Both the position numbers and the translations under genes were made by a program. A DNA stretch of 64,000 nt from Mesostigma viride (Eukaryota > Streptophyta > Mesostigmatophyceae > Mesostigmatales > Mesostigmataceae), in assembly GCA_009746045.1 (NCBI GenBank), contig RPFO01000497.1:1072970-1136969 (forward strand), in the 5' to 3' direction. Shown here one piece after another: positions 1 through 64,000 of the stretch; the first letter of the stretch is position 1, and the number at the start of each line of letters is the position of its first letter. The notes under the pieces were generated by a model. That model ran no database searches. It was not told the origin of the DNA and saw only the letters and a list, made by a program, of their open reading frames with translations.

Positions 1-2
1 CA

Positions 3-116
3 GTGCTGGCTGTGCTGCCTTCTAACACCCCTGAGAAGCCACATATTGGGTATTTCTACGACGAGGAGGGGTTCAAGGCTACGGGGGCAGCCAATGAGGC
101 AGAGCTGCGTGCTTAG
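3..116 (+). pseudogene. 3' end of an unrecognised reading frame, cut by window edge
   Basis: Frame 3 is open from the window edge to a TAG at 114-116 and reads as plausible protein, ending with the stretch GYFYDEEGFKATGAANEAEL. The rest lies outside the window. I do not recognise the family. Just downstream (about 190-400) is another short reading frame rich in Lys/Arg with no recognisable domain. Either could be a terminal exon or a decayed gene. Confidence 0.3.
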
Positions 117-1461
117 CACCGGATTGAACGCCGGATTAATATGTCAACGAGCACCGTGATGAGCCAATGAAGAAGGAGAAACCCATGGGTTTTGGCACTT
201 AGGGGGAGTGACCCTCGGGGATGTGATGTGGATGTTGGACAACAACACGATGGTGCATCCTTGATATACAAGGCCAACAAGAAGGGGCCCCTTCACCCCC
301 CCCCTCCCGAGAAGGTGACCAAGAAGCAGTTGAAGAGGTGGACGTGGCATATGAGGCCTGGCAGCATGAGAACAAAGAGCAAGAGGAGACGGGTTTGACC
401 CGCAAGGAGTGGGTTCCCCAAACATTTTAGGACATGCATGCTTACAATGGTGCAGCATACGCGGGCGTTGCAGTTTTCTGCATGCCGTAACTGCGAACGG
501 TTATGTATACTTGTTGAGCAAATATAAAGTATCTTGTCTAGTTATAGTAACAATGGCATTTATCTCTAATCCACCCTTGCATGATGTGCTATGGATGTGT
601 TGGCGGTGGGCTGTGCTGGTTGCACCGGGCTTGTTGTCCTTAATTATTAAATAATGCCTTCAATGCTGTACAGCTTGGAGGCGTGCCTTTTTCTCCATCT
701 TCCACTCAGCTCGGCTGTCAATGACGTGCGTCATGGTCAAAGCAGGCGATCAATCGAGAGTAATATGAAATAGGCTGGCCTCCACCCCGCGATTCATAAA
801 AAGACGCTTTATAGAGACAACTGTGTGTTATTGTTGCGTGTTATTATTGATTGAACTGATCATCGACAGCCATGCTCAACAGAGCGTGCTCTTAGTCAAA
901 GAAAATCTTTGATCCGCCCGTTCGTAGGCCATCACTATGTATTTACAGGCCTCTGAACAAATACCACAAAGATGCTTGAGCCCGGGCACCCAAGTACTTA
1001 GCCCGATCTGAGAGGGTCTTCCTATGGGCGACGACACCGACTTCAGCATCTGAGGCTCCTTCAGGCAACAAGAAAATGCTTCTGGACCCCATCCGCCTTG
1101 CTCCCATCCACCTTGCATCAATGAGCAGCCGGATGTCAATGACGTATCCATCTTCTTGGTAGGTCTAAAAATACGACTCTGGGGTCAAGTCTCCTCCCAC
1201 CATTGGCCCCCCCGCACGCACGCAGTGTTATTGCACGGAATGCTGACCAAGCCTAGGCAACCCTCTCCACCATGGGTACGCGCAAGGCATGCCACACATC
1301 CCCTGCTGAGAGGCCCGTAGCGATGCCATGCGATGGGCATACCCGAAGGGCATGTCCCAGTGTTTCGATAGGCTCCCACTTGCCCGCATGCTCACCGGCC
1401 CATGGGAGCAATCGCCTCCAGCGCGCGTAGGACTAAGTAGAAAGGGCGGTCATTCCCTGGC
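117..1461. other. Region with no supported gene
   Basis: Only short overlapping frames occur, without recognisable domains. This is the 3' flank of the minus-strand DRG1 gene and presumably contains its 3' UTR. Confidence 0.5.
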
Positions 1462-4154
1462 CTACACCTTCTTGACAATCTGAACCACATCCTCGTCATG
1501 CAGCTCGTGCTCCTGTGGGTTGCGCACGCCCACAACCGGGAAGGTAGCGGCATGACACAGTTTGCACGGTTGACGGGGAAGCGTTATCAGCATACATGAA
1601 ACTAATGCTGCCCAAAGCTTGGAGCAGGGGAACGCGTGCTGTGAGCAACTACATCGCCGTGTGCATGGATCGCTGCCAGGGGGCTCTGCCAGGAGGCACT
1701 TGCCCACGGGGCCCAGTTAGGAAAACGGAGGGTGGTTGCATTAAAGGAGGGGGCTGAACCAGCCGCGGCGAAAAGAGCTAGAAGAAAAAGTAGGAGGGGG
1801 GAGGTTCCAGAGGGGTGGGGTGGGGGGTGGACATGGCCAACACAGAGGCAGCTCTTATGGGCAAGGCAAGAAGGGGGACACATGGCCCCAAGATTGTTCC
1901 AGCACGCTTGTAGAAAACCAACAACCGGGTGGTGCTTTGGGATAGGGGTAGCGGGGTGTCAGGGACACCTCTCGGAAGGGGTGAGGTGGAGCAAAAGAGA
2001 ATACAAGTAACACAAGAGGACACAAGAGGATACAAGTAGGATCACCACACAGCACCCGCAGAGCACTTGCACTGCTGCCGGCCTATTTGCACGCCTTCAG
2101 CCGCGTGCCTTGCCCCTACGCTTTCAAAACCCTATTAATACACAATAGACACTACAACAAATCCGCGCCATATTTCATGGTTATTCGCTCAACTTGCCCC
2201 ATGCGCTGCGTGCTGAAATCCCTTAATCCTGGCCACAACCCGAACATACTTTCCATGCCTTATCTACGACTTACTCCCACCACGTATTGCGAATGCTTGC
2301 CCTGCCGACGCGCTGCGGGCTGGGATCTCTACACCCTACCCTTGAACCCACAGACCTCACTGACACCTCACTAAACACTCACTTAACACACCTCACTAAA
2401 CACTCACTTAACACACCTCACTAAACACTCACTTAACACACGTCACTAAACACTCACTTAACACACCTCACTAAACACTCACTTAACACACGTCACTAAA
2501 CACTCACTTAACACACCTCCCTAAACACTCACTTAACACACCTCCCTAAACACTCACTTAACACACCTCCCTAAACACTCACTTAACACACCTCACTAAA
2601 CACTCACTTAACACACCTCACTAAACACTCACTTAACACACCTCACTAAACACTCACTCAACACACCTCACTAAACACTCACTTAACACACCTCCCTAAA
2701 CGCTCACTTAACACACCTCCCTAAACACTCACTGAACACACCTCACTAAACACTCACTTAAGAGACCTCACTAAACACTCCCTTAAGACACCTCACTTAA
2801 CACTCACTTAACACACCTCCCTAAACACTCACTTAACACACCTCACTAAACACTCACTCAACACACCATTCTCACCCCGTGTTCCCGGCCATGCATGCGC
2901 GCACCTTGCCTTGCCCACGCGTTGCGGGCTGGCCTTCAAAACCCATGATCACATACATTTTGCAAGCTCTTGCTCGTTCTATCTCTGACTTGGGGAAGTT
3001 TCAAAGGGGGAGGGGCGGCCGCAGAAGGCAGGTCCGACTGAAGCATTTAAGGGATTGCACCTTGCAACACATTCGCACAGTTTATCCACAACTATTTCCC
3101 CACGCACCTTGCCCACGCGCTGCGGGCTGAACTTGACGGAGGACCCCCAGACCAGCGCGTACTTGAACTCCTTAAGCAGGCTCTTGTGAATGCGGTTGCA
3201 AAAGTCCTCGACCGTCCGGTGCTTGGAGTTGAGCACGACCGGGTCCTCGTAGTCCGGGTTGACGCCCTTTGGCTTTGTGTACACGCGCGTGAGGTCCAGG
3301 TACTCCCAGATCATCGCGAGCAGTCCCTGTAGGTTCCACTCGAGGTGCGCCGAGATTGGGCAGTAGTGGGGCATTTTGTCGAGAAGGTGGAGCTCCTCGA
3401 GGGTGATCTGGTCAACCTTGTTCATGACATAGATGCAGGGCATGTACACGCGGTTGCCCTCGATCACGTCGATGAGGTCGTCCTCGGTCGCCTCGCACTT
3501 GACGTTGATGTCCGCGTTGTGGATCTTGTACTCCTTGCAGATGGCCGTCACGGTCTCCAGGTCCAGGCTGTGGTTGACTGTCGACGTCATCGTGATGCCT
3601 CCGCGCTCCTTCTTGCGGACCGTGATGTTTGGAGGGGTCTTATTGAGGCGAATGCCAAACCCTTCGAGCTCTTTCTCGATGAGACGCTTGTGCGTGATCG
3701 GCTTAAGCGCGTCCAGGACGAGCAGGATGCAGCTGCACGTGCGCGCGACGGCGATGACCTGGCGACCGCGACCTTTGCCGTCCTTGGCGCCCTCGATGAT
3801 ACCGGGCAGGTCGAGCAGCTGGATGTTGGCGCCCTTGTAGCGGATCACGCCGGGCACGCAAGTAAGTGTGGTGAACTCGTAGGACGCTACTTCCGAGAAC
3901 GTGCCAGTGAGTTTGCAAAGGAGGGTGGACTTCCCTACGGATGGGAAGCCGACCAGACCGATGCGCGAATCGCCGGTTTTTGCCACATCGAAACCCTCAC
4001 CCCCTCCACCTCCCGTTTTCGCGGGGGCAAGGATCTCACGGCGAAGCTTGGCTAACTTTGCCTTCAATAGACCCAAGTGCCCGGACGTGGCCTTGTTTTT
4101 CTGCGTCCTGGCCATTTCGGCCTCGATATCTTTGATTTTTTCTAGGGTCGTCAT
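1462..4154 (-). CDS. DRG1: DRG1, developmentally regulated GTP-binding protein 1 (two exons)
   Basis: Predicted CDS: complement of 3108-4154 joined to 1462-1512, giving 365 aa (human DRG1 is 367). DRG1 is a cytosolic translation-associated GTPase of the OBG/HflX-like group that works with a DFRP partner. Visible in order: N-terminal helical segment with [13 protein letters not shown] (residues 11-23), G1 GFPSVGKST (69-77), G3 DLPG (115-118), G4 NKVD (245-248), and a C-terminal TGS domain (about 290-365). Unspliced, the long frame runs past VGK into unrelated sequence. The true end, [16 protein letters not shown], lies 1.6 kb downstream and aligns with the human C-terminus. Donor AAG|GTGCGT (3107) and acceptor CCCACAG|GAG (1513) are both phase 0. 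The 1595-bp intron holds a 25-bp minisatellite and copies of the exon end. Confidence 0.95.
2297..2932 (-). repeat. Copies of the DRG1 exon-1 end/donor inside its intron
   Basis: Exon 1 ends CAGCCCGCAGCGCGTGGGCA-AG|GTGCGT on the minus strand. The reverse complement of 2901-2932 reads CCAGCCCGCAACGCGTGGGC then AAGGCAAGGTGCG: the same exon end with one substitution and a 5-bp insertion before a GTGCG donor. The reverse complement of 2297-2323 reads CCAGCCCGCAGCGCGTCGGC then AGGGCA. A weaker third copy lies near 2080-2115. The two clear copies flank the minisatellite. Confidence 0.8.
2365..2866. repeat. 25-bp minisatellite in the DRG1 intron, about 20 copies
   Basis: Unit CTCACTAAACACTCACTTAA plus CACAC, repeating exactly every 25 bp (for example 2401, 2426, 2451), with scattered substitutions (CGTCAC, CTCCCT, AGAGAC variants). 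It lies wholly inside the predicted DRG1 intron. On the sense strand of DRG1 each unit contains AAGTGAGTG, close to a 5' splice consensus but lacking the G before GTGAGT. Confidence 0.95.
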
Positions 4155-5475
4155 TTTCGCAGCTAATGGAGCTCAGTCGGAGTGATAAATACTGCCTCGG
4201 CGAAGGTGAACAAGCGCTGCGCCTTTGTTCTAATGGATGCAAAGACCAAGCTGATTGTTCTGAGGATTATGTGATGTGCACTCCAACCCTCGCTTAACAA
4301 TCATACAATGCTGGGTAAACGTGCATAGAAACAGCCCTCTCGGAACGCAACCCGGTTTTGTCAAGCATGCGGCGACTTCTCATCCGGCGTTTGTACACGT
4401 CCTAAAAAATGCATGTAATAAACTAGCAACCGGGAAGCAAACTGGCAATGCGCCGTGGCTGCTGAGGGCGTAATACGCATGACGTGCAGGCGTGAAAACT
4501 CGATGATATCTCCGCTGCATTACCCGCGTATTCCAGGGCAGCGCGAGCAGGAGTGCAGGACCAGGTTGACGGATGGCAGCAAGTGATGATGAACTTACTA
4601 CCGTACATACAGTACAAGAACGAGTACACCCGCCCCCACGTTTAAGATTCTCAGGTTTAAGATCATGAGACTCTGGATGTGACCTATTGACCTCTACTAG
4701 TATTATAATTGTAGTAAAATGTAGTAGAACTTAGTAGAATAGAGTCAAAGTAGTAAGATTCTTCAAGATCTTGAGCCCTGGATTGGTCCGACCCCAGAAA
4801 AAACTGTGTGTAAACTAACACCCATTTCACCGGAAAATTTCACCGGAAAAAACTGTGTGTGGGGGGGGGGTACGAGTACAGATGGCAGCAATAGATGTGT
4901 GGGTTGCCAGCGGAAAGTGCGGTACATTATGTTGGTCCACGGCGTTGGACTCGCGAACGGGATTGCCTTGTGCATATTTTGCGGGATGTCAGCTGGGATA
5001 TGTCTAGTTGTCTAACGTGGGATTTCTTACGCTAGCTGCCAAAATTAATTATGTTAACCCAGGTTGCGCTTACTTCAGCCACAGCGTTGCATTGCAGGAA
5101 AGAGAAGGAGCAATAGCTAGCTTCAGAAAATAATCTAGCGCCCCAAGATGATTGGGTACAGTACCTCGTCTACTTCCGGATGCCTTGGCAAAGTGCAACA
5201 TGTGAGGTGGGCTCGGGTTTGAGATGGCAATGCAGTAGCCGGAGCTTTTTACCGTAGTGATGCCATGATGCCGATGAGGTCCGTTTCCCAAAACTCGGCG
5301 GGTACAATTGAGCGGGGTTCTGCGCCTCTCTAGCTTGCTTACGCCGCTGCCGACGAAAGCATGTTAACGGATCAGGTTTACATGGAAAAAGTAGCCAGGC
5401 ACTTCATTTGTAAAGCTCAAGTTTTTGCTGCAACGCTTTGACCGTGGTAAACCGCTCGGTACTTTCGCTATAATT
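4155..5475. promoter_or_regulatory. Divergent intergenic region between DRG1 and METTL18
   Basis: 1321 bp separate the DRG1 start codon (minus) and the chosen METTL18 start (plus), so both promoters must lie here. Purine-rich and AGTAG-like short repeats occur near 4700-4760 and a G-run at 4861-4870. I see no motif that I can name with confidence. Confidence 0.4.
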
Positions 5476-6390
5476 ATGGACCTCTGGGGTTCTGAGACAA
5501 CTCCATTTCGCTTCAATTTCGGCAGCGAGAACCCGCCTGCTACAAATGATTCCTGTGCACTACCCGTGGAAGAGCAGCCCGCCCTACCCTGCAGGGAAGT
5601 CTTTGCCGCCGAAGCGTCCGGGCATGAATTAGGGTTTGCTGCCGAGGAACTCAGCCTTCCTGAATGGGACGGCGTTGTTTTGCTTAAAGGCCGAGTCGTG
5701 TCCGAGCCCGTGCTGGCGAAGATCGTCGGCGACGCGCAAACGGCGGCCGCGTCGGACCTGGTCGCGGGTCGGTACGAGGGTGGCTTCAAGCTGTGGGAGT
5801 GCGCCCTTGACCTCGTCTCCTACCTATGCAAGCTGCCCCAGGAGCAGGGACTACGTGACAGGCGGGTACTAGAGCTTGGCTGCGGCCACGGTCTCCCGGG
5901 CGCATTCGCAGCAACGCATGGCGGCGCATCCTGCGTCCACCTGCAGGACTACAACGTGGACGTGCTGACGTCGCTCACGATCCCAACCCTGCAGCAGAAC
6001 CTGGCACACGTTGGCCGCGCTGGGGGTAGCATTGACGTTCGGTACTTTGCGGGCGACTGGGACGCCCTGGGCTCCGTCCTGCCGCTTTCCTCCGGCACCT
6101 CCAAGGCAGGCGGGGGCGGCTATGATGTCATCCTGTCCGCGGAATGCATCTATTCGATGGCCACCCTGGCCAAGCTCTTCCGGCTGATCAAGGCCTCCCT
6201 GGCGCGGCCACATGGCGTCGCGTACGTGGCGGCCAAGACGTACTATTTCGGGGTCGGGGGCGGCACGCGCCAGTTTGAGGCCCTTGTCCGCAGTGACGCG
6301 GACCCCCCCACCATGCTGGTGGACGTGGTTGCAACGTACGCGGATGGCTCGTCAAACATGCGGGAAATACTCCGGTTGCGATGGGCCTAG
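5476..6390 (+). CDS. METTL18: METTL18/HPM1-type protein-histidine N-methyltransferase
   Basis: Single-exon, 304 aa. The family (yeast Hpm1, human METTL18) uses S-adenosylmethionine to methylate a histidine of ribosomal protein uL3. Visible: DLVAGRYEGGFKLWEC (94-109; human has DLVPGVYEGGLKIWEC), SAM-binding motif I LELGCGHGLPG (132-142), motif II region LQDYNVDV (156-163), GDWD (193-196), YDVILSAECIY (216-226), and the family hallmark AKTYYFGVGGGTRQFE (253-268). The frame opens 17 codons earlier, but I chose the ATG at 5476 because human METTL18 also starts close to an FxFNF segment (FRFNF at 11-15). A uL3 modification role is inferred from the family. Confidence 0.93.
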   Translation: MDLWGSETTPFRFNFGSENPPATNDSCALPVEEQPALPCREVFAAEASGHELGFAAEELSLPEWDGVVLLKGRVVSEPVLAKIVGDAQTAAASDLVAGRYEGGFKLWECALDLVSYLCKLPQEQGLRDRRVLELGCGHGLPGAFAATHGGASCVHLQDYNVDVLTSLTIPTLQQNLAHVGRAGGSIDVRYFAGDWDALGSVLPLSSGTSKAGGGGYDVILSAECIYSMATLAKLFRLIKASLARPHGVAYVAAKTYYFGVGGGTRQFEALVRSDADPPTMLVDVVATYADGSSNMREILRLRWA

Positions 6391-7254
6391 GCTTAGATTT
6401 TGCATCCAGACACAGGGTTGACAGAATTTCCTCGGGAGCAGAGAGCAGATGCGTGAATAAAGAAGGGCTATGTATGATGCGTGCTCCCATGGGTAGGCCC
6501 GGCAAGGTAACATATGTATCTATGGCACCAATCTGCTATCCCCTACACGGTAGGTATGTGCACACGTGCATGTCAGATGTCGCACGGGCATCATGAATCA
6601 TGTGCCGATTTCGACAGTTTGACCGGAACAGTACTCCATGCCTCATCCCCACACGTATTTTTGAGAAGACTCTCGCATGCCCATAGTAACACTGGTGCCC
6701 ACCACTCTCCGCCCTCCGGTTAAGAATTTTTGCAGTTGGGTTACATAGTTTGGGATGCCCTCGATCGGATCAGGAGACCCCTACTATCAAGGAGACTATT
6801 GCCGCGGATTCCTTGCCAGAGGTCCTATAGCTTGAAACGAATGCTAGAACTTATATGCTAAGGTTTGCGTTTTTTCTGCATACCAGTCGGCAGCAGTTAG
6901 TAATTACTAGTTTACTGTTCGACTACAACACGATGTATACAGCAATATAACGAACTTATGCAGAAATCACCAAAACAACACAAGGATAGAAAAGGGACTA
7001 AAAAGAGAATTAATGTGGAAGTACAATATCGAGCCGGCCGGCCAGCCAAAGGATCGTACCAGCTATATTATAGCACACAGCTACTAAAGAACGTACATGA
7101 GCTACATGTGAACTGGTACCGGCCAAATGATATCTATATAGGATATCAGCACATCCATGGGCTATAGTGACTATATGGTTGGGGCATGATGCAGACGATA
7201 ATTGTAACTTTCGTGTAATTATTTTTCTAATGAGATTAGCATAGTACTCCATCC
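6391..7254. other. No gene seen
   Basis: 3' flank of METTL18. Only short frames without domains. The segment 7170-7250 (GATGCAGACGATA, then CTAATGAGATTAGCATAG) recurs at 47,024-47,090 and inverted at 11,470-11,545, so it belongs to a dispersed repeat. Confidence 0.5.
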
Positions 7255-7530
7255 GTCCATCGGCCCCCAGCGGCTTGGCCAACCAGGGCGGCACATCCTG
7301 ACCTGGCCTGGCCCCAAGGACATTCCTAGAAATTAAGCGAGGTAAACCTGCCATATGAACTACATCCAGATGCTGCTGGCCGACCTAGTGGTCCCAGCTC
7401 AGTTTGAACACCGCATTCACTCACTCTCTCTTCTTTGGACTGCTATGCAGAACAACAAGAAGAGACCTGTGCATGGCAGAAGATTGTCCAAGCTCACACG
7501 CCAGCCCCTGTGGGCAACTAGCCCCCTAGG
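7255..7530 (+). mobile_element. LINE 3'-terminal fragment (tail family), copy 1
   Basis: Carries the recurrent non-LTR 3' module: CAGCGGCTTGGCCAACCAGG, then the peptide-like NYIQMLLADLVVPA and HSLSLLWTAMQ, then CACACGCCAGCCCCTGTGGG. The same module occurs near 10.1/10.8, 12.9 (inverted), 16.4, 36.9, 40.2 and 44.7 kb. It is joined abruptly to a reverse-transcriptase fragment at about 7530. Confidence 0.75.
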
Positions 7531-7540
7531 GCGGAGCGGA

Positions 7541-10102
7541 TACGGAGATTCGGCTGGCAGACATCATCTACGCAGACGACACCACCCTCTTTGAGGATCA
7601 CTGGGCACGTGCAGACATGGCTTGACTGCCTGGCTATCGAGGCCCGTGCAGTGGGGCTTGAGGTCAGCAAGAAGACAGAGGCCCTGGCGGTTGGGCTCAC
7701 CCACTCACCGCCACCCCTCTATCTCCTCGACGGCTCTCGAGTCCTGTATCGGGACCGCGTCAAGCTGCTGGTGCAGCCTGCTCCCCAGCTGCGAGGTTGA
7801 TGCACATGGACCATCGCATCTCCCTCGCCTGGCACGCTTTACGCCAGTACCGGGCCCTGTGGCGCAAGCCCCTGGGCAAGATCGAGAAACAGGACCTGTT
7901 CAAGGTCCTCGTCCTTCCTGTTCTCACGTATGGGGCCGAGACGTGGACCCTCACCGCCGACCTGGCCCGCAAGCTGGACGGCGCGGTCACCATGCAACAT
8001 GCTGCGTTCCATTTTCAGAGTAGGATACGCTGCTCATGTCCGCAATGAGGACCTGTACCAGGGCATGCCATATATCACCAGCGGCGCCTGCAGCCAGAGT
8101 TCCATTATACGCAATACGCGGTTATACGCGCGGGGTCCGTATAATGGATAATACGGTATAATACGGTATTATCCGGAAATTATACGCAAATACTGGATTT
8201 AATCGTTTTTGGGGTTGTTTCATGCATTTTGATATCATTTCAAGCAGTCCACATGTTTCTGACACTAAATTACACATGATACATGGGTTGCCACTGCTCA
8301 GCAGTGCTTGGGAACACTGGACGTGTAAACCGGGGTTCACGAGGAGCTAGATTACCTATGCATTATAGCCTAAAAAACAACGCCAAATGAAATGGAAAGA
8401 TGAAAAAAGCAAAAGAAGTAAGATGGCTATGCTTCCATGCAAGCAGGTCCTGGGCATCTCCATGTTTCTTGTATGCATGAGGAGCACACAAGAAGAAGGC
8501 TGACTTTGGCGAGCAAAACAAGAAATAGTGGCTAGATCTGGCCAGAAAACCACTTGTTTCGAGATGTTTTTAGCAAGAAAAAACATCGCGTTATCAAGCT
8601 TATCATATTTATAAACAATGCCAAGCACTACGTCACTGCTTTCGATGAAGCATAAGCTAATAGCAGATAAATCTGGTCCAAAATCTGCATGTCGTAGTGG
8701 TATTCCCCAACCATCACGAGCCAATAATGCGTAGAGGCAGTAAAGCAACCAAAAGACAAGCAGAAAACCTCCATTACAGGTCTACGATTATTTTACAATC
8801 CACCCAACAACTTGATACAGTACAATGAACACGTGAACAGGATAGCACGTACCAGATCAAAACCGCATATTACCTTTCTTGACGGAGCCAGCATGCCCAC
8901 CTGATGGACGTAGCTGCGAGCCTTTCCTGGCCGTCGTCGCTTATAAATCATGTAAGGAATAACGTGAAACATCTATCCGCGTTCAAATGTAGGAGCATTT
9001 CCCGCCTATCAACAGTTAGCACATGCACGGTCGCCACCTGGTTGCTGAAACGAGGTTGCCGCATCGAGCAGAAGGTCGAGACATATCTGCGCACATCCAA
9101 ACGTTGCCTGGCCAAGGATATAAGCTTTTCAAGACCTAAGGATCATGCCTACAGATTGAAAATGTAAAGCGGCCATGCTCTCGTACCAGTCAGTTTTCTG
9201 TATGACTTACATTAATATTCGGTGCATGGCTGCCCGAGAGGCAAGGGCAGAGACCTAAACAGCATGGAGGGTTGCCAACTTGGGTTGCCAACTTGCCATG
9301 CTACAGTGTAGCTTGCTTGTAAGATCCTTGTGTCTCACGGTCGCCAAATGTCAACCAGTGGATGGTTTCCGTAGTGTTTCTAAGTTCCCTTGCATTCCCG
9401 CCTTAGTTCCCGCCCGAAAAATTTGGCTGCCGGACCTCGGATGAGCGCGAAAACCCCATTATACGCGCGCTTATACGAATTATTCGCCGTATTATACGTA
9501 AAAATACGCAAATCGTATAAAACGGATAAAAATTATCCGCTCGACCTTGTATAACGCGTATTATACCGTATAATACCGTATAATACGCCGTATAATGGAA
9601 CTCTGCCTGCAGCTAGTAGTAGGGCACCTAGCTCGCACCAACCAGGTAGACACCTCACGTGGCCCCCCGGCCCGCGGGACTGCGACCAGCTCAGCCTGGC
9701 CGGCACCTCCTGACGTGGGCCGGGCCCCGTGATGTTAGATGCCGCAAGGTCCGCACCTTCAAAGAACAGCTAGTAGAGGACATGGGGGGCCCAGGCGTCT
9801 CCGTGATTTGGAAGAAGATGATGGACAAGGCCATGCAAGTGGGCCCAGGTCATAGAGGACAACGAGCCCCCCCCTGTGGGGAAGCGCCCGCGTACGTGTG
9901 CAAACCCGTGGGAGGCACGCCAGTGCTGTATACGTAGATGTTGTACTGGTTAGTAATGCTGTTAGATAGATGTCGTAGGTAGCTGATGTAGATAGCTTAG
10001 ACCGGTAGGACTGTTTGCACCCACCCATCCGTCCATCGGGGTTAATGCTCCGTGACTGCCCAACGGGATCGAGCACGAGTCCAATTAATTAATTAATTAA
10101 TC
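7541..10102 (+). pseudogene. LINE reverse-transcriptase fragment, split by a hAT-like insertion
   Basis: EIRLADIIYADDTTLFEDHW begins at 7545; its YADD box (7569-7580) is the catalytic motif of non-LTR reverse transcriptases. Downstream comes the thumb-like stretch KVLVLPVLTYGAETWTLTAD, then EDLYQGMPYITSG, at which a 1.5-kb element (8095-9605) is inserted. After it the LINE resumes with VVGHLARTNQVDT (9614 onward). Stops and frame changes make it non-functional. It ends near 10,102 in an AATT-repeat tail preceded by the CTCCGTGACTGCCCAACGGG hairpin region shared with other LINE tails. Confidence 0.8.
8095..9605. mobile_element. Non-autonomous hAT-like DNA transposon, 1511 bp, with 8-bp TSD
   Basis: Starts CAGAGTTCCATTATACG and ends with the reverse complement CGTATAATGGAACTCTG. 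Both sides are flanked by CCTGCAGC (8087-8094 and 9606-9613), an 8-bp target-site duplication. An 8-bp TSD and CAG-starting TIRs fit the hAT superfamily. Subterminal zones are dense in TATACG/CGTATAAT repeats on both strands (8100-8175 and 9460-9600), which may be transposase-binding sites. No transposase frame is visible. It interrupts a LINE, so it inserted later. Confidence 0.85.
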
Positions 10103-11170
10103 TTGCTCGCACCAGTCAGGTCGACACCACCCTTTGTCTGGCCGGCCCCCAGCGGCTTGGCCAACCAGGGCGGCACATCCTGACCTGGCCCACTACATTT
10201 CGCCACCGCGGAAACCCAATTTATGCGAGAATGTGGTTCCGTCAATACGGCGGGGGTTACAAATTCAATTTCGAAGTTCGGCACCGTCGGATACCAGTAA
10301 AGCAACACTTGTTATCTAGAATCGCGCCATTTGGCATCAATTGGCCAGTTCTGAAAATTCGATGAAATCTCTAGTCCTTGGTCGAATATTTCCCTCCGAT
10401 TTGGATGACGAAAATTGAGTACGAATTTCTTAGTACAGTCCACCGTTTAGTTCAGTTCAGTTTATTCCCACGCCGCTTGCTGACCTGACGGAGGCCAAAT
10501 TCGTACTGAACACTATCGCAAGTCCGGTCGATACTAAAAATTGCTACTTCCGAGATGTCTGACGGAATTCCTGCTAGGTCCATGCTTTGGTACTGGACGG
10601 ATGCTGAAATTCACTGCGATTCTGTCCGAATGAGGAAAATTGTCAGAAATCTACTCTCGATACGAACGTAACGAGAATTTCAAGTATCTGACGCTCGGAG
10701 AGCTGCCACCGTTTTCCCCTACTTGACCGAACCACATTCCCCGCTAAAAAAGGTGTCCTAGGCGGCGAAATGTAGTGCCTGGCCCCAAGGACATTCCTAG
10801 AAAGCTAGATAAGCATGCCATGAACTACATCCAGATGTTGCTGGCCGACCTAGTGGTCCCAGCTCCGTTTGAACACCGCATTCACTCCCTCTCTCTTCCT
10901 TGGACTGCTATGCAGAAAAACAAGAAGAGGTGCATGGCAGAAGATTGTCCAGGCTCACACGCTAGCCCCTGTGGGCAAGCCCCCTCCCCCCAAGCAGAAA
11001 GGGCGTTTTGCTGAATAGTGTAGTCAGGATTTTTCTAGACTAGATAGCTTAGAGTAAGGTTCGTTTGATTACGCGGCTCCGCCCACCTCCATCCATCCAG
11101 CAAGGAACATCTGCTTCATGATCTCCCAGCGGACATGTTATAATTTAATTTAATTTAATTTTAATTTAAT
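10103..11170 (+). mobile_element. LINE 3' fragment (tail family), copy 2, split by a CACTA-like insert
   Basis: LINE sequence (CTTGCTCGCACCAGTCAGG, then CAGCGGCTTGGCCAACCAGG) runs to 10,190 and resumes at 10,778 with CCTGGCCCCAAGGACATTCC and LADLVVPAPFEHRIHSLSLP. The tail ends ACATGTTATAATTTAATTTA plus further AATTT units at 11,135-11,170, the A/T pentamer tail typical of this family here. Confidence 0.75.
10191..10777. mobile_element. Non-autonomous CACTA-like element, 587 bp
   Basis: Perfect 14-bp terminal inverted repeats CACTACATTTCGCC / GGCGAAATGTAGTG. CACTA...TAGTG ends define the En/Spm (CMC) superfamily. The expected 3-bp TSD is not clear: only CC is shared because the host repeat CCTGGCCTGG blurs the junction. 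No transposase frame. It sits inside LINE copy 2; the uninterrupted sequence is seen at about 7300. Confidence 0.8.
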
Positions 11171-11464
11171 GGCATGTCCATGCGCATGACACGCAAGTAC
11201 TTATACTTACTTACTTAGCATGGGTGGCGCGAAATTCAGCTGACCGGGGACGGCGGAACAACGAATCCACAGTGCGTGGCCCTATCAAATTCAGGGACAT
11301 ATATGCATGGCCGCGCGTTGCCCGCGCTATCACCATAGGACCAGGTCCAAGCGCATCATGGTCAACCAGCTGGCCGCAGTGGGCAGCCAGTACACCTGGC
11401 CCTTGCATGAGGTCCGTGCGGCAGTAAGTAAGTAGTACTTTCATGTCATGCGAATGGGCATGCC
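11171..11464. mobile_element. MITE with about 42-bp terminal inverted repeats
   Basis: Left end GGCATGTCCATGCGCATGAC, then ACGCAAGTACTT and TTACTTACTT. The right end is its inverse (AGTAAGTAAGTAGTACTT, then TGCGAATGGGCATGCC). Total 294 bp, abutting the LINE A/T tail at 11,170. A single-ended relic of the same terminus is at 47,095-47,135. Confidence 0.65.
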
Positions 11465-11713
11465 ATGGAGTACTATGCTAATCTCATTAGAAATTTAATA
11501 ATTACACGAAAGCTACAAATATCGTCTGCATTGATATGCCCCAACCGTCCGTGCAGTATGCCTCGATATATATTCATTGAGAATGATAGATTACGGAGGT
11601 GAGATGGGCATGCAACATAAGGAAAAACCCGATAACTGGGAGAATAACCCTGAAGAAATGAATAGTAATCTGACACGGACATCCAAGCATCACGCCAGCT
11701 GCACAAGGTACAA

Positions 11714-12673
11714 CTAACTATACATATCACAAAACGACGACACGCAGCAACAGCGCTGCCGGCCCACCATGCAGGCCTGGAAGGGATCTACTAGACCGCA
11801 TGGGTCGCGACAAAGTCGGCCCGCCGGTGCGGCGGAATAACACATCATCAGCCACGGTGCGAGTGAGGGCGAGTGACAGGCGCTGCCGCCAATACGAGGA
11901 CCAGCCAGTGACGTGCGGGCAGACCATGCATGCACATTGCACGGGGCGGTCTGACCCTCGAGGTCGAGGCGGTCTTCACGGCGCTGGCAGCACTCGTGGA
12001 AAAACTCCGCTGTCTTGGGGCCCATGGCCCCGAACTCCTCAAGGACAAAGGGGATGACCCGGCCGGTCGGGCCCCACTGACATTGCCGTAGGAGGCAAAC
12101 TCGGTCGCACTCAGCCACAGCGGCAGCAGCGCCGGCATCCACAGCCGCCCGGAGGATCGATGTGGCGACAGGAGAGCAGCCGAGCCGGCCCCGGAGACAT
12201 CGATGAGCAGCTAGGTGGCAACCCTGCCCGTCGTAGTCAAGCACGGTAATGTCGGGGCGGTACCTAGTTGGGTGAGTAGAGGGCGGCCCCATCCGCGTCC
12301 TCGCACTTGATGGTGGAGTGGGGAAACACCGACCGAACCATGGCACGGCGCCACCCGGAGGAGAGCGGTATGGAAATAGAGGAACCTGGCAGTTCTGGTT
12401 CTGCTGGCCACCCATGCACGCGATGTAGTGCGTCCCAGTAGTATCCAGAGCAAGCCCGCAGCTGCCGCAGGACGCACCCGCCGTGATGAGAAGTTGCGGG
12501 GCAAAGAGCTGGTGGCGGAGAGCGATGGCGTAAAAAAGGGCCGGAACCAGCGTGAACAAAGGGCTCATGGGGAGGGCGCGCAGGAATGCGGACCCCACGC
12601 TCCCCTCAAGGGAAACGGAGTGAAGCCAAGCCTTCCCTTGATCGTTCAAGATCAAGCTCGCATGCAGACCCAT
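11714..12673 (-). pseudogene. LINE ORF2 C-terminal fragment: zinc knuckle plus restriction-like endonuclease
   Basis: The translation contains ALRHQLFAPQ, a CCHC knuckle CGSCGLALDTTGTHYIAC (C-x2-C-x9-H-x3-C), then YRPDITVLDYDGQG and VIPFVLEEFGAMGPKTAEFF. A related but distinct copy is at 24.24-24.98 kb with RPDIVVLD and LLIDVSVARP. The PD...D-x-S pattern after a CCHC knuckle is that of non-LTR elements with a PD-(D/E)XK restriction-like endonuclease. In this copy the region equivalent to LLIDVSV is out of frame, so it is broken. Confidence 0.65.
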
Positions 12674-13600
12674 CCAGTGTCGGCACAGTGTAGTATACCC
12701 GCGTAGGTCTTTTGTTGTTTTTCATGAACGCAGGCAGGGAAGCTACACTAGGACTGATGACGACAGTGGACACGCCGGGCGTGCCCCGGGGCGCGCGATA
12801 TAATATATATCTTTGATCGAGGCTGCCGGTGTACTCTAAGCTATCTAGTCTAGATAGAAAAATCCTAACTACACTGCTCATTAAAACGCCTCCTCCGCTT
12901 GGCCGGGGGGAGGTGGCTTGCCCACAGGGGCTGGCGACGTGTGCATGAGCCTTGACAATCTTTTGCCACCGCGTCTTGTTCTGCATGGCAGTCCAAAGAA
13001 GGGAGAGAGAGTGGATGCGGTATTCAAACTGCATGGGCTGGGACCACTAGGTCGTCCAGCAACATCTGGATGTAGTTCGTGACATGTTTCCCTACCCTTT
13101 TAGTTAACTTAGGAATGCCCTTGGGGGCTGGGGCCAGGCCAGGTCAGAATATGCCGCCCTGGCTGGCCAAGCCGCTGAGGGCCTGCCAGACCAAGGGCGG
13201 TGTCGACCTGGCTGGTGCGAGCAAGGTGGCCTACAAATGCTATCCTACGCTGCCTAATCTCGTCCGAAATACGAGGCATACCCTGATACAAAGACTCTAA
13301 TGACGGGCGCTTGGAAAACCCTACGCTCAGGACCTGTCGGAGCATCCTGTAAACCGTGCCGTCGAGCTTAGCTGCTTAGCTGCCAGTGTGGGTGTGATCG
13401 TCCACGCGCCTCGGCGCCATACGTGAGCACCGTGAGGACGAGGACCTTGAAGAGCATGCGCTTGCGGTGCTCGCCCAGGCCCTTCGAGCGCCAGTAGGTG
13501 TTGAGCTAGCGAACGGAGCCTGGCCCAGGCCAGGCCGATGCATGTGTCCACATCGGCCTGACATGATGGGGTGGAAGATTATTATGGCTATAGGCAATAG
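12674..13600 (-). pseudogene. LINE reverse-transcriptase end and tail, minus-strand decayed copy
   Basis: In minus-strand order: IGLAWARLR-type thumb remnant (about 13,560-13,380), SLYQGMPRISDEIRQRRIAF and VGHLARTSQVDTALGLAGPQ (about 13,290-13,150), then the tail module VQFEYRIHSLSLLWTAMQN (about 13,030). Frames change repeatedly. The upstream segment 12,690-12,790 (GTAGTATACCCGC...) resembles 25,350-25,470. Confidence 0.7.
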
Positions 13601-13692
13601 CTAGGGTCAACAAGTCGGCAATAGGTATGGCGTCTCAGTCTCAGCAGAGAGCAACTCTCTGCATGGGCAAAGCATGACTATAAATGATGCTT

Positions 13693-13748
13693 CACTATAC
13701 TTTTCGTCCGAGGGTGGTAAAAAGCATCCGAGGCGTAAATTACGAGGT
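13693..13748 (+). repeat. 56-bp terminal repeat starting CACTA, copy A
   Basis: CACTATACTTTTCGTCCGAG... through ...AAATTACGAGGT is exactly repeated, inverted, at 24,178-24,232. Inward of each copy lie many GTAANTTAC-like, TACTACCT and TCGTAA motifs (13,740-13,990; 23,880-24,180). This suggests one end of a transposon family, possibly CACTA type; no matching opposite terminus was found for either copy. Confidence 0.6.
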
Positions 13749-14199
13749 CTTATCTTACTACCTAGATCCGAGGCGTGAGATCCAACGCCGTAATCATTAC
13801 TACGTAGGATGATAGGTAGTAATTTTACTAGCCGTAAGTAAAAGTAACGTTACGACTGCACATCTTTGGTAGTACATTACCGACAGAGTAAATTACCGCG
13901 ACGGGTCTTGGTTGGTAATCTACCACCTGTAGATTAGGTGCCAGTGATCCGATGCTGTAAGATACGTTTCAGTAAGTTACTTCGGGGATCTTTGCCTGTA
14001 CACGGCCAGATGGATAATTATATTGTAATGGAGAAGTGGGAGAACGTGCGTGTCTATTAGCAAATGCAGCGAAATATAAAAATGTAGTTATCAGCCTTTT
14101 TCGCCTATTCAGCAGTTGTCGTTGTCGGCCGTTGTCATTAAGCGGCTATAGATTATGTGTGCTGGGGCCGGTGAAAAGACGCTAGCAAAGTTCGTCTGA

Positions 14200-16224
14200 A
14201 TGGCGTCCAATGGAGGGGATTTTATTCTTAGTGGATTGTTGGACGAGGAGAAGGCGAGGTTGCTGGCGGAGAATGCGAAAGAGCAGAGGGAAGCAGCGGA
14301 AGCCGTGCGTGGAAGATGAGGTAACGGGATGGAGTGTGGGCCCTGGCTTCTGGTTATGAAATGATGGCGGTTGCAGGCCAGCCGTGCTCGCTGGTAATGG
14401 GTGCGTGGTGTTGAAATCCAAGTTCTGCGCGTATTCTGTTTTTTGGTCAATGATTGAAGGGATGTCGCCTTGTTTTATTTTTGTGCATCTGCATCCCGTC
14501 GTGACTGCCTCGTCATGGACGCCCAGGGGTAGAAGTTCGAACGAGGGAATGATTTTTCAAACGCCTGGATATGTTATGATAGTACGAATAAATGGTAATG
14601 GGTAGAGGCGGCCAAAATTTTGTTGGAAGTGTGCCAACGCCGCACATACGACTTGAACAACCCTAGGTATCTTAGGAAAAGGAAACACGGATACGTCGGA
14701 GTGGAGGAAGAGGAAGACGATGACGATGGTGAAGACGGAGAGGTTTACAATGGAGGCCTTGAGAATGGGGAGACATTGAAGCAGGAGAGCAGGGTAGCGG
14801 TGAGTGGCCCGTCATGAATTACATTGTGGTTGCAGTTGTTAGCGAGGCGTGTTGATTGCTTCTTGCCGCGGGTAATCGCTAGCGTGCATAACCTTCTTTT
14901 TTCAACAGGTGTTCTGGTGCATTGACTGCCGCAAAGCAATTAATGGGACTGATTATGTGCCTATCATGCCGTTTGGGAATCATACATTGCCAACATTTCG
15001 TGTTTAGAAGGCGCGCCTTCAGAAGCATATTCAGCACCGCACGAGCCAGGTGCTGAAGGCGTGCTTGGAGAGGAAGGGGTATAAAGTGCGCATGACCGCA
15101 TCGAAGAAGAAGAAGAAGCAGGAATCGGGCAAGACCATGATAACCGAGCCAGGATTGGCTTTCGTGCATGCAGTACATGGTGCGGCGCAGGCAGTGAATG
15201 CTGCATCGATTGCAGCGGTGCAGCCTGTGGCCATGGCGGTGCAGGGCGCGGGTCCTGAAGTGTGGGCGTTGGCGAAGCAGATTCACGATGCTGTCATGGC
15301 CACGTTGTGAAGCCAAGGAATGGGTGTTGGTTCCAGTCAGGTGCCTCGCCCGGAGGAAGCTTTTCTGCTGTAAGCAGAGGTGCGGCATCAAGCATTTGCA
15401 ATCGCCATGAGAGCAGTGGAGATGTCAGCGGCATGAAGCATTTGCAATCGCCATGAGAGCAGTGGAGATGTCTGCGGCATTGGGAGATCTGCAGACAATT
15501 GCAGGAGGACATTGTGCGGTACGCTTGTAGGGTGTATGCTGTGTTGTTCCGCTCGCTAATGGACATGTGCCCCTGTAACCTCTTCCAGGCTAGTATCTGC
15601 TATCCACCTCTTCAGGCTTGAAAAGTAAATTGCTGTACGGTTCACAATTGGCATGGCTTGACATGCACGCGTCCTTGACTGTGGTCTGCATGGGTTTGGG
15701 GTTTAGCGGTTTACATCAGACTCTGCTGTGTATCTGCTTAATCAGCCGACGTGTCACATGGGGACAGCAACGGCGCTGGGATGCAGCCCGGTGTGAATGC
15801 GAGTAAGGTACGCGCTGTCATGCATGGCGGATGGGGCGTGGAAGCCACGACCCACGTTTTTGTGTGTGCACGGGGGGCTAGGGGGCAAGTCGTTGTGTTG
15901 CTGCCATCCATATGGCCATGGATATGCGGGAAGCTTTCCCTGTACCCATACTTAATGATGCATGGACTGGTTGTGACAGCCAAGGGTTTAGCTGTCGTGG
16001 GTTTGCTGAGTGATCATGGCAGTCTGCTAGGCTGGTGCTAGAACAGCCATAGCGCGGTTACTGCTATGTCTTGCCCGTGCTAACTGATGCTGCAGCCATG
16101 CGTGGAGCGCGAATCGTCCCGTGAGGAGAAGGAGGAGGCGGGGCCGGTGCACCCATGGGCAGGGCCGGAGAAGAAGGACGCGGAGCACCTAGTGTGGGAG
16201 AAGGAGAAGGCGGGGAAGCACTGA
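14200..16224 (+). pseudogene. Putative multi-exon gene, unknown function, with an in-frame TAG
   Basis: Coding-like blocks share one strand. 14200: MASNGGDFILSGLLDEEKAR... (coiled-coil-like). About 14,600-14,799: RRTYDLNNPRYLRKRK then an Asp/Glu run. Phase-0 donor GCG|GTGAGT at 14,800, 109-bp intron, acceptor TTTTTTCAACAG at 14,908. 14,909 onward: VFWCIDCRKAINGTDYVPI (two Cys), LQKHIQHRTSQVLKACLE, a Lys run, ending TGA at 15,308. Possibly 15,438-15,518 and a Glu/Lys-rich last exon at 16,096-16,224 after TGCTGCAG. A TAG at 15,005 interrupts FRV-KARLQKH (CAG to TAG would explain it). The join between the first two blocks is unresolved. I do not recognise the family; it may be a degraded gene. 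Confidence 0.35.
15382..15473 (+). repeat. 46-bp tandem duplication in the putative gene
   Basis: GCATTTGCAATCGCCATGAG and following bases occur at 15,392 and again at 15,438. 46 bp is not a multiple of three. Only the second copy continues as an open coding-like frame (AFAIAMRAVEMSAALGDLQT); the first ends in a stop. Confidence 0.85.
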
Positions 16225-16413
16225 AGCTCCACCCCATGTCAGGCCTCTAGTATAGGTGCCAGTTAACTAAACCCATGCACGTGCAGGTTGTAGCTCAGAA
16301 TGTATTTAAAATCATATGCCCCTTTTCAGGTATATGTGTAACAGTGACTCCCAACGGATATATGTTCCTAATTTATTAAATTCTTACTGAATAATTGTTG
16401 TCTTTATGAACCC

Positions 16414-16640
16414 ATGAAGAGCAAAGCCCGGTGGGGAGTACATGTAACGCATTACCACGAGAAGGGGTCCCCACACCGCATTTCTTCGCTCTCTGTTCCT
16501 ATGCAGAACAAGAAGAGGTGGAAGACCAATGTCCCGGCTCACACGCCAGCCCATGTGGGTAAGCCCCCTCCCCCAAAGCGGAAGGGGCGCTTTGGGGAGA
16601 AGTGTAGTGAGGATTTTGTAGACTAGATAGCACTAACTTA
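16414..16640 (+). mobile_element. LINE tail-family fragment, copy 4
   Basis: Diverged tail module: CACCGCATTTCTTCGCTCTC, ATGCAGAACAAGAAGAGG, CACACGCCAGCCCATGTGGG and AAGTGTAGTGAGGATTTTG, matching copies at 7.4, 10.9, 36.9 and 44.7 kb. 5' truncated. Confidence 0.7.
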
Positions 16641-16861
16641 CTTACACCAGACCTGGCAATAAACAAGCATTGATGGGATGGACCCAGCGATACATAATGG
16701 GCGTGCATGCGTAAAAAATATACACTATGCATGGCCCAATGGGCATGCATTCAAATAATTACAAATGAAGGCCGCCATGAGAGCACTGAAGCTAAACCAG
16801 ACCGGGCCACAATTAACCCTCCAGCACCAAAGTTCCACTGCATCATGTAAGACAAGCCTGA

Positions 16862-17809
16862 CATCCATCCATCCATCCATCCATCCATCCATCCATCCAT
16901 CCATCCATCCATCCATCCATCCATCCATCCATCCATCCATCCATCCATCCATCCATCCATCCATCCATCCATCCATCCATCCATCCATCCATCCATCCAT
17001 CCATCCATCCATCCATCCATCCATCCATCCATCCATCCATCCATCCATCCATCCATCCATCCATCCATCCATCCATCCATCCATCCATCCATCCATCCAT
17101 CCATCCATCCATCCATCCATCCATCCATCCATCCATCCATCCATCCATCCATCCATCCATCCATCCATCCATCCATCCATCCATCCATCCATCCATCCAT
17201 CCATCCATCCATCCATCCATCCATCCATCCATCCATCCATCCATCCATCCATCCATCCATCCATCCATCCATCCATCCATCCATCCATCCATCCATCCAT
17301 CCATCCATCCATCCATCCATCCATCCATCCATCCATCCATCCATCCATCCATCCATCCATCCATCCATCCATCCATCCATCCATCCATCCATCCATCCAT
17401 CCATCCATCCATCCATCCATCCATCCATCCATCCATCCATCCATCCATCCATCCATCCATCCATCCATCCATCCATCCATCCATCCATCCATCCATCCAT
17501 CCATCCATCCATCCATCCATCCATCCATCCATCCATCCATCCATCCATCCATCCATCCATCCATCCATCCATCCATCCATCCATCCATCCATCCATCCAT
17601 CCATCCATCCATCCATCCATCCATCCATCCATCCATCCATCCATCCATCCATCCATCCATCCATCCATCCATCCATCCATCCATCCATCCATCCATCCAT
17701 CCATCCATCCATCCATCCATCCATCCATCCATCCATCCATCCATCCATCCATCCATCCATCCATCCATCCATCCATCCATCCATCCATCCATCCATCCAT
17801 CCATCCATC
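16862..17809. repeat. (CCAT)n microsatellite, about 950 bp
   Basis: Uninterrupted CCAT repeats from 16,862 to 17,809 with no variant visible. All six frames read through as SIHP or MDGW-type repeats, so the long open frames here are not genes. The right flank (CGGGGTATAG...) leads into LINE 3' tail sequence. Confidence 0.98.
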
Positions 17810-17814
17810 GGGGT

Positions 17815-18180
17815 ATAGTCCTAGTACAGCCATGCTACGTCCTGGCTATGATGAGATTACTTGCCCACGCTCCTAGTGTTATGCCATGCTCACATGAGAG
17901 TCTTATTGCACCCACAGATTGCCGGATCGTTAGCGTGTCCGTTTAGCTAGCGTTCCCGAATGCAGCTGTGGCATGCCTTAGGCATGAAGGAGAGTGGGGG
18001 TCTCTGCCCTTTCTCCTGTTGTGCACACACAGGGATTAAAAGCACTTCGGTGCTCCGTGACTCCCCAACGGGAGCACGTGTTTAAATAATTAATTAATGA
18101 ATGAATCGGGGTTAACTAATGCTCCTTGACTCCCTAATGGGGGCATGAGTTTAATAAATGAATTAAGTAGTTAGTTAATA
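17815..18180 (+). mobile_element. LINE 3' UTR/tail with UUCG hairpin, copy A
   Basis: About 17,865-18,080 is nearly identical to 44,500-44,700 (TTATTGCACCCACAGATTGC, GAATGCAGCTGTGGCATGCC, TCTGCCCTTTCTCCTGTTG). At 18,041-18,054 AGCAC-TTCG-GTGCT forms a UUCG tetraloop hairpin. GTGCTCC (18,050-18,056) can alternatively pair with GGAGCAC (18,071-18,077). Both copies end in TAAT-type repeats. A weaker relative is at 18,110-18,160. Confidence 0.75.
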
Positions 18181-18194
18181 AATCAGGTTGATTC

Positions 18195-18310
18195 AGATGA
18201 GGTCCCTGCTGGTTCCTTGTGGACTGGCCAGCCAGGGAGATATCTTCTTACATGGTCAGGCCCTTGCCGACCATGTAACAACCTGTTAGGCGACGCAGTG
18301 GCCAACATTG
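18195..18310 (+). pseudogene. Strongly decayed LINE remnant
   Basis: A short frame reads GQPGRYLLTWSGP, matching the GQPGRHILTWPGP segment of the LINE copies at 7.3 and 13.1 kb. Nothing else of the element is left. Confidence 0.45.
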
Positions 18311-19240
18311 GACATACCGCCATATGTTTGTCTCCGCGATATGATTTTAGCTGACATGCAGAGCACAGACACTGTTGGCGTCATCCGCTCAACCCCTCTT
18401 ATTCATACATGGGACCTCGGATATGTAGGATTAGTAGCGTTGCCCAGGCGGACATTGTCAAAGACTACGACCCCCCAGTTGTGGGTCCTAGGAAATTTAA
18501 CAAGCATGATTGTCTCCTTGTTGATAGGCATTAATTCATCCTTGATGATAGGCATTGCTTGCGTGCAAGATTAGCTCGAGGCCCATATTTTAGACTACTA
18601 GCTGAGCTGTGGACATACATGTAGTTATTGACGTCTTGACGGATATTGACGTCTTGGGGGACTTCCACTATATCTTCTTTGGGGAATTCAGAGATCCCGG
18701 TCCCCCAACATGGACATGAGACTAATTAAAATCAATTAATCAATGTCATGAATAGAGCGCGTTCATGACGTTCAGTCATGAACAGAGCCCTAACCTTAAA
18801 CACATAAGAAAACAATTATGGCGGGCCATGTGACCAATGTAAGAAGCTTAGCCCCCAAACATATTGTTGTCTCACGTAATGAATCACTTGCTGATCAACA
18901 AATCGATGGTTATCTCATAGGCACAATGTACCTCTGACCATCATTGCTGGCCCATGCATGCATGCACCAATGGCAGCCTACATGACACATACATCGCTTA
19001 TTTGCCATGTAAAAAATGCGACAAAGTGTCCATATAGGTACTCATAGATTAGCACAAATTCCTTAGCACGATGTGGACAACTTTACTTAACGGTGAAAGC
19101 CTGTCTCGCCCTTATTGCCTTGAGGGTTCCCGGCGATAGGTCCTGTCTGTTGGTCGACATTTTTCTTTTGCAGCTGGCCATCGTCGGTAGGTATGAATGA
19201 TCTCGATGCTAGCAATTACGATGATGATACCCGAGGTAGT
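18311..19240. other. No gene seen
   Basis: A/T-rich sequence with short frames only. No recognisable domain, RNA gene or repeat structure apart from short TTAAT/CATG runs. Confidence 0.5.
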
Positions 19241-19990
19241 CTATACCTAGGATCGAGAGCTTCTTCTTGTATGGCAATGCCGGCAGTTAACTATTACTCC
19301 GAATAAAGAGTTAAGAGGTTGGCCCTCGGCAGTCGGCATGGCGATCACGGAGCGATGACGGGGCGATGACGGGGCGATGACGGGGCGTTGACGCGCGTGA
19401 TGAATAGGATCTGTTTGACAGGCGGCGGCTATTGGTAATATAGATTGTTGATTAAGAGAAGAGTTTAGATGTTGGCCCGTGGGCGATGACGGTGACGGCG
19501 TCACCGTCATCGCCCTCGACGGGCGTCATGAATACGACCTTTTTGATATGCGGCGGCTATTGGTAATATAGGTCGTTGACTACTACTCCGAATACAAATG
19601 TAAAGAGTTAAGAGGTTGGCCCTCGGCTGGCTCGGCATGGCGATCACGGGGCGATGACGGGGCGATGACGGGGCGTTGACGCGCGTGATGAATAGGATCT
19701 GTTTGATAGGCGGCGGCTATTGGTAATATAGATTGTTGATTAAGAGAAGAGTTTAGATGTTGGCCCGTCGAGGGCGATGACGGTGACGACGTCACCGTCA
19801 TCGCCCTCGACGGGCGTGATGATAAGCCCATGTTTGATATGCGGCAGCTATTGGTAGTATAGGTCGTTGACTATCACTCCGAATAAAGAGTTAACAGGTT
19901 AAGGCCCTCGGCCGGGCGATGACGGGGCGATGACGGGGCGTTGACGCTCGTGATGAATAGGACCTGTTTGATAGGCGGCGGCTATTGCTA
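19240..19990. repeat. Tandem array of about 290-bp units with long palindromes
   Basis: Two full and one partial unit share ACTCCGAATAAAGAGTTAAG-like, GGGGCGATGACGGGGCG, GATGAATAGGA and GGCGGCGGCTATTGGTAATA segments. Each full unit contains a perfect palindrome: 19,481-19,515 (17-bp arms, 1-base centre) and 19,763-19,815 (26-bp arms, 1-base centre; arm starts GCCCGTCGAGGGCGATGACG). Confidence 0.9.
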
Positions 19991-20014
19991 ATATATAGGT
20001 CGGATATTTGTGTA

Positions 20015-20455
20015 CCACCCCCCTCCTTCCCGCGGCAGGTACGCAGCGACCCGCTGTTGTCCTGGCTGCAATTGTGTATCACTTGTACGGTATTTGTGTA
20101 TCACTTGTACGGTATTTGTGTATCACTTGTCCTCCTTCCCACGGCAGGTACGCAGCGACCCGCTGTTGTCCTGGCTGCAATTGTGTATCACTTGTACGGT
20201 ATTTGTGTATCACTTGTAGCGTATTTGTGTATCACTTGTCCTCCTTCCCACGGCAGGTACGCAGCGACCCGCTGTTGTCCTGCCTGCAATTGTGTATCAC
20301 TTGTACGGTATTTGTGTATCACTTGTAGCGTATTTGTGTATCACTTGTCCTCCTTCCCACGGCAGGTACGCAGCGACCCGCTGTTATACTGGCGGTATTT
20401 GTGTATCACTTGTAGCGTATTTGTGTATCACTTGTACGGTATTTGTGTACCACCA
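20015..20455. repeat. 109-bp tandem repeat, four units, with about 20-bp sub-repeats
   Basis: CACGGCAGGTACGCAGCGAC recurs at 109-bp spacing (ACGCAG at 20,041, 20,150, 20,259, 20,368). Within units the sub-repeat GTATTTGTGTATCACTTGTA repeats two to three times. The open frames here are repeat artefacts. Confidence 0.9.
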
Positions 20456-20459
20456 CCCT

Positions 20460-21584
<1,125 letters not shown>

Positions 21585-21640
21585 TCCCACCCCCGCTCTC
21601 TTGTCCCTCCCGCACCCCTCCTCTCTCTTTCCCTTTTCCT

Positions 21641-21761
21641 TGGCTGTTGAGAAGGACTGGGGTGAAAACTCCAGACCGTTGGTGGCTGCCTTCAAGCAGG
21701 AAGTTTCAAGGATCAACAAGTTTTTGTGAGCTGTCTGATATGGTCACTGCTGCGACAAAGG
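21641..21761 (+). other. Possible exon relic ending in a consensus donor
   Basis: After a pyrimidine tract, the frame KDWGENSRPLVAAFKQEVSR-INKFL (21,651 on) looks protein-like but hits TGA. A neighbouring frame then reads CELSDMVTAATK up to AAAG|GTGAGT at 21,760. This could be a frameshifted exon. The family is not identified. Confidence 0.2.
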
Positions 21762-22305
21762 TGAGTTATCTTGTTTTTCATGTAATTTTTTTGCTGTAGC
21801 TAGGTAAGCCGGCCATTTTGTACTCCCCTTTCTTTTGCTCTCACGATTTATTCTTGTTGTGGTTTATATGGTCCCGTTAAGTGGCATGCATTATCATTAT
21901 CCACATTAGTGTGAGAAACCATCCGCAGTGTTGTAGCTTGCATCTATAACAACAGTTTTTGCTGCCGCCGCCACTGCTATTACCAACATTAAGTCATTCT
22001 TGCTTTCTAAGCACTCTTTTTCCTCTTAGGCTGTTGGTTGGGATACCAGCCACCCTTGCACGCATAAATTCAAGCACCGGGTGCATGTGAAAACACAACC
22101 AAGGCAAGAATGTCCCCCTCTCGCAATATCCCACCCACGCAACGCACCCAATGCAGCAAGAATGGGACCACCTTGTTGCCATGAGCTCTAGCACCGTTGC
22201 CACCCCTAGCTTTCTACTGTTCCCGTCCATCCTTATTTACACTGGCTGCTTTGCTTGCATTTCTGGCTCAGTGCCAGTTTGCACTTGCTAGCTTGCTAAG
22301 ACAAT
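21762..22305. other. No gene seen
   Basis: Short frames only, and no recognisable domain or repeat. Confidence 0.45.
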
Positions 22306-22730
22306 AATGCAGCTTGCAAACGGCAAGGGCAAGCACCCGGGTAAGAGCAAAGGCAACCGCACGAGCAAAGGAAAGGGAAACTGGAAGAGCAAGCACAAGG
22401 CCAAGGAAAGGACAAAGGCACTTGTGCTTGCCAAAAGGGCAGGCTCAAGGGAAATGACAAGGGCAAGGGCAGGGGCAGGCACAAGGGAAGCGGATAAGGG
22501 CAAGGGCAGGCGCAAGGGAAAGAGATTAGGACAAGTCAAGCACGAGGGAACGGACAAGGGCAAGGGCAGGCACAAGGGAAAAGATGAAGACAAGGGCAGG
22601 CACTAGGGAAAGGATGAGGGCAACGGCAAACACTGGGGATCAAAGGATAGGGGCAAGGGCAGATGCTAGGGTAACAGTTAGGGCAAAGGCAGGCACAAGA
22701 GAAGAATAAGGGGCCGTGAAGTATAAGTGG
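22306..22730. repeat. Purine-rich degenerate tandem repeat
   Basis: Variants of AAGGGCAAGGGCAGGCACAA repeat throughout. On the plus strand they read as Lys/Gly/Arg-rich peptide (KGKGRHKGK), broken by stops. Probably a decayed minisatellite, not a basic protein gene. Confidence 0.75.
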
Positions 22731-22934
22731 AAATGCGGGTGGCGACATGGGGTTCGATCGGGCCTGCTGATGCAAATGCAGATTTCAACTGCAGTGACAA
22801 ACACAAGCGTAGACATAGGCAACGACAAATTCCTTGCATGCGTGCCTTGCTCTTCACCGGCTGGCTCGTTTGCTAGTTGTCTAACAGTTTCTACCGATAA
22901 ACATCACTTGCCATTGTAAGGTCTGCCTTGCTGC

Positions 22935-23165
22935 CGTGCTAGTGGGTAGCTGGGTGATCGTGCTTGTTCCTTGTCAAGGGAGGGATGCATGTGGAGTAGG
23001 TGGGTGGGTGTGCTTGTTCCTTGCCAAGGAAGGGATGCACAAAGGTTAGATAGGTGCACGTGCTTGTTTCTTGTCAAGGGAGGGACGCACAAAGGGTAGG
23101 TGGGGGCACATGGTTGTGCCTCGTCAAGGGCGGGATGCACGAAGGGTAGGTGGGGGCATGTGGTT
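22935..23165. repeat. 50-bp minisatellite, about 4.5 copies
   Basis: TTGTCAAGGGAGGGATGCAC and variants recur at exact 50-bp spacing (22,971; 23,021; 23,071; 23,121), each followed by a GTAGGTGGG-type segment. Confidence 0.9.
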
Positions 23166-23879
23166 GGTCCTTGTCTTTTCACCGCCCAAGCGATGGCGAT
23201 GTAGCATGCATTATACATTTATTCGTGCATTAAAAATCACTTTCCTTACAAGCGGCCTTAGCCGACTCCATCTGCCGTTGCCATTTCTCCGTATTGCATT
23301 GTCCGGACACGGTTTTTGTGTCGCAGGTCTTCCCCCGTAAAGGCACAAGCTGCCTGCGCGCGGAATTATGTGCAGACACCTCGGTTTCCAACACGACGGC
23401 TTCCCGCACATATCGAGCTCTGGATGTACAACATCTTCCCCCGGCGCACTTGCTCCCGGATGGAGCTTCTGTGCGGTGCCGACATCCCCGGAGCTGTCCT
23501 AAGCACCGCATGGAAACAGTATTTCAAGCCACGAAGAGAAGCCACGAATTTGATATTGACTTGATATTGTCGTCAGAAGACTTGATATGCTATTTTCTGT
23601 GAAGGCGTTGGATTTTTGTGCATGACATGTAATCCTGCATTTAATAATGAAATTTTTTATGAAATAGGAACTCGTCTTGCATGAGCCTTGCTGCAAATGC
23701 CATTCATTTTTTTCCCCCGGGTAAATGGGTGTTAGGGGTTAGGTTGACCGAAATGATAAGTGAAATCAAAGTGAAATTCTGATAAGTGACATGCGTACTG
23801 CAATTCAGAACGACATAGCGACATGATTGTAGTACCGGTAGTGTACGCGAGAAGCATACGACGTCGTAACCTACGGGAC
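23166..23879. other. No gene seen
   Basis: Short overlapping frames on both strands at 23,230-23,600, none with a recognisable domain. Confidence 0.45.
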
Positions 23880-24232
23880 CGAGTACCGGGATCGTAAATT
23901 ACCAACTCGTAGATTACTACCTCGCAAATTACTACCTCGTACCTTACTACCTCGTAAATTACTACCTCGTACATTACTACCTCGTAAATTACTACCTCGT
24001 ACATTACTACCTCGTACATTACTACCTCGTAAATTACTACCTCGTAAATTACTACCTCGTAAATTACTACCTGGTAAATTACTACGTCGGATCTCATCTC
24101 GGATCTAGTTCGTAACTTACGCGACAGATTACAATGTAGTATCTAAACTGTAAGAGTAGTCTTGACGGTAAATTACCACCTCGTAATTTACGCCTCGGAT
24201 GCTTTTTACCACCCTCGGACGAAAAGTATAGT
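23880..24232 (-). repeat. 15-bp repeats and CACTA-type terminus, copy B
   Basis: TACTACCTCGTAAAT repeats about 14 times (23,895-24,105), giving YEVVI-type peptide on the minus strand. It is followed inward of the 24,178-24,232 terminus, an exact inverse of 13,693-13,748. No matching second terminus was found toward 23,740. Confidence 0.75.
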
Positions 24233-24235
24233 GTT

Positions 24236-24983
24236 ATATATATTAAAAGTACCTTCGTGCTCTTCCCATGGCCCCCCCATTCGCCTTGGCTCCCAGCCAC
24301 TACTCGGTGGCGCTCCGGCACCAGCTATTTGCCCCGCAGCCTCTTGTTCCGGCCGGGCGGCCTTGTGGTAGCTGTGGGCAGCCGCTGGATCCCACGGGGA
24401 CTCACTACCTTGCCTGCATGGGGGGCCAACAGAATCAGAATTGGTATTTGTATTTGCACACTGTCCTCCTGACGGTGGTGCTCGCCATGATTCGGTCGGT
24501 TTTCCCCCACGCGAACATCCGGTCCGAGGATGCGGATGGCGCTGCCTTCTATTCCCCAACCACCGGCCTGACATCGTGGTGCTGGACTTTGAGGGGGGTG
24601 GCCGGCATCTGCTTATTGACGTTTCGGTGGCGCGGCCCTTGGCTCTTAGCCACGTGGCTGGGGCCTCCCTCACGGCAGGTTACACGGCGGACCGGGCGGA
24701 GCGGGCCAAGCTCCTGGCCTACGGCGACGTCGGGCACCATCGTGTGGTGCCCTTTGTCCTGGAGGAGTTTGGGGCCATGGGGCCCCTGACCTCCGCCTTC
24801 TTCAAGGAGTGTTGCCGGCTCCGGGAGGACCGGCTGGACCTGGAGGGCCAGCGGGCCCCATGGTCCGCGCGGACCTGGACGTCATATTGGCGTCAGCGCT
24901 TGTCGGTGGCGCTGACTCGGGCCATGGCTGACATCATGCTCCGCCGTACGCGGGCTGATTTTGCGGTGCAGCAGGGCTATTAG
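24236..24983 (+). pseudogene. LINE ORF2 C-terminal fragment with one frameshift
   Basis: From about 24,268 the first frame reads HYSVALRHQLFAPQ and the zinc knuckle CGSCGQPLDPTGTHYLAC (24,364 on). Between about 24,441 and 24,540 the frame shifts, then continues HRPDIVVLDFEGG, LLIDVSVARP, RVVPFVLEEFGAMGPLTSAF, WRQRLSVALTRAMADIMLRR, stopping at 24,983. The CCHC knuckle plus PD...DVS is characteristic of LINEs with a restriction-like endonuclease. 5' truncated. 3' UTR follows to about 25,130. Confidence 0.75.
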
Positions 24984-26396
24984 GTTCCTCCGTTAGGCGT
25001 TTCCATTGGTCTTATCGTAGTATAGAGCTTTGACATGGCTCTGTATATAGGTTTATAGCTGGGCGTTTGCTTTGGTTTGAGTGATTTCACTCTGCTGTAA
25101 GTAATTATATTTTTATAATATATAGGAACCTTATATATGCATCATCTGGTGTGGCGGTATAGGCAATCAGAATATAGGCCCACATGCACATGTACATGGC
25201 TACATAATGCCAATTCATCATCTGATGCATGTGTGGGGCCCACAACTATAGGCGTACAAGTACAAGGCCACGTTGGCTAGGCCTTACTATTCTACACTAC
25301 TGCTGCTATGGGTCCATATTGCCCCAAATAAAATAACACAGTCATGTAGTATACCCGCAGAAGTCTTCAAGATGATGGTTTTCGTGAACACGGGCAGGGA
25401 TCGAAGACACTAGCTGGGACTGATGCGCGTACATTGCGCACACGCGGAAGGCCGGGCGCTGCCCCAAGGCACGCATGCAGGAAACATACTCCTTGATACT
25501 GTGGACGCTAGCTTGGATCGAAACATAGCCTGGATGACGCGGATCGAGTTGCTAGATCTGCGACTAACTTCAGACCTGGGGGCGAGTGAGTCGCGCACCA
25601 CTTGCCTTCACAGGTGAAGTATGGATCCGCGTAGAAAAAGTACCTCACCGGCTACTGCGTGGCTTGCCTTTGCACAGTGCATGTTGACACATTTTACTTA
25701 CTTACTTGCTTGTAACTTACTGTCCAGACGCCTTGCATGGGCTGGCCGATTATGCTATGTAGTCTATGATTGCATGTCTCAGCAGCTAGTTGCAACATCC
25801 ATGCATGCAGGTTAACATGCATGCCAACTGATTGCCATGCGATTCAATCATCACAAAACCCATGGGATCAGACCTTGGTACAGGATCGAGGTCCAACGCA
25901 TATGCATATGACATAGTGCTTCAACCATTAAATTGTCCAAGATTGAATTAAATAAGAAACATTTTGGTCACAGTTGACAGGCTCAGATGTTGTTAGTATC
26001 TGGCATGATGTTCAAACCACCAATATCAATTTGGTAACTTTCGTGCACATGTCCCAGGACCTCCCAACGTCGGTACAGGCAACATCGCACACCATTCGAG
26101 ATCCAAGTTAAGCAGTTCATGGCTACCTGGATCAACGACTTGTCATCCAGGGATAGCCATCGCATGAGCGCACCATGGGAGCGTATCCACCATCCCATGG
26201 CTCCGACTTGTAGGAACCACCCCCGACTCTATTGCCCTCATCCTGCCCCCCTCCCAAAACTTGGTTACTATGCTACAAAAATCGCGCCCTGGATGCAGGC
26301 GTGCAAGGTCAGCTAGGTAATCAATTTCACTAACTTATCATCTAACTGCTCCTTGATCTAACTGTTACTAGCTGCACTTAACTAAACAATGCCCCC
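24984..26396. other. LINE 3' flank and unannotated sequence
   Basis: 25,350-25,470 resembles 12,690-12,790 and so belongs to a LINE or its flank. The rest up to the HHE stop has no recognisable gene. Confidence 0.5.
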
Positions 26397-29316
<2,920 letters not shown>

Positions 29317-29958
29317 TGATTTTTCTGAGTTCACTGCCCAGGAATCTCTTTCGAGGTAAAAATCGCAATGATATCAGCTACGTGCGCCTGAATAACCGGA
29401 TACAATTTTGGGAGAATTGTCGAATACGGTAGTGTTTGCCTGCAAGCTGCGACACCTGGCGCCTCGTGAACGTGTAGGAAAGGCAGGTCCGACGTTCCAG
29501 TGATTATGGAAACCATAGCAGATTTGTGCAAGTTTTTCTCATCTCCCGCGACATGCTGACGCGATGCCTCTGACGTGTGCGGCCTGACCAGGCTGGGAAG
29601 CACCACGGCCTTCCAGGGTGCCCCGTAGTACGGAGATTCCACGGTCCCAGGAGCTGTTGACACGTAGACTCCCAACTCTCAACGGGCAGGAAGCGGGGAG
29701 TCACGGCGCGTGTGCGCACCCGCACACAGCGACATGCAGTGACGCACTGTGCAGAGAGATCAACTTGTGCTGCAGGCGGGCGCGCGAATTCTGGTATCCT
29801 CGCCCAAAACGAATCAGCGTGACGCAGCACTGGCCACTGGCCGCGTCCGTTGGCTTGATAGACGAGGCTGCACGCGACCCAGAAGGGCCCAGATTCAGCT
29901 GCTAACGCGGTCAATGATGGCAGATAAGCGAGGCAAATTTCTGTGCTAAAACCGAAAT
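29317..29958. promoter_or_regulatory. 642-bp divergent promoter region, HHE and lipase genes
   Basis: The start codons of the HHE gene (minus, 29,316) and the lipase gene (plus, 29,959) face away from each other with only 642 bp between, so the promoters probably overlap. Minus-strand frames here (29,331-29,968) lack domains and overlap the promoter. Confidence 0.55.
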
Positions 29959-32900
29959 ATGCACCCAATTGTCGTGCCGGTTGCCATTGCTGCTGGATTG
30001 ATCATACGCAGGGCGCGGGGGGGCAGGAAAGACAAATCGGTAACGGACAGCACCGACTTATCACGTGTAGACAGTTTCAAGCTTGCTGAAATGGAGGCGG
30101 AGGCACTAGCCTTGGCGGATGAGAAACGGGAGGGATTGGAAATTACTACTTCTACCATGGTCAATGATAGAGGCTTTAATCTCTTCACATGTCGCTGGCA
30201 ACGCAAAGGTGCCACCGAGGTTCGCGGGGTTGTTTTCTTGATGACGGGATACGCGGATTACATCAGGGAGGTTGCCGATGGCAAGCTTCCAGGGCGATGG
30301 GGGGGGCTAGCGGAAGCAGCGAGGGACCTCGCCAGGAAAAACTACGCCTGCTTCGGGCATGACCATCAAGGGCAAGGCAGAAGCGAAGGCGTGCGGTGCC
30401 ACATTTCATCCTTCGAGTAAGTGTTGAAGGAATTATTGCTGTAGCGGCCGGCCACGATTCTTTATCGATTTCTGGGCACAACCAATTGCGTTACTAAAAG
30501 TGTTATCATTAGGCGTTGTCGGCATGCCGTGTGAGATTTGAAGATGGGCAGAGGAAGCGTCACCACGGCAGACAGCCCCGCAATTCAGGTCACTCTTGCA
30601 CCCCATGTGCGGGTTATCTTGGTAAAGCCGTGCACAAGGATCACTTACAAACGCTCCATGCTCCGCCTGCACGTTCAGTTCTATTCACCTAGTGGTCATT
30701 ATGACGCATGGCATTGAGCATAAGACGGCATTGGAAGAAGTCGCTGCATGACTTTTGTGACATGCTGGCGCCAGATGATTTTTAGAACGTACTGGTGCCA
30801 AGTTCTATCATTAAAGACCAGGTCTAGGCTGGCGCCAACTACGTTTGTGCCACAGCTGTTTAGTTCTTTTATGCTGTTGCCGCTTGTGATCCCATCAAAC
30901 TCATTATGCTGTGATCGTCCCATGCTCTTGTCTTCAGAACTGTGTGTGTGCACTCTCTAAATGGTTTGTCTCTAACTGTGTCTTTGCTCTCACCGAATGG
31001 TTTGGCCTTGACACTTCCGTGCCCTTCCCTTCCCACCCACCAGATCATGGGATACCATAAACCTTGTCCTGTTGCATGGGTCGCTGTTTCGCCGATGGAA
31101 ACTTTACTGCTGCCGCCAGACACTTTATGATTGCTGTCCCCAAACAGCATTCTGGCTAACGGTGTACTGCCTCGCTACCTCGTTTGTATTGCATTTCTAC
31201 TGCCCACCCTCAGGCACACTATCGTGGGTGCACTCCAGTAGATGTTGTTAACCACATACCGCTGTTTCTTTGCCCATGAAACATACCTCCCCCCCCCACC
31301 CCCCTTTCCCCCTCAGGAATCTGATCGTGGACGCGCTTCAGTTCATCGACAGCGTGCTGGAGGCCAACCCGGCACTGTCCTCCCTGCCCCGCTTCCTGAT
31401 CGGCGAGAGCATGGGCGGGGCGCTCTGCGTGCAGCTCGCGCGGAGGCGGCCGGATTTCTTCACCGGCGCGGTCCTCCTCGCGCCCATGGTGGAGATCCAC
31501 CCGTCCATGATGCCCGCGTGGCCGGTCGTACAGGTGGGTGGTGCCCGCACCCGTTCATGATGCCCACCTGGCAGGTGGGTGCTTCCGGTTTGCAGGGCTG
31601 CCCCCCCACCCCCCACCCCTTCCCCCCCTCCTTTGTGTGCGCACAACTCCCAGTGCGCATGCGCATGTGCCTGCCTGGAGCCATGGGATCAGACCGCCGC
31701 CCTCGAGGGGTTGCCCTCACCAAGCGTAGGGGGTGATGCCGCCCGTGTCCTCTCGTGTGTAGCCCCACTGCAGCCAGGGGTTGCCCTCACCAAGTAGGGG
31801 GTGATGCCGCACGTGTCCTCTCGTGTATAGCCCCTCTGCAGCCAGGGGTTGCCCTCACCAAGTAGGGGGTGATGCCGCACGTGTCCTCTCGTGTATAGCC
31901 CCTCCGCAGCCAGGGGTTGCCCTCACCAAGCGTAGGGGGTGATGCCGCACGTGTCCTCTCGTGTGTAGCCCCTCTGCAGCCAGGGGTTGCCCTCACCAAG
32001 CGTTGGGGGTGATGCCGCACGTGTCCTCTCGTGTGTAGCCCCTCTGCAGCCAGGGGTTGCCCTCACCAAGCGTAGGGGGTGATGCGGCACGTGTCCTCTC
32101 GTGTGTAGCCCCTCCGCAGCCAGGGGTTGCCCTCACCAAGCGTAGGGGGTGATGCCGCACGTGTCCTCTCGTGTATAGCCCCTCTGCAGCCAGGGGTTGC
32201 CCTCACCAAGCGTAGGGGGTGATGCCGCACGTGTCCTCTCGTGTGTAGCCCCTCTGCAGCCAGGGGTTGCCCTCACCAAGCGTAGGGGGTGATGCCGCAC
32301 GTGTCCTCTCGTGTATAGCCCCTCTGCAGCCAGGGGTTGCCCTCACCAAGCGTAGGGGGTGATGCCGCCCGTGTCCTCTCGTGTATAGCCCCTCTGCAGC
32401 CAGGGGTTGCCCTCACCAAGCGTAGGGGGTGATGCCGCACGTGTCCTCTCGTGTATAGCCCCTCTGCAGCCAGGGGTTGCCCTCACCAAGTAGGGGGTGA
32501 TGCCGCCCGTGTCCTCTCGTGTATAGCCCCTCTGCAGCCAGGGGTTGCCCTCACCAAGCGTAGGGGGTGATGCCGCCCGTGTCCTCTCGTGTGTAGCCCC
32601 TCTGCAGCCAGGGGTTGCCCTCACCAAGCGTAGGGGGTGATGCCGCCCGTCTCCTCTCGTGTGTAGCCCCTCTGCAGCCAGGGGTTGCAGGACGTGAAGC
32701 CTAGGTCGGCCACGTGCGCGCGTTTATTCCTGCCCTCGTGTGGAAGCCAACACGGGTGTCGGGGCCACGGTTGTTACGGCATCAACAGGTTTCCTGGGCA
32801 TGGACAAGTCTTTCTCGGTGGCTGTCTTTACATCAGGTTGGGCATGTGCCCTGATGGGGTTCCTGGCATGTATGGGGATTATCGTCCGTGCGCTGTCGCA

Positions 32901-34614
32901 GTGTGCACCCATGCAAGTACTCCCTTTCGTCATCTGAGGCAAGCAAATCCGTAGCCTTCAGGTGGGTAGAATTTGGAGAGTGTGCATTCATTCATTCCGA
33001 AATTTCTGTGCACAGGAGAATATGCATTCGCTCAACCCGAAATTTCTGTGCTGCGCACCCTCTCTTTTACTGCCCCTTTTGCCGCCCTCTTCCCCCCCTC
33101 TTTTCTCATCCCATCAGGTTCTGAAGGTGGCGGCCCACCTGGTGCCCAAAGCGGCCGTGGTGCCGGGCGACAGTGTGCGGCTGCTGGAGAAGTGCGTGCA
33201 CGACCCGCAGATGCTGGAGCAGGCGCTGCACGACCCGATGGCCTACCATGGTGCGCGCCGTTTTTTTTATTTATATGTTTAGTTATTTACTTGTGTGTGT
33301 GGTGATGGCCTACCACGGTCCGTGCCATTTTATTAATTTATATATTTGGTTATTTACTTTGTGTGTGTGTGTGTGTGGCAGCGGCCTACCAGGGTGCCCA
33401 CCGTCTCTTTTCCTTCTTTCTTCTGTGTGAGTGTGTGCGGCGATGGCCTACCACGGTGGGTGCCGGTTGACAGTTTCACGCTGCGTGCAGCTTGCCTTGC
33501 CTACCGCAATGTGTGCAGCTGGTGTGCGGGTCTGTCTCTGGCGGTCCATGCACACTTGGGCACCTATGAGCATTTCCCACCTGCGCGATGCGTGGGGATG
33601 GCCCACCTTGGTGCATCGAATGGTCCGCTGCGGTGCCGACTGTGGTAGTGTGACATGGTGAGGGAAGTGATTATGGCGTACAGCGGGGCAACAAATGGCT
33701 GACTGGGTGTATATGGCGGGATATATGATGGCAGTGGAGACAGTGATGCGACCCGCTGTGTGGTGCCACAAAGCTTCGGGTCATTTTATCGCGTCTTTCA
33801 GATTTAACCCCAGCAGCATCTGGCACGGTGGAGTGATGGGAATGGTTGCTTTCTTGTCTGCACGGGGTTGCATTCAGCAAGCGACCTTCATTCGTCACTT
33901 GCGTGTTCCATGGACCGGCCCCGGCCCTTATCACCTGCCCACCTTTATGCCTCTATTGTTGATTCTCAATTGTCTCTTGTCCTGCCCTCCTGCCTGCAGG
34001 CCGTGCGCGTCTGAAGACGTCGCTGGAGCTGATGAACGCCACGCACAACATCCAGAAGAATTTCCGCGAGGTATAGGGGCCTTTTTTGTGTTTTGAGAGA
34101 TCTTTTTGTTATCATTGGGCAATTTCTAGCAGACTTTCATGACCAGAAAGATTTTTTCTCGGCACTTGATGCACTCTTCTCCCGCTTGACTCCTCCCACT
34201 TGACACACCCTTCCAGTTCCTCCGCGGGGTCCTCCCCATTCTTCACCCTCCCTCCTCCCCCCCCCCGGCCCCCATAGCTTTTCCGGCCCCTTTCCCCCTG
34301 GCTCATCCCCATTCTCTTCCCACTCATCATCCACCCCTTGACCTCCCCCCCCCTCCCCCCCCCAGTTCACCACGCCGCTGCTCATCCTGTTCGGCACGGA
34401 GGACACGGTCACCCGCCGCGAGAGTGCCGAGGCGCTGTACAACAAGTGCGGGAGCTCGGACAAGACCTTTCTGCAGATCGACGGCGGCTGGCACGCGCTG
34501 CTGGACGAGCTGGACGTGGTCGTCAAGCGCGTCAAGTCTGAGATCATCGGCTGGATCGACCAGCGGGCCACGGCAGGCGCGGCCGCCGCTGCCGCAGCAG
34601 CAGCGACGCCATGA
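29959..34614 (+). CDS. MGL: Monoacylglycerol lipase-like alpha/beta hydrolase, five exons
   Basis: Predicted CDS: 29959-30416, 31317-31533, 33118-33250, 34000-34070, 34366-34614; 375 aa. All introns are GT-AG with matching phases (2,0,1,0). The protein starts MHPIVVPVAIAAGLIIRR, a likely membrane anchor. Hydrolase features: FLMTGYADY oxyanion-side loop (93-101), FGHDHQGQGRSEG (132-144), nucleophile Ser184 in GESMGG, acid Asp306 in GTEDTV, base His336 in GGWHALL. These fit the plant/algal MGL (caffeoylshikimate-esterase/lysophospholipase-like) group, which cleaves monoacylglycerols or lysophospholipids at lipid droplets or ER; the exact substrate is unknown. The Ala-rich tail ends TGA at 34,612. 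Introns 2 and 3 contain exon-end echoes; intron 2 also has a 70-bp minisatellite. Confidence 0.92.
31551..31580 (+). repeat. Donor echo of lipase exon 2
   Basis: Exon 2 ends CCGTCCATGATGCCCGCGTG...GTACAG|GTGGGTGGTG (31,501-31,540). 31,551-31,580 reads CCGTTCATGATGCCCACCTG then GCAG|GTGGGT: the same exon end with a short deletion and an intact donor. Confidence 0.8.
31705..32690. repeat. 70-bp minisatellite in lipase intron 2, about 14 copies
   Basis: CCAGGGGTTGCCCTCACCAA recurs every 70 bp (for example 31,981 and 32,051), with 68-bp variants lacking CG before TAGGGGG. Frames through it (AW..RHHP type on minus) are repeat artefacts. Confidence 0.95.
33299..33620 (+). repeat. Four donor echoes of lipase exon 3
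   Basis: Exon 3 ends CCGATGGCCTACCATG|GTGCGCGCCG (33,250). Downstream copies: GATGGCCTACCACG|GTCCGTGCC (33,304 on), GCAGCGGCCTACCAGGGTGCC (33,376 on), GCGATGGCCTACCACG|GTGGGTGCC (33,440 on) and a weaker GGGATGGCCCACCTTG|GTGCATC (33,596 on). The first spacers also match each other (TTTAT...TTATTTACTT then GTGTGTG). Confidence 0.88.
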
Positions 34615-34830
34615 GCAGATGGGGACTGGGGGTGAAGGAAGTTTGAAGGGCATGGGGATTGCCATGCGGGCGACGGCTGGTGCGCCCGCAGCCACCGCTG
34701 CAGCGACGAAATGAGGGAATGGGGATTGGGGGTAAATAAGTTTGAGGGGCTAGGGGATCAGCGAGCGGGTGATCCACGTGCTGCCCGCCGCCACCGCTAC
34801 AGGAGACGAGATGGGTGGGGGTGAGGGGGA
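34575..34830 (+). repeat. Echoes of the lipase stop-codon region
   Basis: The CDS ends ...GCAGCAGCAGCGACGCCATG-A followed by GCAGATGGGGACTGGGGGT. Downstream, GCTGCAGCGACGAAATGA...GGGAATGGGGATTGGGGGT (34,695 on) and CCACCGCTACAGGAGACGAG-ATGGGTGGGGGT (34,790 on) repeat this junction, each with CCCGC-x-GCC upstream. Confidence 0.7.
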
Positions 34831-36310
34831 GAGAGGGGCACGCCATGGGCAGGGTGGGGGGCGGAACCAGCTCGTGGGGTCAAGGCTGCCAGCCGATAAA
34901 CATTACATTGTGCACACCACACGGTCTGGTACACGATGCAATCAGACTCTACATTTCTTGATCAATTCAGTGACTTTTCTTGCCCAAGTGGCGTATCCTG
35001 GGTTGCTACTGGCCGTCAGTATACGTGATTGGTGGTCACCCTGGATGGCAAACTGGCCATGGGTGGAATGTTCTCCAGCGGGGTGGAGCAATGGTGGCAC
35101 TGTCGCATCATGGATGGGGTAGCGGCGGTACGTTGGTGTCCAGCCGTCCTGGGTCACCGACCCAGGGACAGGGCTGATGCCAGGGTGACAGCAGGGGGGC
35201 TGGCAGGGTCAAGGTCGCTGGTGATGGCAACTGTGGCATGGATGCGGTGCCAGGTTCTCCATTTCCTTCTGCCGAGGGTGTACACATGGCTAGATGCATG
35301 CTGGCTATTATGAGGGAAATATCAGGTGTGGTGAAGTGGAGGGGCATGAGCTCTTGAAATCAGTGCAACGGCTTCCTGAGGCACAGGCATTGGCTGCAGC
35401 TGGGAGTATCCTGCACGTGGTGTACACGCCGGCCTTGTGTGTTGCCCGAGCAGGTCGGAGCTTATGGGTTGTTTAAGGGGGTTTGTTCCTCCCATGAGCA
35501 CCAGCTGATGCAAGTGTTCTGTTCCTAGGCACGTGGGCGACATGCCATGTGTGTCGATTTGCAAATTTGTTGGGAATCTACGCCACATCCCATAACCATC
35601 ACAGGTGATGTTAGCTTTTGGGAAACGGTGGTAATGAACCCCGCACTAGCAGCTTCTTCCCCCCTGAGCAGGTAATGTAGTTGAAACAATGCGGTTGAAA
35701 CAATTCGTGTTGTGGCGACCTAGAAAACTTGCAGGAAAAGGATTCTTGAGTAGTTTTTTTTTTTTGCGTGCTGGGTATGCACAGCATGATTGGGCATGCA
35801 TCGTTGAGAGTTAGGGTGGAAGTAAGTCAGTCAGGACTTGTGTGCCATGCGCAGAGGCATGCCACAGAGCTCTGGTGTGTGTGTCCGGCGTAAGCCAGAA
35901 TTTTGCGAAGCTTATGTTGTTGAAGCTTTGAAAAGCATCATTTAACGTCTGTCCTCTTCAGTTATGCTACATGCCTTCAATTTTTTTAGCTTTTGCTGTT
36001 TGCATGGCCGGCATCATATAGAGTGACTGTAGCAGTGGTGCTTATGTAACTGTACACTCCTGGCCGCTAGGAACAAACACACTGATCATGTGAGTTTGGG
36101 TTTCAGCGCTATCGATCGTTGTCTCCCATCTATAGGTCTCACTGTGCATCAATAACGGGCTAATTAGACTTGAGTGTCTATTAATTAATTAATAGACACG
36201 TGACGCACCCGTGACTGCGTCACGTGAGCATAAGTCCTCAGTGGGAGGGGAGTGTCTAAGGTCTCACTGCATGTGCATGAATTACGTTTGCCATGGCCAG
36301 CCGCGGCCGT
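34831..36310. other. No gene seen
   Basis: Short frames without domains on both strands. Contains a T-run at 35,755-35,765 and a short palindromic TTAATTAATTAA at 36,180-36,192. Confidence 0.5.
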
Positions 36311-36314
36311 GTAT

Positions 36315-37332
36315 ATCAAAGAGACAACCAGCGCAGGCCAGAAATCGGGAGAATCCGGACCATGGTAGCTCGAGCCTGCCGTTATCTTTTCCGCGTTTTC
36401 GAGTCGTTCAGGATGATGAAGATGATCGATGGTGATGGAAATGTGTATCCTTGTGCATTGAAATTATGGCTGGCTTACGTGTGGAGCGACTAGATGACCT
36501 AGACGGTGGGGCCGGAAACAGCATGCTTGATCAGGGCGTGTGTTTCGAGCCTAACTGGCCGGGAGTGTCTAGTGGTGAGCACCATTGCTGCGATCGCTCT
36601 CCCACCATTTACGAGGAAATACCCGCAAATGGAAAACCACTGAAAAGGTCTAGCTAGTGTATATAATTGCATGATAACGTACAAGGCTACCATACATTTC
36701 CACTGGCCCCCATTCATGTCCATCATCCTGCATGACTATAAGTGAGACAAAATTAAATTATTTGCCAGGACCTGGTTGCTCCAGACTTCTGGCCTGCGCT
36801 GTTTGTCTCGATCATTGACATATTGCCACAACTTTAATTAACATTAATTCGCGAGGATCTGTATCAAATTAAGCTAGGTATATCCCGCGTTTCCCAAAAG
36901 GGTAGGGAAACCTGTCACCAACTACGTTCAGATGTTGCTGGACGACCTCGTGGTCCCAGCCCAGTTTGAGCACCGCATCCACTCTCTCTCCCGTCTTTGG
37001 ACTGCCATGCAGGACAAGACGCGGTGGAAGAAGATTGTCAAGGCACACACGCCCGACCCTGTGGGCAAGCCACCTCCCCCCAAGCGGAGGAGGCGTTTTG
37101 ATGAGTAGTGCAGTTAGGATTTTCTAGATAGAGTTAGGATAGTTCGATCACGCGGCTTCCTCCACCCCATCCATCATGAAATATGTGCTACATGACCTCC
37201 CCACGGAGGCATGTTATAATTTAATTTAATTTAATTTAATATCCCGCGTCAAGTCTGCCTCTCTATTAATTTAGCCACGCTCTGCCTATAATGGGATCCC
37301 GATTTCTGGCCTGCGCTGGTTGTCTCCTTGAT
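36315..37332. mobile_element. Putative TIR element, about 1 kb, with inner duplication and LINE insert
   Basis: Left end ATCAAAGAGACAACCAGCGC...CAGAAATCGGGA (36,315-36,350). The right end (37,297-37,332) is its inverse, TCCCGATTTCTGGCCTGCGC...CTCCTTGAT. The left 310 bp match 27,702-28,012. The same TCTGGCCTGCGCTG terminus also appears inverted at about 36,783, 37,503 and 37,653. Target duplication not identified. Confidence 0.55.
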
Positions 37333-37819
37333 CATGGGACGTACTCCCCATGTGGATGATGCATGAAGAACTTAGCCCAGCTTTGCCTAAAGATATGCAG
37401 AGAGTCGCTCTCTGATGAGAAGCCATGCCCTAGCCTTTGTGAAGTGAGACAACTATGCCTGGTCGCATGCCAGGATATATGCCAGGATCTGGTTGCTCCA
37501 GACTTCTGGCCTGCGCTGTTTGTCTCGATCATTGACATATTGCCACAACTTCAATTAACATTAATTCGCGATGATCTGTATCAAAGGTATATCCCGCGTC
37601 AAGTCTGCCTCTCTATTAATTTAGCCACGCTCTGCCTATAATGGGATCCCGATTTCTGGCCTGCGCTGGTTGTCTCCTTGATCATGGGACGTACTCCCCA
37701 TGCGGATGATGCATGAAGAACTTAGCCCAGCTTTGCCTAAAGATATGCAGAGAGTCGCTCTCTGATGAGAAGCCATGCCCTAGCCTTTGTGAAGTGAGAC
37801 AACTATGCCTGGACGCATG
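36764..37819. repeat. Tandem duplication of a about 335-bp unit, one copy split by a LINE
   Basis: Copy 1 = 36,764-36,889 plus 37,239-37,485; copy 2 = 37,486-37,819, nearly identical. Both run from CCAGGA-CTGGTTGCTCCAG to GTGAGACAACTATGCCTGG. Copy 2 is the empty site for the LINE insert in copy 1. Confidence 0.9.
36890..37238 (+). mobile_element. 5'-truncated LINE insertion (349 bp) with 10-bp TSD
   Basis: Flanked by ATATCCCGCG at 36,880-36,889 and 37,239-37,248. The unfilled site ATATCCCGCG is present once at 37,589-37,598 in the second copy of the duplicated unit. The insert is the tail module (LDDLVVPAQFEHRIHSLS..., CCTGTGGGCAAGCCACCTCC) ending GCATGTTATAATTTAATTTA and further AATTT units. 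This fixes both ends of the LINE tail family. Confidence 0.9.
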
Positions 37820-38536
37820 GCGATCCAACGCGCCGTGGATGGACTAGGGTAGTACGTTGTCTGGGAGGAAAGATGCGAAGGCCGCGTGGCTATCTCTAGG
37901 TAGACCTGGCTTGTATAGCCATGATGATCTTCCCCCCATGCATATGTCTGCGGCTTTAGGTAGGTGCTGGAATACATAGTGGTGTGCAGATGCACTTTGT
38001 GCACCCAGAGCAGGTGTAGTTTACACCCTACCCTTGCAGGAAGTAGCCCAGAGTGTTTTTAAAAGCCATATGCCCAGGCTTCTCAAGGATATTAATTAAT
38101 TAATTAATTATCAACATCACTCCGTTGGGAGTAGATGTAGCACATAGCCCTGAGAAGGGGCATATGGCTTTTAATACATTCTAGGCTACTTCATGCAGGG
38201 GTGGGAATGTAAGCTACCCCTGCTCTAGGTGCACCAGGGCACCCGCACCCTCATGGTCTATCACGCTATGCCCGGGTAAGGGGGGAGCATGCCTGTGAGG
38301 GGGAAGATCATCATGGCTATACAAAAACTAGAGCGTGGCATCTCAGCAGAGAGCAGCTCTCTGCATGGGCACAGCATTACTAAATAAAACTAGGCATCGT
38401 CTGGAGTGTGGCTCATCATAGGCACACATGTACATGATTACATAAAGCGCGTGGCTTAGCTGGAATAGGGCCTCTAGGAGGCGTACATGTACATGGCCAC
38501 GGTCTATCTATTCTACACTACTACTGCTGTATTCCC
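37820..38536. repeat. Inverted LINE-tail-like arms around an AATT tract
   Basis: About 38,030-38,085 (AAGCCATATGCCC-GGCTTCTC) is inversely repeated at about 38,150-38,205 (GAGAAGGGGCATATGGCTT), around ATTAATTAATTAATTAATTA at 38,091-38,110. 16,290-16,330 carries a related arm. Likely two opposed LINE ends. Confidence 0.6.
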
Positions 38537-39914
38537 CTAAGCTGGGGCGTCTGGAGTCGCTGGGGCCGCGGGGGTCGCCTGCCAGGGCTTGTGGCCGACG
38601 TAGATGGCCGCCCCCTTCCAGTACACCGGCTGCCCCGCCTTGGTCTGCCGGAGCTGGAGGTAGGTCGGCCATAGCTCCCGTCGCCGTTGTTGCTGCGCCA
38701 GGGTCAGGTCGTCATCAAGGGTGAAGAGAGTCTTCTCGAGCCGCTTGCGGCGTCTGAGAAAAGAAATCTTGTCCGCCGGGGTCTTAAAGGTGAGAAGGAG
38801 CGGGGGCGGCCCTGCCTTACCCCGCGCGCGGGGAAGGCGGTGGGCGGCCAGCTCGATCTCACCAGTAAGGCCCATGCGATCAAGGATTTCTCTCTCAAAA
38901 GCACGCGCAAGCTTCTCGGAATTCTCACCTTCCTCCATCTTGAGATTCTTGACAATGACGTTAAGGCTGCGCTTAGCGAGCTCGGCCTCCTCGCGGAGGT
39001 CAAGCGTCTGCCGCTGGAGCTGTGCTGCGACGGCGGAGGTGGTGGAGGTGGTGTGCTGCTTAAGCATGTCCGCCCAGGTCGTGATGGGAGGAGCATCGCC
39101 GGCCAGGCCAGCAGGGGCTGGCTTGGCGGCAATGTCCTTCACCGCCTGGGCGGTGAGGCCGGCGGTGTTCTGCAGGACCTCGACATCTGGCGATTGCGTT
39201 GTCTTTAAGACGCTGGTCGATTTCACGGAGCTGGGCGGTGATGGCGTCGGAGGTGGGGGTGGTGGCGGTGGAGGAGGCGAGGAGGGTGGCGGTGGCGGTG
39301 GGGATGGTGGAGAGGAGGGGGAGCTCGGCAGCCAGCGTGCTGCCCATGGCCGCCACATCTGCAGCGATGGGGGCCACGTGCTGCTCGAGGGCCTCCTTGA
39401 GGAGTGAGCGGATGGAGGATTCGGTTAAGGTGGTGGTGAGGGGCTTTGGGGGCCAAAGCTCCTCGATGGAGCGTCCAAGGAGGGAAAAGAGGGCGAATTG
39501 CTGGAGGTGGGGGCGGCGGGCGGTGAGGACGTCTTTGCCGAAATTGCGCCTCTGGAGGCGGGCATTGACAAGGCGACCTTGGTGGGAAAGCTGCTTGCAC
39601 AGTTCTAGAAGAGAGGCATGCGTCCCGAAAAACACATGGCCCAGGATGCGATCGGGTGTAAGCTTGTCAAAATAGCCGGGCTGGCTGGCGTCAAAGTCGT
39701 ACTCATCCAGCAGCCCGTCAGAACGACTGCGCTTGGGTTCGGGCGACGCTGCTGGCGATGCGGGCGCAGCAGGGGGCTGGACGACCACTAGAGCTTGGCT
39801 AGTGGCGCCGCTGCCTTCTGGGCCGGTGGGCGAAGCTGCAGCCGAAGCTGCAGACGTATTTTCATTGCCGAGCGCAGCCGTCAGGCTGCGTTGCGTCGAT
39901 GGGCGTTTGCTCAT
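38537..39914 (-). pseudogene. LINE ORF1 protein gene, near full length, one frameshift
   Basis: Starts MSKRPSTQRSLTAALGNENT at 39,914, with a Pro/Ala-rich N-terminus and a Ser/Arg basic stretch (EPKRSRSDG). Around 39,180 the frame shifts, then continues with a coiled-coil-like segment (QRQTLDLREEAELAKRSL), NVIVKNLKMEEGE, REILDRMGL, HRLPRARGKAGPPPLLLTFK, FLRRRKRLEKTLFTLDDDLT, QPVYWKGAAIYVGHKP. This order (coiled coil, RRM-like, basic C-terminal domain) is that of nucleic-acid chaperone ORF1p of L1-like elements. A second C-terminal copy is at 43.99-44.32 kb. Confidence 0.75.
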
Positions 39915-40084
39915 CGTATATTGCGTAATAGCGTCGGAAAATTATATCAGCATGTGCGTCTTAGAAAGACGAAGCGATTGTGATATTCACGACTAAATTC
40001 GGTGCTCAAACGTGAAAGTTATGAGCGCCGCTGTCAGCCATGGCTACCTCGTGGCTCGTGGCTCGTGGCGCGTAACAGGGATCT

Positions 40085-40400
40085 GGATATGTGCTACTTA
40101 TACTCCCAACTTTGTACAAGGGCATGCCTCGCATTTCGGACGAGATTCGACAGCGTAGGATATAGCATTCGTAGGACATCTTGCTCGCACCAGCCAGGTA
40201 GACACCGACCTCGGTCTGGCCGGCCCCCAGCGGCTTGGCCAGCCAGGGCGGCATATATCCTGACCTGGCCTGGCCCCCCAATGACATACCTAAGAAGGTA
40301 GGCAAACATGTCATGACCTACCCACAACAGTTGCTGGCTGACCTAGTGGTCCCAGCCCCGTTTGAACAGATCGCATTCACTCGATCCTCTCGATCTCTTG
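40085..40400 (+). mobile_element. LINE 3' fragment, tail-family copy
   Basis: Contains ACAAGGGCATGCCTCGCATT (QGMPRI), CTTGCTCGCACCAGCCAGGT (LARTSQV), CAGCGGCTTGGCCAGCCAGG and LLADLVVPAPFEQ-like tail sequence. It breaks off near 40,400 before the tail end. Frames are disrupted. Confidence 0.7.
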
Positions 40401-41254
40401 CCGATTGCATTACCGAAAGAGGCAACATTCGTTTCCCTTGAAAATTCAAGTACAACGGACGGCGCGCAAATTTCAGCGTACGGACTGATCCAGGACCGGA
40501 TCGACCAAACCCGATCTGCCCAAATCTGCCCAAATCTTTCACTTCACGAGTCACTACCGGATCTGTACGGCACCTGCGGGCCGACTTCCTGATTCCGTGG
40601 ACTCCGAGCATAGAACATTTTTTTCTGAGACGGCAGGCTTAGTCTTTAAAGACCAACCTCGGGCAGTGTTCGATGGCATGGAAGCTCTTGCTGTCGTTTA
40701 AACGGCGCTGTCAATTAAGTCTGTTGGTTTTTAATTTTGACAGGACTCGCCCAGCATGTTTTCCGCATGTTTTTAGCTCCAGGAATTATAACAGCTGTAA
40801 TATCACCAGTGGAATGCGGGAGGGGAGGTCGGGCTTAAGGAAAACTTTCTTTCGTTGTCATGCCACCATTCAAGCTCCGTGGTTACATGCACGACAGTGT
40901 AAGGCCCCTTCAAGAGAAGTTTCTGCGATCATAGACCGATAGTGCGCCACCGGTACTGGTAGAGAAATTTCATGCGTTTCTTGGAACGCCTATAGGCTTA
41001 ATGACGGCTAGGCAAACGAGCTACTATCTCGCCCCGGCTAATCTATGAAACGTAAGTGTGCCGCCTTTCCCGTGCGCTTGCAAGTGTGGGGATCTCAGCG
41101 GGTCATTCGTTGTCACGTTTACGAAGCGTCTACCCATGTGTTCCATGGCAAACGCGGTGTGCCTGGCATCCGCAATGTGCTCTGAGCATGGGTGTGTTCG
41201 GCATTGGTCTCGGCCGCAGCTTGTCAGGCCCTGAGTCGCGATGCACGAAGCACG

Positions 41255-41288
<34 letters not shown>

Positions 41289-41837
41289 ATGACTCTTTGT
41301 GTCCGTAGCCAGTGTTGCCGCTTTAGTTCTGATGTATGACTTGCATCGCAGCACTTTGATATCAACACGGCTCACATTACCAGATTACTAGCAACACTGG
41401 TTACATGTTGCAAACTGCATTGGTATACAGATAATATTACAAATGCAAATAATCTGTACATAATATACAAAAGAGATGTCAATAATCTGCATTGAAGAAG
41501 ATGCAGGTGTTTGACTGTGCATGGAGGCAAGAGCTGCTTGTTGATAGCAGCCACCGCCATGGGCTATGTTGTGTCGCTTTCACATATATTTGCCCATCGT
41601 CATTTTCTTCAGCGCTGTAGTGCATGATGGCAGTGCCACAACAATCCATGCCAATGATTTGTCATGATGGGGGGAAAGGATGACATTTCTACCTGGCTGT
41701 TTGACACGTGCATGCTTGACTCGCTCACCCAGCCACTCCCTCCCTCACGCACCCACGCAAGCAAGCACACCCACATCCACACTGTCCCACACACCCAAGC
41801 ACGCACACCCACCCACCCAGACAGCCAGACACACACA
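40401..41837. other. No gene seen
   Basis: Short frames only. A (GT)n/(GC)n run of about 35 bp is at 41,253-41,288. Confidence 0.5.
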
Positions 41838-42245
<408 letters not shown>

Positions 42246-43819
42246 TCCATCAAACATGCATGCACGTCTAGTGTCTCTCCATTTGAGCACCTGTCCTTAC
42301 ACCCCCGCAGTGGCAGCCAAGCGAGGAAGCAACCAAGGGACCAAGCGAACCCCCCAACTGCCCGACATCACCGGAATGTACCGTCCGGAATGTTCGTATG
42401 GCACGTTAATTGCACAAATACCTGCCCCACATTTTCTTCAACGCTATATAATGCATCATCGCAGTGCCACAACAATCTGGGCTCTGAGATATTGAATCAT
42501 ACGGGGGGGGAAGATGACAGGCATACCTGGATGTTTCACACGTGCATGCCTGAACGGCACATGGATTATGAAACAAATTGAAAGCACGGGCGCACAACAT
42601 CAACCAATATCATAACTTATTTTACTGTACAAGGTAATGTTCATTGGTACCACATGCATTACTGGACAACTTTGGAGTTGGGTTTGATATGGCCTGCAGG
42701 CTATCTATTGTGAAAACTGCAAGGCATGCTGGTATGGCTACTAAGTGGAACACCATGAATGGAATCCCTAGGAACACCAAGCCTAGTAATGTAAATTACA
42801 GGTGGCACAACTGGCACACACCACATCGTGGCAAATATAAGCCTGGACTGCAACAGATGATGGCATTTTCCTGTTATGGCATGGTCGATCGGAGGGAATT
42901 TTCAACTTTTAATGCCGATGGACAATGTGAAAGTTATTCCACATAGGGCGGCCCGGCACTCAGCTGCTAACGTCTAGCTGACAACAAGCTTCACGGCCGA
43001 ATCAGGGATGCAGCGTCCACTATTAAACCAAGGCATATGAAAAAAAATTCCTGCACAACGTCGGCTTACCGATGGTTGTGGTTAGCATGCGTGAACAAGA
43101 AGATTGTGTGGTTTGTACGCCAGTCTGATCCGGCGACATGGCAGTGGCTGCCGGCCAGCACATGCGCATGCCATTCGACATGCTGAATGGGGGGCTGTGC
43201 GTTAAAATCAAAATGAACATGACAAACATCTCATGTAAGAAATTTATATACAGCTTTCTGTCTCAAGCCAAAAAAGGGTGTGTCGTCATGCAATATATCA
43301 GTCCTGCCAGCCATAAACCTTAACTCCTAATCTGGAATTCACAATTGGCTTGTTTGAATCACACGCATAAACAAAGTAGTCGACACATGTCTACGGAAGC
43401 GGCATTTTGAACGTGAGATTGGATTGATTCGCCGTTTGGTTAGTAAGTTTCCCAGACTGCCATCGCTAGCAAATTTACCATGGCTAGCAGGTGCTGCGGT
43501 GCATTTTTTTGCTTAGGCAACGGGACCATTTTTCTTTAGTCTAGCGCAAAAAAGGCTAAGCATGGGCGGGTCGACATGGCGTCGCATGGGCCGTGAGGCC
43601 GGACTTGAACGGACGATAGTGTTGTACTAGTTCAGGCTGAAAATGATTCCACCGTTTTCCTTTTCTGATTCCACCGTTTTTCCTTTCCGATTCCTTGGAT
43701 GAAATCTGGCCGAATCAGACAGAATAGTTCCTGCGGTGCCAAAAGGGCGGTTACGAAAATGTGTGGCTGGAGTTTGTGCGAAGGGTAACTACTTTGACTG
43801 GTGCGCACTTGAAACTAGT
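42246..43819. other. No gene supported
   Basis: An open frame at 42,644-42,946 (LLDNFGVGFDMACRLS...) has protein-like composition but no domain I can name. The rest has short frames only. Confidence 0.45.
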
Positions 43820-44324
43820 CGGCATTGCTAGATGCCGCGGGGGTACACTCCAACTTGAAAGCCGGACGTCTTGGGGGTCAAGGCCTGGCTTTCGGTAATG
43901 CAATAGTGAGTTGGACTGCTATGGACTTGCTTGGACTGCTTGGACTTGCTATGGAGACGTCAACCTCCCTTGCCGACGAGCTTAAGGCCCGGACCAGCTC
44001 CTTACCCTCATGGGCCTGGTAGGTGAGGTAGAACTGCGTGGGTGTCACCGCCTTCCCCAATCACGGGACAAGGTGGCTCCCCCACCAGTTCTGCTCACCT
44101 TCCCCTCCCGTGAGGACAAGCAGCGGTTCCTCTCTCGTCGCAAGCGGTTGCACGACCTCACCTGGACGCTGGACGACGACCTGACCCCCGCTCAGCAGCA
44201 GCAGCGACGCGACCTGTGGCAGGAGTACCTCCGCCACAAGCAGGACCCCCAGAAGCCCAAGGTGTACTGGAGGGGCGGGGACCTGATGATCAACCACAAG
44301 ATGTGGACGCCCCCCGCGGGCTAG
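43820..44324 (+). pseudogene. LINE ORF1 C-terminal fragment
   Basis: From about 44,010: MGLVGEVELRGCHRLPQSRD, APPPVLLTFPSREDKQRFLS, RRKRLHDLTWTLDDDLTPAQ, PKVYWRGGDLMINHKMW, stop at 44,322. It aligns with the end of the ORF1 at 38.54-39.2 kb. 5' truncated and frame-shifted. Confidence 0.75.
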
Positions 44325-44439
44325 ACTAGCTAGTAGCCCTAGCTTGTATCCACAGGTAGTCACTGCCGGCCGCTATGGCAGCCATATATATGCTTAGAAC
44401 GTTTGCAGGCCTAGCCGGGCCAACATACCTAGTCACGTG

Positions 44440-44719
44440 CACTGCTAACGCACGGTACACATGCCTGTGATCAGTTTACTCGCCCAAGCTCCTTGTTATG
44501 CCATGCTCACATGGCTCTTATTGCACCCACAGATTGCCGGATCGTTAGCGTGTCCGTTTAGCTACTAGCGCGCCCGAATGCAGCTGTGGCATGCCTTAGG
44601 CATGAAGGAGACTATAGGGGTCTCTGCCCTTTCTCCTGTTGTGCACACACAGGGATTAAAAGCACTTCGGTGCTCCGTGACTCCCCAACGGGAGCACTAG
44701 TTTAATTAATTAATTAATT
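44440..44719 (+). mobile_element. LINE 3' UTR/tail with UUCG hairpin, copy B
   Basis: Nearly identical to 17,865-18,080. It directly follows the ORF1 fragment by about 120 bp, then ends in TTTAATTAATTAATTAATT. AGCACTTCGGTGCT is at 44,661-44,674 and the competing GTGCTCC/GGAGCAC pair is conserved. Confidence 0.75.
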
Positions 44720-44954
44720 GGACTGCTATGCAGGACAAAAAGAGGTGGAAGACCATGCAATATTGCGATCCAGGCTCATACGCCCGCCCCTGTGGGCAAG
44801 TCCCCTCACCCCAAGCGGAAGGGGCGCTTTGCTGAGTAGAATATTTATAGGTATAGGGTTTTTTAGATTAGATTAGTTCGGATTCGTGGCTTCGCCCCCC
44901 TCCATCCATCCAAGGGAATATGTGCTATGTACATGATCTCCCAACGGAGTCATG
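44720..44954 (+). mobile_element. LINE tail-family fragment next to an AATTC tract
   Basis: GGACTGCTATGCAGGACAAA, CCGCCCCTGTGGGCAAGTCC, GGGCGCTTTGCTGAGTAGAA and ATGATCTCCCAACGGAGTCA match the tail module. It ends CATGTTCCAATTCAATTC, where other copies have ATGTTATAATTTAATTT. Confidence 0.8.
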
Positions 44955-45719
44955 TTCCAATTCAATTCAATTCAACTCAATTCTGACAATTCAATTCAAT
45001 TTGAACAATTCAATTCAATTCAATTCAATTCAATTCAATTCAATTCAATTCAATTCAATTCAATTCAATTCAATTCAATTCAATTCAATTCAATTCAATT
45101 CAATTCAATTCAATTCAATTCAATTCAAATCAATTCAATTCAAATCAATTCAATTCTTGAAATTCAATTCTTGAAATTCAATTCTTGAAATTCAATTCTT
45201 GAAATTCAATTCAATTCAATTCAATTCAATTCAATTCAATTCAATTCAATTCAATTCAATTCAATTCAATTCAATTCAATTCAATTCAATTCAATTCAAT
45301 TCAATTCAATTCAATTCAATTCAATTCAATTCAATTCAATTCAATTCAATTCAATTCAATTCAATTCAATTCAATTCAATTCAATTCAATTCAATTCAAT
45401 TCAATTCAATTCAATTCAATTCAATTCAATTCAATTCAATTCAATTCAATTCAATTCAATTCAATTCAACTCAATTCAATTCAATTCAATTCAATTCAAT
45501 TCAATTCAATTCAATTCAATTCAATTCAATTCAATTCAATTCAATTCAATTCAATTCAATTCAAATTCAATTCAAATTCAATTCAATTCAAATTCAATTC
45601 AATTCAATTCAAATTCAATTCAAATTCAATTCAATTCAATTCAATTCAATTCAATTCAATTCAATTCAATTCAATTCAATTCAATTCAATTCAATTCAAT
45701 TCAATTCAATTTAATTCAA
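44955..45719. repeat. (AATTC)n microsatellite, about 760 bp
   Basis: Pentanucleotide AATTC repeats with a few variants (TTGAAATTC block at 45,155-45,205; AAATTC hexamers at 45,560-45,625). It starts at the exact point where the LINE tail repeat begins in sister copies. The plus frames read NSIQF repeats and are not genes. Confidence 0.97.
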
Positions 45720-46021
45720 GTCTGCCTCTGCAACTAGATCCATGCTATATCGCCTAGCGCCGTTCAATGGAAAGGATCGAGATCCCTGGTGATATTGTGC
45801 ATGCATGAGCTATAGCCGGGGTCGTGTGCATGTTGCAAAGTTGTCGATCCACATCAATGAATGTGTGAATATCGATCATGTGCACAGTATACCAGGCCGG
45901 AAGCTAGGAAGTGTTAAGTGAGACAACAAAGTAATACATAGTATTTCCACCGCTGCATGGCCAGGTCGATCATTTACTGACTCGAGCGCACAACCCCGTA
46001 GTTGAATCGAGAATATTATAT

Positions 46022-46970
46022 GTGAGACCCGAAGTCAGCCCAACTCTGGCTAGACAGCTTATCACTGGAAGCGCGGGCGGTGGGGCTTATGACCAGCAAG
46101 AAAACGGAGGTCATGGCCATCGGCTTCCCTGCTGGGATAGCCCCACCCACCGTCCTCTTGCTGGACGGCAGCCCCGTCCCCCCGCGGCGACTCGCTTCAA
46201 GCTCCTTGGCAGCTGGCTTCCCTCCACGGCCGACGCGTCACCCGCATTGGCCAGGCCTGGGCGGGCGGCCCTCCGCCGCCTCGACAGGTTCTGGACCTGC
46301 CGCTACCTGAGTGAGCGACGCAAGCGCATTCTGTTTAAGGCCCTTGTCCTCAGCATCCTCCTTTACGGCTGCGAGGCGTGGACCCTGGACCAGGCGCTGA
46401 GCCAGCAGCTTGACGGCACCGTCACTCGAATGCTCCGTCATATCCTCGGCGTCCGCGCTAGCAAGAACGCCGCACCCGGGCCGAGCTCTACTGCGAGCTC
46501 CCTCTTGTCACCCATACCATCCGACACCGCCGCCTCCTCTTTAATTGCCGGCCATCTTGCCCGCACAGACCAGGTGAATACCGATGTGGGCCCTGCCGGG
46601 GGGCTTAAGACGGGCAAACCAGGTAGACACCTCCTCCTATGGCAGGGTCCCCTTGTCCCATCGCAACCCACTGGCAAACTTGCGTGCGCCCGCGGCACCG
46701 GCGCGGCGCGACCCGGACCTATGTGACACAACTGCTTGAAGATGCAGGGCTTCTGGGACTATCCATACTCCGCACCCGCATGATTGACAAGGAGAAATGG
46801 GCTGCCATCTGCGATAAGCACCTTCCTGAGGGGTGGGTATGCTCCTGTTTTCTCCCCACGGGCCCCGCGGCCCGTTGCTAGCCAGGGTAGAAGTCCGCGG
46901 GTGGAGGTTATCGGCCCTGAGGATAGCCGCTACACTACCGCCTCGTCTGCCATTACAGTAGAGTCCTGAC
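46022..46970 (+). pseudogene. LINE reverse-transcriptase C-terminal fragment
   Basis: Frame pieces read MTSKKTEVMAIGFP, LDRFWTCRYLSERRKRILFK then ALVLSILLYGCEAWTL, QLDGTVTRMLRHILGVRAS (non-LTR thumb region), then GHLARTDQVNTDVGPAG and GKPGRHLLLWQGP, and MIDKEKWAAICDKHLPEGW. Frameshifts and stops interrupt it. Confidence 0.75.
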
Positions 46971-47138
46971 AGCTCGGATAAGGATTACATCCCTATCTAG
47001 TGCTTAATTAATGGTTAGGGAATGATGCAGACGATATTTGTTTAAACTTTTGTGTGTACTTATTTTTTCTAATGAGATTAGCATAGTACTTTGTGGCATG
47101 CCTTTGCGCATGACACGCAAGTACTTACTTACTTATAT

Positions 47139-47204
47139 AAGTGAGACAACTAAGCAATAGTTTTAAGCTATATTTATATCGTGTAACGTGTAGTTGTCTC
47201 GCTT
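47139..47204. mobile_element. Short inverted-repeat (MITE-like) element
   Basis: AAGTGAGACAACTA (47,139-47,152) and TAGTTGTCTCGCTT (47,191-47,204) are 13/14 inverted repeats around a 38-bp A/T-rich loop. The GTGAGACAAC motif also occurs at 36,741, 37,446, 37,794 and 45,919. Confidence 0.45.
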
Positions 47205-47620
47205 ACTACGTGTGTAGCGCATTCCGCGTTCACGAGTTCGTGCACTCATCATGCAGGCAGGCAGGCAGGGAACAATAGGGTAAATGGAAGGCACACCCAT
47301 TTAAACATTCAATGATGATAGAACAAAGAACCTTGGTAGGCTTTGGGGCCATCTGCACCCGTTGATAGAGAACCAGACCCATATTACAAGCCCATATATA
47401 CAAATGAAAGGGCCCACACTGGTCATTCTGATCCAAGTGAATACCACATCATGTCTTTGATTGCCGTTCTCCAAGTAACACCATGACCAAAAATTCAAAT
47501 GCAAACCCTGGCCGATGTTTCAGGCCTGTGATTATAATGTCTCATCGATACCCTGGCCCATCACAATGTATCGCCCTCACGTGTGGTGGCCATAATAACT
47601 TAAGTGTCGTGTTGGATAAC

Positions 47621-50299
47621 TTAAAACCTGCGTTGCAGGCTGCTGTCGATCAGCTCCTGCATGTACCGCGTGCAATTAAACACTTCCGGCCGCGCGAGGC
47701 CGTCCACCACTCGGAACGGCCACTGCGCAAAAGGAGCCATCATGCCCGGGATCCCCGCCGCAAGCACCAGATTCCGCTGCACTGCGCACAGCCTGCGCCC
47801 CCGCCGGGTCTTGTCCCCCCCCAGCACCACCGCGAGGAGGCCGATGACCGCCGCAAGCGCACGCAGGGGCCACCGCAGCGTAAGCGTGTTGTGGGCCGCC
47901 GAGAGGGACATGGCGACGAGCTCGGTCAGGTGGCGCCGCGGCCGCACCTTGCACAGGCTGTGCATGAACCCCAGATAGATGATCTTAGCCGCAGGGCGGC
48001 GGTGGCGCCACGCCTCGTCCGTCACCAGCGTCGTGAACTCCTGGAACGAGGGCATGCGCTCCGCGCTCAGGCCCCAGCGGCCGTGACGGCACCGGCCCGG
48101 CGGCTGCGTGCACACTATGCAGACCTGCGCGCCCTGGGAGCTCTTACCACCTGGCGCATACCCATTTTGAGAGGCAGGCATCTCTGATGGTTCAAGGCTA
48201 GTTTTGCCGTGATCCGACAAGCCGTTTTGGCGAGCAGCATCCGACCCCCCCTTGATGCCGGCAGAGGGACTCGCTCCCACTTTCTCGCCCTGTCCCATCT
48301 TGCCCGACATGGGCGGCTGCTCTGCCCCCCCTTGGAGCAGCTGGCCCGAGCCGACCCCCTTGCCGCCGGTGGCAATGCTGGCGGCCGGCCCGCCCCACGT
48401 CCCGTCCTCCACTAGGCCGCCGTTCTTGTCGTCGTCGTCCTCGTGCCCCTCCCTGCCAAAGCAGAGCGCTGCGAGGGAGATGTCCCACCCGGAACCCAGC
48501 GCGTCCCTAGCCTCCTCGGGCAGGAACCCGAGCAAACGCGGCAGGTCCGATGATATAACCCTGGCATCTGCGATACGGCCCACACACAGCGGCCGGCCCA
48601 CCTCCCCTTGTGCCAGTGCTTGTGCATGCGCAGAAGGCCCCAAGGATGCTGATGGAAGTGTTGATGATAGGGGCAGCGTGGCGGGTTGCAGCAGAGGCAA
48701 GGAGGGCCACTGGGTCCAAGCGGACGCGTGGCCCGCAGCGTGCTTCGGCCGCTTGCCTGCCACCTGGTGCAGCACGGCGCGTGCGACCAGGTCCACAGGG
48801 ACCACGGGCAAGTGGGCGCGTGTGACGTGGCACCGCATGACTAGCCAGGTGTGGTCCATCGTGGCCAGGACACCCGAAACCGTGGTGGGCCGATTGCCCA
48901 GCCAGCCGGGCGCAGGGGAGACCCACGCGGAGGTGACGATGCTGGGTCGCACGATGTGGAGCGCGGCCTGGGGTAGGGGATCGACAGGTGGAGTGGCAGA
49001 TGCTAGCTCGTTCGATGCGGGGGCGGATGACAGGGGATGGCTGGGCGCGGGCGTCGTGCGGCCCACGGCGCCCCTGCCGCTCACGCCCGGTATCGACCAG
49101 GTTCCGTCGCGAAGTGCCTGGCTGGCGCGCCGGATGAGCAGCGCCTCGGCGATGACCTTGGAGAAGATGTAAGTGTTAGGGTGGCCGAGCACGGACATGG
49201 CGCGGCAGGCGAGCGGTCCCCCCTCGCGCATGCTCTGGTAGAGCTGGTCCGGGTCAAAGCCGCCTGTGTCAGGGGGTGAGCTGGATAACAGGTGGGCCAT
49301 GCTCGCGTCCAGGAAGGCTGAGTTGGCCTGCTGGAAGGCTGACTTGGGGTGGTCCGCGCGAGGGAGGCCGAACCAAGAGGGACGGTTGCTGGATTCGTGG
49401 AACATGCGAGCAGTCCACCCGGTGACGTACGCGGTGCTCACGTGGACCATGCGCGCGCCAAGTGTCCGCGCGAGCTCGAACGCATTCAGGGTCCCCGTGA
49501 TGTTGTTCTCGGCGGCCACTGGGAGAGGGTCGGTGAACCGCACGATCGCGGCACAGTGAACCACGTGGGTGATGTTATAGTGAACCAGGTCGGAGGGGTT
49601 GACGCCGCACGCGGGGAGCTTGACGTCGCCCTCCACGACGTCGATGAGCTGGTCCCAACGCCGCGAGACCCAGGATTTGCCGGAGATGTCGTCGATTGTG
49701 GGACCGGTGGCGTCGGACCCGCGCGGCATGATCAGAGGGCTTCGGACCTCCTCCAGACGGGCGCGTACCGAGTCTGATCTCTGCTTCGCGTCCCCTTGCC
49801 GTGATTTCCGGATCACGAGAATGACCTTCCCGATGCCGGTCTGATCCGCGCAGCGCAGCAGCTCGAACAGCAGCGCTTGGCCCACGAAGCCCGTGCCGCC
49901 GGTCAAGACGATGGCATTGGACCGCTCACGCTTGTCCTTTCCAGGCGTCGTGTTCGGTACGTTCACTGTTTGGAAAGGGAACGTCTCGTCCAGATCTCGC
50001 AATCGGCTCCTGACGTCCTCTTTTGTGAGTTTAGCTAACCAGGAGCTTGCTAAAAGCAGGCTTGGAGGCAGCGGTTTAGTGACCAGAAAAGGGACGGAAA
50101 GCAATACGAGCAAGTGCCATCCCATGCTCGCAGCCAAAAAACTGGCGACAGAGCTCAAGGCCTGCTTGTGTAGGATAGGCAGCAGTAAATTCCCTACCAA
50201 TTGGAAGCCCAGCTGGGCTTTCGACGGTCGCAACCGGTCCCATATCTGGTCACCTTCCTTCATTTGAAATCCAGCTGCTAGAGCGTTTCTGATATACAC
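47621..50299 (-). CDS. FAR: Fatty acyl-CoA reductase (alcohol-forming), 892 aa
   Basis: Single exon. FARs reduce long-chain acyl-CoA to fatty alcohol with NADPH, usually at the ER, for wax or ether lipids. Seen: hydrophobic N-terminal stretch (about 58-74), Rossmann motif TGGTGFVG (133-140), HVVHCAA (245-251), MVHVSTAYV (284-292), catalytic YIFSK (Y377-x3-K381), LHIVRPSIVTSAWVSPAPGW and VVPVDLVARAVL, both typical of the family. The C-terminus (about 760-892) has RPRRHLTEL and VFNCTRYMQELI and probably corresponds to the FAR_C/Sterile domain, though the match is weak. At 892 aa it is much longer than usual FARs (about 500-600); the extra length is an acidic, Gly/Ser-rich insert (about 590-740). 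A second Met at residue 13 could also be the start. Confidence 0.88.
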   Translation of the reverse strand: MYIRNALAAGFQMKEGDQIWDRLRPSKAQLGFQLVGNLLLPILHKQALSSVASFLAASMGWHLLVLLSVPFLVTKPLPPSLLLASSWLAKLTKEDVRSRLRDLDETFPFQTVNVPNTTPGKDKRERSNAIVLTGGTGFVGQALLFELLRCADQTGIGKVILVIRKSRQGDAKQRSDSVRARLEEVRSPLIMPRGSDATGPTIDDISGKSWVSRRWDQLIDVVEGDVKLPACGVNPSDLVHYNITHVVHCAAIVRFTDPLPVAAENNITGTLNAFELARTLGARMVHVSTAYVTGWTARMFHESSNRPSWFGLPRADHPKSAFQQANSAFLDASMAHLLSSSPPDTGGFDPDQLYQSMREGGPLACRAMSVLGHPNTYIFSKVIAEALLIRRASQALRDGTWSIPGVSGRGAVGRTTPAPSHPLSSAPASNELASATPPVDPLPQAALHIVRPSIVTSAWVSPAPGWLGNRPTTVSGVLATMDHTWLVMRCHVTRAHLPVVPVDLVARAVLHQVAGKRPKHAAGHASAWTQWPSLPLLQPATLPLSSTLPSASLGPSAHAQALAQGEVGRPLCVGRIADARVISSDLPRLLGFLPEEARDALGSGWDISLAALCFGREGHEDDDDKNGGLVEDGTWGGPAASIATGGKGVGSGQLLQGGAEQPPMSGKMGQGEKVGASPSAGIKGGSDAARQNGLSDHGKTSLEPSEMPASQNGYAPGGKSSQGAQVCIVCTQPPGRCRHGRWGLSAERMPSFQEFTTLVTDEAWRHRRPAAKIIYLGFMHSLCKVRPRRHLTELVAMSLSAAHNTLTLRWPLRALAAVIGLLAVVLGGDKTRRGRRLCAVQRNLVLAAGIPGMMAPFAQWPFRVVDGLARPEVFNCTRYMQELIDSSLQRRF

Positions 50300-51254
50300 T
50301 CAAACAAAGCTTTGCTAACGTAGACCGGCATGCATCACAGCGGGTTTGGCTCTTACCTTGTCACACATTTCAGCGCAACAAAGTAAGGTGGGCATGGCAT
50401 GGCGGACAGCTACTGTTATCCATATTCGCTGCCCTGAGTGCGAGTGCTGAATATTGACTTTAGCGTCCAGTACTTCGCTGATTGCCACATGTATGATGTT
50501 GAGGTTGTTGTTGATTGCCACATGGATGCTCAGCCCCGTGCGCTGGGGGGAAAAGTGGCCGCGCCCAGAATGACGTGCCCTGACAGGCGTGCGGTTGGCA
50601 AAGTGATGCGCAAGAGTCTGCGCATCTTGATGCTCAGCGGGCATACGGCACCAGACTGCGGCACCCCTGCATGCCACTGCACCTTAAAGGGATTCTGGAG
50701 CGTTACTTCCGATTTCACACGTGTCGCCTGTTCGTGATTCCAGATGCTTTTCGCTCTCGTCCGCTGGCCAGAGTTTCCCGCGCATTGGCCGGCCACAGTC
50801 GCGCTAGTATGTACAAGTTAGGCGAAGGCCCGGCGTCAGGTCAAAGCTAAAGAAGGTAACGAGTTTACTTTGCTTTTCCGATAACGCAGTCCAAAACCGA
50901 TGGATGATAGATGAGCCTCACTCGAGCCACGGAGTCACTGGAGTGTCACTGGAGTACATCAGTCCATGCTCATGTACAACAGCGCGGGAGTATTAGGCAG
51001 AGATTAGGAAACCGGGTACTATAACCAGTCGTGTTACTTGTTCCAGCGGCCTTCATGCCAAGGCCTTAGGCCACCCTCGGGAAAGTTGGTCCGACAGAGA
51101 TCAGCAGGCACAATACCCGACGTGCATGACGTCGATCCTCGCTGAAAGTCGATGGCATCTAACCCAGAATTAATCGATTGTGCGTTGCCCAGTTTTGTTG
51201 GATAGCTTAAAACTCATGGTCTAGCTCATATCCCAAAGTCGAGTGCGTGCAGGC
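50300..51254. promoter_or_regulatory. Divergent intergenic region, FAR and PATROL1-like genes
   Basis: 955 bp between the two opposed start codons must hold both promoters. Short frames only. I see no named motif. Confidence 0.4.
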
Positions 51255-53860
51255 ATGGAGACCCATGCTGACCCACGAGCCAAGGAGAGGCGCGACTTGT
51301 TACAATTTATTGTGGAAACGTATCATGGCATGGGCCGTATAAGCTTGCCACCGCAAGCCAAGAGCGTAGCCGATATTGACTATTCCTTGCTGGCCGTTGG
51401 GACAGAGCAGCTGATTTCGATTCTGCGAGCTGGGCAGACGCTTGACTTGAGCAACACTCCGCTTGTTCGTGTCAGTCTGGATGCCGCGGCACGCGGCGAT
51501 ACATTCCCTCATTCGGGCCCGGATGCCGGTACTCTGCAATCCTCCACCCCCGAGGTGAGGCTGGGAAGCTTGTACGGTCCGCTCCCCGCGCTAGACGACC
51601 CCGAGCTGTACAACAGCGGCAGTGAAGGCGACCAGCCCGTCGTATCGGCCGACCTGTCTCCCTACGCTAGCACCCTAGATGAAAGCCACGGTACCGCCCT
51701 GCAGAGCACGGCGTATGCCGTCCTGTGCTGGTGCACGGCGGAGGAGCTGGGCAGCGAGGATGCGCTGGCGATCATGCAGGAGCAGCTCGGGCTCCAACCC
51801 GGCGAGGCGTCCGCGATACGCGGCGTCGTGGACAAGATGATGGGATCGGGCCACGTGTCCGCCTCCATGCAGCTCCCACTGCACCTGCTTCTCTCGTTAC
51901 GGCCATCTCATTTCCCCTCCCACAAGCATTTCACACGTTGGGTGCTGGGCCAATGCCGCGTCCTCTCGGAGGGCCTCCACTTGGCGCTCACGGAGCCATC
52001 ATCAGGGCAGGAGGGCCAGAACTCGGCCCAGGAGCCGAATGAGGGCCAGGCGGGGGTCAAGGACGTTCTGGGCAAGCTGGATGGGCTTGTTCGTGACGTG
52101 GAAGCGCTGACCACGGCAACACAGTGGGAGGAGCCGCGCTACCTCCGGGCAATGGCCACGCTTCGGGCGTACGTCACGGATATCTCCGAGGCAGGATCCC
52201 CGGATGTGGGCCTGGCCCCAACAGGTACTGCCCGTTGGTGCCTCTTTCCTTATCCATTGACGCACTGCTCCCCTTTGTCCTTCCTGTTCCCTCTGGGCGC
52301 TGCCCCCCTGCCACCTGCTCCTTGCCACCTGCTGCTTGGCGCATGTGGCATTGGGGGAGGGGCATGGGGCGGGGGGCGGGGGGCAGGGGGCGGGGGGCGG
52401 GGGGCAGGGGGCGGGAGGCGGGAGGCGGGGGCGGGGGCGGGGGCGGGGGCGGGGGGCGGGGGCGGGGGGCGGGGGCGGGGGGCGGGGGGCGGAGGGCGGG
52501 GGGCGGGGGCCGGGGGCGGGGGCGGGGGGCGGGGGGCGGGGGGCGGGGGGCGGGGGGCGGGGGGGGGGCGGGGGGCGGGGGGCGGGGGCGGGGGGGGGCG
52601 GGGGGCGGGGGCGGGGGCGGGGGGCGGGGCGGGGGCGGGGGGCGGGGGCGGGGCGGGGGCGGGGGGCGGGGGCGGGGGCGGGGGGGGGGCGGGGGGCGGG
52701 GGCCGGGGCGGGGGGGCGGGGGCGGGGGGCGGGGGCGGGGGGCGGGGGGCGGGGGGGGGGGGGCGGGGGCGGGGGGCGGGGGGCGGGGGCGGGGGCGGGG
52801 GGCGGGGGGCGGGGGCGGGGGCGGGGGCGGGGGGCGGGGGGCGGGGGGCGGGGGCGGGGGGCGGGGGCGGGGGGCGGGGGCGGGGGGCGGGGCGGGGGGC
52901 GGGGGCGGGGGGCGGAGGGCGGGGGGCGGGGGGCGGGGGGCGGGGGGCGGAGGCGGGGGGCATCGGGCAGCGGGCAGCGGGCAGCGGGCATGGGGCAGGG
53001 GGCGCATTACTTGTGTCTTCGTGTGCCCGCTATGTTGGGAATTAATGAATCTTATTAGTTAACACATAGACTGTGTCACGTGAGCATGAATCCTCCAATG
53101 TTGGGGATGTCACCCCTTGTGTGAGGGTGGTGAAAGGAGGCAGCGCATCTGGCGGTTGCGTATCTTCAGGCTGGTCGCAGTGGCAGGGAATCCGCTTCTC
53201 GGGGCCCTAGGCTTCACAAGTGTGGCCGCTTCCCCTCACCCCCTCTGCTCAACAGGAAGGGCATGGCTCATGTCATCTTGGCGAGGTATAGCCCTCTCAC
53301 GCCATCGCACCCCTCCATTGCTCCTCTCATCCCGCCTGCTTTATTGAAGTCGCGCTGCGGATCATCCTCGAACACCAACCTCGACCCCATCCATCATCCT
53401 GCACCCCCCCTCCTGTTCGTGATCACTCGTCTCCCCATATCCACTGTCATCCGCCCCCACGTGACGCAGTCACGTCCTTATTAATTAATTAAACACGTGC
53501 TCCCCCCCCTTCCTGTTCTTCATACCCCCCTTCAACCTTCATTCCCCCCACCCTTTTTTGTTCATCATCCCCCGCCCCCCCTTGGATGCATTCCTTTCCG
53601 CCACAAACACCCCTGCACACACCCCAGGCTGGCACTTCCGCTACCCACTGAGCATGCAGCTCTACGAGACGCTCCTGCGCAGCATCTTCGACGTTCTCGA
53701 GGAGGAGGAAGGGAAGCTGATCGAGGAGGTGCCCACCGTGCTGGAGGCGCTGTCCACCACGTGGGGCGCGTTGCACGTGACCAAAGTCACCCACGCGCTC
53801 ACGCACGCGTGGGTGTTGTTCCGGCAGTACCAGGCCACGCGAGAGCTGGGGCTGGGACTT
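51255..53860 (+). CDS. PATROL1: PATROL1/unc-13-like MUN-domain (DUF810) protein, 5' part
   Basis: Predicted exons 51255-52224 and 53628-53860 (first about 401 aa); the gene continues beyond the window. Plant PATROL1 is a MUN-domain tethering factor that brings the plasma-membrane H+-ATPase to the cell surface; unc-13/Munc13 proteins prime vesicle fusion. Exon 1 begins METHADPRAKERRDLLQFIV; an upstream in-frame TAG makes 51,255 the first ATG. Exon 2 (GWHFRYPLSMQLYETLLRSI, THALTHAWVLFRQYQATREL) aligns with plant PATROL1 (YHLNVRLYEKLLLCVFDIL, HYTCYAWVLFRQYV). Splices: ACAG|GTACTG (phase 1) with CCCCAG|GCTGG, then GGACTT|GTACGT (phase 0). Intron 1 (1403 bp) is filled with a G-rich repeat. Intron 2 contains donor echoes and then at least 9.8 kb of satellite. 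Confidence 0.82.
52366..52970. repeat. G-rich (GGGGGC)n-type tract, about 600 bp, PATROL1 intron 1
   Basis: Runs of 4-12 G separated by single C (occasionally A) continue from 52,366 to about 52,970; the G-rich strand is the sense strand of the gene. Three long frames on each strand are pure Gly/Arg/Ala or Pro/Arg/Ala and are repeat artefacts. Confidence 0.97.
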
Positions 53861-53904
53861 GTACGTGGTTTGGTGGTTGGGAGAGCAGGGCTGATTGCAC
53901 TCGT

Positions 53905-54120
53905 AGGGAGAAGCAACAGGAGCTGGGGCTGGGGCTGGTACGCGCAGCAGTGTTGATCGAATTGCGCAGTGAATCAGGTTGCGCTGAGTTCGGTTGCGCG
54001 TTGAGTATTGATGAGGAGCAACCTGGCAGCTGGTACTGGGACGGGTACGTGCGGCAGTGTTAATCAAGGTAGGGTTAACAGCAAAAGGTAGTGGAGAGCC
54101 ATGTGGCAGCTGGGATTTGG
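53905..54120 (+). repeat. Donor echoes of PATROL1 exon 2
   Basis: Exon 2 ends GAGAGCTGGGGCTGGGACTT|GTACGTGG. Copies: AGGAGCTGGGGCTGGGGCTG|GTACGCGCAGCAGTGTT (53,919 on), GGCAGCTGGTACTGGGACG|GGTACGTGCGGCAGTGTT (54,023 on), and a weak GGCAGCTGGGATTTGGATC (54,102 on). The latter precede the satellite, which begins about 54,175. Confidence 0.82.
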
Positions 54121-54174
54121 ATCGGATGCACAAGTCATGAGGGGGAATGTGAAGGGCGGGAATATGCGGGGCAG

Positions 54175-57100
54175 TTGTGGGGTTCTCTCGCTGCAATGCT
54201 GGCAGTTGTGGGGTTCTCTCGCTGCAATGCCGGCAGTTGTGGGGTTCTCTCGCTGCAATGCGGGCAGTTGTGGGGTTCTCTCGCTGCAATGCCGGCAGTT
54301 GTGGGGTTCTCTCGCTGCCATGCCGGCAGTTGTGGGGTTCTCTCGCTGCATTGCGGGCAGTTGTGGGGTTCTCTCGCTGCATTGCGGGCAGTTGTGGGGT
54401 TCTCTCGCTGCAATGCCGGCAGTTGTGGGGTTCTCTCGCTGCAATGCCGGCAGTTGTGGGGTTCTCTCGCTGCAATGCGGCAGTTGTGGGGTTCTCTCGC
54501 TGCAATGCGGCAGTTGTGGGGTTCTCTCGCTGCAATGCCGGCAGTTGTGGGGTTCTCTCGCTGCAATGCCGGCAGTTGTGGGGTTCTCTCGCTGCATGCC
54601 GGCAGTTGTGGGGTTCTCTCGCTGCAATGCGGGCAGTTGTGGGGTTCTCTCGCTGCAATGCCGGCAGTTGTGGGGTTCTCTCGCTGCAATGCCGGCAGTT
54701 GTGGGGTTCTCTCGCTGCAATGCCGGCAGTTGTGGGGTTCTCTCGCTGCAATGCCGGCAGTTGTGGGGTTCTCTCGCTGCAATGCGGCAGTTGTGGGGTT
54801 CTCTCGCTGCAATGCCGGCAGTTGTGGGGTTCTCTCGCTGCAATGCCGGCAGTTGTGGGGTTCTCTCGCTGCAATGCCGGCAGTTGTGGGGTTCTCTCGC
54901 TGCAATGCCGGCAGTTGTGGGGTTCTCTCGCTGCAATGCCGGCAGTTGTGGGGTTCTCTCGCTGCAATGCCGGCAGTTGTGGGGTTCTCTCGCTGCAATG
55001 CCGGCAGTTGTGGGGTTCTCTCGCTGCAATGCCGGCAGTTGTGGGGTTCTCTCGCTGCAATGCCGGCAGTTGTGGGGTTCTCTCGCTGCAATGCGGCAGT
55101 TGTGGGGTTCTCTCGCTGCAATGCGGCAGTTGTGGGGTTCTCTCGCTGCAATGCGGGCAGTTGTGGGGTTCTCTCGCTGCAATGCCGGCAGTTGTGGGGT
55201 TCTCTCGCTGCAATGCCGGCAGTTGTGGGGTTCTCTCGCTGCAATGCCGGCAGTTGTGGGGTTCTCTCGCTGCAATGCCGGCAGTTGTGGGGTTCTCTCG
55301 CTGCAATGCGGCAGTTGTGGGGTTCTCTCGCTGCAATGCGGGCAGTTGTGGGGTTCTCTCGCTGCAATGCCGGCAGTTGTGGGGTTCTCTCGCTGCAATG
55401 CCGGCAGTTGTGGGGTTCTCTCGCTGCAATGCCGGCAGTTGTGGGGTTCTCTCGCTGCAATGCGGCAGTTGTGGGGTTCTCTCGCTGCAATGCCGGCAGT
55501 TGTGGGGTTCTCTCGCTGCAATGCGGGCAGTTGTGGGGTTCTCTCGCTGCAATGCCGGCAGTTGTGGGGTTCTCTCGCTGCAATGCGGCAGTTGTGGGGT
55601 TCTCTCGCTGCAATGCCGGCAGTTGTGGGGTTCTCTCGCTGCAATGCCGGCAGTTGTGGGGTTCTCTCGCTGCAATGCCGGCAGTTGTGGGGTTCTCTCG
55701 CTGCAATGCGGCAGTTGTGGGGTTCTCTCGCTGCAATGCCGGCAGTTGTGGGGTTCTCTCGCTGCAATGCCGGCAGTTGTGGGGTTCTCTCGCTGCAATG
55801 CCGGCAGTTGTGGGGTTCTCTCGCTGCAATGCCGGCAGTTGTGGGGTTCTCTCGCTGCAATGCCGGCAGTTGTGGGGTTCTCTCGCTGCAATGCCGGCAG
55901 TTGTGGGGTTCTCTCGCTGCAATGCCGGCAGTTGTGGGGTTCTCTCGCTGCAATGCCGGCAGTTGTGGGGTTCTCTCGCTGCAATGCCGGCAGTTGTGGG
56001 GTTCTCTCGCTGCAATGCCGGCAGTTGTGGGGTTCTCTCGCTGCAATGCCGGCAGTTGTGGGGTTCTCTCGCTGCAATGCCGGCAGTTGTGGGGTTCTCT
56101 CGCTGCAATGCCGGCAGTTGTGGGGTTCTCTCGCTGCAATGCCGGCAGTTGTGGGGTTCTCTCGCTGCAATGCGGCAGTTGTGGGGTTCTCTCGCTGCAA
56201 TGCCGGCAGTTGTGGGGTTCTCTCGCTGCAATGCGGCAGTTGTGGGGTTCTCTCGCTGCAATGCCGGCAGTTGTGGGGTTCTCTCGCTGCAATGCCGGCA
56301 GTTGTGGGGTTCTCTCGCTGCAATGCCGGCAGTTGTGGGGTTCTCTCGCTGCAATGCCGGCAGTTGTGGGGTTCTCTCGCTGCAATGCGGGCAGTTGTGG
56401 GGTTCTCTCGCTGCAATGCCGGCAGTTGTGGGGTTCTCTCGCTGCAATGCCGGCAGTTGTGGGGTTCTCTCGCTGCAATGCCGGCAGTTGTGGGGTTCTC
56501 TCGCTGCAATGCGGCAGTTGTGGGGTTCTCTCGCTGCAATGCCGGCAGTTGTGGGGTTCTCTCGCTGCAATGCGGGCAGTTGTGGGGTTCTCTCGCTGCA
56601 ATGCCGGCAGTTGTGGGGTTCTCTCGCTGCAATGCCGGCAGTTGTGGGGTTCTCTCGCTGCAATGCCGGCAGTTGTGGGGTTCTCTCGCTGCAATGCGGC
56701 AGTTGTGGGGTTCTCTCGCTGCAATGCCGGCAGTTGTGGGGTTCTCTCGCTGCAATGCCGGCAGTTGTGGGGTTCTCTCGCTGCAATGCCGGCAGTTGTG
56801 GGGTTCTCTCGCTGCAATGCCGGCAGTTGTGGGGTTCTCTCGCTGCAATGCCGGCAGTTGTGGGGTTCTCTCGCTGCAATGCGGCAGTTGTGGGGTTCTC
56901 TCGCTGCAATGCCGGCAGTTGTGGGGTTCTCTCGCTGCAATGCCGGCAGTTGTGGGGTTCTCTCGCTGCAATGCCGGCAGTTGTGGGGTTCTCTCGCTGC
57001 AATGCCGGCAGTTGTGGGGTTCTCTCGCTGCAATGCCGGCAGTTGTGGGGTTCTCTCGCTGCAATGCCGGCAGTTGTGGGGTTCTCTCGCTGCAATGCCG

Positions 57101-60100
57101 GCAGTTGTGGGGTTCTCTCGCTGCAATGCCGGCAGTTGTGGGGTTCTCTCGCTGCAATGCGGCAGTTGTGGGGTTCTCTCGCTGCAATGCCGGCAGTTGT
57201 GGGGTTCTCTCGCTGCAATGCCGGCAGTTGTGGGGTTCTCTCGCTGCAATGCCGGCAGTTGTGGGGTTCTCTCGCTGCAATGCCGGCAGTTGTGGGGTTC
57301 TCTCGCTGCAATGCGGCAGTTGTGGGGTTCTCTCGCTGCAATGCGGGCAGTTGTGGGGTTCTCTCGCTGCAATGCGGCAGTTGTGGGGTTCTCTCGCTGC
57401 AATGCCGGCAGTTGTGGGGTTCTCTCGCTGCAATGCCGGCAGTTGTGGGGTTCTCTCGCTGCAATGCCGGCAGTTGTGGGGTTCTCTCGCTGCAATGCCG
57501 GCAGTTGTGGGGTTCTCTCGCTGCAATGCGGCAGTTGTGGGGTTCTCTCGCTGCAATGCGGGCAGTTGTGGGGTTCTCTCGCTGCAATGCCGGCAGTTGT
57601 GGGGTTCTCTCGCTGCAATGCCGGCAGTTGTGGGGTTCTCTCGCTGCAATGCGGCAGTTGTGGGGTTCTCTCGCTGCAATGCCGGCAGTTGTGGGGTTCT
57701 CTCGCTGCAATGCGGCAGTTGTGGGGTTCTCTCGCTGCAATGCGGCAGTTGTGGGGTTCTCTCGCTGCAATGCGGCAGTTGTGGGGTTCTCTCGCTGCAA
57801 TGCCGGCAGTTGTGGGGTTCTCTCGCTGCAATGCCGGCAGTTGTGGGGTTCTCTCGCTGCAATGCCGGCAGTTGTGGGGTTCTCTCGCTGCAATGCCGGC
57901 AGTTGTGGGGTTCTCTCGCTGCAATGCGGCAGTTGTGGGGTTCTCTCGCTGCAATGCCGGCAGTTGTGGGGTTCTCTCGCTGCAATGCGGCAGTTGTGGG
58001 GTTCTCTCGCTGCAATGCCGGCAGTTGTGGGGTTCTCTCGCTGCAATGCCGGCAGTTGTGGGGTTCTCTCGCTGCAATGCCGGCAGTTGTGGGGTTCTCT
58101 CGCTGCAATGCGGCAGTTGTGGGGTTCTCTCGCTGCAATGCGGCAGTTGTGGGGTTCTCTCGCTGCAATGCGGCAGTTGTGGGGTTCTCTCGCTGCAATG
58201 CGGCAGTTGTGGGGTTCTCTCGCTGCAATGCCGGCAGTTGTGGGGTTCTCTCGCTGCAATGCCGGCAGTTGTGGGGTTCTCTCGCTGCAATGCGGCAGTT
58301 GTGGGGTTCTCTCGCTGCAATGCGGCAGTTGTGGGGTTCTCTCGCTGCAATGCGGGCAGTTGTGGGGTTCTCTCGCTGCAATGCGGGCAGTTGTGGGGTT
58401 CTCTCGCTGCAATGCGGCAGTTGTGGGGTTCTCTCGCTGCAATGCCGGCAGTTGTGGGGTTCTCTCGCTGCAATGCGGCAGTTGTGGGGTTCTCTCGCTG
58501 CAATGCGGCAGTTGTGGGGTTCTCTCGCTGCAATGCCGGCAGTTGTGGGGTTCTCTCGCTGCAATGCGGCAGTTGTGGGGTTCTCTCGCTGCAATGCGGC
58601 AGTTGTGGGGTTCTCTCGCTGCAATGCCGGCAGTTGTGGGGTTCTCTCGCTGCAATGCGGGCAGTTGTGGGGTTCTCTCGCTGCAATGCGGGCAGTTGTG
58701 GGGTTCTCTCGCTGCAATGCGGGCAGTTGTGGGGTTCTCTCGCTGCAATGCGGCAGTTGTGGGGTTCTCTCGCTGCAATGCCGGCAGTTGTGGGGTTCTC
58801 TCGCTGCAATGCGGCAGTTGTGGGGTTCTCTCGCTGCAATGCCGGCAGTTGTGGGGTTCTCTCGCTGCAATGCGGCAGTTGTGGGGTTCTCTCGCTGCAA
58901 TGCGGGCAGTTGTGGGGTTCTCTCGCTGCAATGCCGGCAGTTGTGGGGTTCTCTCGCTGCAATGCGGCAGTTGTGGGGTTCTCTCGCTGCAATGCGGCAG
59001 TTGTGGGGTTCTCTCGCTGCAATGCCGGCAGTTGTGGGGTTCTCTCGCTGCAATGCCGGCAGTTGTGGGGTTCTCTCGCTGCAATGCGGGCAGTTGTGGG
59101 GTTCTCTCGCTGCAATGCGGCAGTTGTGGGGTTCTCTCGCTGCAATGCGGGCAGTTGTGGGGTTCTCTCGCTGCAATGCGGCAGTTGTGGGGTTCTCTCG
59201 CTGCAATGCCGGCAGTTGTGGGGTTCTCTCGCTGCAATGCGGCAGTTGTGGGGTTCTCTCGCTGCAATGCCGGCAGTTGTGGGGTTCTCTCGCTGCAATG
59301 CGGCAGTTGTGGGGTTCTCTCGCTGCAATGCGGCAGTTGTGGGGTTCTCTCGCTGCAATGCCGGCAGTTGTGGGGTTCTCTCGCTGCAATGCGGCAGTTG
59401 TGGGGTTCTCTCGCTGCAATGCGGGCAGTTGTGGGGTTCTCTCGCTGCAATGCGGCAGTTGTGGGGTTCTCTCGCTGCAATGCGGGCAGTTGTGGGGTTC
59501 TCTCGCTGCAATGCGGCAGTTGTGGGGTTCTCTCGCTGCAATGCCGGCAGTTGTGGGGTTCTCTCGCTGCAATGCGGCAGTTGTGGGGTTCTCTCGCTGC
59601 AATGCGGCAGTTGTGGGGTTCTCTCGCTGCAATGCGGCAGTTGTGGGGTTCTCTCGCTGCAATGCCGGCAGTTGTGGGGTTCTCTCGCTGCAATGCGGGC
59701 AGTTGTGGGGTTCTCTCGCTGCAATGCGGCAGTTGTGGGGTTCTCTCGCTGCAATGCGGCAGTTGTGGGGTTCTCTCGCTGCAATGCGGCAGTTGTGGGG
59801 TTCTCTCGCTGCAATGCCGGCAGTTGTGGGGTTCTCTCGCTGCAATGCGGCAGTTGTGGGGTTCTCTCGCTGCAATGCCGGCAGTTGTGGGGTTCTCTCG
59901 CTGCAATGCGGCAGTTGTGGGGTTCTCTCGCTGCAATGCCGGCAGTTGTGGGGTTCTCTCGCTGCAATGCGGGCAGTTGTGGGGTTCTCTCGCTGCAATG
60001 CCGGCAGTTGTGGGGTTCTCTCGCTGCAATGCGGCAGTTGTGGGGTTCTCTCGCTGCAATGCGGCAGTTGTGGGGTTCTCTCGCTGCAATGCCGGCAGTT

Positions 60101-63100
60101 GTGGGGTTCTCTCGCTGCAATGCGGCAGTTGTGGGGTTCTCTCGCTGCAATGCGGCAGTTGTGGGGTTCTCTCGCTGCAATGCGGCAGTTGTGGGGTTCT
60201 CTCGCTGCAATGCCGGCAGTTGTGGGGTTCTCTCGCTGCAATGCGGCAGTTGTGGGGTTCTCTCGCTGCAATGCGGCAGTTGTGGGGTTCTCTCGCTGCA
60301 ATGCGGGCAGTTGTGGGGTTCTCTCGCTGCAATGCGGCAGTTGTGGGGTTCTCTCGCTGCAATGCGGCAGTTGTGGGGTTCTCTCGCTGCAATGCGGCAG
60401 TTGTGGGGTTCTCTCGCTGCAATGCGGCAGTTGTGGGGTTCTCTCGCTGCAATGCGGCAGTTGTGGGGTTCTCTCGCTGCAATGCGGCAGTTGTGGGGTT
60501 CTCTCGCTGCAATGCGGGCAGTTGTGGGGTTCTCTCGCTGCAATGCGGCAGTTGTGGGGTTCTCTCGCTGCAATGCGGCAGTTGTGGGGTTCTCTCGCTG
60601 CAATGCCGGCAGTTGTGGGGTTCTCTCGCTGCAATGCGGCAGTTGTGGGGTTCTCTCGCTGCAATGCGGGCAGTTGTGGGGTTCTCTCGCTGCAATGCGG
60701 GCAGTTGTGGGGTTCTCTCGCTGCAATGCGGCAGTTGTGGGGTTCTCTCGCTGCAATGCCGGCAGTTGTGGGGTTCTCTCGCTGCAATGCGGCAGTTGTG
60801 GGGTTCTCTCGCTGCAATGCCGGCAGTTGTGGGGTTCTCTCGCTGCAATGCGGCAGTTGTGGGGTTCTCTCGCTGCAATGCGGCAGTTGTGGGGTTCTCT
60901 CGCTGCAATGCGGGCAGTTGTGGGGTTCTCTCGCTGCAATGCGGCAGTTGTGGGGTTCTCTCGCTGCAATGCGGCAGTTGTGGGGTTCTCTCGCTGCAAT
61001 GCCGGCAGTTGTGGGGTTCTCTCGCTGCAATGCGGCAGTTGTGGGGTTCTCTCGCTGCAATGCGGCAGTTGTGGGGTTCTCTCGCTGCAATGCGGGCAGT
61101 TGTGGGGTTCTCTCGCTGCAATGCGGCAGTTGTGGGGTTCTCTCGCTGCAATGCGGCAGTTGTGGGGTTCTCTCGCTGCAATGCGGCAGTTGTGGGGTTC
61201 TCTCGCTGCAATGCGGCAGTTGTGGGGTTCTCTCGCTGCAATGCCGGCAGTTGTGGGGTTCTCTCGCTGCAATGCCGGCAGTTGTGGGGTTCTCTCGCTG
61301 CAATGCGGGCAGTTGTGGGGTTCTCTCGCTGCAATGCGGCAGTTGTGGGGTTCTCTCGCTGCAATGCGGGCAGTTGTGGGGTTCTCTCGCTGCAATGCCG
61401 GCAGTTGTGGGGTTCTCTCGCTGCAATGCCGGCAGTTGTGGGGTTCTCTCGCTGCAATGCGGGCAGTTGTGGGGTTCTCTCGCTGCAATGCGGGCAGTTG
61501 TGGGGTTCTCTCGCTGCAATGCGGCAGTTGTGGGGTTCTCTCGCTGCAATGCGGCAGTTGTGGGGTTCTCTCGCTGCAATGCCGGCAGTTGTGGGGTTCT
61601 CTCGCTGCAATGCGGCAGTTGTGGGGTTCTCTCGCTGCAATGCGGCAGTTGTGGGGTTCTCTCGCTGCAATGCGGGCAGTTGTGGGGTTCTCTCGCTGCA
61701 ATGCGGGCAGTTGTGGGGTTCTCTCGCTGCAATGCGGGCAGTTGTGGGGTTCTCTCGCTGCAATGCGGCAGTTGTGGGGTTCTCTCGCTGCAATGCGGCA
61801 GTTGTGGGGTTCTCTCGCTGCAATGCGGCAGTTGTGGGGTTCTCTCGCTGCAATGCCGGCAGTTGTGGGGTTCTCTCGCTGCAATGCGGCAGTTGTGGGG
61901 TTCTCTCGCTGCAATGCGGCAGTTGTGGGGTTCTCTCGCTGCAATGCGGCAGTTGTGGGGTTCTCTCGCTGCAATGCGGCAGTTGTGGGGTTCTCTCGCT
62001 GCAATGCCGGCAGTTGTGGGGTTCTCTCGCTGCAATGCCGGCAGTTGTGGGGTTCTCTCGCTGCAATGCCGGCAGTTGTGGGGTTCTCTCGCTGCAATGC
62101 CGGCAGTTGTGGGGTTCTCTCGCTGCAATGCGGCAGTTGTGGGGTTCTCTCGCTGCAATGCGGCAGTTGTGGGGTTCTCTCGCTGCAATGCGGCAGTTGT
62201 GGGGTTCTCTCGCTGCAATGCGGCAGTTGTGGGGTTCTCTCGCTGCAATGCGGGCAGTTGTGGGGTTCTCTCGCTGCAATGCGGCAGTTGTGGGGTTCTC
62301 TCGCTGCAATGCGGGCAGTTGTGGGGTTCTCTCGCTGCAATGCCGGCAGTTGTGGGGTTCTCTCGCTGCAATGCGGCAGTTGTGGGGTTCTCTCGCTGCA
62401 ATGCGGGCAGTTGTGGGGTTCTCTCGCTGCAATGCCGGCAGTTGTGGGGTTCTCTCGCTGCAATGCGGCAGTTGTGGGGTTCTCTCGCTGCAATGCGGCA
62501 GTTGTGGGGTTCTCTCGCTGCAATGCGGGCAGTTGTGGGGTTCTCTCGCTGCAATGCCGGCAGTTGTGGGGTTCTCTCGCTGCAATGCCGGCAGTTGTGG
62601 GGTTCTCTCGCTGCAATGCGGCAGTTGTGGGGTTCTCTCGCTGCAATGCCGGCAGTTGTGGGGTTCTCTCGCTGCAATGCGGGCAGTTGTGGGGTTCTCT
62701 CGCTGCAATGCCGGCAGTTGTGGGGTTCTCTCGCTGCAATGCGGGCAGTTGTGGGGTTCTCTCGCTGCAATGCGGGCAGTTGTGGGGTTCTCTCGCTGCA
62801 ATGCCGGCAGTTGTGGGGTTCTCTCGCTGCAATGCGGCAGTTGTGGGGTTCTCTCGCTGCAATGCCGGCAGTTGTGGGGTTCTCTCGCTGCAATGCGGGC
62901 AGTTGTGGGGTTCTCTCGCTGCAATGCGGGCAGTTGTGGGGTTCTCTCGCTGCAATGCGGCAGTTGTGGGGTTCTCTCGCTGCAATGCGGGCAGTTGTGG
63001 GGTTCTCTCGCTGCAATGCCGGCAGTTGTGGGGTTCTCTCGCTGCAATGCCGGCAGTTGTGGGGTTCTCTCGCTGCAATGCGGGCAGTTGTGGGGTTCTC

Positions 63101-64000
63101 TCGCTGCAATGCCGGCAGTTGTGGGGTTCTCTCGCTGCAATGCGGGCAGTTGTGGGGTTCTCTCGCTGCAATGCCGGCAGTTGTGGGGTTCTCTCGCTGC
63201 AATGCCGGCAGTTGTGGGGTTCTCTCGCTGCAATGCGGGCAGTTGTGGGGTTCTCTCGCTGCAATGCGGGCAGTTGTGGGGTTCTCTCGCTGCAATGCCG
63301 GCAGTTGTGGGGTTCTCTCGCTGCAATGCCGGCAGTTGTGGGGTTCTCTCGCTGCAATGCCGGCAGTTGTGGGGTTCTCTCGCTGCAATGCGGGCAGTTG
63401 TGGGGTTCTCTCGCTGCAATGTGGGCAGTTGTGGGGTTCTCTCGCTGCAATGCCGGCAGTTGTGGGGTTCTCTCGCTGCAATGCCGGCAGTTGTGGGGTT
63501 CTCTCGCTGCAATGCCGGCAGTTGTGGGGTTCTCTCGCTGCAATGCCGGCAGTTGTGGGGTTCTCTCGCTGCAATGCCGGCAGTTGTGGGGTTCTCTCGC
63601 TGCAATGCCGGCAGTTGTGGGGTTCTCTCGCTGCAATGCGGCAGTTGTGGGGTTCTCTCGCTGCATTGCCGGCAGTTGTGGGGTTCTCTCGCTGCAATGC
63701 CGGCAGTTGTGGGGTTCTCTCGCTGCATGCGGGCAGTTGTGGGGTTCTCTCGCTGCAATGCCGGCAGTTGTGGGGTTCTCTCGCTGCATTGCGGGCAGTT
63801 GTGGGGTTCTCTCGCTGCAATGCCGGCAGTTGTGGGGTTCTCTCGCTGCAATGCCGGCAGTTGTGGGGTTCTCTCGCTGCATTGCGGGCAGTTGTGGGGT
63901 TCTCTCGCTGCAATGCCGGCAGTTGTGGGGTTCTCTCGCTGCAATGTGGGCAGTTGTGGGGTTCTCTCGCTGCAATGCGGGCAGTTGTGGGGTTTTCTCG
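54175..64000. repeat. 30/31-bp satellite, at least 9.8 kb, about 320 monomers, runs off the window
   Basis: Monomer GGCAGTTGTGGGGTTCTCTC plus GCTGCAATGCC. Three forms differ only at the junction: GCCGGCAG (31 bp), GCGGGCAG (31 bp) and GCGGCAG (30 bp). Outer monomers (54.18-54.6 kb and from 63.65 kb) carry extra variants (CATTGC, CATGCC, GTGGG), the inner ones hardly any. No monomer form has a stop on the minus strand in any frame, which is why three overlapping minus frames of 3,200-3,500 codons exist. It lies in PATROL1 intron 2. Confidence 0.97.

What the first reader, a model, noticed from the sequence alone, without database searches (positions are those of the whole stretch)
1462..54120. 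Recurrent 'donor echoes': exon end plus 5' splice site copied into the following intron
In five of nine resolved introns (DRG1 i1; HHE i2; lipase i2 and i3; PATROL1 i2) the last 15-40 bp of the upstream exon and its GT donor are repeated one to five times downstream in the intron. The copies lie 3' of the exon end in every case. Genes, sequences and unit lengths all differ, so this is a process, not a repeat family. Four of the five introns also hold large tandem arrays; introns without echoes are mostly short (295-1403 bp). Inference: a local duplication process acting just past exon ends seeds tandem arrays and lengthens introns, and creates decoy donors. I know of no described system matching this.
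Basis: partly seen in the sequence, partly recalled or inferred. Interest (0 to 1): 0.88.

Follow-up and report, generated by a model that had tools for sequence, protein, structure and literature searches.

The report
Tandem duplications crossing intron starts
In several genes of this alga-like genome, short stretches of DNA spanning the end of an exon and the start of its intron have been duplicated into the intron, probably as ordinary local duplications that survive because the cell still cuts at the first copy.

Summary
In the window, 5 of 8 resolvable introns (DRG1 i1, HHE i2, lipase i2 and i3, PATROL1 i2) hold 1-5 downstream copies of the exon end and donor; the best copy in each beats 300 shuffles. 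The acceptor mirror gives 0 of 7 at score 28.

The window is an outlier. At score 30, 42 outside introns show 3 donor echoes (7%, CI 1.5-19.5%) and 0 acceptor echoes, against 276 of 841 intron tiles and 1 of 203 exon tiles. Three echo sets are clean tandem arrays whose first unit crosses the donor. The lipase stop codon has the same kind of tandem echo, with no splicing involved. Echo GTs are kept at the neutral rate, 16 of 21. Large arrays in three echo introns show no relation to the echoes.

Best reading: local duplication everywhere plus survivorship, because the first donor keeps working. A donor-specific process is not needed but not excluded. The window excess and the core-only echoes (DRG1, PATROL1 i2, one outside intron) remain unexplained.

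The parts
3108..4154 (-). DRG1 first coding exon; its last 22-24 nt are the echoed core
   Evidence: Pfam MMR_HSR1_Xtn/MMR_HSR1/TGS; gene finder, trained on it; PDB match to ribosome-interacting GTPase 1
1513..3107 (-). DRG1 intron 1, GTGCGTGG...ACCCACAG
2909..2931 (-). DRG1 echo 1, 22/23, exon -22 to +1
2300..2322 (-). DRG1 echo 2, 21/23
2190..2217 (-). DRG1 echo 3, 24/28
2363..2867 (.). 25-bp tandem array inside DRG1 intron, no detectable relation to the exon end
28443..28818 (-). HHE (hemerythrin-like) exon whose end starts the 56-bp array
   Evidence: Pfam Hemerythrin; exon, intron
26664..28442 (-). HHE intron 2, GTGGGTAC...CCCCACAG
28145..28413 (-). five HHE echoes (28372-28413, 28317-28357, 28269-28301, 28212-28245, 28145-28163), period 56 for the first four
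31534..33117 (+). lipase intron 2, GTGGGTGG...CCCATCAG
   Evidence: exons as
31549..31576 (+). lipase i2 echo, 24/28, shift about 50
31706..32688 (.). 70-bp array in lipase intron 2, no significant relation to the exon end (p=0.10)
33251..33999 (+). lipase intron 3, GTGCGCGC...GCCTGCAG
   Evidence: exons as
33304..33614 (+). four lipase i3 echoes (33304-33331, 33383-33404, 33441-33468, 33597-33614)
34586..34802 (+). tandem duplication crossing the lipase stop codon (34612-34614): echo of the coding end in the 3' flank
   Evidence: extent -62 to +118, 136/184
53628..53860 (+).
   Evidence: end not confirmed by a next exon
53861..64000 (+). PATROL1 intron 2 (acceptor outside window), with a 31-bp array from 54170
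53920..53942 (+). PATROL1 echo 1, 21/23
54028..54051 (+). PATROL1 echo 2, 20/24

Best explanation
Donor echoes are the 5' edges of ordinary local (mostly tandem) duplications in a repeat-rich genome. A segment of roughly 30-100 bp that happens to span an exon end is duplicated. All later copies fall inside the intron. If the spliceosome keeps using the first, exon-proximal donor, the extra copies are spliced out and the change is nearly neutral, so it survives and decays. Duplications inside exons, or across acceptors (where the upstream copy would tend to be used), change the mRNA and are mostly removed. Shown: the copies, their tandem geometry in three of eight cases, the contrast with exon tiles and (pooled with the window) with acceptors, neutral retention of echo GTs, and a stop-codon case without splicing. 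Inferred: the duplication mechanism (slippage or repair), first-donor use, and exon definition in this organism.
For: At score 30: exon tiles 0/54 in the window and 1/203 outside, acceptors 0/7 and 0/42, donors 5/8 and 3/42, intron tiles 79/178 and 276/841. Over 45 introns (window and C2), score 24 within 400 bp: donor 8, acceptor 3, mid-exon 1, intron interior 9. The lipase stop codon has the same kind of tandem echo downstream. Echoes keep GT in 16 of 21 copies against 0.80 expected from 479/535 core identity, so there is neither purging nor preservation. PMC9225289 (passages, section 9 whole, section 10 part 1): in transfected minigenes under exon definition, two equal strong 5' sites 52 nt apart gave exclusive use of the upstream one; 3' sites keep an upstream preference that is reduced under exon definition. 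All 8 echo introns are 652 nt or longer.
Against: With uniform array starts, 0.09 donor-crossing arrays are expected in the window and 5 are seen; outside, 0.31 are expected and 1 is seen (ungapped). DRG1, PATROL1 i2 and the helicase-like intron echo only an 18-28 nt core; for DRG1 and PATROL1 i2 the intron side shows no similarity (p=0.31 and 0.32), which plain tandem duplication does not predict. Among HHE echoes the exon-derived half is more alike than the intron-derived half (147/162 against 122/174). The donor/acceptor contrast is not significant outside the window alone (p=0.24; p=0.006 pooled). Acceptor scores of 28, 28, 31 and 35 occurred among the 74 introns, all four in a C2 block I then dropped as transposon-like. 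In PMC9225289 the unfiltered transcriptome shows about 60% downstream 5' preference, and intron definition favours the downstream 5' site; which mode this organism uses is unknown.
Confidence: 0.6

Rival explanations
1. A process specific to exon ends (transcription- or splicing-coupled copying, or breaks just past the donor) duplicates exon-end sequence and seeds arrays.
For: Window excess, 5 against 0.09 expected. Under the ungapped clustering, all 4 spaced clusters in the window sit at donors (one of them, lipase i3, is tandem), while the 2 spaced clusters outside are interior. Echo extents in the spaced cases run from between -9 and -36 to between -7 and +13.
Against: Outside the window donors (3/42) are far below intron tiles (276/841). 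Large arrays show no relation to echoes. The stop-codon echo needs no splice site.
Confidence: 0.15
2. Short templated insertions during break repair (polymerase-theta-like; recalled, not looked up) copy 18-28 nt from nearby sequence. Copies of exon ends stay recognisable because the exon copy is frozen by selection.
For: Core-only copies in DRG1, PATROL1 i2 and the helicase-like intron. Exon-echo identity is higher than echo-echo identity in DRG1 (60/72 against 51/72).
Against: Copies occur 2-3 times with nearly constant ends, and DRG1 shifts of 198, 302 and 409 (after subtracting the 25-bp array; 198, 302 and spacings 104, 107 stand out) look periodic. HHE, lipase i3 and the ankyrin-like intron are plain tandem.
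Confidence: 0.13
3. Echo donors are selected decoys (for example U1 binding sites that protect or regulate long introns).
For: Some echo donors outscore the true donor: HHE 12.2 against 9.0, PATROL1 10.7 against 7.7, lipase i3 10.1 against 6.2.
Against: GT retention is neutral (16/21 against 0.80). All three DRG1 echoes lack GT at the aligned donor position while keeping the exon part.
Confidence: 0.05
4. Echoes are target-site duplications or pieces of a transposon or introner family.
For: One copy of a CCT-family intron appears to carry a large insert that the near-identical copy lacks, so elements do enter introns here.
Against: HHE and PATROL1 echo DNA match only their own locus. Up to five copies per intron. 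The other echoes were not searched genome-wide.
Confidence: 0.04
5. Chance similarity or wrong splice sites.
For: The lipase i2 query finds an equal score (36) elsewhere in 344 kb. PATROL1 i2 splice site unverified. Outside, the reverse-complement null gives 2/42 at donors and 3/42 at acceptors at score 24, and 2/42 and 2/42 at score 26.
Against: The best echo in each of five window introns beats 300 shuffles. Reverse-complement null 0/8 and 0/42 at donors at score 28. Protein continuity across 7 of 8 echo introns, judged by eye against recalled relatives.
Confidence: 0.03

Closest known systems
Minisatellite-type local tandem duplication
   Same: Head-to-tail units of 33-67 bp in the three clean cases; HHE and PATROL1 copies unique to their locus.
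   Different: The first unit includes the coding exon end and its donor.
Intron gain by tandem duplication of an exonic AG/GY segment (PMC2891723, passages seen; PMC4974935, search listing only)
   Same: Tandem duplication near a splice motif creates an extra donor copy.
   Different: Here the copies lie inside the intron and none ends at the acceptor; no new intron is bounded by them.
Competing duplicated 5' splice sites and upstream preference under exon definition (PMC9225289; Lang and Spritz 1983 seen only in its reference list)
   Same: Two or more similar donors in series, the upstream one expected to be used.
   Different: Natural duplications rather than minigenes; usage not measured here.
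Tandem-repeat-rich introns (Daphnia survey PMC3152781, passages)
   Same: High repeat density in introns.
   Different: No mention of repeats crossing splice sites in the passages shown; 'splice' occurs 0 times in its main text.

Membership tests
Local tandem duplication / minisatellite | Head-to-tail units at constant spacing covering the whole unit | tested here: inconclusive
   Met for HHE, lipase i3 and C2 21659; partly for lipase i2 and C2 29419 (0.58 and 0.60 of the unit); not met for DRG1, PATROL1 i2 and C777 50737
Local tandem duplication / minisatellite | Copies confined to one locus | tested here: met
   HHE and PATROL1 each match only their own locus genome-wide; the other six only compared within 344 kb (lipase i2 ties elsewhere)
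Intron gain by tandem duplication | Intron bounded by the two copies, so a copy of the exon end lies at the acceptor | tested here: not met
   In the four window echo introns with a known acceptor no echo ends at it (positions); acceptor mirror 0/7 and 0/42 at score 28
Introner or transposon target-site duplication | Shared mobile sequence between copies at different loci | tested here: inconclusive
   No second locus for HHE or PATROL1 echo DNA; the DRG1 search did not complete
Selected decoy donors | GT kept above the neutral rate | tested here: not met
   16/21 against 0.80 expected
Upstream-first 5' site choice | First donor used in RNA | not testable with these tools
   No RNA; only protein continuity by eye

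The most novel reading that the evidence does not exclude
Exon ends act as frozen templates: a donor-adjacent process repeatedly copies the last 10-35 exon bases and the donor into the intron, and exon-directed conversion keeps the copied cores exon-like while spacers turn over. Long introns then accumulate a graded ladder of near-equal donors of which only the first is used.
Probability: 0.15. Interest if true: 0.75.

Novelty: new variant of a known kind. Interest (0 to 1): 0.42.

Why it matters
If the survivorship reading holds, genomes like this one contain natural series of near-identical 5' splice sites with their own exon context. That lets one ask directly which copy is used, and why, across genes. 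It also gives a neutral baseline against which claims of functional decoy splice sites must be judged, and predicts a donor/acceptor asymmetry of duplications that follows the mode of splice-site definition.

Tried and rejected
Dispersed repeat family: no second locus for HHE and PATROL1. The DRG1 query did not complete.

Echoes as seeds of the large arrays: no sequence relation detected in four introns.

Selected decoys: GT retention neutral.

Allele comparison for intron growth: the CCT-family pair on C887/C1641 appears to differ by a large insertion, not by echoes; its exon end shows no echo by eye. Only the first 1200 nt of the longer copy were fetched.

Gene finder: the first settings over-predicted and were tightened. 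It joins neighbouring genes and is trained on window genes and on the C2 tiles themselves. Rows dropped before the counts: from 62 introns I removed the 6 window rows (replaced by 8 hand-resolved ones), C2 tiles 80-90 kb, those beyond 125 kb and plus-strand rows beyond 114.5 kb, and C777 rows outside two gene regions, as transposon-like or mispredicted. A C777 row with five strong donor-side hits (21793) was dropped as a mispredicted 63-bp array. The four acceptor hits of 28 or more lay in the dropped C2 block. These choices were mine, by eye.

The protein database was switched off. Literature: six answered searches, whose listings were capped at 10-15 papers (one search listed 15 of 45), showed by title and abstract start no paper on duplications crossing 5' splice sites as a class. 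I saw passages of four papers (the last, PMC2397502, had no direct bearing) and, of one, a whole section and part of another.
Full report
WHAT WAS TESTED. The window lies at C2023:1072970-1136969 of a 439.9 Mb, 2243-contig assembly. Gene content looks green-algal to me; the organism was not identified. I re-derived eight introns: DRG1 i1, HHE i2, lipase i1-i4, PATROL1 i1 and i2.

OBSERVATION. The 55-nt donor query finds strong downstream copies in 5 of 8 introns, each beating 300 shuffles. The mirror query at the acceptor finds none in 7 at score 28; lipase i1 and i4 reach 24 (p=0.010 and 0.10). The reverse-complement null in the window is 0/8 and 0/7 at scores 24 to 34.

IS IT GENERAL? I built a small gene finder (C Viterbi with a coding model), seeded with window genes. 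It returns my DRG1, lipase and HHE junctions, partly by training, and misses PATROL1. I applied it to 280 kb from two other contigs. After dropping transposon-like and mispredicted rows by eye (listed in Tried and rejected), 42 outside introns remained. At score 30: donors 3/42, acceptors 0/42, exon tiles 1/203, intron tiles 276/841. At score 26: donors 5/42, acceptors 1/42, with a reverse-complement null of 2/42 on each side. The three cases are an ankyrin-repeat-like gene (C2 tile position 21659, minus strand, 3 copies at shifts 34, 67 and 100), a WD40-like gene (C2 29419, plus) and a DEAD-box-helicase-like gene (C777 50737, minus). These names come from my reading of the translations; no family search was run on them. 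Two weaker donor matches (C2 60171 and 93770) and one acceptor match (C2 11340), all at 27, lie below the cut. The outside donor rate (7%) is close to that of any 55-mer outside masked arrays (5.2% in C2 at score 36). The window rate of 5/8 differs from 3/42 at p=0.0012. A first-stage reader reports what stands out, so some of this is selection, but I cannot size it.

GEOMETRY. Banded alignments of the junction against each echo give three clean tandem arrays (HHE, lipase i3, C2 21659), two partial ones (lipase i2, C2 29419) and three core-only cases (DRG1, PATROL1 i2, C777 50737), where only 18-28 nt match. In DRG1, after cutting out the 25-bp array, the strongest shifts are 198, 104, 302 and 107, which suggests an old unit of about 104 bp, yet the intron side shows no similarity (p=0.31). 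Left ends are nearly constant within an intron: DRG1 -22, -22, -24; HHE -27 four times, then -13 for the fifth copy. That fits one array edge per exon.

BACKGROUND AND ASYMMETRY. Donor-crossing arrays expected from the density and period of arrays wholly inside introns: 0.09 for the window donors (5 seen) and 0.31 for the outside donors (1 seen, ungapped). A frozen exon copy makes old duplications visible longer than interior ones. I infer a factor of about two, which does not explain the window. In introns of 400 nt or more with both ends known, the last 50 exon nt hold repeats in 3/6 window and 3/37 outside introns; the first 50 exon nt after the acceptor in 0/6 and 0/37. Pooled, donor against acceptor is 8/50 against 0/49 (p=0.006); outside alone p=0.24.

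SAME THING WITHOUT SPLICING. The lipase stop codon lies in the first unit of a duplication of about 100 bp (34586-34802; extent -62 to +118, 136/184). A copy beyond a stop is harmless, as is a copy beyond a used donor. It is 1 of 11 gene ends tested: 5 in the window, one of which (HHE) was not placed on a stop codon, plus 6 outside, several transposon-like. None of the 10 start-side positions tested, one of them one base off, reached 24.

ECHO DONORS. 16 of 21 echoes keep GT, against 0.80 expected from 479/535 core identity. The lipase i2 echo is counted as lost because of an internal gap, although a GT lies 5 nt away. Several echo donors outscore the true donor, and 18 of 49 introns have some better-scoring GT within 400 nt, so strength alone does not pick the donor in these models. 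PMC9225289 reports upstream 5' sites favoured under exon definition, downstream ones under intron definition, and 3' sites with an upstream preference that exon definition reduces. That offers a reason for the donor/acceptor contrast; its application here is inference.

WHAT DOES NOT FIT. The window excess, the core-only echoes, and the greater likeness of exon-derived over intron-derived halves among HHE echoes (147/162 against 122/174). That last comparison is affected by ascertainment, since echoes were found through an exon-heavy query, and by the ragged end of the array.

VERDICT. A real and recurrent pattern, best read as ordinary local duplication filtered by splicing; a donor-specific copying process is possible but not needed. 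Interest is moderate because it yields a clean, testable prediction about 5' splice-site choice. On re-checking the calls I mended several statements (DRG1 residue count, gene-finder independence, lipase i1 acceptor p-value, the four dropped acceptor hits); none required a change of odds.

Noticed in passing
window 54170-64000: 31-bp satellite-like array of about 320 copies running to the window end, apparently inside PATROL1 intron 2.
   Followed up: no
window 16862-17809: Perfect CATC array, 237 copies, 100% matches; may be recent or actively homogenised.
   Followed up: no
G000 C887:345951-346950 and C1641:63651-64850 (L034, L035): Two near-identical copies of a CCT-family gene intron diverge abruptly about 390 nt in; exon spacing is 907 nt in one and 4082 nt in the other, so one appears to carry a large insertion and the assembly seems to hold alleles or recent duplicates.
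   Followed up: partly
C2 tiles (origin 3,700,001), positions 16786-21658: Intron of 4873 nt with a 30-bp array of about 4 kb starting about 230 nt after the donor, next to a donor-crossing 33-bp array of unrelated sequence.
   Followed up: partly
window 34586-34802: Tandem duplication crossing the lipase stop codon, a coding-end echo without splicing.
   Followed up: yes
window 38537-39941, minus strand; C2 and C777 tiles: ORFs sharing TWADMLKQHTTSTTS-like segments in the window and both other contigs, perhaps a mobile element.
   Followed up: no
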